From Atriophallophorus winterbourni (Eukaryota; Platyhelminthes; Trematoda; Plagiorchiida; Microphallidae), in the NCBI GenBank assembly GCA_013407085.1, contig JACCGJ010019683.1, positions 1 to 64,000 of the forward strand: DNA of 64,000 bases, given 5' to 3'. The notes under the pieces were generated by a model. The model was not told the origin of the DNA. It made no database searches and worked only from the letters and a program-made list of their open reading frames with translations. This document shows positions 1 to 64,000 of this stretch, one piece after another. The translations under genes were made by a program, and so were the position numbers. Position 1 is the first letter of the stretch; the number at the start of each line of letters is the position of its first letter.

Positions 1-825
1 AAAAAGATCTCGGAATCTTGGTGTCTGGCACTTTGAAGAACAGCCTACAGTGCGAAGCCGTCTACAAGCGTGCGGGCAGCTTGCTAGGTTTACTGAAACG
101 CATTTTCGGACGTTTCCCACCACACTCACTCGTGAAATTACTAAACACTTACATACATCCTGTCGTTGACTACGCTGTACAAGCTTGGACGCCATGGATG
201 GAAAAAAATCTCGCTCCTCGAACGAATTTATCACAAGGCAACCGAAATGGTTACCGGTTTGAATAATTTACCCTTTGAGCAGCTACTGACCAGACTTGGA
301 CTGTGCACACTCGAGCGCAGACGTATCCCACACGACCTCACTCTGACATATCGAATCATCTACGCGAAATCCCACCCTCGCAAACACCCCTTCAAGTTTG
401 GTTCCGTTGTCCCCACACGCAGCCACCCCTTGACCCTTCAATCCCACACTCACGATTGAATGTTCGTCGTTGACTCTTCGCTGTTCGTGTATGCTTCTTG
501 TGGAATAGCTTGCCGATAGATAATGTTACCTCATCGAACGAGCACATCTTTAAACAAAGGCTACGAAACCTTATGTTGAGAACTACTGCGTTGGCCCCTA
601 CCTATTGATGTCTATAAAATTTTAACGCACGGAACTACCGTCCATCCAAAGATTCTTTTCCCTCAGTCTGTGTTGCCATGGAGGATTATTTTTGCTCCAC
701 CTATGAAGAACATGGACATGATCATACAAGTAACGATTTTTTTAAATAATTTTTTATACGTATATCCTATGGTATTGTACAGCAATTTGCTTATTTAACC
801 ATGAATCTTGAATCTTGAATCTTCT
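1..825 (+). mobile_element. CR1-like LINE (family B), 3' fragment
   Basis: This is the 3' end of a CR1-like non-LTR retrotransposon whose 5' part lies outside the window or is lost. Two frames cover the C-terminal region of the reverse transcriptase ORF (18-266 and 166-459); the frame changes near position 200-220. Readable blocks include YAVQAWTPWMEKN, RIYHKATEMV and VRVCFLWNSLP, which are typical of the post-RT C-terminus of trematode CR1-like elements. The coding part ends near 605 (TTALAPTY then stop). An AT-rich 3' UTR follows and ends in a short tandem GAATCTT tail (about 803-822), the usual CR1-type 3' terminus. It is the same family as the antisense copies inside the micro-exon duplications. 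Non-functional. Confidence 0.85.
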
Positions 826-1000
826 GATTTCATTGAATCTCATAAACAAACTTTCCGATAATTTTGTAACAACTTGTAGACTGCGTGCAATCACGAGAAT
901 GCTTAGTTAAGTAAAAAACCGCTCTCATATTTTGTCCTTTCAGAGAAGGAAAATGCGTTTGAATACATTTTCAGTCAAAACATTATTGTAATCACTGTCT
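826..1000. repeat. Segment duplicated at 9825-9992
   Basis: About 170 bp here match 9825-9992 in the same orientation, with shared stretches such as TCATATTTTGTCCTTT and TTTTCAGTCAAAA. The pair brackets exons 1 and 2 of the host gene. There is no coding signal. The match could be an old duplication of local DNA or two copies of an unrecognised interspersed repeat. Confidence 0.6.
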
Positions 1001-1145
1001 CTACATGATGACGGCAAGCAGCGATAAAACGGAATTTGCGTGCAAGTGATGGGGACGTAAGCAAAACTTTGCTTCCTTCATCCACAATAGCTATGCGTGC
1101 TCGACCAAGAATCAATTCATGATTCTGTGTTTGATCACCGAACAC
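978..1145 (+). repeat. Fragment of the 241-bp satellite
   Basis: This stretch is a diverged copy of the tandem repeat at 2965-3985. It shares the blocks around GTAATCACTGTCTCTAC and CCAAGAATCAATTCATGATT, and the TGTGTTTGATCA end of the unit. The LINE at 1150-2962 appears to have landed inside the satellite and separated this piece from the main array. No clear target-site duplication was seen. Confidence 0.6.
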
Positions 1146-1149
1146 CGTA

Positions 1150-2962
1150 ACCAGTCCTTTGACCTCCGTGATCTCGCCAGAAAACGTTTTACAGCAACTA
1201 ACTTTTAGCTCGGACAGTGTCCTCCGTACATTGTTAAAGCTTAACACGAAAAAGTCTCCTGGAGCTGATGAAATTACCCCGCTGATCCTCAGAAGCTGTG
1301 CCTATTCTTTGTGTACACCGCTTACCTACTTATTTAACCTCTCTATAACCCAAGGTTACTTTCCCTGTGAATGGAAGACTGGTATCATTACCCCCATCTA
1401 CAAAGGAGGGAACCGTTCTGAAGTATCCAATTATCGACCAGTAACACTACTACCGGTGATCTCTAAAGTGATGGAGCGCCTCGTTGCAAACAGCATCACA
1501 AATCACCTGGAAGATAATTGCTTGCTCGCAATCGAACAACATGGCTTCAGAAAAAGACACTCTTGCCTTTCAAACCTTCTCCTTGCCCTCGATGACTGGA
1601 CACAAGCTGTGGACAAAGGTTTCACCATACATGCTTGTTATCTGGATATGTCCAAAGCATTCGATCGTGTTAACCACAGTTTGTTACTACAAAAAATAGA
1701 GCAATGTGGCATCAAGGGCTCATTACTAGCCTGGTTGGAGGATTATCTCCGTGACCGTGTTATTCGAGTAAGGGTTGATGGTGCTTTGTCACGGCCCATT
1801 ACAGTAACAAGTGGAGTGCCGCAGGGATCGGTGCTTGGACCAATTCTTTTCTTGCTCTATGTAAACGATTTACCAAAACTTGTTCGGTGCAAAATCTTGC
1901 TATTTGCGGATGATATCAAGTTGTGGACACAAGTACGCACAACTGAGGATTGCAGACAGCTTCAGCTGGACCTCAATGTCTTACAGGAATGGTCGGTTAG
2001 AAATGAACTTCCTTTCAATGTGAGAAAATGCAAGGTATTGACAGTTGGAAAACCCTTCGAGTTCTCTTACACCCTTGGTTCCCATACTCTTGAAATAACT
2101 GACAAGGAGAAGGACTTGGGTGTGTGGGTGAGCAGCACGTTGAAACCGTCACACAACGTTAAGGCTGTCTACGAAAAGACGTCAAAAGTACTGCTTCTGC
2201 TGAAACGCGTGTTTGGGAGTTTCACGAAGCCGACTGTTCATCGAATAATTAATACCTACTTGAGGCCCACCATGGAGTATGCGGTTCAGGCTTGGTCACC
2301 CTGGTTAAAGAAAGACATCAATCTCTTGCAGCGAATCTATCATCGGACCACGAAGCTCGTGTGCGGCTTAAAGCACAAACAATACGAAGATCGTATTGCA
2401 AACCTCAACCTCTTCGACTCTCCTTACCGACGTCTTAGAGGTGATCTGATCCTAATGTTTAACATATTGCATACCCCCAGCCATCCCCTTAATACACTAT
2501 TCACACGACAACCACCAAGAACCAGCCGGAGTCATGAGTACACAGTACTAATTCCCGACTCGCGACTGAACTGTCGAAGATATTTTTATTCTGTACGTGT
2601 ATGTTTCACTTGGAACTCCCTACCCTCGAATGTTGCACATGCACCCAACTTGGATATATTCAAATCCAGCTTAGACAAATTCCTGTCGACCCATCCGAAC
2701 ATTGAGACTATGTATTCCACAACCTAATAACTTTGAACTCACACATCAAATCATCTCGACCCCATGGACATATATGTGCCATTCCACTGAGTGAAAACAG
2801 TTTCTATCATTTGGATTTTTACCTGATTCCCGAACTGTTCAGTAAGCAAACAAATCCCGTTTTTACTGAGATATGTTATTTGTAAATTTCCATAATTTTC
2901 TGTGGTTTTTGTAAAGCTATATGCTTTTTAGACCATTAAAATTGAATTGAATTGAATTGAAT
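1150..2962 (+). mobile_element. CR1-like LINE (family A), 5'-truncated
   Basis: This is a 5'-truncated non-LTR retrotransposon. It keeps the whole reverse transcriptase domain and C-terminus but lacks ORF1 and the endonuclease. It ends in an ATTGA tandem tail (2940-2962), a CR1-type 3' end. The 5' edge is approximate and lies just after a satellite fragment. A second, antisense 3' fragment of this family is at 53670-53845. 5' truncation is usual for target-primed reverse transcription. Confidence 0.85.
1159..2727 (+). CDS. LINE reverse transcriptase (5'-truncated ORF, intact RT core)
   Basis: This 522-codon ORF encodes the RT of a CR1-like LINE, which would copy LINE RNA into DNA at a chromosomal nick. 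Visible RT blocks in order are: NYRPVTLLPVISKVMERL (about residues 91-108); motif A YLDMSKAFDRV, with its catalytic Asp at residue 163; motif B SGVPQGSVLGPILFLLYVND; and motif C FADD with Asp 251 and 252. After these come the connection region (VRVCFTWNSLP) and the stop TAA. The polymerase residues are intact, unlike in every family B copy in this window. The native start is missing because the upstream endonuclease part is lost, so the first codon is only the first usable ATG. It cannot be an autonomous element. Expression is unknown. Confidence 0.85.
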   Translation: MTSVISPENVLQQLTFSSDSVLRTLLKLNTKKSPGADEITPLILRSCAYSLCTPLTYLFNLSITQGYFPCEWKTGIITPIYKGGNRSEVSNYRPVTLLPVISKVMERLVANSITNHLEDNCLLAIEQHGFRKRHSCLSNLLLALDDWTQAVDKGFTIHACYLDMSKAFDRVNHSLLLQKIEQCGIKGSLLAWLEDYLRDRVIRVRVDGALSRPITVTSGVPQGSVLGPILFLLYVNDLPKLVRCKILLFADDIKLWTQVRTTEDCRQLQLDLNVLQEWSVRNELPFNVRKCKVLTVGKPFEFSYTLGSHTLEITDKEKDLGVWVSSTLKPSHNVKAVYEKTSKVLLLLKRVFGSFTKPTVHRIINTYLRPTMEYAVQAWSPWLKKDINLLQRIYHRTTKLVCGLKHKQYEDRIANLNLFDSPYRRLRGDLILMFNILHTPSHPLNTLFTRQPPRTSRSHEYTVLIPDSRLNCRRYFYSVRVCFTWNSLPSNVAHAPNLDIFKSSLDKFLSTHPNIETMYSTT

Positions 2963-2964
2963 CC

Positions 2965-3985
2965 TGGTTCGTTGTTTAGTAACCTATGTAACAGTGGCTT
3001 TAAGTAAACATTTGTTTACCATTTATCCACTGTTTCAATTCTCACTCAAACTAATATTACTGTATCACCCAGAAGACAGCAAACAACCAGAAACCAGTGG
3101 AAGTGTGTAAGCGCGGGAGATGTGAGCAATACATTAATTTGGTCATCCTAAGTCGCCATGCGTGCTTTGAAAATATCATTTTGTGTATCTGTTTTTGAAC
3201 ATCGTGGTTCGTATTACGAACCCTATGCAACATTGACGTTCAAGTTTAACTTTCTTTACCAAATATCCGCTGATTCAAGGCTGGTTGAATCTAATATTAC
3301 TGTCTCCACCTGATTTCGCAAACAGACAGACAACAATAGTGGTGTTTAAGTGCGATGGGTGTGAGCAACACATTAGTTTGGTCATCCATTAGCGCCTTGA
3401 TTGATTGACCAACAAAAACTTTGAGATTCTGTGTTTGATCATCGTGGTTTGTTGTACATGTCCGATGTAACAGTGGCTTTCAAGTTTAAATTTGTTCACA
3501 ACTTATGCACTGTTTCAATGCTCACGAAATCTAATATTACTGTTTCCATCTAATGTCGGCAAACAGCCAGACATCGCTAGAGGTGTGTCATTGCGGTGGA
3601 TGCAAGCGACACATAACTTTGTTTATCCATAAGCACCTTGAGTGCTTGACCAAGAATCACTTTGTGATTATGTGTTTGAGCATAGTGGTTCGTTGTACGA
3701 ACCATATGTAACATTGACGTTCAATTATAACTCTTTTAACCAATTATCCACTGATTCAAAGCTCAGTGAAACTAATCTTACTGTCTCCAACCGGTGAAAG
3801 GAAACAGCCAGAAACCGGTTGTGATGAGAACGTGCTTGGGATGTGAGCAACACATTGCTTTGGACATCTATAAGCGCCTTGAGGGCCTGGCCAAGAATCA
3901 CTTTGTGATTCTGTGTTTGACCAACGTGGTTTGTTTTACGAACCCTATGTAACAGTAGCCTTCAAGTATCACATCCATTACAATT
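2965..3985 (+). repeat. 241-bp tandem satellite upstream of the host gene
   Basis: Four and a fraction diverged tandem units run through this stretch. Unit starts marked by TGGTT(C/T)GT lie near 2968, 3205, 3446, 3686 and 3927, giving a period of about 240-241 bp. Each unit repeats AACCCTATGTAAC-like, AATATTACTGT-like and CTGTGTTTGA-like blocks. The array stops about 115 bp before the ATG of exon 1. Fragments also occur at 978-1145 and about 53210-53460. No open frame persists across units. It may be a plain satellite or part of the upstream control region. Confidence 0.75.
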
Positions 3986-4061
3986 GGATGCTACATGTAG
4001 ATTTCTGAATTTGACTAACCAATCACACATTAACTTTAAATCAATCACGGATATCACAACG

Positions 4062-4070
4062 TATTTAAAT
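4062..4070 (+). promoter_or_regulatory. TATA-like box of the micro-exon gene
   Basis: TATTTAAAT lies 34-42 bp upstream of the exon 1 ATG, in non-repetitive DNA just after the satellite array. Its spacing would place transcription start a few bases before the ATG, so the 5' UTR would be very short. It is a match by eye to a core promoter element and is not proof of one. Confidence 0.35.
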
Positions 4071-4103
4071 CTGAAGTGATCTTCGCCAAACCAAAAACGA
4101 ACA

Positions 4104-4155
4104 ATGAAATTTATCTGCTGTCTACTAATACTGCTTCCATCGTTGAATCAGTGCA
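4104..4155 (+). CDS. Micro-exon host gene, exon 1 (signal peptide)
   Basis: The exon starts at ATG 4104 (context AACAATG) and encodes MKFICCLLILLPSLNQC, a short n-region, a Leu/Ile-rich hydrophobic core and a likely cleavage region. This looks like an ER signal peptide. It ends after one base of the next codon at a strong donor (A|GTAAGT at 4156), so it leaves in phase 1. Joined to exon 2 the frame continues without a stop. Alternatives: the ATG formed at the exon 1/2 junction is in the same frame, but starting there would lose the signal peptide. The product family is not recognised. Direct evidence is the ORF, the splice consensus and phase agreement with the downstream exons. Confidence 0.65.
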
Positions 4156-5303
4156 GTAAGTTTGAAACAATTCACTTGATGTTTTTTAAACCTACGCAAA
4201 ATTATACGTTAAGCATTTTTATATTCAAACCATTCTGACTCCCGATGGCACAGTTCGAATTTGTTGTTTTAATAAACTTCTCGTCACAATGGAGTATGGA
4301 AGAATAATCAAGAATCAAGATTTCATGGTGTTAAAAGCAATCGCTTGACATGTACCATTGGATGACGGCTATGAAAATATAGAGGGTGCTATCAAATTTC
4401 ATTGAGATGTTTGTGTTGGTTCATACGGGGATAATATACAGGGCCGATAGTGGGGTGCTTTTTGATGTAAGCATCCAGTTTGTTTTGAAAACACGGATCG
4501 CGGTAGTGAGCACAATACCATTAGCAAGTGAATTCCACATTAAACAAATACGCTAATATTACTTTCGTTTATACATTGTGTAAATTGATGGAACTATGGA
4601 CCAGATCAGATCCATTCTCAATCCCAATATTGACAAGGTTTTTGATTTCTCATATATCAAGCCTTAATAAAGTATGGCTGATCGAATAAGCGCATTTCGA
4701 CTCAAGTTTGTTACATGGTTTAAGGTTTGTAGATCGCATGCTTTCCCGGTAACTCACTCATGGTTTGTAAATCACACCGGGTTATCACAGTGATTAGGCC
4801 AATGCACGCATCATTCACAACCTCTTCACCGCTTTCGCAATGATTTGCGATTATCACTTAGAAATGGCTAGACTGTTTTCACTGAACCGTGAAACAGATG
4901 ATGAACGGTAAAAAATAAAACAAAGGTTTTTAATAGGAAACGAAAAGGTTAATTAAAACAGGTTTGATTAGACGTGACTCTAATGAGTCATTATGGTTAG
5001 TATCCTCAGAAAAACCACCTTACTACCGGCTTAACACTATTTCTACACCTCAATGTGATACTGGCAGATTGAGTTGAGGGATATGAATACAGTGGATGAA
5101 ACGAAGAAAGTGTTCAGACACTGGTACTACAAACGTTCACGAGAAAACATGTTTATGCAATAGCTCACACGATCAAACACAAAACATACGATAAACCCAA
5201 GTGTTTGATTAATATAACCGTTTTGTAAAATTCTTAGTTAACGTGCATTTATATATCAATGGATTATTCCGAGTTTTTGCCTGACAAACTTTGTTTTCTG
5301 TAG
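4156..5303 (+). other. Intron 1 of the micro-exon gene
   Basis: This 1.15-kb AT-rich stretch begins GTAAGT and ends TTTTCTGTAG. I see no repeat family member, RNA gene or convincing additional exon in it. Confidence 0.5.
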
Positions 5304-5404
5304 TGGTGAATATTTTGATGAAAAAGTCATTCACTCCGGAGGACCATGACGCTCTTGTGTGTGGGAACATGTACGAAAATCTGAAGACCGTGGCATGTGA
5401 GGCA
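5304..5404 (+). CDS. Micro-exon host gene, exon 2
   Basis: The exon has 101 nt, an acceptor TTTTCTGTAG before 5304 and a donor GCA|GTAAGT after 5404. Entered in phase 1 from exon 1 it is fully open and ends in phase 0. It encodes 34 residues, including MKKSFTPEDHDALVCGNMYE and LKTVACEA. Two Cys residues and its place just after the signal peptide suggest a disulfide-bonded extracellular domain. Base composition is clearly less AT-rich than the flanking introns. No known domain is recognised. Confidence 0.65.
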
Positions 5405-5454
5405 GTAAGTTTTGATGAATTTTGTGCACAAAAATGAAATAATCATGCTCATTT

Positions 5455-5650
5455 GCATGCATTTCCAACAAACACATATCCCACGACGGGTTTCCACTTA
5501 TCAGGCAGGCGCAGTTTGATAAGGTCCCGCAAGCGCTTTAAACAGTGAAAGAATGGAAAAACGTTGGGCATGTTGGTCACTGTTGGATAAGGTTGGTACG
5601 AATAACCTACTCAGGCACGTGTCCAAACACATGTAGATAGGGTTTATAAC
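5455..5650 (-). repeat. SINE-like repeat with decayed hammerhead segment
   Basis: This is a diverged copy of an about 190-bp interspersed repeat also seen inside the duplication units (for example 21540-21745) and at 62697-62830. It begins near TTTGCATGCATTT and ends in GGTTGGTACGAATAACCT. In the other copies the middle part, read on the minus strand, resembles a hammerhead core; here CTGATAAGTGGAAACCC is too decayed to be active. It lies in intron 2, just after exon 2. Confidence 0.5.
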
Positions 5651-6195
5651 AATGATAATAATAATAATACGATGAAAAATAACAATACGATAATGGTAAT
5701 AAAATGCTCAATTCGTTTTATTTGTAACAGTCATGAACTACAATTTTTCTGTGTTTATTGTAAATTGTCCATTGAAATTTATTGAAAATCTAATAAGTTT
5801 AAAATGGGTGGATTACATGTAATGATCAGCTGCTGGATTACAAAATGGTTTGAGAGATCTGTTTGGCGTATTTCCTAAATATGCCAGATGTTTTCTAGAA
5901 CGCAATGTTAAAAATATAATGCTCATTCAGCCCGATCATACTAAACAAACATTTTCACACAGATTTTGAATTGTCGATCGTATTCACCGAAAACAACGAT
6001 GCAAGCACGATTCAATTCCTGTTAATTCAGTTAAAACTCTAAAAATCTAAAGGTAAATTATCAAGAGGGATGAAATTAAAAGTACATTCATAAATACGTA
6101 CCGACTCCAAATACGAGAAACTAATTAATAACAAACGTCAAATAAAAGATTTGAATTTTTTGATCGTCTACTTATTTCAATTGAGGTGCCCAAAT

Positions 6196-6525
6196 TTAGA
6201 ACATTGATTGTGTTATTATGTTCTTGTTATCTTTATAATAAGACACGTTATGACCAAGCGGATACGACAGCGTCTTGAACGATACAAAAACTGGCTTAAC
6301 GACAGCCCAGTAAACTCGAAATTGAAGGATTAGTCCGAAACGCTTGATGAAGGTGATAATATCCGTGCTTGCTACGTTGCTATTTAGAAATTCAATCATG
6401 TACTTCTGTTCAAACTGTTGTATGCCGTTTAAATAACGGTAAATAACCATCCCACCAATAGACAAAGCTGGGTTCGTGTTTGCGGCGTCATAACAATAAA
6501 ATAAATGTTGAATATCGATTTCCAA
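6196..6525 (-). CDS. Orphan 109-codon ORF, unknown
   Basis: An ORF opposite to the host gene lies inside intron 2. It is richer in G+C than its surroundings and uses many NNC/NNG codons, which makes chance less likely. Readable segments include DIITFIKRFGLILQFRVYW and PLGHNVSYYKDNKN. It has no ATG at its start (TTG, with an internal ATG later) and no clear splice acceptor upstream. It resembles no family I can name. It may be an exon of a nested gene, a decayed retroelement piece or a chance frame. Confidence 0.25.
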   Translation of the reverse strand: MEIDIQHLFYCYDAANTNPALSIGGMVIYRYLNGIQQFEQKYMIEFLNSNVASTDIITFIKRFGLILQFRVYWAVVKPVFVSFKTLSYPLGHNVSYYKDNKNIITQSMF

Positions 6526-7555
6526 AAAATCATTTGATCAAATCTTTCGTCTTTCTGTTCAGAATGTAGGACATAAAAAAAATTCCTAGCTAGAATTTGT
6601 GACTGTTTACTAATAATATTAAAATATGGAAGCGCGTAGGGGCTTTGATGAGTCTTTGGCCCAGCAGCAGGACATGAGCAAGCTTTATTGTTTGCAAAGG
6701 CAGATTACGTACTTTTTAATTTCCAAAAGTGTAAAGTATCTCACTATCAGATCTATCAATTTCGAATACAATATTCCATATTCAATACTAAAAGGGCGTC
6801 ATTTTAGGTGTCTGTTAACGCCAGCCATGACAACTGTGTCCACAGTATTTATAATAAATATGTATAAAGTTTTCTTACACCAAATTTGGGAAAACTATTA
6901 GTGAAAGTGATCAATCCAGACGGATTAATCGACATTTCACGTTTTTGATTTAATGCTACACGAATTTCCAAATTATTAATGATCGCCAAATGTCAGACTG
7001 CAAGATCTTACACGCCTAGTGATATCACGTTGTCCTTCGAAGAACTTCCCATTAAAATCACCCTCTAAAGCAATCATAACATCCTGAGGAACTGACACGA
7101 ACAACAGAGCATGCATATGATCCAAGTGTACGAAGATGAATCATGACATGATAAATTATTGCAACTTTCACGCAGATCTAGAAGCGTATTTGTTTTGTAC
7201 CCTAGCAGGTTTAGATGCGTTATTCAGATAATAAATCGTAGTGTATTTATTTAATCCAATCAAGTAGCTTTTCAAAATACTAATGCATTGTTTTGTTCAT
7301 ACGTTTCAACATTTGAACTGAACTGGTAGAGAACCAGTAGAAGTCTCTTTTTGTCAAAAATCAATTTCGACACCTCATACATCTGATGATGTTTTTCATT
7401 TCACTACGGCTCTAAATACAGCAATTTGTTATCTTGGTTTACCGATCGATAGCACTTTCTGTAGGTTCATTGTTTGATTCAGATGAATCAGTGTTTGAGA
7501 AAAACATAAAGGTGCAAATAGTTCAAAAGCTCAATCTACTGGTATTGACACGATA

Positions 7556-7567
7556 GTATTAACACAT
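7556..7567. repeat. Target-site duplication, left (retrozyme)
   Basis: GTATTAACACAT here is repeated exactly at 8821-8832, directly flanking the tandem 257-bp array. A 12-bp direct repeat at both edges shows that the whole multimer entered as one unit. Confidence 0.85.
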
Positions 7568-7603
7568 CAGAGTAGAAGACCATTTCGAAACGCTAAAATC
7601 TCA

Positions 7604-7659
7604 CCGGAAGCACAGGACCGGTTTCGAGGTTTTTGCCTCTCATCAGCTATGCGTATCCG
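7604..7659 (-). ncRNA. Hammerhead ribozyme, type I (unit 1)
   Basis: Read on the minus strand: stem I strand GCATAG, core CTGATGA, stem II GAGG-CAAAAA-CCTC, core GAAA with palindromic stem III ACCGGT, cleavage after GTC, then stem I partner CTGTGC. The six stem I pairs hold (one is G-U). Outer CGGA/TCCG pairing beyond an internal loop extends stem I. The ACCGGT stem III is too short for a monomer and would work as a dimer. Confidence 0.8.
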
Positions 7660-7860
7660 CTGGACTCTTGGCGTTTCGAACTAGTATTTGTGTAGACGGA
7701 TGGCGTAATAAGAACTGAAGTTCTCGTCTACTCGCTACTTTATAAGTAGCTTAAGGGACTAAACTAAGCCCCAACTGATCCAACGGCGTATTGCCGCGAG
7801 GGTTATTACAACCCCAGGATAGATCAGAGTAGAATACCATTCCGAAACGCTAAAATCTCA

Positions 7861-7916
7861 CCGGAAGCACGGGACCGGTTTCGAGGTTTTTGTCTCTCAT
7901 CAGCTATGCGTATCCG
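7861..7916 (-). ncRNA. Hammerhead ribozyme, weakened copy (unit 2)
   Basis: It has the same layout as unit 1, but two changes weaken it: the stem II 5' strand reads GAGA instead of GAGG, and the stem I partner reads CCGTGC, giving one mismatch. The core CTGATGA, GAAA and GTC site remain. It is probably less active than the other units. Confidence 0.65.
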
Positions 7917-8117
7917 CTGGACTCTTCGCGTTTCGAACTAGTATTTGTGTAGACGGATGGCGTAATGTGAACTGGAGTTCTCGTCTACTCGCTACTTTAT
8001 AAGTAGCGGAAGGGACTAAACTAAGCCCCAACTGATCCAACGGCGTATTGCCGCGAGGGTTATTACAACCCCAGGATAGATCAGAGTAGAATACCATTCC
8101 GAAACGCTAAAATCTCA

Positions 8118-8173
8118 CCGGAAGCACAGGACCGGTTTCGAGGTTTTTGCCTCTCATCAGCTATGCGTATCCG
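8118..8173 (-). ncRNA. Hammerhead ribozyme, type I (unit 3)
   Basis: It is identical in all core and stem positions to unit 1: CTGATGA core, GAGG/CCTC stem II, GAAA, ACCGGT and GTC cleavage site. Predicted competent as a dimer. Confidence 0.8.
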
Positions 8174-8374
8174 CTGGACTCTTCGCGTTTCGAACTAGTA
8201 TTTGTGTAGACGGATGGCGTAATTTGAACTGAAGTTCTCGTCTACTCGCTACTTTATAAGTAGCTGAAGGGACTAAACTAAGCCCCAACTGATCCAACGG
8301 CGTATTGCCGCGAGGGTTATTACAACCCCAGGATAGATCAGAGTAGAATACCATTCCGAAACGCTAAAATCTCA

Positions 8375-8430
8375 CCGGAAGCACAGGACCGGTTTCGAGG
8401 TTTTTGCCTCTCATCAGCTATGCGTATCCG
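8375..8430 (-). ncRNA. Hammerhead ribozyme, type I (unit 4)
   Basis: It has the same core, stems and GTC cleavage site as units 1 and 3, exactly 257 bp further on. Cleavage here and in a neighbouring unit would release a 257-nt RNA. Confidence 0.8.
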
Positions 8431-8631
8431 CTGGACTCTTCGCGTTTCGAACTAGTATTTGTGTAGACGGATGGCGTAATGTGAACTGAAGTTCTCGTCT
8501 ACTCGCTACTTTATAAGTAGCTGAAGGGACTAAACTAAGCCCCAACTGATCCAACGGCGTATTGCCGCGAGGGTTATTACAACCCCAGGATAGATCAGAG
8601 TAGAATACCATTCCGAAACGCTAAAATCTCA

Positions 8632-8687
8632 CCGGAAGCACAGGACCGGTTTCGAGGTTTTTGCCTCTCATCAGCTATGCGTATCCG
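8632..8687 (-). ncRNA. Hammerhead ribozyme, type I (unit 5)
   Basis: This is the last complete hammerhead of the array, with core and stems as in units 1, 3 and 4. The unit it belongs to is cut short at 8820, where the right target-site duplication starts. Confidence 0.8.
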
Positions 8688-8820
8688 CTGGACTCTTCGC
8701 GTTTCGAACTAGTATTTGTGTAGACGGATGGCGTAATGTGAACTGAAGTTCTCGTCTACTCGCTACTTTATAAGTAGCTGAACGGACTAAACTAAGCCCC
8801 AACTGATCCAACGGCGTATT

Positions 8821-8832
8821 GTATTAACACAT
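8821..8832. repeat. Target-site duplication, right (retrozyme)
   Basis: GTATTAACACAT repeats the sequence at 7556-7567 exactly and marks the other edge of the retrozyme insertion. Confidence 0.85.
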
Positions 8833-10740
8833 TTAAGCAAAATAAGTTTTCTTGTCACGACCTTATGATTTGAAATCGGATACTTGATGTCAATATTTAT
8901 CAAGCTGTTATGGCATGCTACCTTAGTTAAAAAAGAGTATTTGTACATTGATGTAAATTGTCTATTATTTGTTATGTGTAAAATTATCAAATTATTTCCA
9001 TTAGCTTCAGAATTAATATTTATCAAGCACTAAAATTTTTAGAGTGAACTCAATGCATCTGAAGTTGTTAATAAAATATCACCGTCTGTAAGATAAAATT
9101 ATTTTTGACGGATGATATTTAGAAATGTGACTTTCTAGCGTCTTTTTCAAGAAACATCGTATGAACTCGAACGTGTTTGTTAAAAAACGGATTATGAAGG
9201 TCAACGGTCCCGTACGTGAGAATGACTAAGCTACATCGGTAGCAGACCAGCGGAAGTCGAAACCATTTTGCTCCTAAAATACAATTATTCCACATATTTT
9301 GATACGAATTTGTCTCAAATGGAAGAAATTTCAAGATTGTTCCTGATATATCTCAAATATTGATAGCTTGCAAATGGTTGACACGAGCAGGCATTGAAAC
9401 GAGCTTGATTGCAGTCGAATTATAATGTATTTGTGATGCTTTAGAGACTATTTTTTTCTTAAGAACTCAGAGACATTAGAATCGAACGAAAAACTTCTGT
9501 GAAATATTCCACAATTTCGTTTTACTTTAAATCTTGATGTAATCCAACAATTTCGTTTTAATAAAAAATCCGTAAATCATGTCATACAGAATTTTGAGTA
9601 AAATATAAAGAAATATTGTGTTACGGAATGCAAAATGGTTTTATTTCAAAATATTTACTCTGTGCTGAGTTAAAATCAAGAACTCAACCATTATCCAAAA
9701 TCGACATTAAACTGAGGAGGTCGACAAACCCCATTGCCTATTTTCCCGTGAGAAAAACAGACATTCATAAAAGTGGCCGTATTAATCTAGTTTGGTTTTC
9801 TCATTCTTTAACTGTATGGTTCTCATTTCAATGAATCTCATATGCAAAAATTGCGATAATTTTGTCACAAATTGGAAGCTGCCTGCAATCACGAGCACGC
9901 TTTGTTGAGTAACAAACCGGACTCATATTTTGTCCTTTATGAGAAAAAAATACGTTCGAACAAATTTTCAGTCAAAAATCAATGTAATCACACAACTTTT
10001 AAAATACAATTGTCGAATAAGAGAGAAAATTTACGATTGCCAGTCTCATTACAATCCAAAACAGGTTTGGTTTCCTCTACCAGCGACATCAAGCATTGCG
10101 GTGTGTGTTGGTGAGATTTCAAAAAAACAGGATGTTTTAAATATCGTGTTTTTTCAGTGGTCAATTGCATTTTCTCCAACCGGCACATCAAAAAGCTCAT
10201 AGTGCAAAATATGAAACGTGCATAGCCTTTAATGCATGCTGGGGTGGAATATTCTTCGTTTACATAGCAACATATCGAAACATTTTAAAAATAAAAGGGT
10301 GCCTTGGTGACTGGAAAAATAAAAATATTTTGTAGAAACATTAATTCTAAGCACGATCGATTAAACGGCTGCGCAAAATTTCCACCAAAATGTCCATCAG
10401 GATAATAATAATAATACTTTTCTATTCTCTTAAGCAAGTTCCTTTTGAACTGCATGAGATCTTCTCTTACAAAAGTCATAACATGATTTCGTATCTTACA
10501 GAATCGATTCCAAGTTGCTTCCGTAACAAAATTCTTTTGCGTTACCCAAGACTATCTCTTTATAGTTAACCATTTCTCAGTTTAACTACGGATAACAAAC
10601 TGGTATTTGTGGTTACATTTCTGCGATATAAAACTCGAGTTTTCGACAATCTTCGATTTTAAATAATTTAGAAATGCATTGTAAAATAAGCCAGAATACA
10701 TGAAATCAAACTATTTTTTGTGTGCATCTTGGAGACTGAT
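8833..10740. other. Intron 2, unannotated stretch with one duplicated segment
   Basis: AT-rich intronic DNA. The only structure I can support is 9825-9992, which duplicates 826-1000. Short open frames here (for example 9616-9834) have AT-driven composition and no family resemblance. A short ATAATAATAATA run lies near 10402. Confidence 0.5.
9825..9992. repeat. Segment duplicated at 826-1000
   Basis: Same-orientation partner of 826-1000. It shares ATTTTGTC-, CTGC.TGCAATCACGAG-, TCATATTTTGTCCTTT- and TTTTCAGTCAAAA-like blocks. Non-coding. Confidence 0.6.
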
Positions 10741-10749
10741 ATTTACGCC

Positions 10750-11439
10750 TGAATACTGTTGTCTGTTCGCCTAATCGTTCCACGCTACATACATAATCAA
10801 AGACATGTACCACGTGGTCACTCTTTCCCAGCGACGCCAGATATTGTATATACTTTACCGCAGTTTCTCCAGGTGTTAGAACAAGCTCGAGAGTTAAACG
10901 TTGGTCAAGACCGCGTCTGCAATTTGGATGGTATATGGGGTATTGCAGTGAAGCAATTTCGATAACCCCCTTGAATTTATGTTCATACGAATGCAGGGCG
11001 TGTTCACTTCATGAAAACAGATGAGGGAGATTAAAATCGCCTATGATTAGCAATTGAGTAGTCTGGCAGGTTTTGATGTATTGCAAGTATTCGATAAGTA
11101 TATCATTAAAAGAGCTTACGGATGATGACCAGCGGTTAATGATGCCGATCGTACATTCATCTCCATTCACTAGGTTCCCTGAACACCACATCGTATCAGC
11201 AAGTCTGGGGTCAGGATGATCGATTAGGTTACACTGCAGTTGACTGCAACTTCACCGCAGAATCTTAGGCGTTCGCGACGGAGTAGTGAGATTTTCGGAA
11301 TCGAAAGATCAGCATCGGTCATGTAGGGCTGGAACCAAGTTTCTGTAACTTCAACCAAATCGAGTGAAATTCTGTCACAAAGATCGCAATGAGTCGAACC
11401 TTTTTCGCTTTTTAATAACATGTTGACTGCCAGTAACAA
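10750..11439 (-). pseudogene. LINE apurinic-like endonuclease, broken
   Basis: Three frames on the minus strand carry the endonuclease of a CR1-like element, which would nick target DNA. Readable motifs are VEVTETWFQP (the catalytic Glu block), LLIIGDFNLPH (the GDFN block, frame 11191-11009) and, further on, ELVLTPGETAV and LGKSDHVV (the SDH catalytic His block, about 10800-10870). All conserved blocks are recognisable, but stops lie between them. Inactive. Confidence 0.75.
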
Positions 11440-11817
11440 GATTGCAATCGAAAGGTGACTGGGATGATTATCTGGGTGCTAACGAGGGAACGCGTTTGGG
11501 AAAGCTTAGTCTTACGTTAGGTGTAAGTTTTGCGCGGCACGATTTCCAGTTGGTATTGATAGCGACAGAAATGTCGGTCGTTAGAAAAGTGATATTTAGA
11601 GGACTGAGCCCATTGCGTTTGTGGTTGGAGGATCTAGATGTGCCAAACGTTTCTACAACAATTAAAATATGACATCCAATGGCATCGGAAATGGCTTCAA
11701 ATCGTGTTCTTTTGATTCCAAAGCTGACAATGCATCAACATTTTCGGGGACACCGAGGAATTTTAAAATACGTGAACTAGACTGGGCGCAACACGAGTAT
11801 TGACCATTTCTTTCCCA

Positions 11818-12679
11818 TCAGGGTATGTCGGATTGGACTCGGCAGGTCCGACAAGAACTAAGTAGATGCGCATTGAGGATGACTTCTTCCATGTCAGATA
11901 TATTTCGCAATGTCACCGTTAATAGGCGCGGCCGGTCTACGTGTAGGGAGCCTTTATGCCGAGTTAAGCACGTCATCGGAGTAGGTACTAAAGTGTTCAA
12001 GCCCATGTGTGTACAGAGCTTAATCCATTCCTGGTCTTTCTGAATAAAGTGTATCTGTCACCTCCGGTACATTTGCGCAGATCACACTGAGAGCGATATC
12101 GGCCCTAGTTGAATGAGAGGAAGTGTTGCTTTTTTGGGTCTGCCAACTTGACGCCATTTTTATCTGATAAGGACCAGGGTAGGCAGGAATGACTAGGTCC
12201 GTCTTTATTATCCCCGGATAAGCAGTAAACACACTCAGTTTATGGAGCACTTTCTGGCGTATTTTTCTCAACCTTTTGCGCATTGAGAACATTTATTTTG
12301 GGTTGAATTGCGTTGGTAATTGTATCTACCAAAAGTAGTTTAAGTGTCTCTCAAAGTTTTCGTTAACAATTTCCCAAAATCTTTATTCGAGACTCCAGCC
12401 TTCCTTATGTTGAGCATTTGTGGGTGTATCGCTAAGCTGTTTACTTCGATATGCACTACATGCGTACCAAACGCCGGTAAAATCAAAGTTGTTAATAAAC
12501 AAAACCACTTCCTGCCTTAAGGCTTTATCACAGTTGGTCTGTACTTTACCCAAGCAGTCAAGACATTTACCTACGTGAGATCTAGCACATACCCCTTTGT
12601 TGCACATTTGAAACGCATCACGTGCTGCATTCCTTGTCTGGGGCATCGAGGTCATCCTTCGTGTCATTGTTACAATCAA
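11818..12679 (-). pseudogene. CR1-type ORF1 protein remnant
   Basis: Two regions are visible. The segment at 12679-12383 has a Cys-rich zinc-finger pattern (CNKGVCARSHVGKCLDC, then a further Cys and WYACSA). The segment at 12006-11818 has the RPRLLTVTLRNI-type block common in CR1 ORF1 proteins, followed by VILNAHLL. Such proteins bind the element RNA. Frames are broken between the segments. The assignment to ORF1 rests on these blocks and on the endonuclease directly downstream. Confidence 0.6.
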
Positions 12680-12899
12680 ATGAATGATGAGTCAGTGAAC
12701 TTGGCAATGCAGTTGTTCATTGAGCGTTAGCAACCGTTGAAGTGGATGCGTTGGGTCGGATTGACTGGATCCAAGCCGTAAAAAGCGAACGAGTTTGAAC
12801 GCGTTTTCATCTGACAGAGTTAAAAATCTATCAGTCGCTTCGAAATGATGTGATCTTCTCAACATTATTGGAGCATTCAACAGTATTCCAGCATTAAGC

Positions 12900-13879
12900 G
12901 GAAATCATTAGCATATGATATTGATTAAACTGGTCTGCTCGTGGTCAGTATTGGTTATAAGGGAACACCAAACTATCGTTTTTGATTGCACAGATTAGAT
13001 AGAAATATTTCGATGGCTATTGGCTCAGCTGCCATCAAAATAGTAAGGCAAAGTCTTTGTGTTATGATGGGATAAACGTGTATCCCTCAGAGAACGCATC
13101 CTTAGGCAACACTCTGTTTTCTGTGCTTACCAGACGGGCTAGGATCGAACGATTTACCTTCCAGGAACAATTTTCGTGTCAACAATTCGTGTGATGTTCA
13201 GACATTCGCTTTTCCAGTTTCTGCGTCGCATTTAATATGTGTCATGTAATATCGATCAATCGCCATTCAATGTGAATCGCGGACGCATAACATAAGTTTC
13301 GTTTGCTACATAGAGTTTGTGATATTCGTTAATTCAATAAACCTGTTCTTTAACGGTTGTGTTCGCTCTCACCCACGGTTGGGCCTTCAGTGACTACTAA
13401 CTAAGAGTCGTGCTTGCCGAGAAGGCAGCTTGTACTTAATTACTTTTCCGTAATTTTAGTGCCTGGATGTATCAATACGACAAAATGCATCTTACACCAC
13501 AGGAGCAAGTGAATAGGGAAATTCACATTGAGCTTACGTGACAAGGTAGCCTGTCTTTAAGCTGCTGTCTGATCACCGCTTTGTTGTTGAAAATTATTCA
13601 AAATATTCCAGAAATAAAGGTATTTTCAAACTTTTATTCTGGCTTTCGGCTCAGAGGCAATAGCCATCAAAATATTTGGATCTAATTAACGTGTTAAAAA
13701 AGAATTGTTCGTGAACTCTTATTACAACGACCAACCATGGACCAATTTAATCAATATCCTGGGATATTGATTTCCGTTTAATGCTCAATATTATTCATGT
13801 TATTTGTTCATGATCCATTTCTCATTTGCATGTATTGTAGTGCTTCATGTGAAATATCGCATATGTTTATATTTGACAG
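12900..13879. other. Intron 2, 3' part
   Basis: AT-rich intronic sequence ending in ATATTTGACAG before exon 3. One splice-flanked segment (13460-13508) was considered as an exon but its phases do not fit the gene. No repeat family was recognised. Confidence 0.45.
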
Positions 13880-14060
13880 GTAAACAAAACGCGTAACACA
13901 CCTTACTGTGTTTTGGAAAGATATTTTGTGATTGAGAATGAAAACACTATGTTGGAGCTTCGAGTGGATTTTGAAAATGTACGGAATCCATTAGGAGATA
14001 TATTTGTGTTTCAAACGAAATTTCCAAAATCGCATGGACTCTCGATCATAGGGATGGCAG
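13880..14060 (+). CDS. Micro-exon host gene, exon 3
   Basis: The exon has 181 nt, acceptor TTGACAG and donor GCAG|GTGAGT. Entered in phase 0 from exon 2 it is open throughout and leaves in phase 1, the phase in which all seven micro-exons are open. It encodes about 60 residues including ENTMLELRVDFENV and GDIFVFQTKFPKSHGLSIIG. VNKTRN contains an N-glycosylation sequon (NKT), and one Cys (PYCVL) is present. The alternating hydrophobic pattern suggests beta strands of an extracellular domain. Family unknown. The exon is much less AT-rich than the flanking introns. Confidence 0.7.
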
Positions 14061-14689
14061 GTGAGTCACAATTACTAAGAATTCATGAATTATATTTGAT
14101 TTTAAATGTTTATTGGGGGTGAATAAACCGTGTAGATAAAATATCCAAAATTCATGTTTCCACTTGAATGGTCTCCTGATCAGCTGTATTATATTGCACT
14201 GAAATAATATTTCCCTTTTCGAATACAAGAAGAAATATTATCTATGCATTGGCAAAATCTTCTAATAAAAATTTCAAACATATGAGTATAATTCCACGAA
14301 AAATATGGCTGATGATAATGGTGTAGGTTAAATCATCCGAGATTACTTATTCGCGCAGAATTGAAATAATTGAGATGATTGAGGTTAAAATACGGTACTG
14401 CATGATTATTTGAGGGACCGATAAATTTCAACGTGTATATTTGCATAGATAGCATTCATATAGGACAATACTTGTTGTTATGAAAGAAGGGATGCATTGG
14501 GAGACAGTTGTTGCACTTTTTATTAACCGAACAGTGATACGAGAAGAACGAAGCTGAATTGGAACGTTTGAGTGGAAATCCAATCTCCAACGTCCCATGT
14601 GTATTGTCTTAGACATCGGTATGTATTTATATGGACAACAGATCAGTCAAATAATATTCTAAATTGAGCTCCCCAATTGAGTTAGATGT
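14061..14689. other. Intron 3, 5' part
   Basis: AT-rich intron beginning GTGAGT. No supported repeat, RNA gene or exon. Confidence 0.45.
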
Positions 14690-15740
14690 TAGCAAGGAAT
14701 CAAGGAATCATGGATTTATGGTTGAAAAGTTAATACTTTACAACACCACAGGATTAAGGTATGAATGAAAATGTGAAAGTAATATTAGATGACGAATAAA
14801 GTATATTAAATGTATGGCTCACGAATAATGTTCTTTTGTTTATACAAATCCAGTTTCACTTTAAATGTTGCCAGGCAAGGAGAGTCAACCACATGTTTTG
14901 GTAGACAATTCCAAATGAATGTAGCACGTACGACAACAACGACAAACAATGCGAGAAATTGGGATGTATATTGTAATGGCATGTCCACGTGTCGATTTCT
15001 CTTCCCACACTACAAATAAGTGTGTGACTTTTCCTAATGTAGGATACGACGCGATATTATTCTGACCTATAAAATTGTGTGTACGGAACATTGCAGAGAC
15101 CCATCATTAATTTTTTTGCTCCGTGATAGATTTTATCAAATAGAGTAATATCTTTCCGCATCCAACGAGCCTAGACCTCGACCACATACTCCATCGTCGG
15201 ACGAAGGTAGACGTACATTAGCCTTGGTAACGTAACCAGCGAGTATCTTCCAAATATCTTTCGAAAGATACCTCACCATCTGCTGGCCTGCCCATATATA
15301 TTCTGGCAGTGCACCGTGCTCTTCAGCCTTTCAATAATCCATACTCCAAGTTCTTTTTCCAACGGGCTCCATGCCAATTTTTCAGTTCCAAATCGGTATG
15401 TGCAAGGTACATTCTTGCCAACGTGCAGCATCTTGCTTGTCATCATTCATATCCGCCCAATCTGCCACGTTGTTCAAATCACTTTGCAGTTTGTTACAGT
15501 CATCTGTAAAACCGATAAGCGTTAAAATTTTCATATCTTCTGCGAACAGGACCATTTTTGATGATATGGGGTGGTGGTAAATCGTTTATGTATATTAGAT
15601 AAATGAGCGGGCCTAGCACAGATCCTTTTTGTACTCCACTGATAATTTTGAATTTTTGGGATAGCACTCCGTTTACTCTAACTCATGCGTGGCGATCAGA
15701 CAGGTAGTCGCACCACCATCAGGGGACTGGATCATATATT
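14690..15740 (-). mobile_element. CR1-like LINE (family D), 3' part, decayed
   Basis: Minus-strand copy with a short GATTCC-type tail near 14695-14715 and an untranslated tail containing AACCATAAATCCATGATTCC. RT pieces in several frames can be read on the minus strand. They include the motif B region ([11 protein letters not shown], about 15620) and the motif C neighbourhood (about 15540). C-terminal parts follow (LPRLMYVYLRPTMEYVV near 15210; FIWNCLPKHVVD at 14988-14806). Stops and frameshifts are frequent, so it is dead. A sense-strand relative is at 55748-56290. Confidence 0.75.
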
Positions 15741-16140
15741 CCTAGACGCATTCGTTTTTGAAGAAACAAGTGGTGATTGGCTCTGCCAAAATCATTCAAA
15801 ATGTCTAATTAACACACGTGAACGCAATAACTTCTATCCAAATCTTTCGTCCAGTCGTCTAACACAGAATGAACGCGATGCATATAACGAAAGCGTTCGG
15901 TAAAGTGTTGGAACCTGACACGTACGATTATAATGTAGGCCATGAATGTACCGAAAAGCAGTGGGAGTTTGCTAACGTTGTTGAACTCAATATACGGTTG
16001 GAAAGTATGCCATGAATGTCGCCACAATTATGTGAGTTCTTCAAAATGACGAAACACGTTACATCAAAATTAGAATGTAACGTGACAAATAAAATATCGC
16101 TGTCATGGTTTAAGGTACCTCATACAACACTGGTATAAAT
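15741..16140. other. Intron 3, stretch before the duplications
   Basis: No feature can be supported. The left edge of the duplicated unit U1 begins at about 16141, where TTGTTGATATGATAATTCG appears. Confidence 0.4.
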
Positions 16141-16819
16141 ATTTGTTGATATGATAATTCGATCAAATTCATGTGAGCTATCTTATTCCTGATAAAGGTT
16201 TATCTGTGTATCGAGCACCAGTTTGATCAATCGCTGAGAGATTCAGGGAAACTATTATATGCCCAGGGGGGCTGGATTTGTCAACTGAACTTCTGCGAAT
16301 ATTCATAAACAAAGGGGAATATTTGAGGAAAATACGTGTTTCAGTATGTTGCAAACATGTAATATTTTAGATGTAGTTGATTTTCAGGTAATTTCACCTC
16401 GGATCCTATGTAACTAGTCAAATTTATTACCTCGCTGGTCGTATCAAATTCATATTCGCTGATATACAACTTGTTGTGTAATCCAATAATTAAGTCAATA
16501 TTTTCTCAGCGATTTGGGAAGTCATTCAATAGACCGTATTGACATAGCCCGGTGAAGATAAGTTAGTATTCAGTTTCACATGTAAAATGGAATGATTTTC
16601 GAGACAACGTTGGTTCGCGTACGATGAAAAATATTCATTCTCACATATTTTATCCTTAACTGATCTGTAGATGCAAATCAAAGGTGTTTGTTTCCGGTAA
16701 ACCTTATATGCAACTGTATGCTGGGGATAGTGTGCCAAACTGTTACTTAACCGCATTATATTTATCAGCGCTCGTAAACTAAATAATCGATTTGTTATTT
16801 CGCATTAAAACGTTTTTAG

Positions 16820-16852
16820 ACAGCAAAACATTCATTACTCCTGCTCCAGGAA
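16820..16852 (+). CDS. Micro-exon 4a (33 nt)
   Basis: The acceptor is CGTTTTTAG|A and the donor is GAA|GTAAGTCAATG. It is symmetric, phase 1 to phase 1, and open in that frame: after the shared first codon it encodes SKTFITPAPG. Phase 1 matches the end of exon 3. It is the most divergent cassette, although flanking intron sequence is almost the same as in the other units. Eleven codons; skipping it would not change the frame. Confidence 0.7.
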
Positions 16853-16998
16853 GTAAGTCAATGAAACCAATCATTGTAGTTAAATAATGATACGTGATTT
16901 ACTGATTGATGTACGGGCGTTCAGTGCAGACAAGTTAGATTCTCGCATTGAATAAATAAGTGGTATACTGGTATTCAAACCGTGGTTTTGTTGCGTGG

Positions 16999-19900
16999 TT
17001 AAAAAAGCAAATTGATGTACAGTACCATATGATATACGTATAAAAAAATAAAAAAAATCGTTATTTGTATGATCATATCCATGGTCTTCATAGGTGGAGC
17101 AAAAATAATCCCCAATTGCGACACAGACTGAGGGAAAAGAATCCTTTTGATGGACGGTAGTACCGTGCGTTAAAAAATATAGACATCAATAGGTAGGGGC
17201 CAACGCAGTTGTTCTCAACATAAGGTTTCGTAACCAATGTTTAGAGATATGCTCGTTCGCTGAGGTAACAATGACTGTCGGCAAGCTATTCCACAAAAAG
17301 CATACACGAACAGCGAAGAAGTGACGACGACAATTCAATCGTGAGTGTGGGATTTGAAGGGTCAAAGGTTGGCTGCGTGTGGGGACAACCGAACCAAACT
17401 TGAAGAGGTGTTTGAGAGGGTGGGATTTCGCGTAGATAATTCGATATGCCAGAGTGAGGTCGTGGAGGATACGTCTGCGCTCGAGGGTGCACAGTCCAAG
17501 TCTGGTCAGTCGCTGCTCAAAGAGTAAATTATTCAATCCGGTAATCATTTGGTTGCCTTGTGATAAATTCGTTCGAGGAGCGAGATGTTTTTTTCCATCC
17601 ATGGCGTGTTAGCTAGTAAACGACAGGATGTATGTAAGTGTTTAGTATTTTCGCGAGTGAGTGTGATGGGAAACGTCAGAAAATGCTTTTCAGTAAACCG
17701 AGCACGTTGCACGCACGCTTGTAGACGGCTTCGCACTGTAGGCTGTTCTTCAAAGTGTCAGACACCCAGATTCCGAGATCTTTCTGTGATGTACTCCATT
17801 CAAGCGGGTGGCTGCCAAGTGTATAGGTAAAGGTAAAGAGTTTTCCGACTTGCAACATTTTGCACTTGCGGAAATTAAATGGCAGTTTGTTTTGAATTGA
17901 CCACTGGTGCAGCTTATTCAAATCTCCTTGCAGAAATTGACAGTCCTCGATAGAGTTGACCTTCGTCCAGATTTTTACATCGTCTGCGAATAAAACAAGC
18001 GTACATGCTAGTAAGTTCGGTAGATCGTTTATAAATATGAGAAACAGTATCGGACCGAGAACCGAACACTGAGGGACTCCGCTCGTGGCTTCAATTGTTC
18101 GAGAAGTTTCACCATCTATTCTGACTTTTACTTTGCGTCTAGACAGGTAACTTGTGAACCATGTTAGTAAGTTTCCGATGACGCCTACATTCTGTAGCTT
18201 CTGAGGCAGTAAGGAGTGATTCACTCTGTCGAATGCGTTAAATATATATAGGTAACCGGCATGGACGGAACCCGCTTGGTCTAGTGCTTGCGTCCAGTCA
18301 TTTAGAGTCGCGAGCAAGTTAAACAGGCATGAATATGTTTACCTAAATCCGTGTTGTGTGAAAGTTATTAGATGATGGTTCTCGAGATGTTCAACAAGTC
18401 GTTCACACACCAGGCGTTCCAAAATTTTAGAAACCGCTGAAAGAAAAAAGCGTCACGGGGCGGTCATTTGTTGGATCAGAACGACTGCCCCCTTTGTAGA
18501 GTGGTATGATAACACCGGTTTTCTATTGATTTGGTACGGTCTGCGTATTCAATGAGTGCCTGAATAGGCCATATAGTGAACCACAAAGCTCCAGCTCGCA
18601 TGCCTTCAGAACAGCAGGTGTTATTCCATCCTCTCCTGGTGATTTGCGAACGTCAGCCCGCGTAAATGCTTTCGCACAACCGCAGGATTTACCTCGATGT
18701 TACTAAGGCATTCGACCTGTAGTGGGCGCGGCAAAGACTTCAGCGATGACACGTTCTTTGGACAAAATACTTGCGCACAAAATGATATTAGGGCATCAGC
18801 TGTATCCTTGACATTATCAGTCAGTCCGTTCTCTGTCTGGATAGGAAATACACCTGGTTCAACCTTGGTCGCGGTATTTACGATGGTTTACAGCAGTTTA
18901 AGATGTCGTTCCATCTGGTCGATCAGCTTCCAATGGTGATATTGCTGGTCTTAAGGACGTCACCTTGTTACGAAAACTACGAAAGTGTTCCCAAGATGCG
19001 TCTGCTCGTGTTATTTTGTGTGCAGCCCATGCGGAATTTCGCATGGCTATCCACTCCCGAGTGCGGCTTCGGAGTTCGAATCAAAAGGTTCTTGATTTCA
19101 TTTTGGGAACACAGGTAGAACTTTCGTCTAGTTTTGTACCGATATAACTTAACAGACTAGAACAATGAGTTTTTGCATTCGTAAGATCGAGATGTTTTTC
19201 CTACATAATCGTAATGGCACTGCGAAGGCCGAGGTGATCGACTCTCCTGATGAACTTAACGTCGCCCGACGCCCTTCTGGCGTTACACACGAATTCGAAG
19301 GACAACACCTGATGGTCACTTAGCCCCAAAGGACTATGATACTGCACTGACTCTACTGCTGTTGCTTCGGAGGTTACAACCAGATCTAGAATTGATGATT
19401 CATTGAGGCATCTTTGTCGAGTGGATGAATGGACATGGTTGTATAGGGTAGTGAAAGTGATTATCTCACGGAATTTGACTCAAGGGATTGCTGAGTATGC
19501 ACACTTTTGGTTTAGAGATGTGGGAGGTTAAAATCGCCTATTATTAACAGTTGGCATCCTCTAAGGTTTCCAGTGTTGCGCATCATTTGTAACAACGTTT
19601 TATTGTGGGTATCGGAAGAGTTAGGCGCGCGGTAGTTCACACCAAGTATACAGTTCTCTCCAGTTTCCAAGCGAAGGTTACACCACATGGTGTCCTCTAG
19701 CTCAAACCCTGTGTCAGGTACAGCTGTGAATTGAAGCCTTTCGTTATAATATAAAGCAATTCCTCCACCTGATGTTCAACGGTCTCGTCGAAGTAGGATC
19801 ATGTTGGGAAGTGCTAGCTCGCAATCGTTCACCTGATCGTAAAACCATGTTTCGGTAACAGCAATAATGTCAGCATAAAACTGAGCGTTAAAATGGGATA

Positions 19901-20385
19901 ATTCGGCGATTTTGTTCCGGAAGCACTGTGCATTTGTGTTTAGGCATTTAACAGTGGTTTTCGTGTGTAGCGATCCTATGCGGATGATGTTTGTATGTCC
20001 GACCCCCTGAGAGCCGGACCATTGCAGTTTTTTGAAACAACTTCGGAGTTTAGTCTGTCCATGTCTTCGCACGGCGTTGCTACAGCTTGTGTTTCGGAGG
20101 CAGCCTTCGGTATGCTGAGTCTGAGGTCATTGGGGATATTTTTCCTGTGTATTTTCCAGTTTTGTCTGACAAAGGCTGTCATAGCAGAAGTTAATAAAAT
20201 GAGTTTTAAAGAGGGTGGTCCATCGCCTTTGTAGTTTGATGACCTCGGTATCCTGAAGGTATTCGCGACAACACTTTCGCGTGCTCCAATCGCTTCTGCA
20301 ACGTATAACCACTGATTATAGTCGTGTTATTGTTGTTTCGCGGCCTCTGTTGTACTGGTATCCTCTGAACAAATTTCCAGTTTTT
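16999..20385 (-). mobile_element. CR1-like LINE (family B), copy in U1
   Basis: Antisense near full-length LINE. Minus-strand segments in order: endonuclease N-part (20072-19776, with VTETWFYDQV), endonuclease C-part with SDHQV near 19300, RT core (18317-17676) and C-terminus (17602-17186). The RT is dead: motif A reads YLYIFNAFDRV, with Tyr where the catalytic Asp belongs, and motif B reads GVPQCSVLGP with Cys for Gly. Motif C FADD is kept. Frames are interrupted. The same lesions recur in the other RT-bearing copies. Confidence 0.85.
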
Positions 20386-21323
20386 TGTTTTGTATTAAGT
20401 ATTGTCATTCTCTGCTGATTCATTGTCATTTTTTCGGCATATTTTCTGTTCGTGAAGTTATCATTTCTCGTGTATCGTTGTAAAAGGGGTGCGAGAACAT
20501 ATTAAACTTTTCCAATGGTGCGGGGAAACAAAAAGTTGTAGAACCATTGGTCTAGTAGAACACGTCACTGTTTTGTACAAGATATGTTAAAATGCGAGCG
20601 TCTAAATACTAAAACTAATGACGTCGTACTGATAATTGTTGATATGATAATTCGATCAAATACATGTGAGCTATCTTATTCCTGATAAAGTTAAATTTGT
20701 ATATTGAGCACCAGTTTGATCAATCGCTGAGAGATTCAGGGAAATTATTATATGCCCAGGGGGGCTGGATTTGTCAACATAACAAGCGACTGTACTTCGG
20801 TGAATATTCATAAACAAAGGGGAATATTTGAGGGAAATACCTGTTTCAGTAGGCTGCAAACATGTAATTTTTTATATGTAGTGGATTTTCAGGTAATTTC
20901 ACGTCGGATCCTATGTAACTAGTCAAATTTATTACCTCGCTGGTCGTATCAAATTCATATTCGCTGATATACAACTTGTCGTGTAATCCAATAATTGAGT
21001 CAATATTTTCTCGGCGATTTGGGAAGTCATTCAATAGACCGTATTGACTTAGCCCGGTGAAGATAAGTTAGTATTCTGTTTCACATGTAAAATGGAATGA
21101 TTTTCGAGACAACGTTGGTTCGCGTACGATGAAAAATATTCATTCTCACATATTTTATCCTTAACTGATCTGTACATGCAAATCAAAGGTGTTTGTTTCC
21201 GGTAAACCTTATATGCAACTGTATGCTGGGGATAGTGTGCTAAAATTTTACTTACCGCATTATATGTATCTGCGCTCGTATACTAAACAATCGATTTGTT
21301 ATTTCGCATTAAAACGTTTTTAG

Positions 21324-21356
21324 TTACCAGAGAACCCATATCTGCTAGTCCAGAAA
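21324..21356 (+). CDS. Micro-exon 4b (33 nt)
   Basis: Acceptor CGTTTTTAG, donor AAA|GTAAGTCAATG. Phase 1/1, open, encoding TREPISASPE after the junction codon. This peptide equals that of 4g; the two differ at one base, in the junction codon. Ser/Thr/Pro-rich. Confidence 0.72.
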
Positions 21357-21539
21357 GTAAGTCAATGAAACTAACCGTTGTACTTTAATAATGATACGTG
21401 ATTTACTGATTGATGTACGGGCGTTCAGTGCAGACAAGTTAGATTCTCGCATTGAATAAATAAGTGGTATACTGGTATTCAAACCGTGGTTTTGTTGCAA
21501 AAAAACTTTAAAAATCTTGATAGCAAAATACTCAATTTA

Positions 21540-21745
21540 AAGAACCATTATTTTAAAATGCTCATTTTTATGCTGTCCCATCACACTTGCACACCTTACG
21601 ACCAGTTTCATGCTGTTTTCACTTATCATCTAAGGGCAGTAGGATCAGGATACTCATTCGCTTTAAACAGTAAAAGAATGGAAAAGAAGTTGCGCCTGTA
21701 TGCCGCTGTTGGATGAGGTTAGAAGAGGTTAATCGTACCAATCTA
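21540..21745 (-). repeat. SINE-like repeat with hammerhead relic (also in U3-U7)
   Basis: About 200 bp beside each micro-exon. On the minus strand a hammerhead-like block is visible: GATGATAAGTG, then CAGCATGAAAC and TGGTC, with stem I partners CCTTA/TAAGG. The core CTGATGA is mutated, so it should be inactive. Equivalent positions: about 26345-26545, 28610-28812, 33425-33620, 38170-38370 and 42930-43130; absent from U1. The 66-76 codon plus-strand frames here fall entirely inside the repeat. Confidence 0.6.
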
Positions 21746-21749
21746 GATT

Positions 21750-24700
21750 TGAGATTCAAGATTCATGGTTAAAAAAGCAAACTGATGTACAGTACCATAT
21801 GATATACGTATAAAAATTAAAAAAAATCGTTATTTGTATGATCATATCCGTGGTCTTCATAGGTGGAGCAAAAATAATCCCCAATTGCGACACAGACTGA
21901 GGGAAAAGAATGCTTTTGATGGACGGTAGTTCCGTGCGTTAAAAAATATAGACATCAATAGGTAGGGGCCAACGCAATAGTTCTCAACCTAAGGTTTCGT
22001 AACCAATGTTTAGAGATATGCTCGTTCGCTGAGGTAACAATGACTGTCGGCAAGCTATTCCACAAAAAGCATACACGAACAGCGAAGAAGTGACGACGAC
22101 AATTCAATCGTGAGTGTGGGATTTGAAGGGTCAAAGGGTGACGACAACAAACTTGAAGAGGTGTTTGAGAGGGTGGGATTTCACGTAGATAATTCGATAT
22201 GCCAGAGTGAGGTCGTGGATGATACGTCTGCGCTCGAGGGTGCACAGTCCAAGTCTGGTCAGTCGCTGCTCAAAGAGTAAATTATTCAATCAGGTAATCA
22301 TTTGGTTGCCTTGTGATAAATTCGTTCGAGGAGCGAGATGTTTTTTTCCATCCATGGCGTGTAAGCTTGTACAGCGTAGTCAACGACAGGATGTATGTAA
22401 GTGTTTAGTAATTTCGCGAGTGAGTGTGATGGGAAACGTCAGAAAATGCTTTTCAGTAAACCGAGCACGTTGCACGCACGCTTGTAGACGGCTTCGCACT
22501 GTAGGCTGTTCTTCAAAGTGTCAGACACCCAGATTCCGAGATCTTTCTGTTATGTACTCCATTCAAGCGGGTGGCTGCCAAGTGTATAGGTAAAGGTAAA
22601 GAGTTTTCCGACTTGCAACATTTTGAACTTGCGGAAATTAAATGGCAGTTTGTTTTGAATTGACCACTGGTGCAGCTTATTCAAATCTCCTTGCAGAAAT
22701 TGACAGTCCTCGATAGAGTTGACCTTCGTCCAGATTTTTACATCGTCTGCGAATGAAACAAGCGTACATGCTAGTAAGTTCGGTAGATCGTTTATAAATA
22801 TGAGAAACAGTATCGGACCGAGAACCGAACACTGAGGGACTCCGCTCGTGGCTTCAATTGTTCGAGAAGTTTCACCATCTATTCTGACTTTTACTTTGCG
22901 TCTAGACAGGTAACTTGTGAACCATGTTAGTAAGTTTCCGATGACGACAACATTCTGTAGCTTCTGAGGCAGTAAGGAGTGATTCACTCTGTCGAATGCG
23001 TTAAATATATATAGGTAACCGGCATGGACGGAACCCGCTTGGTCTAGTGCTTGCGTCCAGTCATTTAGAGTCGCGAGCAAGTTAGACAGGCATGAATATG
23101 TTTTCCTAAATCCGTGTTGTGTGAAAGTTATTAGATGATGGTTCTCGAGATGTTCAACAAGTCGTTCACACACCAGGCGTTCCAAAATTTTAGAAACCGC
23201 TGAAAGAAAAAAGCGTCACGGGGCGGTCATTTGTTGGATCAGAACGACTGCCCCCTTTGTAGAGTGGTATGATAACACCGGTTTTCTATTGATTTGGTAC
23301 GGTCCCCGTATTCAATGAGTGCCTGAATAGGCCATATAGTGAACCACAAAGCTCCAGCTCGCATGCCTTCAGAACAGCAGGTGTTATTCCATCCTATCCT
23401 GGTGATTTGCGAACGTCCAGCCCGCGTAAATGCTTTCGCACAACCGCAGGATTTACCTCGATGTTACTAAGGCATTCGACCTGTAGTGGGCGCGGCAAAG
23501 ACTTCAGCGATGACACGTTCTTTGGACAAAATACTTGCGCATAAAATGATATTAGGGCATCAGCTGTATCCTTGACATTATCAGTCAGTCCGTTCTCTGT
23601 CTGGATAGGAAATACACACGGTTCAACCTTGGTCGCGGTATTTACGATGGTTTACAGCAGTTTAAGATGTCGTTCCATCTGGTCGATCAGCTTCCAATGG
23701 TGATATTGCTGGTCTTAAGGACGTCACCTTGTTACGAAAACTACGAAAGTGTTCCCAAGATGCGTCTGCTCGTGTTATTTTGTGTGCAGCCCATGCGGAA
23801 TTTCGCATGGCTATCCACTCCCGAGTGCGGCTTCGGAGTTCGAATCAAAATGTTCTTGATTTCATTTTGGGAACACAGGTAGAACTTTCGTCTAGTTTTG
23901 TACCGATATAACTTAACAGACTAGAACAATGAGTTTTTGCATTCGTAAGATCGAGATGTTTTTCCTACATAATCGTAATGGCACTGCGAAGGCCGAGGTG
24001 ATCGACTCTCCTGATGAACTTAACGTCGCCCGACGCCCTTCTGGCGTTACACACGAATTCGAAGGACAACACCTGATGGTCACTTAGCCCCAAAGGACTA
24101 TGATACTGCACTGACTCTACTGCTGTTGCTTCGGAGGTTAAAACCAGATCTAGAATTGTTGATTCATTGAGGCATCTTTGTCGAGTGGATGAATGGACAT
24201 GGTTGTATAGGGTAGTGAAAGTGATTATCTCACGGAATTTGTACTCAAGGGATTGCTGAGTATGCACACTTTTGGTGTAGAGATGTGGGAGGTTAAAATC
24301 GCCCATTATTAACAGTTGGCATCCTCTAAGGTTTCCAGTGTTGCGCATCATTTGTAACAACGTTTTATTGTGGGCATCGGAAGAGTTAGGCGAGCGGTAG
24401 ATCACACCAAGTATACAGTTCTCTCCAGTTTCCAAGCGAAGGTTACACCACATGGTGTCCTCTAGCTCAAACCCTGTGTCAGGTACAGCTGTGAATTGAA
24501 GCCTTCGTTATAATATAAAGCAATTCCTCCACCTGATGTTCAACGGTCTCGTCGAAGTAGGATCATGTTGGGAAGTGCTAGCTCGCAATCGTTCACCTGA
24601 TCGTAAAACCATGTTTCGGTAACAGCAATAATGTCAGCATAAAACTGAGCGTTAAAATGGGATAATTCGGCGATTTTGTTCCGGAAGCACTGTGCATTTG

Positions 24701-25135
24701 TGTTTAGGCATTTAACAGTGGTTTTCGTGTGTAGCGATCCTATGCGGATGATGTTTGTATGTCCGACCCCCTGAGAGCCGGACCATTGCAGTTTTTTGAA
24801 ACAACTTCGGAGTTTAGTCTGTCCATGTCTTCGCACGGCGTTGCTACAGCTTGTGTTTCGGAGGCAGCCTTCGGTATGCTGATTCTGAGGTCATTGGGGA
24901 TATTTTTCCTGTGTATTTTCCAGTTTTGTCTGACAAAGGCTGTCATAGCAGAAGTTAATAAAATGAGTTTTAAAGAGGGTGGTCCATCGCCTTTGTAGTT
25001 TGATGACCTCGGTATCCTGAAGGTATTCGCGACAACACTTTCGCGTGCTCCAATCGCTTCTGCAACGTATAACCACTGATTATAGTCGTGTTATTGTTGT
25101 TTCGCGGCCTCTGTTGTACTGGTATCCTCTGAACA
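21750..25135 (-). mobile_element. CR1-like LINE (family B), copy in U2
   Basis: Antisense near full-length copy with a GAATCTT-type tail at its 3' end (about 21750-21768 on the + strand). Endonuclease pieces at 24836-24540 and 24453-23965 include LLIMGDFNLPH, a YRSPNSS block and LGLSDHQVLSFEF. RT at 23185-22550 carries the same motif A Asp to Tyr and motif B Gly to Cys changes as U1. A stop follows HPLEWST. C-terminus at 22245-21955. Non-functional. Confidence 0.85.
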
Positions 25136-26087
25136 AATTTCCAGTTTTTTGTTTTGTATTAAGTATTGTCATTCTCTGCTGATTCATTGTCATTTTTTCG
25201 GCATATTTTCTGTTCGTGAAGTTATCATTTCTCGTGTATCGTTGTAAAAGGGGTGCGAGAACATATTAAACTTTTCCAATGGTGCGGGGAAACAAAAAGT
25301 TGTAGAACCATTGGTCTAGTAGAACACGTCACTGTTTTGTACAAGATATGTTAAAATGCGAGCGTCTAAACACTAAAACTAATGACGTCGTACTGATAAT
25401 TGTTGATATGATAATTCGATCAAATACATGTGAGCTATCTTATTCCTGATAAAGTTAAATTTGTATATTGAGCACCAGTTTGATCAATCGCTGAGAGATT
25501 CAGGGAAATTATTATATGCCCAGGGGGGCTGGATTTGTCAACATAACAAGCGACTGTACTTCGGTGAATATTCATAAACAAAGGGGAATATTTGAGGGAA
25601 ATACCTGTTTCAGTAGGCTGCAAACATGTAATTTTTTATATGTAGTGGATTTTCAGGTAATTTCACGTCGGATCCTATGTAACTAGTCAAATTTATTACC
25701 TCGCTGGTCGTATCAAATTCATATTCGCTGATATACAACTTGTCGTGTAATCCAATAATTGAGTCAATATTTTCTCAGCGATTTGGGAAGTCATTCAATA
25801 GACCGTATTGACTTAGCCCGGTGACGATAAGTAGTATTCTGTTTCACATGTAAAATGGAATGATTTTCGAGACAACGTTGGTTCGCGTACGATGAAAAAT
25901 ATTCATTCTCACATATTTTATCCTTAACTGATCTGTAGATGCAAATCAAAGGTGTTTGTTTCCGGTTAAACCTTATATGCAACTGTATGCTGGGGATAGT
26001 GTGCTAAAATTTTACTTACCGCATTATATGTATCTGCGCTCGTATACTAAACAATCGATTTGTTATTTCGCATTAAAACGTTTTTAG

Positions 26088-26120
26088 TGTCCAGAAACCC
26101 CATATATTCTAGTCCACTAG
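26088..26120 (+). CDS. Micro-exon 4c (33 nt)
   Basis: Acceptor CGTTTTTAG, donor CTAG|GTAAGTCAATG. Phase 1/1, encoding SRNPIYSSPL, open. In phase 0 it would end in TAG, which supports phase 1 as the used frame. Its three differences from 4d inside the exon body are all amino-acid changing (Tyr/Ser, Leu/Glu). Confidence 0.68.
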   Translation, partial: CPETPYILVH

Positions 26121-26171
26121 GTAAGTCAATGAAACTAACCGTTGTACTTAAATAATGATACGTGATTTACT

Positions 26172-26193
26172 AGAAGAAGAAGAAGAAGAAGAA
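26172..26193 (+). repeat. GAA microsatellite
   Basis: A run of seven AGA/GAA triplets, present only in U3. The motif TGATTGATGTAC is duplicated just after it. Confidence 0.85.
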
Positions 26194-26547
26194 TGACTGA
26201 TTGATGTACTGATTGATGTACGGGCGTTCAGTGCAGACAAGTTAGATTCTCGCATTGAATAAATAAGTGGTATACTGGTATTCAAACCGTGGTTTTGTTG
26301 CAAAAAAACTTTAAAAAACTTGATAGCAAAATACTCAATTTAAAGAACCATTATTTTAAAATGCTCATTTTTATGCTGTCCCATCACACTTACACACCTT
26401 ACGACCAGTTTCATGTTGTTTTCACTTATCGTCTAAGGGCAGTAGGATCAGGATACTCATTCGCTTTACACAGTAAAAGAATGAGATAAACGTTGCGCCT
26501 GTATGCCGCTGTTGGATGAGGTTGGAAGTGGTTAATCGTACCAATCT

Positions 26548-27425
26548 AGATTCAATATTCAAGATTCATGGGTAAAAAAGCAACTTGATGTACAGTACCA
26601 TATGATATACGTAAAAAATTAAAAAAACATCGTTGCGCATCATTTGTTACAACGTTTTATTGTGGGCATTGGAAGAGTTAGACGAGCGGTAGATCACACC
26701 AAGTATACAGTTCTCTCCAGCTTCCAAGCGATGGTTACACCACCTGGTGTCCTCTAGCTCAAACCCTGTGTCAGGTACAGCGGTAAATTGAAGCCTTTCG
26801 TTATAATATAAAGCAATTCCCCCACCTGATGTTCAACGGTCTCGTCGAAGTAGGATCATGTTGGGAAGTGCTAGCTCGCAATCGTTCACCTGATCGTTAA
26901 ACCATGTTTCGGTAACAGCAATAATGTCAGCATAAAACTGAGCGTTAAAATGGGATAATTCGGCGATTTTGTTCCGGAAGCACTGTGCATTTGTGTTTAG
27001 GCATTTAACAGTGGTTTTCGTGTTTAGCCATCCTATGCGGATGATGTTTGTATGTCCGACCCCCTGAGAGCCGGACAGTTGCAGTTTTTTGAAACAACTT
27101 CTGAGTTCAATCTGTCCATGTCTTCACACGACGTTGCTACAGCTTGTGTTTCGGAGGTAGCCTTCGGTATGCTGAGTCTGAGGTCATTGAGGATATTTTT
27201 CCTGTGTATTTTCCAGTTTTGTCTGACAAAGGCTGTCATAGCAGAAGTTAATAAAATGAGTTTTAAAGAGGGTGGTCCATCGCCTTTGTAGTTTGATGAC
27301 CTCGGTATCCTGAAGGTATTCGCGACAACACTTTCGCGTGCTCCAATCGCTTCTGCAACGTATAACCACTGTTTATAGTCGTGTTATTGTTGTTTCGCGG
27401 CCTCTGTTGTACTGGTATCCTCTGA
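26548..27425 (-). mobile_element. CR1-like LINE (family B), internally deleted, U3
   Basis: The 3' tail joins directly to the endonuclease region: the + strand runs from the 3' UTR (TTAAAAAAACATCG) into TTGCGCATCATTTG, which lies about 2.5 kb further along in full copies. All of the RT and the endonuclease C-part are gone. The junction has GTT in common between both sides. U4 has the same junction. Confidence 0.85.
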
Positions 27426-28380
27426 ACAAATTTCCAGTTTTTTGTTTTGTATTAAGTATTGTCATTCTCTGCTGATTCATTGTCATTTTTTCGGCATATT
27501 TTCTGTTCGTGAAGTTATCATTTCTCGTGTATCGTTGTAAAAGGGGTGCGAGAACATATTAAACTTTTCCAATGGTGCGGGGAAACAAAAAGTTGTAGAA
27601 CCATTGGTCTAGTAGAACACGTCACTGTTTTGTACAAGATATGTTAAAATGCGAGCGTCTAAACACTAAAACTAATGACGTCGTACTGATAATTGTTGAT
27701 ATGATAATTCGATCAAATACATGTGAGCTATCTTATTCCTGATAAAGTTAAATTTGTATATTGAGCACCAGTTTGATCAATCGCTGAGAGATTCAGGGAA
27801 ATTATTATATGCCCAGGGGGGCTGGATTTGTCAACATAACAAGCGACTGTACTTCGGTGAATATTCATAAACAAAGGGGAATATTTGAGGGAAATACCTG
27901 TTTCAGTAGGCTGCAAACATGTAATTTTTTATATGTAGTGGATTTTCAGGTAATTTCACGTCGGATCCTATGTAACTAGTCAAATTTATTACCTCGCTGG
28001 TCGTATCAAATTCATATTCGCTGATATACAACTTGTCGTGTAATCCAATAATTGAGTCAATATTTTCTCAGCGATTTGAGAAGTCATTCAATAGACCGTA
28101 TTGACTTAGCCCGGTGAAGATAAGTTAGTATTCTGTTTCACATGTAAAATGGAATGATTTTCGAGACAACGTTGGTTCGCGTACGATGAAAAATATTCAT
28201 TCTCACATATTTTATCCTTAACTGATCTGTAGATGCAAATCAAAGGTGTTTGTTTCCGGTAAACCTTATATGCAACTGTATGCTGGGGATAGTGTGCTAA
28301 AATTTTACTTACCGCATTATATGTATCTGCGCTCGTATACTAAACAATCGATTTGTTATTTCGCATTAAAACGTTTTTAG

Positions 28381-28413
28381 TGTCCAGAAACCCCATATCT
28401 TCTAGTCCAGAAA
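28381..28413 (+). CDS. Micro-exon 4d (33 nt)
   Basis: Acceptor CGTTTTTAG, donor AAA|GTAAGTCAATG. Phase 1/1, open, encoding SRNPISSSPE. It is unusually Ser-rich, a possible O-glycosylation segment if secreted. Confidence 0.72.
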
Positions 28414-28812
28414 GTAAGTCAATGAAACTAACCGTTGTACTTAAATAATGATACGTGATTTACTGATTGATTGATGTACTGATTGATGCGTTCAGTGCAG
28501 ACAAGTTAGATTCTCGCATTGAATAAATAAGTGGTATACTGGTATTCAAACCGTGGTTTTGTTGCAAAAAACTTTAAAAAACTTGATAGCAAAATACTCA
28601 ATTTAAAGAACCATTATTTTAAAATGCTCATTTTTATGCTGTCCCATCACACTTACACACCTTACGACCAGTTTCATGCTGTTTTCACTTATCATCTAAG
28701 GGCAGTAGGATCAGGTTACTCATTCGCTTTACACAGTAAAAGAATGGGATAAACGTTGCGCCTGTATGCCGCTGTTGGATGAGGTTGGAAGAGGTTAATC
28801 GTACCAATCTAG

Positions 28813-29690
28813 ATTCAAGATTCAAGATTCATGGTTAAAAAAGCAAATTGATGTACAGTACCATATGATATACGTAAAAAATTAAAAACATCGTTGCGCA
28901 TCATTTGTTACAACGTTTTATTGTGGGCATTGGAAGAGTTAGACGAGCGGTAGATCACACCAAGTATACAGTTCTCTCCAGCTTCCAAGCGATGGTTACA
29001 CCACCTGGTGTCCTCTAGCTCAAACCCTGTGTCAGGTACAGCGGTAAATTGAAGCCTTTCGTTATAATATAAAGCAATTCCCCCACCTGATGTTCAACGG
29101 TCTCGTCGAAGTAGGATCATGTTGGGAAGTGCTAGCTCGCAATCGTTCACCTGATCGTTAAACCATGTTTCGGTAACAGCAATAATGTCAGCATAAAACT
29201 GAGCGTTAAAATGGGATAATTCGGCGATTTTGTTCCGGAAGCACTGTGCATTTGTGTTTAGGCATTTAACAGTGGTTTTCGTGTTTAGCCATCCTATGCG
29301 GATGATGTTTGTATGTCCGACCCCCTGAGAGCCGGACAGTTGCAGTTTTTTGAAACAACTTCTGAGTTCAATCTGTCCATGTCTTCACACGACGTTGCTA
29401 CAGCTTGTGTTTCGGAGGTAGCCTTCGGTATGCTGAGTCTGAGGTCATTGAGGATATTTTTCCTGTGTATTTTCCAGTTTTGTCTGACAAAGGCTGTCAT
29501 AGCAGAAGTTAATAAAATGAGTTTTAAAGAGGGTGGTCCATCGCCTTTGTAGTTTGATGACCTCGGTATCCTGAAGGTATTCGCGACAACACTTTCGCGT
29601 GCTCCAATCGTTTCTGCAACGTATAACCACTGATTATAGTCGTGTTATTGTTGTTTCGCGGCCTCTGTTGTACTGGTATCCTCTGAACAA
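28813..29690 (-). mobile_element. CR1-like LINE (family B), internally deleted, U4
   Basis: Same deletion as in U3 (junction near 28887-28897). Only the 3' tail and the 5' third, with the endonuclease N-part, remain. Non-functional. Confidence 0.85.
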
Positions 29691-29997
29691 ATTTCCAGTT
29701 TTTTGTTTTGTATTAAGTATTGTCATTCTCTGCTGATTCATTGTCATTTTTCGGCATATTTTCTGTTCGTGAAGTTATCATTTCTCGTGTATCGTTGTAA
29801 AAGGGGTGCGAGAACATATTAAACTTTTCCAATGGTGCGGGGAAACAAAAAGTTGTAGAACCATTGGTCTAGTAGAACACGTCACTGTTTTGTACAAGAT
29901 ATGTTAAAATGCGAGCGTCTAAACACTAAAACTAATGACGTCGTACTGATAATTGTTGATATGATAATTCAATCAAATACATGTGAGCTATCTTATT

Positions 29998-30002
29998 CCT
30001 GA
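29998..30002. repeat. Target-site duplication of the LTR element (left)
   Basis: CCTGA precedes the left LTR and follows the right LTR at 32557-32561. The other units show the uninterrupted site TTATTCCTGATAAAG, which confirms a 5-bp duplication. Confidence 0.9.
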
Positions 30003-30577
30003 TGTATTGTCTGTGACCTGAGTTACGCGTAGTCCACCCGTTTCTTATTTCGATAAATTCAAAACAACGATTGGGATATTCTACGGTACTGTAATCAACA
30101 ACAATTACAACAAAAATAACTATGTAAACCTTAATTGTATAGGTACGTCACAGCAACAATGGAGCCAAATACTCCAGAATCAAATTCTATTCAAACAAAT
30201 GACGACCTGATATAAAAATAGGAAGAATCGATTTACCAAAATGTCGTCCAAACTTTCTGTGGCAATCAAGAATGACACTCAAAATAGCGTCCAAATTCAA
30301 GCAAAATACTGAAGCCCAAAATGGCAACCAAATTCCGCAACAATGACCGACAATGGCAGAAACAATAAATTAAAACAAATATTTGACCGAAGGCGTGTAC
30401 AGAAAAGATTTGCAATAACAGAAATAATTACAAAAAGAAAAGTTTTATATCAAAATACTGTAGGAAAATTAAACACAAGCAAAATCTATTACACAAAATT
30501 CAGGTTTTGTAACTAGGTTCAAAATAAAAGGAATGTTGAAGGGAAAGGAAGAATTTCAAACGACTTTGAACCTTACA
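30003..30577 (-). repeat. LTR, 3' copy in element orientation
   Basis: The 575-bp long terminal repeat starts TG and ends CA. It matches 31983-32556 with roughly twenty differences by eye. The element is oriented on the minus strand, so this is its 3' LTR. GGTCGGAGG just inside is a possible polypurine tract. Confidence 0.88.
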
Positions 30578-31716
30578 CCTCCGACCAAATTCTTTCTAGG
30601 GCTCAACTGTACAACGATTGTTCGAACGAAGCAAACGTAACATATTCCATGCTGCTTAGCCATATTCCATCTGGCTTTTACGTCAGCCTCCTGATAAGCA
30701 GGACAATCTTTTATCTTATGAGGTCCTCTACATTGAAAACATTCAACCAGCATTGGCCTCGGTTCCCACGTAGTCATAAACACCCTCCTTCCATCTGGCA
30801 TTCTTGGTTTCTCTGATGGCTTCGAGGAGACAGATGTTCTATCTATTAGCATGCCAAATCTGCTCCTGGCAATTCTTGCTCTCCGAGATACGAACTCGGT
30901 CAGACTGGCAAAATCAACTTCTGACCAGTCAGCAAGCATTGTATCCGCTGCGTCAGCCCACTGCTGTTGTAGCGCAACAGGGAAGCATTTCACTAATCCT
31001 TCCAAATTTGTGACTGAATTCAAATCAGCGTCACACTTCATTTGCTTCAATGTGATTTAAGAATTTTCCATTTTTATGGCCAAATCAGACAAACCATCGA
31101 CTTTGTTGGAAAGTCTTCTAGCTTCATCAAGCAAATCCTCTAACGTTGACCTGGCAATTACATGTGGTAGTCCAAACAAATCTTTCAAATTCATCTTTGC
31201 CCGCGTATAACCCTCAGTGGGTTGTAGCATGGCACATGCATCAATTGCTTTTCGAGCCTTGCCCCGACAATAATACATCAAATACAACAGTCTCTGGCCT
31301 GGATCCATAAGCCTCGACTCAACGTAACTTTCAAACTGTTTCAGGAACTTCCAATAGTCTATCGGATTACCGTCGAAGTAGGATAATTCTACTTTAGGCA
31401 ATCCCATACTCATGTTCATCGCTGGTTGCAATAAGCTTACCGCCGAGTCTAACCCTTCAGTTTTGCTACTTGTACCGGCGATCAAGTTTTCTTCTTCAGC
31501 GACTCCTCGTCGTTCCTTTGTCAAGCGCTCTATCGTTGATCTAGCAGCATCTAAATCGCGCTTTAATTGTAACACTAGTTTAGAACTCGCAATGCTATCT
31601 CTATCATCATCGTTTTCCTTAGAAGCTATCTTAGAAGATATCTTAGGCATACTAGATGAAATATACAACAATGTTCCAAAACGACAAAAATATAAATAAA
31701 AAGGGGACGTCACCAA
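30556..31716 (-). pseudogene. BEL/Pao-like Gag, one in-frame stop
   Basis: Two frames in the same register (31716-31057 and 31050-30556) are separated only by an in-frame TAA. The likely start is the Met of MPKISSKIASKEND. A charged, probably coiled-coil N-part leads to LPKVELSYFDGNPIDYWKFL and FESYVESRL, typical of the DUF1759-type Gag of BEL/Pao elements. The second half ends with a zinc knuckle CFQCRGPHKIKDC (C-x2-C-x3-H-x4-C) and a partial second one (CYVC). The frame then runs into the LTR. Gag would package the element RNA. The stop could be a mutation or, less likely, read through. Confidence 0.75.
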
Positions 31717-31982
31717 AGTTGTGAACAGGGATTGACTGTCAAATGTTCAATGTCACGACGATCGGGGAGTTCTTCGCCAATTTTGCTCAATTTAGCTTCA
31801 ATTGAACGAACCAAAATGCGTATTTTCTCCGGTTGAGACAAATACTGTACCAGTCAGAAGACAAGTTGTGATGCGAATTCAATTGAAACGATCCAACTTG
31901 AGCACAGAAACCGAATTGATGCAATTCACGAATTGAGTACTTCTAGCCAAGTTCGAGAAGAATCAAATTCCAAAATAAAAAC

Positions 31983-32556
31983 TGTATTGTCTGTGACGTG
32001 AGTTACGCGTAGTCCACCCGTTTCTTATTTCGATAAATTCAAAATAACGATTGGGATATTCTTCGGTACTGTAATTAACAATAATTACAACAAAAGTAAC
32101 TATACAAACCTTAATTGTATAGGAACGTCACAGCAACAATGGAGCCAAATACTCCAGAATCAAATTCTATTCAAACAAAAGACGACCTGATATAAAAATA
32201 AAAAGAATCGATTTACCAAAATGTCGTCCAAACTTTCTGTGGCAATCAAAAATGACACTCAAAATAGCGTCCAAATTCAAGCAAAATACTGAAGCCCAAA
32301 ATGGCAACCAAATTCCGCAACAATGACCGACAATGGCAGAAACAATAAATTAAAACAAACATTTGACCGAAGGCGTGTACAGAAAAAAATTACAATAACA
32401 GAAATAATTACAAAAAGAAAAGTTTTATATCAAAATACAGTAGGAAATTAAACACAAGCAAAATCTATTACACAAAATTCAGGTTTTGTAACTAGGTTCA
32501 AAATAAAAGGAATGTTGAAGGGAAAGGAAGAATTTCAAACTACTTTAAAACTTACA
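31983..32556 (-). repeat. LTR, 5' copy in element orientation
   Basis: Partner of 30003-30577. Being upstream of Gag on the minus strand it would hold the promoter. The primer-binding site just inside is not clear to me. Confidence 0.88.
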
Positions 32557-33199
32557 CCTGATAAAGTTAAATTTGTTTATTGAGCACCAGTTTGATCAAT
32601 CGCTGAGAGATTCAGGGAAATTATTATATGCCCAGGGGGGCTGGATTTGTCAACATAACAAGCGACTGTACTTCGGTGAATATTCATAAACAAAGGGGAA
32701 TATTTGAGGGAAATACCTGTTTCAGTAGACTGCAAACATGCAATTTTTTATATGTAGTGGATTTTCGGGTAATTTCACGTCGGATCCTATGTAACTAGTC
32801 AAATTTATTACCTCGCTGGTCGTATCAAATTCATATTCGCTGATATACAACTTGTCGTGTAATCCAATAATTGAGTCAATATTTTCTCAGCGATTTGGGA
32901 AGTCATTCTATAGACCGTATTGACTTAGCCCGGTGAAGATTATTTAGTATTCTGTTTCACATGTAAAATGGAATGATTTTCGAGACAACGTTGGTTCGCG
33001 TACGATGAAAAATATTCATTCTCACATATTTGATCCTTAACTGATATGTAGATGCAAATCAAATGTGTTTGTTTCCGGTAAACCTTATATGCAACTGTAT
33101 GCTGTGGATAGTGTGCTAAAATTTTACTTACCGCATTATATGTATCTGCGCTCGTATACTAAACAATCGATTTGTTATTTCGCATTAAAACGTTTTTAG

Positions 33200-33232
33200 T
33201 GACCAGTGAACCCATATCTGCTAGTCCAGAAA
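33200..33232 (+). CDS. Micro-exon 4e (33 nt)
   Basis: Acceptor CGTTTTTAG, donor AAA|GTAAGTCAATG. Phase 1/1, encoding TSEPISASPE, open. In phase 0 it would begin with TGA, again favouring phase 1. One base apart from 4g (Ser for Arg). Confidence 0.72.
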
Positions 33233-33621
33233 GTAAGTCAATGAAACTAACCGTTTAACTTAAATAATGATACGTGATTTACTGATTGATGTACGGGCGT
33301 TCAGTGCAGACAAGTTAGATTCTCGCATTGAATAAATAAGTGGTATACTGGTATTCAAACCGTGGTTTTGTTGCAAAAAAACTTTGAAAAAATTGATAGC
33401 AAAATACTCAATTTAAAGAACCATTATTTTAAAATGCTCATTTTTATGCTGTCCCATCACACTTACACACCTTACGACCAGTTTCATGCTGTTTTCACTT
33501 ATCATCTAAGGGCAGTAGGATCAGGATACTCATTCGCTTTAAACAGTAAAAGAATGGAAAAGAAGTTGCGCCTGTATGCCGCTGTTGGATGAGGTTGGAA
33601 GAGGTTAATCGTACCAATCTA

Positions 33622-36600
33622 GATTCAAGATTCAAAATTCATGTTTAAAAAAGCAAACTGATGTACAGTACCATATGATATACGTATAAAAAATTAAAAA
33701 AATCGTTATTTGTATGATCATATCCATGGTCTTCATAGGTGGAGCAAAAATAATCCCCAATTGCGACACAGACTGAGGGAAAAGAATCCTTTTGATGGAC
33801 GGTAGTTCCGTGCGTTAAAAAATATAGACATCAATAGGTAGGGGCCAACGCAGTAGTTCTCAACCTAAGGTTTCGTTTAGAGATATGCTCGTTCGCTGAG
33901 GTAACAATGACTGTCGGCAAGCTATTCCACAAAAAGCATACACAAACAGCGAAGAAGTGACGACGACAATTCAATCGTGAGTGTGGGATTTGAAGGGTCA
34001 AAGGTTGGCTGCGTGTGGGGACAACCGAACCAAACTTGAAGAGGTGTTTGAGAGGGTGGGATTTCGCGTAGATAATTCGATATGCCAGAGTGAGGTCGTG
34101 GAGGATACGTCTGCGCTCGAGGGTGCACAGTCCAAGTCTGGTCAGTCGCTGCTCAAAGAGTAAATTATTCAATCCGGTAATCATTTGGTTGCCTTGTGAT
34201 AAATTCGTTCGAGGAGCGAGATGTTTTTTTTTCATCCATGGCGTGTAAGCTTGTACAGCGTAGTCAACGACAGGATGTATGTAAGTGTTTAGTAATTTCG
34301 CGAGTGAGTGTGATGGGAAACGTCAGAAAATGCTTTTCAGTAAACCGAGCACGTTGCACGCACGCTTGTAGACGGCTTCGCACTGTAGGCTGTTCTTCAA
34401 AGTGTCAGACACCCAGATTCCGAGATCTTTCTGTTATGTACTCCATTCAAGCGGGTGGCTGCCAAGTGTATAGGTAAAGGTAAAGAGTTTTCCGACTTGC
34501 AACATTTTGAACTTGCGGAAATTAAATGGCAGTTTGTTTTGAATTGACCACTGGTGCAGCTTATTCAAATCTCCTTGCAGAAATTGACAGTCCTCGATAG
34601 AGTTGACCTTCGTCCAGATTTTTACATCGTCTGCGAATGAAACAAGCGTACATGCTAGTAAGTTCGGTAGATCGTTTATAAATATGAGAAACAGTATCGG
34701 ACCGAGAACCGAACACTGAGGGACTCCGCTCGTGGCTTCAATTGTTCGAGAAGTTTCACCATCTATTCTGAATTTTACTTTGCGTCTAGACAGGTAACTT
34801 GTGAACCATGTTAGTAAGTTTCCGATGACGACAACATTCTGTAGCTTCTGAGGCAGTAAGGAGTGATTCACTCTGTCGAATGCGTTAAATATATATAGGT
34901 AACCGGCATGGACGGAACCCGCATGGTCTAGTGCTTGCATCCAGTCATTTAGAGTCGCGAGCAAGTTAGACAGGCATGAATATGTTTTCCTAAATCCGTG
35001 TTGTGTGAAAGTTATTAGATGATGGTTCTCGAGATGTTCAACAAGTCGTTCACACACCAGGCGTTCCAAAATTTTAGAAACCGCTGAAAGAAAAAAGCGT
35101 CACGGGGCGGTCATTTGTTGGATCAGAACGACTGCCCCCTTTGTAGAGTGGTATGATAACACCGGTTTTCTATTGATTTGGTACGGTCCCCGTATTCAAT
35201 GAGTGCCTGAATAGGCCATATAGTGAACCACAAAGCTCCAGCTCGCATGCCTTCAGAACAGCAGGTGTTATTCCATCCTATCCTGGTGATTTGCGAACGT
35301 CCAGCCCGCGTAAATGCTTTCGCACAACCGCAGGATTTACCTCGATGTTACTAAGGCATTCGACCTGTAGTGGGCGCGGCAAAGACTTCAGCGATGACAC
35401 GTTCTTTGGACAAAATACTTGCGCATAAAATGATATTAGGGCATCAGCTGTATCCTTGACATTATCAGTCAGTCCGTTTTCTGTCTGGGTAGGAAATACA
35501 CCTGGTTCAACCTTGGTCGCGGTATTTACGATGGTTTACAGCAGTTTAAGATGTCGTTCCATCTGGTCGATCAGCTTCCAATGGTGATATTGCTGGTCTT
35601 AAGGACGTCACCTTGTTACGAAAACTACGAAAGAGTTCCCGAGATGCGTCTGCTCGTGTTATTTTGTGTGCAGCCCATGCGGAATTTCGCATGGCTATCC
35701 ACTCCCGAGTGCGGCTTCGGAGTTTGAATAAAAAGATTCTTGATTTCATTTTGGGAACACAGGTAGAACTTTCGTCTAGTTTTGTACCGATATAACTTAA
35801 CAGACTAGAACAATGAGTTTTTGCATTCGTAAGATCGAGATGTTTTTCCTACATAATCGTAATGGCACTGCGAAGGCCGAGGTGATCGACTCTCCTGATG
35901 AACTTAACGTCGCCCGACGCCCTTCTGGCGTTACACACGAATTCGAAGGACAACACCTGATGGTCACTTAGCCCCAAAGGACTATGATACTGCACTGACT
36001 CTACTGCTGTTGCTTCGGAGGTTACAACCAGATCTAGAATTGATGATTCATTGAGGCATCTTTGTCGAGTGGATGAATGGACATGGTTGTATAGGGTAGT
36101 GAAAGTGATTATCTCACGGAATTTGTACTCAAGGGATTGCTGAGTATGCACACTTTTGGTTTAGAGATGTGGGAGGTTAAAATCGCCCATTATTAACAGT
36201 TGGCATCCTCTAAGGTTTCCAGTGTTGCGCATCATTTGTAACAACGTTTTATTGTGGGTATCGGAAGAGTTAGGCGCGCGGTAGTTCACACCAAGTATAC
36301 AGTTCTCTCCAGTTTCCAAGCGAAGGTTACACCACATGGTGTCCTCTAGCTCAAACCCTGTGTCAGGTACAGCTGTGAATTGAAGCCTTTCATTATAATA
36401 TAAAGTAATTCCTCCACCTGATGTTCAACGGTCTCGTCGAAGTAGGATCATGTTGGGAAGTGCTAGCTCGCAATCGTTCACCTGATCGTAAAACCATGTT
36501 TCGGTAACAGCGTTAAAATGGGATAATTCGGCGATTTTGTTCCGAAAGCACTGTGCATTTGTGTTTAGGCATTTAACAGTGGTTTTCGTGTGCAGCGATA

Positions 36601-37005
36601 CTATGCGGATGATGTTTGTATGTCCGACCCCCTGAGAGCCGGACCATTGCAGTTTTTTGAAACAACTTCGGAGTTTAGTCTGTCCATGTCTTCGCACGGC
36701 GTTGCTACAGCTTGTGTTTCGGAGGCAGCCTTCGGTATGCTGAGTCTGAGGTCATTGGGGATATTTTTCCTGTGTATTTTCCAGTTTTGTCTGACAAAGG
36801 CTGTCATAGCAGAAGTTAATAAAATGAGTTTTAAAGAGGGTGGTCCATCGCCTTTGTAGTTTGATGACCTCGGTATCCTGAAGGTATTCGCGACAACACT
36901 TTCGCGTGCTCCAATCGCTTCTGCAACGTATAACCACTGATTATAGTCGTGTTATTGTTGTTTCGCGGCCTCTGTTGTACTGGTATCCTCTGAACAAATT
37001 TCCAG
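33622..37005 (-). mobile_element. CR1-like LINE (family B), copy in U5
   Basis: Antisense near full-length copy. Endonuclease N-part at 36697-36425 has a short deletion relative to U2 (HFNAVTETW directly joined). The C-part is at 36151-35849, RT at 35069-34434 with the shared Asp to Tyr and Gly to Cys lesions, and the C-terminus at 34235-33831. Dead. Confidence 0.85.
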
Positions 37006-37948
37006 TTTTTTGTTTTGTATTAAGTATTGTCATTCTCTGCTGATTCATTGTCATTTTTTCGGCATATTTTCTGTTCGTGAAGTTATCATTTCTCGTGTAT
37101 CGTTGTAAAAGGGGTGCGAGAACATATTAAACTTTTCCAATGGTGCGGGGAAACAAAAAGTTGTAGAACCATTGGTCTAGTAGAACACGTCACTGTTTTG
37201 TACAAGATATGTTAAAATGCGAGCGTCTAAATACTAAAACTAATGACGTCGTACTGATAATTGTTGATATGAAAATTCGATCAAATACATGTGAGCTATC
37301 TTATTCCTGATAAAGTTAAATTTGTATATTGAGCACCAGTTTGATCAATCGCTGAGAGATTCAGGGAAATTATTATATGCCCAGGGGGGCTGGATTTGTC
37401 AACATAACAAGCGACTGTACTTCGGTGAATATTCATAAACAAAGGGGAATATTTGAGGGAAATACCTGTTTCAGTAGGCTGCAAACATGTAATTTTTTAT
37501 ATGTAGTGGATTTTCAGGTAATTTCACGTCGGATCCTATGTAACTAGTCAAATTTATTACCTCGCTGGTCGTATCAAATTCATATTCGCTGATATACAAC
37601 TTGTCGTGTAATCCAATAATTGAGTCAATATTTTCTCAGCGATTTGAGAAGTCATTCAATAGACCGTATTGACTTAGCCCGGTGAAGATAAGTTAGTATT
37701 CTGTTTCACATGTAAAATGGAATGATTTTCGAGACAACGTTGGTTCGCGTACGATGAAAAATATTCATTCTCACATATTTTATCCTTAACTGATCTGTAG
37801 ATGCAAATCAAAGGTGTTTGTTTCCGGTAAACCTTATATGCAACTGTATGCTGGGGATAGTGTGCTAAAATTTTACTTACCGCATTATATGTATCTGCGC
37901 TCGTATACTAAACAATCGATTTGTTATTTCGCATTAAAACGTTTTTAG

Positions 37949-37981
37949 TGACCATGGAACTCATAAATGCTAGTCCAGAAA
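37949..37981 (+). CDS. Micro-exon 4f (33 nt)
   Basis: Acceptor CGTTTTTAG, donor AAA|GTAAGTCAATG. Phase 1/1, encoding TMELINASPE, open. Five bases differ from 4g and all change amino acids (Met/Arg, Leu/Pro, Asn/Ser). The change creates an N-glycosylation sequon (NAS). In phase 0 it has two stops. Confidence 0.72.
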
Positions 37982-38371
37982 GTAAGTCAATGAAACTAAC
38001 CGTTGAACTTAAATAATGATACGTGATTTACTGATTGATGTACGGGCGTTCAGTGCAGACAAGTTAGATTCTCGCATTGAATAAATAAGTGGTATACTGG
38101 TATTCAAACCGTGGTTTTGTTGCAAAAAAACTTTGAAAAAATTGATAGCAAAATACTCAATTTAAAGAACCATTATTTTAAAATGCTCATTTTTATGCTG
38201 TCCCATCACACTTACACACCTTACGACCAGTTTCATGCAGTTTTCACTTATCATCTAAGGGCAGTAGGATCAGGATACTCATTCGCTTTACACAGTAAAA
38301 GAATGGGATAAACGTTGCGCTTGTTTGCCACTGTTGAATGAGGTTGGAAGAGGTTAATCGTACCAATCTAG

Positions 38372-41300
38372 ATTCAAGATTAAAGATTCATGGTTAAAAA
38401 AGCAAATTGATGTACAGTACCATATGATATACGTATACAAAATTAAAAAAATCGTTATTTGTATGATCATATCCATGTTCGTCATAGGTGAGGCAAAAAT
38501 AATCCCCAATTGCGACACAGACTGAAGGAAAGGAATCCTTTTGATGGACGGTAGTTCCGTGCGTTAAAAAATATAGACATGAATAAGTAGGGGCCAACGC
38601 AGTAGTTCTCAACATAAGGTTTCGTAACCAATGTTTAGAGATATGCTCGTTCGCTGAGGTAACAATGACTGTCGGCAAGCTATTCCACAAAAAGCATACA
38701 CGAACAGCGAAGAAGTGACGACGACAATTCAATCGTGAGTGTGGGATTTGAAGGGTCAAAGGTTGGCTGCGTGTGGGGACAACCGAACCAAACTTGAAGA
38801 GGTGTTTGAGAGGGTGGGATTTCGCGTAGATAATTCGATATGCCAGAGTGAGGTCGCGGAGGATACGTCTGCGCTCGAGGGTGGACAGTCCAAGTCTGGT
38901 CAGGCGCTGCACAAAGAGTAAATTATTCAATCCGGTAATCATTTGGTTACCTTGTGATAAATTCGTTCGAGGAGCGAGATGTTTTTTTCCATCCATGGCG
39001 TGTCGGCTTGTACAGCGTAGTCAACGACAGGATGTATGTAAGTGTTTAGTAATTTCGCGAGTGAGTGTGATGGGAAACGTCAGAAAATGCTTTTCAGTAA
39101 ACCGAGCACGTTGCACGCACGCTTGTAGACGGCTTCGCACTGTAGGCTGTTCTTCAAAGTGTCAGACACCCAGATTCCGAGATCTTTCTGTTATGTACTC
39201 CATTCAAGCGGGTGGCTGCCAAGTGTATAGGTAAAGGTAAAGAGTTTTCCGACTTGCAACATTTTGCACTTGCGGAAATTAAATGGCAGTTTGTTTTGAA
39301 TTGACCACTGGTGCAGCTTATTCAAATCTCCTTGCAGAAATTGACAGTCCTCGATAGAGTTGACCTTCGTCCAGATTTTTACATCGTCTGCGAATGAAAC
39401 AAGCGTACATGCTAGTAAGTTCGGTAGATCGTTTATAAATATGAGAAACAGTATCGGACCGAGAACCGAACACTGAGGGACTCCGCTCGTGGCTTCAATT
39501 GTTCGAGAAGTTTCACCATCTATTCTGACTTCAAGTTTGCGTCTAGACAGGTAACTTTTGAACCATGTTAGTAAGTTTCCGATGACGCCTACATACTGCA
39601 GCTTCTGAAGCAGTAAGGAGTGATTCACTCTGTCGAATGCTTTAAATATATATAGGCAACCCGCTTGGTCAAGTGCTTTCGTCCAGTCATTTAGAGTCGC
39701 GAACAATTTAGATAGGCATGAATATGTTTTCCTAAATCCGTGTTGTGTGAAAGTTATTAGATGATGGTTCTCGAGATGTTCAACAAATCGTTCACACACC
39801 AGGCGTTCCAAAATTTCAGAAACCGCTGAAAGAAAGAAGCGTCACGGGGCGGTCATTTGTTGGCTCAGAACGACTGCCCCCTTTTTAGAGTGGTATGATA
39901 ACACCCGTTTTCTATTGATTTGGTACGGTCCCGGTATTCAATGAGTGCCTGAATAGGCCATATAGTGAACCACGAAGCTCCAGCTCGCATGCCTTCAGAA
40001 CAGCAGGTGTTATTCCATCCTCTCCTGGTGATTTGCGAACGTCCAGCCCGCGTAAATGCTTTCGCACAACCGCAGGATTTACCTCGACGTTACTAAGGCA
40101 TTCGACCTGTAGTGGGCGCGGCAAAGACTTCAGCGATGACACGTTCTTTGGCAAAATACTTGCGCATAAAATGATATTAGGGCATCAGCTGTATCCTTCA
40201 CATTATCAGTCAGTCCGTTCTCTGTCTGGATAGGAAATACACACGGTTCAACCTTGGTCGCGGTATTTACGATGGTTTACAGCAGTTTAAAATGTCGTTC
40301 CATCTGGTCGATCAGCTTCCAATGGTGATATTGCTGGTCTTAAGGACGTCACCTTGTTACGAAAACTACGAAAGTTTTCCCGAGATGCGTCTGTTCGCGT
40401 TATTTTGTGTGCAGCCAATGCGGAATTTCGCATGGCTATCCACTCCCGAGTGCGGCTTCGGAGTTTGAATCAAAAGGTTCTTGATTTCATTTTGGGAACA
40501 CAGGTAGAAATTTCGTCTAGTTTTGTACCGATATAACTTAACAGACTAGAACAATGAGTTTTTGCATTCGTAAGATCGAGATGTTTTTCCTACATAATCG
40601 TAATGGCACTGCGAAGGCCGAGGTGATCGACTCTCCTGATGAACTTAACGTCGCCCGACGCCCTTCTGGCGTTACACACGAATTCGAAGGACAACACCTG
40701 ATGGTCACTTAGCCCCAAAGGACTATGATACTGCACTGACTCTACTGCTGTTGCTTCGGAGGTTACAACCAGATCTAGAATTGATGATTCATTGAGGCAT
40801 CTTTGTCGAGTGGATGAATGGACACGGTTGTATAGGGTAGTGAAAGTGATTATCTCACGGAATTTGACTCAAGGGATTGCTGAGTATGCACACTTTTGGT
40901 GTAGAGATGTGGGAGGTTAAAATCGCCCATTATTAACAGTTGGCATCCTCTAAGGTTTCCAGTGTTGCGCATCATTTGTAACAACGTTTTATTGTGGGTA
41001 TCGGAAGAGTTAGGCGCGCGGTAGTTCACACCAAGTATACAGTTCTCTCCAGTTTCCAAGCGAAGGTTACACCACATGGTGTCCTCTAGCTCAAACCCTG
41101 TGTCAGGTAGAGCTGTGAATTGAAGCCTTCCATTATAATATAAAGCAATTCCTCCACCTGATGTTCAACGGTCTCGTCGAAGTAGGATCATGTTGGGAAG
41201 TGCTAGCTCGCAATCGTTCACCTGATCGTAAAATCATGTTTCGGTAACAGCAATAATGTCAGCATAAAACTGAGCGTTAAAATGGGATAATTCGGCGATT

Positions 41301-41760
41301 TTGTTCCGGAAGCACTGTGCATTTGTGTTTAGGCATTTAACAGTGGTTTTCGTGTGTAGCGATCGTATGCGGATGATGTTTGTATGTCCGACCCCCTGAG
41401 AGCCGGACCATTGCAGTTTTTTGAAACAACTTCGGAGTTTAGTCTGTCCATGTCTTCGCACGGCGTTGCTACAGCTTGTGTTTCGGAGGCAGCCTTCGGT
41501 ATGCTGAGTCTGAGGTCATTGGGGATATTTTTCCTGTGTATTTTCCAGTTTTGTCTGACAAAGGCTGTCATAGCAGAAGTTAATAAAATGAGTTTTAAAG
41601 AGGGTGGTCCATCGCCTTTGTAGTTTGATGACCTCGGTATCCTGAAGGTATTCGCGACAACACTTTCGCGTGCTCCAATCGCTTCTGCAACGTATAACCA
41701 CTGATTATAGTCGTGTTATTGTTGTTTCGCGGCCTCTGTTGTACTGGTATCCTCTGAACA
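38372..41760 (-). mobile_element. CR1-like LINE (family B), copy in U6
   Basis: Antisense near full-length copy. Endonuclease at 41461-41234 and 41077-40850 (LLIMGDFNLPH), RT N-part at 40154-39912 (KSPGEDGITPAVLKAC), RT core at 39811-39191 and C-terminus at 38996-38394. Motif A reads CLYIFKAFDRV, lacking the catalytic Asp, and motif B has the shared Cys. The frame is broken in the linker and after HPLEWST. Confidence 0.85.
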
Positions 41761-42024
41761 AATTTCCAGTTTTTTGTTTTGTATTAAGTATTGTCATTCT
41801 CTGCTGATTCATTGTCATTTTTTCGGCATATTTTCTGTTCGTGAAGTTATCATTTCTCGTGTATCGTTGTAAAAGGGGTGCGAGAACATATTAAACTTTT
41901 CCAATGGTGCGGGGAAACAAAAAGTTGTAGAACCATTGGTCTAGTAGAACACGTCACTGTTTTGTACAAGATATGTTAAAATGCGAGCGTCTAAATACTA
42001 AAACTAATGACGTCGTACTGATAA

Positions 42025-43520
42025 TTGTTGATATGATAATTCGATCAAATACATGTGAGCTATCTTATTCCTGATAAAGTTAAATTTGTATATTGAGCAC
42101 CAGTTTGATCAATCGCTGAGAGATTCAGGGAAATTATTATATCCCCAGGGGGGCTGGATTTGTCAACATAACAAGCGACTGTACTTCGGTGAATATTCAT
42201 AAAAAAGGGGAATATTTGAAGGAAATACCTGTTTCAGTAGACTGCAAACATGTAATTTTTTATATGTAGTGGATTTTCAGGTAATTTCACGTCGGATCCT
42301 ATGTAACTAGTCAAATTTATTACCTCGCTGGTCGTATCAAATTCATATTCGCTGATATACAACTTGTCGTGTAATCCAATAATTAAGTCAATATTATCTC
42401 TGCGATTTGGGAAGTCATTCAATAGACCGTATTGACTTAGCCCGGTGAAGATTATTTAGTATTCTGTTTCACATGTAAAATGGAATGATTTTCGAGACAA
42501 CATTGGTTCGCGTACGATGAAAAATATTCATTCTCACATATTTGATCCTTAACTGATCCGTAGATGCAAATCAAAGGTGTTTGTTTCCGGTTAACCTTAT
42601 ATGCAACTGTATGCTGGGGATAGTGTGCTAAAATTTTACTTACCGCATTATATGTATCTGCGCTCGTATACTAAACAATCGATTTGTTATTTCGCATTAA
42701 AACGTTTTTAGTGACCAGAGAACCCATATCTGCTAGTCCAGAAAGTAAGTCAATGAAACTAACCGTTGTACTTAAATAATGATACGTGATTTACTGATTG
42801 ATGTACGGGCGTTCAGTGCAGACAAGTTAGATTCTCGCATTGAATAAATAAGTGGTATACTGGTATTCAAACCGTGGTTTTGTTGCAAAAAAACTTTGAA
42901 AAACTTGATAGCAAAATACTCAATTTAAAGAACCATTATTTTAAAATGCTCATTTTTATGCTGTCCCATCACACTTACACACCTTACGACCAGTTTCATG
43001 CTGTTTTCACTTATCATCTAAGGGCAGTAGGATCAGGTTACTCATTCGCTTTACACAGTAAAAGAATGGGAGAAACGTTGCGCTTGTATGCCACTGTTGA
43101 ATGAGGTTGGAAGAGGTTATTCGTAACAATCTATCCAATAGCGAAAAACAGGCACACCTTGTTAATCTATAACGGTATTTATCTATTGCCATTCACGTAT
43201 TATAGGGTTTCCCAACCAGAATTGCTAGCACTGATTGGGCATATGAGACAGCATTCTATGGGGCGCGAGACAAATTTCCACTTTGTATTAAGTATTGTCA
43301 TCCTCCGCTGATTCATTGTCATTTTTTCGGCAAATTTTATGTTCGTGAAGTTATCATTTCTCGTGTATCGTTCTAAAAGGGGTGCGAGAGCATATTAAAC
43401 TTTTCCAAGGGTGCACGGAAAAAAAAGTTGTAAAATCACTGGTCCAGTGGAACACGTCATTGTTTTGTACAAGATATGTTAAAATACGTGCGTCTAAACA
43501 CTGAAACTAATGTCGTCGTA
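42025..43520 (+). repeat. Micro-exon duplication unit U7 (no LINE)
   Basis: It has the leading segment, micro-exon 4g, the SINE-like repeat and the trailing segment (from about 43270), but no LINE. Where the LINE stands in other units there are about 150 bp of unrelated sequence (43115-43268). This may be the pre-insertion state. The trailing part is more diverged from its counterparts than the rest. Confidence 0.8.
42712..42744 (+). CDS. Micro-exon 4g (33 nt)
   Basis: Acceptor CGTTTTTAG, donor AAA|GTAAGTCAATG. Phase 1/1, encoding TREPISASPE, open. It is the last of the seven cassettes and leaves in phase 1, as required by the exon at 43559. Confidence 0.72.
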
Positions 43521-43558
43521 CCGGTCATCATACAAAATATTTCTGGCAAATATTTCAG

Positions 43559-43594
43559 TTGAACTAAAGGATGGCCGAGCATTTTTTGTTATGA
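43559..43594 (+). CDS. Micro-exon host gene, exon 5 (36 nt)
   Basis: Acceptor ATATTTCAG, donor ATGA|GTGAGT. Another symmetric phase 1/1 micro-exon; it encodes ELKDGRAFFVM after the junction codon and is open only as expected (phase 0 has a stop at its third codon). Its composition differs from the cassettes: charged and hydrophobic, not Ser/Thr/Pro-rich. It lies directly after U7, outside the duplicated unit. Confidence 0.62.
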
Positions 43595-43877
43595 GTGAGT
43601 TATTTTCATCAAAGGAATAATAACTAATTATATTTTTCTACAAATAACTACAAAGATTGAAAGATTGTAATTAAAATTCGCATTTTATATATTTTTCATT
43701 TGTGCATTTGAGATTTTAGGCCCGAAAGATTTGATTCGTACCCGAATGATTGTTCACATAACCAAATACTATTTTTAATCGCAATTATTTTGATAAATTT
43801 TTAAAATTGAACTTGACAAAAATCGTTACCAACCCATATCCCATGAGTGACTGCAATTTATTTTACCAATTACACAT
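43595..43877. other. Intron after exon 5
   Basis: AT-rich, begins GTGAGT. Nothing further supported. Confidence 0.4.
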
Positions 43878-44211
43878 GCGGTACAAAGACGTTTGCAAAA
43901 AAGTTATGAAAGCTCTGTGTATTGACCCCGCGATTTGGGAAAAACTTGCTCTTGACCGCTCACATTAGAGGTAATGAGTTAAGCGTCGTCTACAAGCTGT
44001 GGAGTAGCAGATACAGCTATTGGCTGCTCAACGCTGATCACACCGCCGGCGTGCAACTGAATCCCCACAAACGAGTTTTGTCTATCGTTGCAAGCGGTGT
44101 GGGAGATATTGTTCTTACAAATTGGACTGTTTACACATTCGAAAAACTGTAGATCCTGAAAATTCATGCGATTGTGATATACATCCATGGTCGACATCGA
44201 CTGATGGAGGC

Positions 44212-44240
<29 letters not shown>
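43878..44240 (+). mobile_element. RTE-like LINE, 3' fragment
   Basis: It matches the 3' end of the RTE-like element at 60234-60800: the GCGGTACAAA start, a CATTGACCCCGC-like block, CTTGCTCTTGACCGCTCACAT and the end CATGGTCGACATCGACTGATGG. It closes with a CAA trinucleotide tail (about 44213-44240). It has no inserted LINE tail, unlike the 60-kb copy, and so shows the original junction there. Confidence 0.8.
44213..44240 (+). repeat. CAA microsatellite (RTE tail)
   Basis: About nine CAA/ACA triplets form the 3' terminal repeat of the RTE-like fragment. A shorter CAA tail ends the copy at 60.8 kb. Confidence 0.85.
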
Positions 44241-44242
<2 letters not shown>

Positions 44243-45569
44243 TTTACATTCATTTGGTGCCGTTTGGAAGAGGAGTATCTCTTTGACGGTCATATTTTGC
44301 CGTGGTAATTTATTTGAGTTTTTCGGATCAATGATTCTTCATTTATCGACTACTCATCATCTAAATGATTTTCTTCCTTTGAAATATGAAGCAACATGGT
44401 ACGGATGAGTAGACTATAAATAAAGTATTATTTCTCTGACAAACACAAATGAACATCTATGGCTATGGTTCATCGGGCCGGGAAATGCCCTGCATTTTAA
44501 GGAGAAATGTCAGCTGAGTAAAAGTTTGGGCGACCGTGGAAAGTTACAGGCTAACCATTCTTAAACACGTCGGTCATCATTCGCTGGTTATGTCTGAGTT
44601 GCTTGTGTTCAGATGGAATAAATCCGGTTTAGCCTAACGGAAACATTGCATGAGTGGTTATCGAATCGGCCTAAAATCAAGATGGTCACGAGTTAAAATT
44701 CAGATCAAATCATGAATATGCAATGCCGATGAAATCTACTTAATGCGAAACCCGAGTCCATTGCTTCCTTTGTATGGATTTCCCTTTGGAATGTGAAGCA
44801 ACATGGTACTGATGAGCGTTTTTGGTGGCCTCACATCAAAATCAGGCTGCACAAGTTTTCGAATGGCTAAAGAGATCGATTTAGGATGATCAATACCTAT
44901 AGAAGCGTTTGCAGCTATAGATAGTACTCGGTCAATCGGCGTCAGATGCACACAGGCGCAAAAATCATGGGTTATCAGTCAAGAGCATATCAGCATTTAG
45001 TAGACTGAATACCAAAATTACGTCTCACGAAGGTGGAATAAAACGCACAGGACAATGAAGATTGTATCGAAGTAGCCAAAACGTCTACAACGGTGAACAA
45101 TTGCAGTCACGTAACACGCTTTGAAGGATAAGAGAGGTCAATAGTTTTTGGATAAGGTAAAACACAGTTGTTATACAGCCTACATACAAAAAATCCAGTC
45201 ACAGAAATCGTCTGATTTGGAATAGACAGTCGAAGGTTTCAAACAGTGCAACGTTGGAACAAAGTATCTCAGCAATGAGTCACTCCGAATTCCGCCAAGG
45301 CTCTTGAGCTACAGAGAAAGTTCAGAGTTGGCGTGCCATACGAGCTGGTAAGGACCTTGTCTGAAGGAATTTGGGTGGGACGGTGAGTGCTCATTGTTGG
45401 TGGCTTGGGTTAACGGTTTGTTTGGCGACAATCGTTAGTTGTTTCTTAAGGACGTGTGACACGACTTCGCATGTGTACCTGAAGGGGTAATAAAATAAAA
45501 CGTTCTTTGGTGCATGGATTTATGACTACGACAGAGATATAAGAAAGGGGTGAATACATGAACGGGAAT
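44241..45569. other. Intronic stretch with a short RTE relic
   Basis: Mostly unassigned. At 44860-44960 there is similarity, on the minus strand, to the RTE 3' region (ACTCGGT, GTCAGATG blocks). A CTTTGAAATATGAAGCAACATGG-like motif at 44377 recurs at 44777, so a short duplication is present. No exon found that keeps frame. Confidence 0.35.
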
Positions 45570-46810
45570 TCACAAAACCATAATAACGCGGTAAATATAC
45601 CCTACATAATTAGCAAACCTTACGGGTTTTAGTTTCACGTGCCTAGTTATTGTGGTGGCGGGTTCTGAGTCAGCAGTTGGTGTAGTAGGAATTATAAACG
45701 GTGGCGCTGGTGTTGGCGGTCGGTCTTGAAGATTAGCTGAGTCAACTTTATCGTTCATGAAGGCCAGTTTGACTCTATCAATCTTGAGAGTGACATGCCA
45801 ACCCTCGCCGCAAACAACAACTGTTTTGGGAATCACTGAAATACCCTAAACATTGCAGTATGAGAAATGCGATGAGGTTGTTTCACCATGTCGTTCCGTA
45901 TAAAAACATATTGGCAATGTGCCAACTCATGCGGGACGTGGCGTTGTTTGACCTATAGCAGCACGCTTGGTGGGTGGAACCGACTCATATAGTGTCACAA
46001 ACGAGCCACGTAGTCTCCATAAACAAACTGTGATTGCTTCTTCCGGGTGACACTTACCAGGTAAAACAATGTTCTGACTGAGTGCTTATTCTTTGAAGAA
46101 GAAGAAGAAAATGGCTTTATTCGAATACACGATATGACGATATGACGTTGGGTTTCAGCGATATGACGTTGGATTGCGAGGGGTTTGCAAATATAGACCC
46201 TAAACGTAGAAGAACGATCAGTTGGACTTTGGTCCAGACACTACCTTTGTGCGCACTTCTCACGAACTTGAATAACCCGTGTAACCGTTTCGCCATATTA
46301 TATGCCGCAGGGTGGTAGGCTGTAGTTAGTTAATGTTGGCAACCTATAGTAGCCACCAATTTACTGAAGGTGCAATCGTAATGTGAATATCGGTCCGTTG
46401 TAACAATACCAGGGCAACGGAGCTGTGCCACCTAAATTTCGAAGAATGCAAATAACTGTTTCGAAATATCAATTGTGTAGCGGGATAGCCTTGGGTCATC
46501 TGGTGAAAGGTCAATGCAGGTGAGGATATGTGTCCGGCCACACGAAGGTGGTAACGAGCCGAATAGGTCTACGCGGATGTGAATGAAACACTCATCTGGC
46601 TCGACAATGTTCTTAATGGATAGTTTGCGTGTCGGTGGATTTTCAACACACTCTTTAGTCCATTTCCGTACGTCTCTACTGGATTTTGGCCAGATAAATC
46701 TACCAGTATTTAGTTTAACGCTAGCACGAATGTCAGGATTGGAAAGATTTTGTTGGGTATCAAACGCTTACCTTCTGAAAGAAAACGGGATAAGCTGTCG
46801 CGAGTGTTTG
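45570..46810 (-). pseudogene. Gypsy integrase and C-terminal tail, broken
   Basis: Minus-strand reading shows zinc-binding-side residues (FASHRKHSRQ), then the core with DLFGSLPPS, GIVTTDRYSHYD and TAYHPAAYNMAKRLH. The last block normally carries the catalytic Glu (VERFH-like), here Lys. The tail at 45836-45570 contains KIDRVKLAF and a Pro-rich linker, as in gypsy Pol C-termini. Stops throughout. Confidence 0.7.
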
Positions 46811-46879
46811 CGATGCGACGCAAAGCATATCGTCCGAACCGTCGGGCAAAGGGAAAGTTCCTACGTCAAGGGAAAAAAA

Positions 46880-48480
46880 TTCCTCAGCTTTGCGACTTCG
46901 CTGAGATTGAGAGAGAATGGTAACTCTATCAACCTATTATAGAGTGCGCATTTGCGACAGAATTTTGGGCATTTCAGATGTGCCAGTCAGTCGTGAATTG
47001 ACTGACAAAATCCAGGTATCTCATCTCTCTAGGGGAGTATCCATTTGCTGATCTGAGCATTGAGCAATTGAATATTATCAGTAAATACGATAAACTACCT
47101 GCCCTTCAGAATGTGGCGGAAAAGTTTGACCCCAGATTCATTGTCAATAGCTCTCGACCGAATGTGCTATAACGATTATCTGCCAGTCAACATACTGTTG
47201 TAGCGTTCTTCCCACTGTCTCGGCGGATGCGTCCATGAATAATGTCAGTGGTGCGTCAGCCATATAGTTTTCATTGATGTGATCTCGGTGATATGCTTCT
47301 TCTGCTATGAGAATGCTGATTTGCGTTCGTCCGTTAAAATAAACGATTTGCGTTAAAACGGAGCAAATCGCCTAATGACTGAAAGACGAACGCACATTGC
47401 TGTATGAATCGGCTGTTTTGGTTCATCAGTCCAAAAATCGCCGTAGATCTTCAAATCTGTAGGACTCTAATAAGTTCAGGATTGCTCCTTATTTTCTTCC
47501 AGTGGGTACATACCAGAAGCCGAGAGTTTATAACCTAAGAAATCAATTGCGTTTTGAAAACAATTACACTTGTTGGCGTTGATTAAAACCCCATGAATGG
47601 ACAAAGGATCGAAAAGTACAGCAATGTGGCCCAACTTAGAGGTGGTAGGGACTAGTACATCCTCAAGGTAGATGTAAGCGAAAAAGAGGACATGGAAGCC
47701 CGATCCTTAAATCGTTGGAGGGTTTGAGCCGCATTACATAGACCGAAAGACATACGCACAAACTCATAGATTCCATACTGCGTGAGATGTCTACTTCGGC
47801 TACTTGGATTTGGTTGTACTCCCCCTTCATTAAATGGTACTCCCGTGTATACTTTCTGTCAAGTCTTGAATATGCGGAATGGGGTACCTATCGGGTACCG
47901 TCGCCTTGTTCAGACTACGGTACTTGCCACACACTCGCCAATCGTTTAAGATTTTCTTTGAAGCCATATGCAGGGGAGATGACCAGAGGCTGCCGGATGG
48001 CCGTATAATGCCTAAATCGAGCATCTGCTGGAAATCCTTGCGCGCGATTCTACTGGTATAGTGACCGCCGGTAGTGCAGTAGATGATCGTGGGACCAAGT
48101 TTGCATATTTTGCGAACAAACTTACATAGCATGGTTCTACGTCGCCAAAACTCGAAACGAGGGAAATCCTTGTTTCTCTGATTGGGGTGTCAAGAACGTT
48201 TAGACAAGCAGTCCCATCTGCGAGCTCCAAGAATCGAGGTCGAACGAGTGGTGGAAGACAACGCATAGGATTGCAAATCAAACCGCAGCGATTGTGAAAA
48301 TCCAGCAAAATCCACAATGTAAACCAAAATCGAGGGTCAAGGAGCGTAGACCGTAGGCTGTTATAACCGACTCGCTTGCAGCACATAAGTTTTGGCTTAT
48401 CAGGGTAATCGTTGCGCAGTAGTCTTTCATCAGTACCCTCACTTCTTCACCAGTGTCCATCAGAAAACGTAGACCTGAAG
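46880..48480 (-). pseudogene. Gypsy protease-RT-RNase H, broken
   Basis: The protease remnant has MDTGEEVRVL (DTG active site, near 48460). RT begins around 48060 with DLGIIRPSGSLWSSPLHM and continues with DRYPIPHIQDLTESI near 47850. The RT catalytic YIDD block is not recognisable. An RNase H remnant has MDASAETVGRTLQQ near 47240 and FIVFTDNIQ near 47080. Several frames are used, so it is inactive. Confidence 0.72.
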
Positions 48481-48559
48481 ACCTATCCTGGGCAAGTTAA
48501 ACACCACTTGACCGCCTTGAGCTGACATAGGAACTCGTCATTACATGTCGGTTTGGGAT

Positions 48560-49215
48560 TTTCGCTTGCGACGTGCGATATTAGCGAGGTTTAATGCAAC
48601 GTCGCGTATCATCGCCATATTTCCGATGTATCCGGTAAACGAATTAACGTGTATGGTTGCTTGAGCGTCGGTGGGTTAAGGTGCTTGATTAAAACTTACT
48701 GTTGAGTGTGAGGTTTCGAACCCTATTACGTGAAGCTGCAACCTCACCAAGTAAATCAGCATTTCTGATTTACTTTCGGTTACTCAGTGTACATGATCGT
48801 CACGTGGTCACTAATTCAGATACTATACTAATTTTCGTAGAAACAATATGGCTTGCATGTACTCAGGGAGTCGCTGGAGACATTGTTCTTCCAATAAGTG
48901 CACGTCTACGTGCGATGTCCATAACAGGTGGCGCATCTCTATTAGTACGGTAGATAGCTTTTCCCGGCAACTTCCAACTTACCGAACAGCTGCTGCAGCC
49001 TAGATCGCTTAGAAAACCGTGCGGTAAATCACGGATTGTTTGACACTACGGTAGCTGTCACCTGTGGGAACAGGCAGGACAGCGCCGGGAACGTGTATCA
49101 ACACATCAGTGGGGAGTTTATGCGTTAATTGCGGAAACATGGCCGAGTCATCAACGATAATGTTAGCACTGAATTAAGTTTCTAAAAAAGCCAATACTCA
49201 GGGTCGTGTAGAATG
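48560..49215 (-). pseudogene. Gypsy Gag remnant
   Basis: Minus-strand pieces such as FPQLTHKLPTDVLIHVP, YRSVKQSVIYRT, MRHLLWTSHVD and LQRLPEYMQAIL follow the usual order of a Ty3/gypsy Gag of flatworms. The frame is broken. No zinc knuckle seen. Confidence 0.6.
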
Positions 49216-49909
49216 AACATGAATATTGTGATGACCATGGAAGCAAGAATAAAGCATTTCGTAACCTTCATGATGAACAGCATAAGGCATTAGATATTAT
49301 CTAACCACTAAAACACGATAGGCGAAAAGGATGCAAAATGTACGATAATATGAGGTTACAAAATATCTGAAGTAAAAACGCCGATTGAAAATGCAATACA
49401 TAGCCGTACCGTAAAAAATAAAGGAAGAATGCGTACATATGTAGCTTACCAAATTGTAGTGCATGAAGGATGCACGTACTACGTCATGCTCACCATCAAC
49501 ATTGTCTTTACAGTCGACTTGCGGTTGCCACAGACACGAGATTTCAGTTGGGACAACATTACAGCGGTTCTGCGATTCCACTTATTAATCTCCTTGTCTA
49601 ACGAGAGGTTATCCGCAATGTAAAATGATGTACTGGGTCGTGGTTGCAGTTTCCAACAGTGATGATTGGAGGCGATACAATACCTTGAACAAGGACTTTG
49701 GTCTTACTCATGCTGATTGTTAGCCCAAATTCTTTGCATAGCAGCGAAAAACAGTCCATTAGCTGCTGGTGGTGTTCTTGGGAATGAGCAATCATGGATG
49801 CATAGTCGGCAAAAAAGAGTCACTGACTAGCAAATCTCGTGCCTTGGTTTGTGCCCACAAACGGTTCAGGTTGATAAGCTTGCCATCACTTCGCGTTCGT
49901 AGTTAAATG

Positions 49910-49921
49910 CCTTCTGTTATC
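49910..49921. repeat. Target-site duplication (left) of hammerhead mini-element
   Basis: CCTTCTGTTATC is repeated exactly at 50024-50035 on the other side of the 102-bp insertion. Confidence 0.85.
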
Positions 49922-50023
49922 AAAATATTCATTTGCATGCTTTTCCGTCATTCACACCCCACGACCGGTTTCGTGCTGTTTGCACTCATCAGGTAGGGAC
50001 AGTAAGATCAGGATCTGCATGCA
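49922..50023 (-). mobile_element. 102-bp hammerhead mini-element
   Basis: A 102-bp insertion with 12-bp target-site duplications, inside an RTE relic. It has no ORF. Almost half of it is a complete hammerhead on the minus strand. It ends with TTTGCATGC, as in the longer SINE-like repeats of the window. It is either a truncated SINE-like copy or a single-unit retrozyme. Confidence 0.78.
49957..49998 (-). ncRNA. Hammerhead ribozyme, type I (mini-element)
   Basis: On the minus strand: stem I CCCTAC, core CTGATGA, stem II GTGC-AAACA-GCAC, GAAA, palindromic ACCGGT, cleavage after GTC, and stem I partner GTGGGG (six pairs, one G-U). All core bases are canonical. It shares the dimer-type stem III with the 257-bp retrozyme but has different stems I and II, so it is a separate family. 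Confidence 0.78.
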
Positions 50024-50035
50024 CCTTCTGTTATC
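50024..50035. repeat. Target-site duplication (right) of hammerhead mini-element
   Basis: Exact repeat of 49910-49921. Confidence 0.85.
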
Positions 50036-50469
50036 GTTCTAAAAGCGTGCTTCAGATATACAGCAAAGAATGCCAAACAGCGTATGAGTAATAAGACATC
50101 CTTGTTTGTTGCCTCGGCGAATTTCAAAGGCTTCTGAACTGAAACCGTTAAAATAAAGTGAACACTTCGACCTGGGTAAGCTTTCGCGATTTGCGAGATC
50201 AAGTCACAAATCTCATCCGGGAGGACAAAAAATATCACCAGCTTCAGCTGGAAATAAGAATGCAGCGAAATTCCGAGCTGCTTTATCGAACTGTTAACAA
50301 CACTACGAAGCTGAAACCCGGTGTTTTCCGATCATGACAGATAACCGACTATCTGATTATGTGCAAGAATCCGCTAACGCGCTCTCCTCTTTTTATTCAT
50401 GAGTTTTCACCCTGAACGATGCATTACAATCATTAGAATTGTCAGCACCAATTGTATGCGTTATATGTA

Positions 50470-52020
50470 TTAATTCTGCATAGTGCAGCAGCACATACAC
50501 AGGTTGAATATTAACAAGACCCCGGGAGCTGACGGAATAACACCTGCAATCCTAAAGTTATGCGGCAGTCAATTGTGCGAACCAATTTGTGATTTATTTA
50601 CCCACTCTTTTAGGCAGGGTATTGTACCGACTGTCTGGAAGAGAGGAACCATAACACCCATCTACAAAGGTGGAACTCGTTCTGACCAAGCAAATTATCG
50701 CCATGTTACACTCATTCCAGGGATCTCAAAAGTTACGAAGCAAATTGTGTGCGAAAGAATTGTGAGTCATCTCGAAGCCGAAAACTTGTTGCCTAGAGAG
50801 CAACATGGAGTTCGGAAGTCTGCTTCTTGCTTGACTAACCTACGTGAGGCAATGGACGACTCGACGCAGGCACAGGATGAAGTTGGTTGCGTGCATGCGT
50901 TTTACTTGGACATATCAAAGGCGTTTGATCATGTGGACCATTCTCTACTCCTGAGCAAGCAGCGCGATGTTGGTATTATTGCGTGCCTTTTTCCCTGTCT
51001 GCGAAGTTACCTTCTTGATCGCAAGGCAACTGTACGTATCAATGGTGTTATTTCCGGAATGTTTGCGCTTTCAATGCGATTTGGATATTTTGAACAGTTG
51101 GTCAAAGTGGAACAAACATCCATTCAACTTCAGAAAGTGTAAAATGTTGCAAATAGGTAAAGATTTCCCATTCCCTTACAACCTTTGATCGCAAAACTGG
51201 AATGGACAACAAAAGAAAAGGACATCGGCATATGGATTAGTGGAAGTCTTAAGAATAACATGCAATGCGAAGCAGTGTACAACGGATCTAGCCGCATGCT
51301 AGGCATGCTTCGGCGAAATTTCGGACATTTTCCCGCGAAACATTCCCCATGATCATAAATACGTATAATAACCCAGTGATGGATTAATCAATGCAAGCTT
51401 AAGCTCCATGGCTACAAAAGGATTTCAAGCTGCTCGAGAGGATTTATCCCAGAACAACTAACATGGTTAGCTGTCTCCGCAACCTACCATATAAAGATTG
51501 ACTGGTTCGTCTTAATTTGGATAAACTGCCTCGCAGAGGGGTTCGATTTGATCTTATCCTAACCTATAAAATAATGAACTCAAAGATGCACCATCTGAGG
51601 CATCTATTTCGTCTACGGTGAAGACATGCCATACGTACTCACCCACTAGCATTTTATATTTCACATTCTCAACAGAACTGCCGTCGTTTCTTCTATTCGG
51701 TGCGCGTTTGTTTCATTTGGAACTCCCTGCCGTCAGATGTTGCACAATCATATAGTGAATGAATTTTCATGAACAAATTGGATATACTTATGCGTTGTAA
51801 TTCAACCCTACATCACGTTTTTATAAAATGCTCTTTATCTAAACGAATATTTTTCCATCATACCGAGACAATACATGACATTCTTTTTTAACTACAAAAC
51901 CGTCGATTTTCTTAGTTGCTTCATTTATTTTGTATATATTTATTGGCCTTATACGAATATCCTGTGGTGTTGCACAGCCACGAGCTTTTTTATACCATAT
52001 ATTCTTTAATCTTGAAACTT
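50470..52020 (+). mobile_element. CR1-like LINE (family E), internally deleted RT
   Basis: The frame at 50483-51142 starts in the RT N-part (NINKTPGADGITPAILKLCG). It includes motif A YLDISKAFDHV with the catalytic Asp kept. After RINGVISGM the sequence jumps to LDILNSWSKWNKHPFNFRKC (next frame), so motifs B and C (the PQG and FADD blocks) are deleted. Degenerate C-terminal pieces follow to 51790 (FFYSVRVCFIWNSLPSDV). A short CTTGAA-type 3' end lies near 52015. Non-functional. Confidence 0.8.
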
Positions 52021-52039
52021 CATGCCTGAGTGGAACGAA

Positions 52040-53000
52040 ATAACGAATTTGAGCAGTCATGGTGGAAGCTTAATAGATGAAGCATTTTGAAAAGACCGTT
52101 GAATCCGTTAAATCAATAAAAGCACCGTATAAGAGGCATATGCTTTTTGCGGCACTTTTCTTGATGTTATCTCAGGGAGAATAACATGCCAACGGTTGAT
52201 TTTCCCCTACCGAACGCACATTGAGATTTGGAGTAAAAACTAACATCTAAAACTTGTAGCCGGATCTGTAAGACTTTAGCAAATAAATTGTCTACTGCAT
52301 TCATAATGGAGATTCCTCTGTTATTTAAGCAGTAACCTCTATCACCCGTATTCATTAATAGCGTGATGACATTCGTGTCTCGCATCTATTGTACGACACA
52401 CTCCTCCTTCCGGCACTGGAGAAGCAAATAGTGAAGATGCTGTAGTAATGCTGTTGTACAGCATTTGATGAGCTCAGGAGGAATTCCGACGTTACCAAAA
52501 GGCTTTTTATTCACTAAGCGGCCGATTGCCCTGTTGAGCTCAACGAGTGTAGGGGGAGTATCAAGATGTTCAATGGTTGGCAACCGCTCAACATAAACAA
52601 CTACATGCGGTAAAACATTACTGTCCCTAGAGTAGACAGAGCAGAAGTGCTCTAACCATTTTTCCATCTGCTGCGTTTTGTCGACAATCGGGTTACCATA
52701 TACAGACTTAACAGGAGCCATTTTAAATTTGTTGAACCAATGGCTCGCTTGGACCCATCGTACTTATGATGAAAATTCCCAGCAGCTTTTTGGATACTGA
52801 GGCTTATTTCAATCGTTTGCACATCGTCTTGCACTCCATTGCACAATATTTATAGGTGTTCTTACAAGTCATGAGTTCTCATCTGCTGGCATACAATTGA
52901 ACTTCAAGAACGCTGAACGTTTCTCGTCAAAAACCGTAGTCACCTGAGAAGCTTTTGCTTCGCTCCATTGAGCTTTCTTCGGACCGTATACTGATGAGTA
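52040..53000 (-). mobile_element. RTE-like LINE fragment, antisense
   Basis: Minus-strand frames at 52721-52386 and 52385-52167 read through RTE RT blocks: VDKTQQMEKWLEHF, TPPTLVELNRAIGRL, GIPPELIKCC, then DRGYCLNNRGISIMN and YSKSQCAFGRGKSTV. A stop separates them. Upstream to about 53000 there is the RTE linker (GPKKAQWSEAK). Same family as 57.9-60.8 kb. Non-functional. Confidence 0.8.
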
Positions 53001-53209
53001 GTCAATAAATATTTTACTCTACAAAGTGGTTGAACGCAAGTACACAAATAAGATTTTTAGAACTGGGCCCGAGAAGAATGCAAATACCGATATAAATTAA
53101 ACGGGCATGTTAATATAACCGTTTTCAAAAGAGTATTTGGTGGTTAAATGTACTCATATATATTATCCCACTAGAATACTAGTTTATATATATGCATCAG
53201 TAGTACAAT

Positions 53210-53460
53210 TACGATTCCGTTAATTTTACGTTGCCTACATCCCCCTCATGATATATGGGTGTACAAGCGCCTCGAGCGCTTGGCCAGCAATCAATTCGTA
53301 ATTCGCTATTTGAAAATCGTGGTTCGTAATGCGAAACCCATGAAACGGTGACATTTACCTGTAACTTTCTTCAAAGTTCTCTTTAATTCTGCTCGCAGAA
53401 AACGGTGGAGTTACCATGTCACCTGAAGGAAAAGCAAGAGCCACTTCATGTGAGACATTC
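53210..53460 (+). repeat. Diverged copy of the 241-bp satellite
   Basis: It shares blocks such as GCGCTTGGCCAGCAATCA, TGAAAATCGTGGTTCGT, GTAACTTTCTT and ACCTGA with the array at 2965-3985, about 50 kb away. It lies in the intron before the exon at 54770. Confidence 0.55.
53399..53449 (+). CDS. Candidate exon (51 nt) of the micro-exon gene
   Basis: A good pyrimidine tract and acceptor (TTCTGCTCGCAG), an open phase 1/1 frame encoding NGGVTMSPEGKARATS after the junction codon, and donor CAT|GTGAGA. Its length is a multiple of three, so it can be included or skipped without changing the frame. Doubts: it is also open in phase 0, and it falls inside a diverged satellite copy. Confidence 0.35.
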
Positions 53461-53669
53461 TGAATTTAAATGTTGTTTATATATTTTCGTATGCTAGTTA
53501 AATTTATATATTAACGACAATATGAGTTTAGTCAAAATATAGAAACATAAAATGTTCTAAATATGAGTGTCAATGAAATTGTATAAACTAACTTATTCCA
53601 CTAAAATCTTGTTGGAAAACGCGACCACACCACCTCACGTGTTCAGTGCAATTTGATTTCATTTCGTGA

Positions 53670-53845
53670 TTCAATTCAATTCAATTCAACTTAATGGTCT
53701 AAAAAGCACATAGCTTTACAAAAACCACAGATTAATATGCGAATCACAAATAGCATAGGTAGTAAAACGGGGTTTGTTTGCCTACTGATTAGTTCAGGAA
53801 TCACGTAAAAATACATAGAGCAGAAATTGTTTTCAACCGGTTTGA
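53670..53845 (-). mobile_element. CR1-like LINE (family A), 3' tail, antisense
   Basis: Reverse complement of the 3' UTR and ATTGA tail of the element ending at 2962, including TGGTCTAAAAAGCA and CTTTACAAAAACCACAG blocks. No coding part. Confidence 0.82.
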
Positions 53846-54098
53846 TAAGGTAAATATGTATAGTTTACTTGGATGCATTGGTTCAAAGCTTTATGATGCA
53901 GAATATATTGTTTCAATGTTTGAATCTCATGCTAATGCCTTTATTCCGCTTTTCGATGTGTTTTCATTAAAGTGCTTTGATTTCGCCATCGTCCGCCGGT
54001 TTGGGCGATGCATTGCCTATCCAACTACTTTTTATTATTTACCTGTCATGTATGACGGTTGTAGTTTGAAAACTCTCCACAATCAATATTTGAAAATA

Positions 54099-54122
54099 AT
54101 ATATATATATATATATATATAT
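54099..54122. repeat. AT microsatellite
   Basis: Twelve AT dinucleotides, intronic. Confidence 0.9.
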
Positions 54123-54769
54123 GGGAAAAGGCCATCTCATTACATCCTCAGGGATTCAAAAGTAAGCCAAGTATAGATGGCCATTGACCACTATTTTTGA
54201 TCAGTGTTTCTTACGCAGGTCAGTCTAATCGGGTATTGTTGTGAAATGAGAGGGCAACATTGTCGGCCTAATTAATGGCGTTTACTAAACAGTAATAACA
54301 ATGTTCACAGATGCAAACACAAAATTAGAAAAGGGAAAGTAATTTATCTTAAAGAGCACCACACAAAATTGATATCAAAAGGAGAACTTCACATTTCGCG
54401 ATTATATATTGTAAATCATCGAAGTATCAGACAATCAGATGGTGAAAGTTTAACGTACCACCACAGTCACAAAGTATCTTCCATAGAAGTATTCTCGCGC
54501 CACTGTTGAAACTATTGTTATAATCCAGAAACAAATTCGTACAGCTTTGTACTTTTTATATGTTGTGTACACGGAATATGATCAGTCGAAAAGCAATGAC
54601 ATCAAACATGAAATTATTCCCACGGTAGGCATATTGAAAAGCATTTGTCACTGACAACTTAATGTTATTTGTCCTTACACGTTTTTTTAGAACTTTCGGC
54701 AACTTCGACTAAATGTATTTAGGTGGTATTTGCTAATTTTAAAATGTTTGAAATAATTTTATTCAACAG

Positions 54770-54858
54770 TTTTCACCATGTTCAAATCGTTTCCAAACGA
54801 ATCCACGGGAGTACAAACTCTCGCTGAAGAAGTGGATTTGCCTTATATTGAGCAATAC
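54770..54858 (+). CDS. Micro-exon host gene, 89-nt exon
   Basis: Acceptor TTATTCAACAG, donor TAC|GTATGT. It enters in phase 1 and leaves in phase 0, linking the phase 1 micro-exon region to the phase 0 exon at 61235. Open throughout; encodes FTMFKSFPNESTGVQTLAEE and VDLPYIEQY. NES is an N-glycosylation sequon. Two independent phase constraints are met, which supports it. Reading on the opposite strand is a shadow frame. Family unknown. Confidence 0.65.
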
Positions 54859-55399
54859 GTATGTTTTCTTTAGTGTGATCTTTTGATAGATGATATTCTT
54901 TGTTAGACATTTAACAAACACATAATGCCGTATTAATGATATCCACATTATGTACCAAGTTTTAAAATATTTAGTTTATTGTTCAAGTACATCGGTTACA
55001 CCTCAGTCAAAATTCCCTGATGTAAAGGCATCGAAGCATTTGAAAATTTGACCGAAATTTCTCTGGCGGACTTATGACGTGTTTGAAGACGATTGTGTTT
55101 CCGTAAAGGTAGTACGTTGATACGGCTTTTAAAATGTTAACGACGTCCATTGAATTTATTATGATCCTTATCTCTGATGCGGTTATCATACGTTCAAATA
55201 TGTCGTTGGAAGCTTGCTACAGACCAAAACAGTCCCGTAGATTTCTTTGCCAGACTTGAGGCAATTCATGGTTTTTGGTGAAACTGTATATGAATGTTCA
55301 AGTTTGGATGTTGCCCTCGTTCGGTGGATGTGGAAAATGGATGTAGCTAACAAGCGCTTGTCACTATTAAGCCCCACAGCGTTATAAATGATTAAACAG

Positions 55400-55740
55400 T
55401 CCGATTTGGGTTGATCAATCTATCGTCAGCGCACACAGCCAGAGGCATTACTCGGTTGATCAACGTCAGTTGTACGCTTACGATGTGATCTATGATCAGT
55501 TGCCGAAAGCAATATCTGCCATTTCAAGCTTGTAGATAACGCGCCTTCGAGAGCTAGTTCTTTTTTAATTCGTGGTCTTAACGCCCAGAGTATTCATAGA
55601 CATTTCACAAACGTAATATAATGTAATGCAAGTGCAGTCTGCTCGACGGTTAACATGCTGCTTTAAAGGACCATAGAGCAGATCTTTCGAAATGCGACCA
55701 TTTTGAATCTGTGCTAAGTCAAGCTCAATTTTGGCAGAAT
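55400..55740 (-). mobile_element. RTE-like LINE fragment (3' part), antisense
   Basis: The minus-strand frame at 55819-55565 includes QNGRISKDLLYGPLKQ and SMNTLGVK, matching RENGLIPKDLIYGELR and the following part of the copy at 60.1 kb. Similarity continues to about 55440 (ACTCGGTTGATCAACGTCAG). Non-functional. Confidence 0.7.
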
Positions 55741-55747
55741 ACCTACG

Positions 55748-56290
55748 ATGGAGTATTCGATAGAGTTCTGGGCTCCTCGGCTGCGAACAGATGTTGCTCT
55801 TTTTGATAAAATCTATCACAAAGCAACAAAGTTAGTGATGGGTTTTCTCACTGAAAGATTGCGACGTCTGGGTATAAGAGACATTACACAAAGGAGGATA
55901 CGACGCGATATTATTCTGACCTATAGAATTTTGTCTACCGAAGGACATCCACGTAAACACTTGCTTGATGTGTGTGATGAGAACGTAACCCACGGACATA
56001 CCTTATCCTTTTACGTCACAAGTTCCCAACATGATTATCGGCGCCATGTTTTGCCGTAAATGATATATTTCTTTAGAATTCTCTACCATAACATTTGGTG
56101 GACGCTCATTGGCTGGCGATGTTTAAAGCGAAATCAGACTTACACATGAAAATGTACGTCATTAATGAGCCTTACATTTGATATTCTCTATTCCTTTTAT
56201 ACTATTATATTTTTTCAGATTTTCATTCACAACATAATACTGTGGTGTTGTAAAGTATTAAAATTTTAACCATAAAGCCTTGAATCTTTG
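55748..56290 (+). mobile_element. CR1-like LINE (family D), 3' fragment
   Basis: The frame at 55748-56059 encodes the RT C-terminus (MEYSIEFWAPRLRTDVALF, IYHKATKLVMGF, RRDIILTYRIL). A frameshift follows before the C-terminal end, and the element closes with a tail near ACCATAAAGCCTTGAATCTTTG. It is 5'-truncated. Confidence 0.8.
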
Positions 56291-57897
56291 AACAACAAAA
56301 CTCTAGATCAAACAGTCGAAGGTTCTTTTTTGCTGTCCGAATTTGTTTTATATCATATCATTTATGCATCAGACTGAACATGTTCAAGGTTAAACATTAC
56401 ACGTATATGTTGACAAAATCCAAACTTACACCACAATATATAACCTAAATTACCAAATAGACAAAATATCTTGATTATTTTTATGCATTTTCGATATTTC
56501 CAATCTATGGTTAGGAACACACTTTTAATAAACATTAGCGTCTTACATGTACTATTCTCGTCAACTGCACAAGTTTTATTAGTCTACTACTCACGATCTG
56601 ATTCCAGAACTTAGACTGGGGCAAATCTATTCGGTTACGTGTGCGAACGGAAGCTGCGCCAGGAGAATATTAACCACATAATTGAATAATAAGCTCAAGT
56701 TTGACGTTAGTCATACATACGAACTCAATATGTGTTTGCCATTTCGGCAAGGTTATACAGTCACACTAGGCTATGCAGGCTAAGCAAAAATGAACTAATT
56801 AATCCAGGAATCTCTCAAAAATTGAATATACTTTATACAATGTTGTACACATGATTCAAAGATGACGTAAATAGCGATTTGTTTTAAACCGGAACATACT
56901 AGACGTGAAAATGTAACCATTTCTAACGCTTAAATCAAAAATTTTCTGCAATGTTAAGAAGATTTTTTCAACATTTTTGAAATTTAACCCTCACATTAAT
57001 GATCGCCGATCGCGTGATTGCTGCCTAATAATACAAGAATGGCTGAATTCACTTTTTCGGTTGAAATATTTCACACCAAATTAATACGTTACAACACATG
57101 CATTGCTCAATGTGTAACGTACAGACTCTCGTAACCGTCTTGTCTCGTTTGATTGTATGTGACTGAAGGAAGCACAACCATACTGATGTACATTACGTGC
57201 ATATGAAACACACTACTCGTTTGCACAAAAAATATACATGATACACAAAACTCGAACCAGAGACAAATGCAGCGAACCCGTCTCACCTTGAATTTTACTC
57301 AGATGGACATATTAAAATGCGCAGAAGTTGTTCCCCAAAACCACACCGTTTAGTGCTTTTGATACTTATGTCATATAGAATGTGTATAATACAGAACAAT
57401 CGTATTTCGCAAATAGTGAGTTGAAATCAGGAAGTCGACCTCTGTTTAAACCATACTCACGACGAAAACTTATTGATTTTTATGAAAGCTATATCTATTG
57501 ACCTTAGGAGCTAATAAAAATGTGTTGCTGTAAACAAGCAGGCGCTGTTTGGATTGCTAAACGAAAAAATCCGAACCCCTTAAACCTTGAATTAATCTTC
57601 ACTTCCAAAGTTAGGATGAAGATTTTAAGTCACAAGTCGGACTGCATAGTCATGAGAAACAGACAATGATAACCGTGAGTTCTTCAAGCGCTTGCGACTT
57701 ATTATTGACTGTGGAAAGCAAAAACAACAAGTAGAACATCATGATTTCCTGAAAACTGTAAACTTAATATCCATTCACTTTGAACTTAAATCCACTGATC
57801 ATTTTTATATACCATTTTGAATCTGGAGTAGTGCACAATTATGCATCATAATTAGTAGTTACTTCCGATTTCTAGGGCAACCATAGATTTTAAAATT
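56291..57897. other. Intronic stretch without supported features
   Basis: AT-rich, no long frame, no recognised repeat or RNA gene. Part of the intron between the exons at 54770 and 61235. Confidence 0.5.
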
Positions 57898-58690
57898 ATT
57901 TACATGGAACGTCCGGTCCATGCTTCCTGGATTTCACGACGACGTCTCGAATATCAGAGGAGTAAGAAAATCAGCTGTGATTAACAATGAGCTAAAGAGC
58001 TTAAATGTCGACACGGCTGCCCTGCAAGAGACGCGATTACCAGACACTGGAACACTAACATAAAGAGAATACACATTTTTTGGAAAGGAAGAGATTCCGA
58101 TGAGCCTCGACTGCATGGATTTGGGTTTGCTGTTCGAAACCACCTACTAAAAGCAGCAGAACCGAGCAGCAGTTCGATAGAAAGGAATTGGACTCTAAAT
58201 ATGAAGTGCATTACTGGTACCATTACGTTAGTCAACGTTTATGCACAGAGGCTCTCTGCGACGCCTGCTGAAAGACGCTTTTTATCACAACCTCGCAACA
58301 GTTCTCAAGAACGTGCCACGAAGAAACTGGGTAGTGGTATTGGGTGACTTCAATGCTAGAGTTGGTGCAGATTACGAGTCTTGGCAAAATTGTCCCTGGA
58401 GTTTCGGTGTAAGTGAAACCAATGAAATTTGGACACGCCTATTAGAAATGTGCACACATTTCAGCTTTTGTGTCAGTAACACTTTCTTTCAAACAAAACC
58501 ACAGAATACGGTCCCTCGGAAACACTCGCTCATAGCATTGGCATCAGCTTGATCTTGTTCTTATTAGGCACACTAATATAGGAAGCGTACTTCTCATCAG
58601 TTCATATCAAAGCGCAGAATGCGATACTGATCATTCGCTGGTCTGTGCAAAACTGAAGCTTCCCGACACGATATTTCACCGCACCTAATT
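57898..58690 (+). pseudogene. RTE endonuclease, broken
   Basis: It starts WNVRSMLPGF (57908), with AALQETRLPD (catalytic Glu block) near 58020. VVVLGDFNARVGADYE (GDFN block) is near 58335 and CDTDHSLVCAKLKLP (DH catalytic block) near 58620. Frames change at least three times. Inactive. Confidence 0.78.
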
Positions 58691-58799
58691 GTCTTCTAAG
58701 CCTTGGATAGGCGTCACTCATAAGTGCGAACCTAATCTTGCTGCGCAATTTGCAAAACCTTCACAGCCTTCACAGTATTAGCCTTAGTATTTGAAAAGC

Positions 58800-60210
58800 T
58801 GCGGATACTGGAAATTTGAACGGTATGTATGATGGTATCAAGAGAGCCATTGGTCCAAACAAAATTAAAACGGCTCCCATTAGGTCTGTATCTGGTGAGC
58901 CGATTCTAGACAAAACTCAGCAGATGGAAAGATAGGTAAAGCACCTCTCCTCTCTCCATTCTAAGGACAGTACGGTTTTACCGCACGTACTTGAATGTGT
59001 CGAGTGGTTGCCGACTATTGAATATCTAGAAACTCCCCCTACTCTTGATGAACTCAATAGGGCAATCGACCGCTTAGCGAACGGGAAGGCCCCCGGTGAC
59101 GACGGAATTCCACATGAGATCATAAAATGCTGTAAAGCAGCATTAATACAACGTCTTCATCGTTTGCTTCTTCAGTGCTGGCATCATCACGTTGTTTAAG
59201 AATAAGGAAGATCGAGGTGACTGCAACAATTGCAGAGGAATTACCTTTCAGAATGTTGTAGGAAAATTATTTGCTAAAGTCTTACAAGTCCAGCTACAAG
59301 TTTTAGCGGTTAGAATATACTCGAAATCTCAATGTGCTTTCGTTATTGGAAAATCAACCATTGGCATGTTGTTCTCCCTGAGATAACTTCAAGAAAAGTG
59401 TCGGGAACATCGTATGCCCTTATACGCTGTTTTTTAATCAACGAAGGCATTCAACTACGTCAGCAGGGAGGGTCTTTTCAAAATTCTTGATTTGATAGGC
59501 TACCCCCCAAGACTATTCAAAATCGTTATTTGGTTCCAATCAGGCATGAATGGCTCAGTCCATCTTAACGGTTTCAGCTCAGAAGCCTTTGAAATTCGCC
59601 GAAGCGTCAAACAAGGGTGTGTTCTTGCTTCCACGCTGTTCGCCATTTTCTTTGCTCAGCTTCTGAAGCAGGATTTTAGGACGAGGACAGAAGGCACTTA
59701 ACTAGCACGCGAAATGATGGCAAGTTTTACAACCTGAACCGTTTGAGAGCACAAACCAAGGCACGAAATGTGCTAATCCATGACCTGCTGTTTGTCTACG
59801 ATGCAGCCTTTATTGCTCACTCACAAGAGCACCTTCAATCGCTAATGGACAGCTTTTTGTCGGTATGCAAAGACTTTGGGCTAACAATCAGTATGAGCAA
59901 GACCAAAGTCCTTGGTGAAGGTACTGTATCGCCTCCCATAATCATTCCTGGAAACTATCACCTTGAATCATTGTATAATTTCACATACCTTGGTTCAACC
60001 ACTGCGGATAACCTGTCGCACCCGTCGTATCTTGAACATATCGTGGATGGACAGAGTGACTAATGCTGAAGTGCTTTCAAAAGCTGGTCTACAGAGCATG
60101 TTCACCCTATTGCGACAGCGCCGCCTACAGGGGCTCGGCCATGTCTACAGAAGGGAAAATGGTCTTATTCCGAAAGATCTAATCTATGGTGAGTTGCGAT
60201 TAGGAAGTTG
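58800..60210 (+). pseudogene. RTE reverse transcriptase, broken
   Basis: Blocks in order: TLDELNRAIDRLANGKAPGD (59050), NCRGITFQNVVGKLFAKVL (59230), YSKSQCAFVIGKSTIGM (59320), FEIRRSVKQGCVLASTLF (59590; equivalent to the PQG motif), HDLLFVYDAAFIAHSQEH (59780; the catalytic FADD-like block has become VYDA) and C-terminal RENGLIPKDLIYGELR. Loss of the DD pair and several stops show it is dead. Confidence 0.8.
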
Positions 60211-60537
60211 ACCATTTGGCAGACCGCATTTGCGGTACAAATTAGTTTGTAAAGTAGATATGAAAGCTCTTGGCATTGACCCCGCTAGTTGGTAAGAACT
60301 TGCTCTTGACCGCTCACATTGGAGGCATTGTGTAAAGCGTCGTCTGCAAGCTGGGGAGGATGAGATACATATCTTGGCTGCTGAACGCAGATCACGCCGC
60401 CAGCGTGCAACTGATGCAATACAACCGAGTACTGACTATCATTGCCAGCGCTGCGGGAGAGATTGTTCCTCCCGGATCGGACTGTTTAGTCATTCAAAAA
60501 ACTTTAGAATATGAAAATGCATGCGATTGTGATGTAC

Positions 60538-60758
60538 TGGAACAGGAACACATTCAAAGTATTTAAGCATTCCGCATTCTCGATTGGATATACGTCGTAA
60601 TTTTTTCTTGGTAAGAATTTGTTTCACTTGGAACTATTTGCCTGAAGAAATCACACGATCAGAATCTGTTTAGGTTTTCCATATACCCTGTCATCCTATG
60701 GTTATTGTTAAGCTTAATGCTTTTTCTACCATATAATTTTCTGAGTTCTGAGTTCTGA
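60538..60758 (+). mobile_element. CR1-like LINE tail nested in the RTE element
   Basis: Compared with the RTE fragment at 43.9-44.2 kb, about 220 bp are inserted here between GATGTAC and GTACATTC. The piece reads like a CR1-type 3' end (FHLELFA, then a tail of TTCTGAG repeats). GTAC on both sides may be a 4-bp target duplication. A related antisense tail is at 62985-63070. Confidence 0.7.
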
Positions 60759-60815
60759 GTACATTCATGGTCAACATCGACCGAAGGAGGCCAACAACAA
60801 CAACATGTTTTGGAA

Positions 60816-61234
60816 ACCAAATAATCAAAGGTCTGTAGATGACTGCTAGCTGGAATGTACAAACTAAACTACAATTTCAGTTTGAGCACATCATTGATTA
60901 CCGCGTGAATACGCCTAATTAATTACGACCGAGAATAGAATTTTTGTTTAATGGCTCATGGCTTGCCTCCACTTATTAACGTGCGACTAAGAACGTGACT
61001 CTATATATTTGATTATTTTATCTAGAGTTGAAACGTAGTATTAATTTTTCGAATGGGCATCGGTCCTCTTCTCTACAGCTTTCGCTACATATAGGTAGAC
61101 AATCTCACAATGTATTGCTTGTTACCAATGTTTTCCGAAGGGGTTGGCTCAATTTCCCGTTATGTTATTAACTCTCCATATAATATTTCCAAGAATCAAG
61201 TGATAATTTTCCTCTCAAAAATTTAAATACGCAG
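60816..61234. other. Intron before the 223-nt exon
   Basis: AT-rich, ending TTAAATACGCAG. No other feature. Confidence 0.45.
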
Positions 61235-61457
61235 GTCTTGAAGGAGTTAAAATCACTTGAAGGCAAAATTGACGACAAGAATATTGTGGTGACTCAATTA
61301 GTACCAGAAAGAATCGTTGGAATCCAACTTACCGTGTCATACAATGTACCGGGCATTTTATTTACCTATCCCGAGAATTGGCAATTTTCCGTTTACCCAA
61401 TCACTAAAATCGATAAATTGCCGTGGTCATTCTCTTACTCGCTGTATGCGGATGATA
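61235..61457 (+). CDS. Micro-exon host gene, 223-nt exon
   Basis: Acceptor ATACGCAG, then open in phase 0, matching the end of the 54770 exon. It encodes 74 residues including LKELKSLEGKIDDKN, VGIQLTVSYNVPGILF and TYPENWQFSVYPITKID. Alternating polar and hydrophobic residues suggest beta structure. It ends at a strong donor (GATA|GTGAGT), leaving in phase 1, so further exons probably lie outside the window. If the donor were not used, the frame would end at TAA 61469-61471, giving a short C-terminus SELV. No poly(A) signal is evident just after that stop, so splicing onward is preferred. Confidence 0.68.
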
Positions 61458-61754
61458 GTGAGTTGGTGTAAATTCTTATGAAAATTTTGCTTATTTTTTT
61501 AAAACATTCACATCACTCAACGAGATTGAAGTAGTGTATATTGAATTCTGCTAACAACGACATTTAAAGTTTGAGCACAACCTTGACACGCAGAAATATC
61601 CTCATAACCACTTTTACGTTACCGGATGGAGAGACGGACAATCAGGCTATCACTATTTTGTCAAACGAAACTCGCGACGAATCTCGCAGGACGACAGAGC
61701 AAGACGCGATGAACATGCGGCATCTTCTATCAACTACTCATATCAACACTGAAG
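61458..61754. other. Intron after the 223-nt exon
   Basis: A frame at 61571-61828 crosses it, but in the phase required by the preceding exon it has an early stop. Unassigned. Confidence 0.4.
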
Positions 61755-62670
61755 CTATAACCCGAATCTATAATTGGAGATGGAGCTGCGATTGCGTAGA
61801 TTCGTTGAAACAAGAACGTGATCATTAAACATTACACACTCGTCAATAATTAAAAGGGATTCACGTCCTTGGTAGAATTGCGAGAGTTCCCCAGCAGGCG
61901 TAAATTTCGGCCAACCACAGTGAGTATAGGCAATTGACTGCAGCAAGGTTTCATCATTTTGCGTACATTGTATAATGTCCTCATCTTTGACAGGCGATAC
62001 TCGCACTACGTCGGCAAATTGTCGTTGGATAGCTTGTTCGATGGAGACGCATACAATGACTTATCATCGTCTGGTTAATTTCGAACCACGATTAGGCGGC
62101 ACTGCGGAACGGCGATGTTGTATATCGAAATCGTATCCCATCGTTTTAGCCGGTGTGCAGAATGTGCTGGTATACATTTTTTGAACCCAATATCGAAATC
62201 GAAGGCTTGTGGTCGGTTAGCAACGTAAAGTGACGGCCATAGATCAACTTGTGAAATCGTTTGACGGCGAAGATGAGAGCTAATGCTTCTTTTTCGATTT
62301 GACCATAGTTGCGTTCGGCTGGAGTCGATGATCGTGAAGCATGCATAATCGCCTTCTCGTTTACATCGGGAAACCTCTGATGAATTACAACACCGACACC
62401 ATATCCAGATGCATTGGCTGCCACGACGATCGGCAGCTTGGAATCGTAGTGCGTCAGTAACACGTTTGACATTTTAACATTTGTTAACATTGATTTTAGC
62501 TTCATAAAAGCTGATTCGCATTCTCGTGACCAATTCCATGGGACATCTTTTTGAGGAAGTCGATTGAGCGGTGAACGCACAGTGTGTTGTGATGGTAAGA
62601 ATGCATTGTAATAACTGATTAAACCACTGAAGGATCGCAGTAATGCGACATCTTTTGGGGGCGGCATCTA
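61755..62670 (-). mobile_element. Ty3/gypsy pol fragment (RT end, RNase H), antisense
   Basis: The frame at 62667-62146 begins in the RT thumb (MPPPKDVALLRSFSGLISYYNAFLP) and runs through RNase H: LPIVVAANASGYGVGVV, where the first catalytic Asp is Asn, then SRSSTPAERNYGQIEKEAL with Glu kept, and FTLLTDHKPS with Asp kept. Frames at 62006-61755 continue with connection-type sequence. Truncated at both ends and inactive. A relative is at 45.6-49.2 kb. Confidence 0.8.
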
Positions 62671-62696
62671 CTGGATTGACTGTATGATTGTATTAA

Positions 62697-62830
62697 CAAA
62701 AAAGCTCATTTGCATGCATTTATTCAAACACAAACCCAGGACCAGATTTGTGCTGTGTGGGCTCACGTGATTGAATAGGTTGGTCGTACCAACCTTGTCC
62801 TACAGTGGCATACAAGCGCAAATTGTTTTT
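62697..62830 (-). repeat. SINE-like repeat, hammerhead relic
   Basis: It contains TCATTTGCATGCATTT and TTGGTCGTACCAACCTTGTCC, as in the other SINE-like copies. The minus-strand hammerhead region is decayed (TGAGCCCACACAGCACAAAT in place of the core). Inactive. Confidence 0.5.
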
Positions 62831-62984
62831 CTATTCTTCTTATTGATGAAGCGCGACACCGTTTGTTTGATATATGAAAGATTACTTGCTTTGCTGCTTG
62901 AAATTTCATTTAGCATCTTGCTCTCACAATATCGCGAAATAGTATCGCATTTCGTTAGGTAATCCTGAGAATAATAATGTACTC

Positions 62985-63070
62985 AGAACTCAGAAAATGT
63001 TGTGGTAGCTAAAGAAGTAAGCTTAACAATAACCATAGGATGACGGGGTATATCAAGTAGAAATATAAAA
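62985..63070 (-). mobile_element. CR1-like 3' tail, antisense
   Basis: Reverse complement of the nested tail at 60680-60758: CTCAGAACTCAGAAAAT, AAGCTTAACAATAACCATAGG and ATGACGGGGTATAT-like blocks. No coding part. Confidence 0.75.
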
Positions 63071-63179
63071 TCTTTCAAAAATCAAGTTAAAACATTTTTT
63101 TGTTTGAACAACTTATCCTTATTCTCACATTAAACGAGGGACAATCTGGATGTAAGGAATTAGAAGTAATTGTTCACCA

Positions 63180-63965
63180 GATATTTCGGTGAACTATTTA
63201 GATCCACCAATACGCAACGTAATGCACCTAGTGGATTCCAAAACATTTTTCCGATATATTTTGAGGTCATCTACAAGCGTGCTTCTAAGCTTCTAGGTAT
63301 TCCGCAACGGATTTTCAGAACCTTCTGGCCTGGAATGTTGCCCACCATCATGAAAGCCTACTTAATTCCAACCATGGAGCATGCATCACAAGCTTCGACT
63401 CTGTGGTTAAAAAGGATATATTATTGTTTGATAAAATATACCATCGTGCAACCAAACTCGTAAGTGATTTCCGGAAACTAACGTACAAGGAACAATTGCA
63501 AAAACTGAGACTACCTACTCCAATTCAAAGAAGCCTTCGAAGGGATGTGATACTAACATACAATATATTAAATACCCCACATCATCATTTAAAACCTTTA
63601 TTCGAATACCGTGAGTCACGACATGCAAGCAGCCACTCAGCGACACTACAAATTCCCAACTCCCGTATCAGGTGTCGCCGATATTTTTATTGTGTACGTG
63701 TCTGTTTCCTTTGGAATGCCCGCTCCGATACTCTTGTAATCGCTCCCAGCGTCAAAACGCTCATTCGAAATTTGGATACTTATTTATTGCTTAACGATTT
63801 AACGACACCTGCGTATTGACTCATGAAAAGAATTCAACTGGACTAAACTTGAAATTACATATTTATTGTATACCTTTTACCTGAATGAATATTTACTATG
63901 ATATGGTTATTATGAAGCTGTGCTTTTTGTGACCATAAATTCGTGAATCTTGAAAATCTTGAAAA
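63180..63965 (+). mobile_element. CR1-like LINE (family C), 3' fragment
   Basis: C-terminal RT region in two frames (63170-63463 and 63403-63819) with one shift near 63400-63420: VIYKRASKLLGIPQRIF, then KIYHRATKLVSDF, RRDVILTYNIL and YFYCVRVCFLWN. The second frame ends at TTPAY and a stop (63819). A tail of AATCTTGAA repeats ends near 63963. 5'-truncated and dead. Confidence 0.82.
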
Positions 63966-64000
63966 AGCTCATACAGACTCATGTAACTTCATTTATATCA

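Follow-up and report, generated by a model that had tools for sequence, protein, structure and literature searches.

Anatomy of the array and its host gene

The window (the whole stretch of 64,000 nucleotides analysed here) carries part of a predicted gene in which a tandem array of short segments lies between longer exons (Table 1). There are seven segments of exactly 33 nt, each bounded by CGTTTTTAG on its 5' side and by GTAAGTCAATG on its 3' side. Neither string occurs elsewhere in the window on either strand, and the chance expectation for 20 fixed bases is ~6e-8 per 64 kb. Successive exons are spaced 4504, 4764, 2293, 4819, 4749, and 4763 bases apart. The units (2.3-4.8 kb) are mostly 95-98% identical to one another, and 91-93% identical where the flank of copy 1 is compared.

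A sequence-only reading made earlier on this DNA had described seven such segments at these positions between shared acceptor and donor strings, and LINE-bearing tandem units. All seven are confirmed, self-comparison recovers the tandem units, and LINE domains were found in the one unit covered by our scan. The same reading had pointed to the open frames. Its observation holds: all seven copies are open in phase 1/1, whereas stops occur in four when read from the first base (and in six of the seven in the remaining frame). However, this is weak coding evidence: when an open copy was duplicated in simulations and random mutations were added, every copy remained open in 43% of runs (P = 0.43). 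We therefore dropped the open frames as proof of coding.

Table 1. Positions of the array and of the exons assigned to the host gene.
Feature	Positions	Strand	Basis or remarks
Exon 1 (predicted); start codon, signal-peptide-like hydrophobic stretch, ends in phase 1	4104..4155	+	Hydropathy; donor GTAAGT
Exon 2 (predicted), 101 nt, phase 1 to 0	5304..5404	+	Picked by eye; GT-AG borders, phases fit
Exon 3, 181 nt, phase 0 to 1	13880..14060	+	Paralogous matches, shared splice borders
Tandem array of cassette units	16139..43133	+	Self-comparison
Micro-exon copy 1	16820..16852	+	Peptide DSKTFITPAPG; same in C3369; ends resemble paralogous micro-exons
Micro-exon copy 2	21324..21356	+	Sequence, copy comparison
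Micro-exon copy 3	26088..26120	+	Sequence, copy comparison
Micro-exon copy 4	28381..28413	+	Sequence, copy comparison
Micro-exon copy 5	33200..33232	+	Sequence, copy comparison
Micro-exon copy 6	37949..37981	+	Sequence, copy comparison
Micro-exon copy 7	42712..42744	+	Sequence, copy comparison
36-nt exon, phase 1 to 1, IELKDGRAFFVM	43559..43594	+	Present in C4318, C5240, C13262
Downstream conserved exon, 223 nt, phase 0 to 1	61235..61457	+	Genome matches, conserved borders

A second contig, C3369, is presumed to be the other haplotype of this locus. Its array has at least five copies. Near the start of the array the two contigs do not have the same number of units, and their exon sequences also differ; of the four derived C3369 copies, three carry one and the same exon. 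The acceptor and donor strings are fixed in 11 of the 12 copies on the two contigs, the exception being a C3369 copy with the donor context changed to GTAAATC. Exon 3 of C3369 has a one-base deletion, causing a frameshift, and an in-frame stop. Unless these defects are assembly errors, this version of the gene would stop short of the array.

The first two exons are predictions from sequence reading and conservation in C3369. Among four candidate start codons that a permissive scan of positions 3001-13880 gave, exon 1 was the most hydrophobic; its predicted N-terminus is MKFICCLLILLPSLNQC (hydrophobic by hydropathy scan). Neither of the two exons came up in splice-site scans at strict settings; they were recovered by relaxing the settings or by inspecting the sequence. 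All 52 bases of exon 1 and all 101 of exon 2 are the same in C3369 (0 changes in 153 nt, P = 0.014, in an aligned region that is 97.2% identical). Upstream of exon 3, exon 2 was not found at nine paralogous loci, within at most ~1.5 kb of sequence at each, nor within 10 kb in the paralogous contig C13262. The exon 1 region has a 31-base partial match in C13262 (E 4e-4), where the peptide is unlike a signal sequence.

The interval from 43594 to 61235 must hold one or more further phase 1-to-0 exons. A scan of this interval gave three phase-fitting candidates (47964-48055, 48841-48944, and 57303-57415). The last of these aligns to C13262, but was rejected, as its frame has stops there and the donor is absent. 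Past 61457, the blocks conserved between the window contig and C13262 yielded no clear exon.

General protein searches, which score only length-matched candidates sharing exact words, returned nothing that would identify the gene. The joined exons had no Pfam match; when two exon alignments were compared with Pfam, one gave three weak unrelated matches (E 0.04-0.17) and the other none. An NPC2/ML-domain (MD-2-related lipid-recognition) reading of exons 2-3, based on cysteine spacing seen by eye, was set aside after Pfam and PDB sequence searches gave it no support. Structures predicted singly and without an alignment for exon 3 and the downstream exon are of low confidence (mean pLDDT 61 and 47, respectively) and show beta strands only.

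Paralogous genes with single and multiplied micro-exons

Judged by sequence comparison, the gene belongs to a family in which some members are single-copy for the micro-exon while others have arrays of their own. A genome search with exon 3 found ten paralogous matches besides itself and C3369, with an acceptor and donor of like kind at the loci whose borders were compared (L028, L032, and C4318). The 223-nt downstream exon has 14 genome matches, itself included. It follows exon 3 on the same strand and in the same order in seven other contigs, and its borders are kept in all six loci compared. In each of the three paralogues read, a 33-nt phase-1/1 micro-exon lies between exon 3 and the 36-nt exon (the latter identified by eye in C13262). 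There is one in C4318, one in C5240, and five in tandem in C13262, where the five are identical and sit in ~850-bp units. These paralogous micro-exons are diverged in sequence, equal in length, and open in phase 1/1.

The seven segments in the window are very probably real exons, because the paralogues share exon 3, the downstream exon, and a 33-nt phase-1/1 micro-exon. The paralogues likewise bear out what had been proposed for the surroundings of the array, namely flanking exon ends at 14060 and 43559 and symmetric cassette exons belonging to one host gene. The cassette flank of C13262 has at least 31 matches on 15 contigs, with several copies each on C13262, C7448, C10675, and C2451. A genome search with the window cassette flank (311 bases) found 12 places, seven on the window contig and five on C3369.

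Divergence of the exon copies and its possible causes

The exon copies vary far more than the introns, and almost every difference falls at a site where it changes the amino acid. The divergence tests exclude copy 1 of both contigs, because it is older and divergent (14-20 of 33 exon positions differ from the other copies, and its flanks have diverged too). Gapped flank columns were excluded from the counts of variable columns and pairwise differences. The ten derived cassettes, taken over both contigs, are variable at 14 of 33 exon columns vs. 28 of 537 flank columns (Fisher P 4.6e-9, a type of value that overstates the case because the copies are related and the columns not independent). The mean pairwise difference between these ten is 14.7% in the exon and 1.7% in the flank; for the six window copies alone it is 17.0% and 1.7%. 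Over the 94 bases that precede the exon, no ungapped column varies.

Nearly all of these changes alter the peptide, with pN 0.204 vs. pS 0.010 over 28 pairs from 8 copies. The predicted 11-residue segments include MTREPISASPE and MTSEPISASPE. Two C3369 copies that duplicate another C3369 exon were excluded from this set, in which two of the 8 copies kept still share one exon. With the introns set aside, the shortage of synonymous changes is modest (P of at most one synonymous change in 16, 0.06-0.08). Between the contigs, four presumed allelic pairs differ, when pooled, at 15 of 132 exon sites vs. 37 of 2148 flank sites, and the copies at 33200 and 65047 show no difference.

The variation is carried by the exon, not the intron, and the sister array in C13262, of like intron divergence, provides a control. 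There, none of the 33 exon columns varies, vs. 29 of 535 flank columns, and the mean flank difference (2.5%) is slightly above that of the hypervariable array; taken by itself, the zero exon variation is not significant. Nor is there an exon excess between the micro-exons of C13262 and C5240, which differ at 3 of 33 positions vs. ~14% over the surrounding 230 bases.

Near-identical introns combined with many amino-acid-changing exon differences bear the signature of diversifying selection acting on the peptide. We consider it fairly probable that the gene encodes a fast-evolving, probably secreted protein of a likely digenean fluke, with a tandemly multiplied micro-exon that selection has diversified, and of which any subset can be spliced in register. 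Each paralogue read has a 33-nt micro-exon (11 residues) between exon 3 and the 36-nt exon. In the window gene this micro-exon, with several kilobases of intron, would have been duplicated in tandem to give seven copies, which gained many amino-acid-changing differences under diversifying selection while their introns stayed nearly identical. As all copies start and end in phase 1, any selection of them can be spliced together without loss of frame, and one gene can thus yield segments differing in sequence and in length (0-77 residues); the combinatorial use proposed in the sequence-only reading would then be possible. We infer expression, secretion, and variable inclusion, and a host or other binding partner as the selecting force.

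The gene looks built for many versions of one short stretch in a probably secreted protein. A fuller version of this reading is tentative and somewhat doubtful as a whole: the segment would lie in a secreted protein between two possible beta-strands, its alternative micro-exons, each under diversifying selection, would differ between haplotypes and give each worm many sequences and lengths from one gene, and the family would repeatedly have built arrays at the same exon, some uniform and some diversified.

The copies could instead be mutually exclusive, with one 11-residue segment chosen per transcript and the length fixed as in the single-copy paralogues. Arthropod Dscam has tandem clusters of alternative symmetric coding exons from which the choice is mutually exclusive; the tandem arrangement is alike, though Dscam exons are far longer than the micro-exons in the window. 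Sequence differences among the copies would suit a choice between alternatives, and C4318 and C5240 hold exactly one 33-nt exon at the site. Phase 1/1, however, does not impose such a choice, and the five identical copies in C13262 leave nothing to choose and fit better with variation in repeat number, which makes exclusivity unlikely in our view.

Passive duplication appears improbable as well. Copy 1 (or none) would be used, and copies 2-7 would be by-products of unequal crossing-over in LINE-rich introns. The LINE sequence and high identity of the units are consistent with this, as are the broken exon 3 of C3369, the non-significance of the all-open frames, and the fact that copy 1 is the one with ends like those of the paralogous micro-exons. 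Yet unused exons should diverge like introns, whereas these differ about nine times more on average, almost only by amino-acid changes and with nearly every acceptor and donor string retained. We give very little credence to local hypermutation, or to conversion of tiny tracts from unseen donor cassettes, as the cause of the exon differences in place of selection. The differences do stop sharply at the upstream exon border, and synonymous sites are too few to rule out a mutational cause firmly; but the search with the cassette flank, which covers donors with like flanks, found no copy beyond the locus and C3369, and the C13262 array has no exon variation.

Comparison with known tandem micro-exon genes

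By the architecture of the gene, the array may work like those of the schistosome SmPoMuc and MEG genes. Davis and colleagues reportedly described in 1988 that MEG-4 / Sm10.3 of S. mansoni has tandemly repeated 81-base exons; these are likewise tandem exon repeats within one gene, of 81 nt vs. 33 nt here.

According to excerpts of Roger et al. (2008; PMC2576457), SmPoMuc genes of Schistosoma mansoni encode a signal peptide and carry a 27-bp symmetric exon 2 with introns in tandem units of ~1 kb, which vary in copy number and have introns over 94% identical. The protein is studied there for its part in the parasite-snail interaction. These excerpts also report an intronic hammerhead ribozyme and two analysed clusters with one exon type each (r1 or r2), and a supplement legend lists some variant repeats. 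Like SmPoMuc, the window array has a single short symmetric exon in every tandem unit, near-identical introns, and a copy number that varies, here between presumed haplotypes. It differs in its larger units and in that most copies differ, the exons more than the introns. The 27-bp exon (9 residues) directly follows the signal-peptide exon 1, whereas the 33-nt exons (11 residues) follow exon 3. Rfam gave 0 matches at gathering score, and hence no hammerhead ribozyme, in the window, beyond which the gene may extend.

Schistosome MEGs, in the portions available of four reports (PMC4350168, PMC10526429, PMC4413821, and PMC5825161), have very short symmetric exons, a signal peptide, and no known domain, and several are reported to have high dN/dS. 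Their micro-exons are multiples of three of ~3-81 nt, a description that fits the seven 33-nt exons and the 36-nt exon, all of phase 1/1. Whereas MEG coding regions consist mostly of micro-exons, the window gene has 505 nt (101+181+223) in its longer exons vs. 267 nt in the 33- and 36-nt exons found; it is set apart from MEGs by exon structure rather than by direct homology comparison.

The array is a variant of an already known tandem micro-exon architecture, and the exon hypervariability is the new finding. A 2014 review (PMC4413821, in excerpt) notes that parasitic worms seem to be without classical antigenic variation and names MEGs among the candidates. The array makes testable whether many versions of one fluke protein come from one gene, with selection on the choice, and it suggests that such genes are not confined to the blood flukes, from which they were described. 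The sequence-only reading was right to place it with a kind known from parasitic flatworms; the exon-over-intron divergence, the difference between the contigs, and the membership in a gene family go beyond it. The flatworm origin of the DNA was read from the relatives of a transposon, whose similarity points to a Paragonimus-like trematode.

The seven-copy array and its counterpart

The sequence-only reading had placed seven 33-nt segments in seven tandem cassette units. Their positions proved exact: each segment is flanked by identical acceptor and donor strings, which within the window are confined to these seven segments, spaced 4504, 4764, 2293, 4819, 4749, and 4763 nt apart. Searching the genome (537 Mb, 15,840 contigs, including the window contig C12102) for the exact cassette pattern gave 11 matches, seven on the window contig and four on a second contig, C3369; a 311-base cassette flank query gave 12 places (seven and five, respectively).

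C3369 most likely represents the other haplotype, because it is 99.0% identical to window positions 10613-16994 and its alignment resumes through the array up to the contig end; a recent duplication is a possible alternative. Its exon spacing up to the contig end (4729, 2294, 4809, and 4749 nt) is consistent with an array one 4.7-kb unit shorter than that of the window, near the array start. Exon 3 of C3369 carries four substitutions and a one-base deletion inside 53 bases, into which five of the eight differences from the window across 1,400 bases are packed, and an in-frame stop precedes the array. Unless exon 3 is misassembled, this haplotype is null for the array.

Several repeats lie in or near the gene. 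One cassette unit harbors a pair of LTR-like 578-bp direct repeats (96.2% identical) around ~1.4 kb with minus-strand frames, one of which has a weak DUF1759 match, under the curated cut-off, as in BEL/Pao elements. A 241-bp tandem repeat (4.2 copies) ends 135 bases 5' of the predicted start codon, and another, of 257 bp with 4.9 copies and 98% matches, occupies presumed intron 2. Neither has a match of at least 150 bases in C3369 33000-73272, whose alignment to the window begins at window position 3975.

Coordinates of the gene model, related arrays, and neighboring features (window positions unless a contig is named)
Feature	Position	Remark
Reverse-transcriptase frame	1135-2727	open, 530 codons
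241-bp tandem repeat	2961-3969	
Exon 1	4104-4155	predicted, signal-peptide-like
Exon 2	5304-5404	predicted
257-bp tandem repeat	7566-8821	
Exon 3	13880-14060	
Micro-exon array	16820-42744	seven copies
LTR-like repeat pair	30003-32559	
36-nt exon	43559-43594	
Downstream exon	61235-61457	
RNase H domain fragment of a reverse transcriptase	62146-62667 (-)	likely LTR retrotransposon remnant
Exon 3 of C3369 (L027)	C3369:50274-50453	
Sister array (L039)	C13262:87146-90584	five copies
Cassette array	C7448:19560-26555	search match to cassette only
Cassette array	C10675:11212-16913	search match to cassette only
Cassette array	C2451:13392-16958	search match to cassette only

A gene family with a 33-nt micro-exon

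Besides its own match and that of C3369, exon 3 has ten additional genome matches (protein identity 37-46%), and its acceptor and donor are kept in all three paralogous loci inspected at their borders. The downstream exon, detected by comparing the window contig with the paralogue contig C13262, has 14 genome matches, its own included. On seven other contigs (C14198, C5838, C8881, C5240, C7448, C13262, and C8432) it lies 3' of exon 3 on the same strand, ~5 to 29 kb off; other contigs match just one of the two exons. Since both occur together and in order on several contigs, these loci form one gene family. Pfam and PDB searches returned no meaningful relative, and a general protein search, which covers candidates of matching length with exact words in common, returned none.

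Exons 1 and 2 have compatible phases and share 153 of 153 bases with C3369, vs. 97.2% identity across the aligned region (chance P = 0.014). Because strict splice-site scans listed neither, the gene model is weakest at these two exons. The model is incomplete, as it lacks one or more exons in the interval from 43594 to 61235 and every exon 3' of 61457.

Three paralogues were read from exon 3 to the 36-nt exon. C4318 and C5240 each have a single 33-nt exon in this interval, and C13262 has five identical ones in ~850-bp units (identification was by eye in the sequence for the 33-nt exon of C5240 and the 36-nt exon of C13262). The 33-nt exons all have related splice sites and an open frame in phase 1/1, with different peptides. 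The predicted 33-nt micro-exon thus belongs to the family, and the exon call is firm because the paralogues carry it, not because the window frames are open.

With the C13262 cassette as query, the genome search found at least 31 places on 15 contigs: five on C13262, six on C7448, five on C10675, three on C2451, two on C15355, and one each on ten others, with exon letters read for C4318, C5240, and C13262. The two C15355 matches are 31 kb apart on opposite strands and thus do not form an array. Haplotype pairs are probably present among these contigs. The array of the window and those of the C13262 type have units of different length and sequence and therefore probably arose separately.

Divergence of exons and flanks

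Copies 2 and 3 of the window differ at 9 of 33 exon sites vs. 7 of 960 flank sites. We then compared the ten derived copies (six from the window and four from C3369), that is, all except the older, divergent copy 1 of either contig. Variable columns number 14 of 33 in the exon and 28 of 537 in the flank (Fisher 4.6e-9, a guide only, as neither columns nor copies are independent), and the 94 bases 5' of the exon contain no variable ungapped column. Mean pairwise differences in exon and flank are 14.7 and 1.7% among all ten, 17.0 and 1.7% among the six window copies, and 10.6 and 1.4% among the four of C3369. For 28 pairs among eight copies, pN is 0.204 and pS 0.010; the scarcity of synonymous changes (0-1 of at least 16; P up to 0.08) is by itself only suggestive. 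Among the four presumed allelic pairs, five exon sites differ in each of three pairs and none in the remaining one, vs. 3-20 of 537 flank sites.

The C13262 array has 0 of 33 variable exon columns vs. 29 of 535 in the flank, where the mean pairwise difference is 2.5%; the exon counts of the two sets (14 vs. 0 of 33) differ with P 2e-5, for ten copies against five. Counted against hypervariability are the comparison of C13262 with C5240, which has no exon excess (3 of 33 differences, vs. ~14% over the surrounding 230 bases), and the fact that C3369 has four derived copies of which three are identical in exon sequence.

Possible use of the copies and known systems

The anatomy allows copies to be spliced together in frame in any combination, which would give a variable segment of 0 to 77 residues according to the copies joined; Ser, Pro, and Thr make up 35 of the 77 residues encoded by all seven. 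Mutually exclusive choice among copies is the main rival to variable inclusion. Our first choice is variable inclusion, because the identical copies of the C13262 sister array would leave only their number to vary. Single-sequence structure prediction gave beta strands for exon 3 at low confidence, so that placing the variable segment in a loop between strands is speculative.

SmPoMuc genes of Schistosoma mansoni have ~1-kb tandem units, a 27-bp exon 2, and homogenized introns (PMC2576457), and schistosome micro-exon genes (MEGs) have many short symmetric exons, with high dN/dS in several (PMC4350168, PMC10526429). The window gene may work similarly to both, yet it is without some features of each. 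Others did not find relatives of MEG-4, -8, and -9 in Fasciolidae or Opisthorchidae transcript databases (PMC5825161). A literature search for Paragonimus and micro-exon returned schistosome papers only, by title, and further searches, which reach few subscription journals, listed no report of an array with exons outpacing introns.

A digenean trematode related to Paragonimus is the best guess for the source of the DNA, as judged from a single transposon. For the reverse-transcriptase frame at the window start, the best named relatives among the 120 best listed of 8,000 candidates scored are from Paragonimus westermani (65-69% identity). Next among the named relatives in these 120 come a record set from the stork Mycteria americana (35-42%) and the flatworms Dicrocoelium, Spirometra/Sparganum, Schistosoma, and Trichobilharzia (40-47%).
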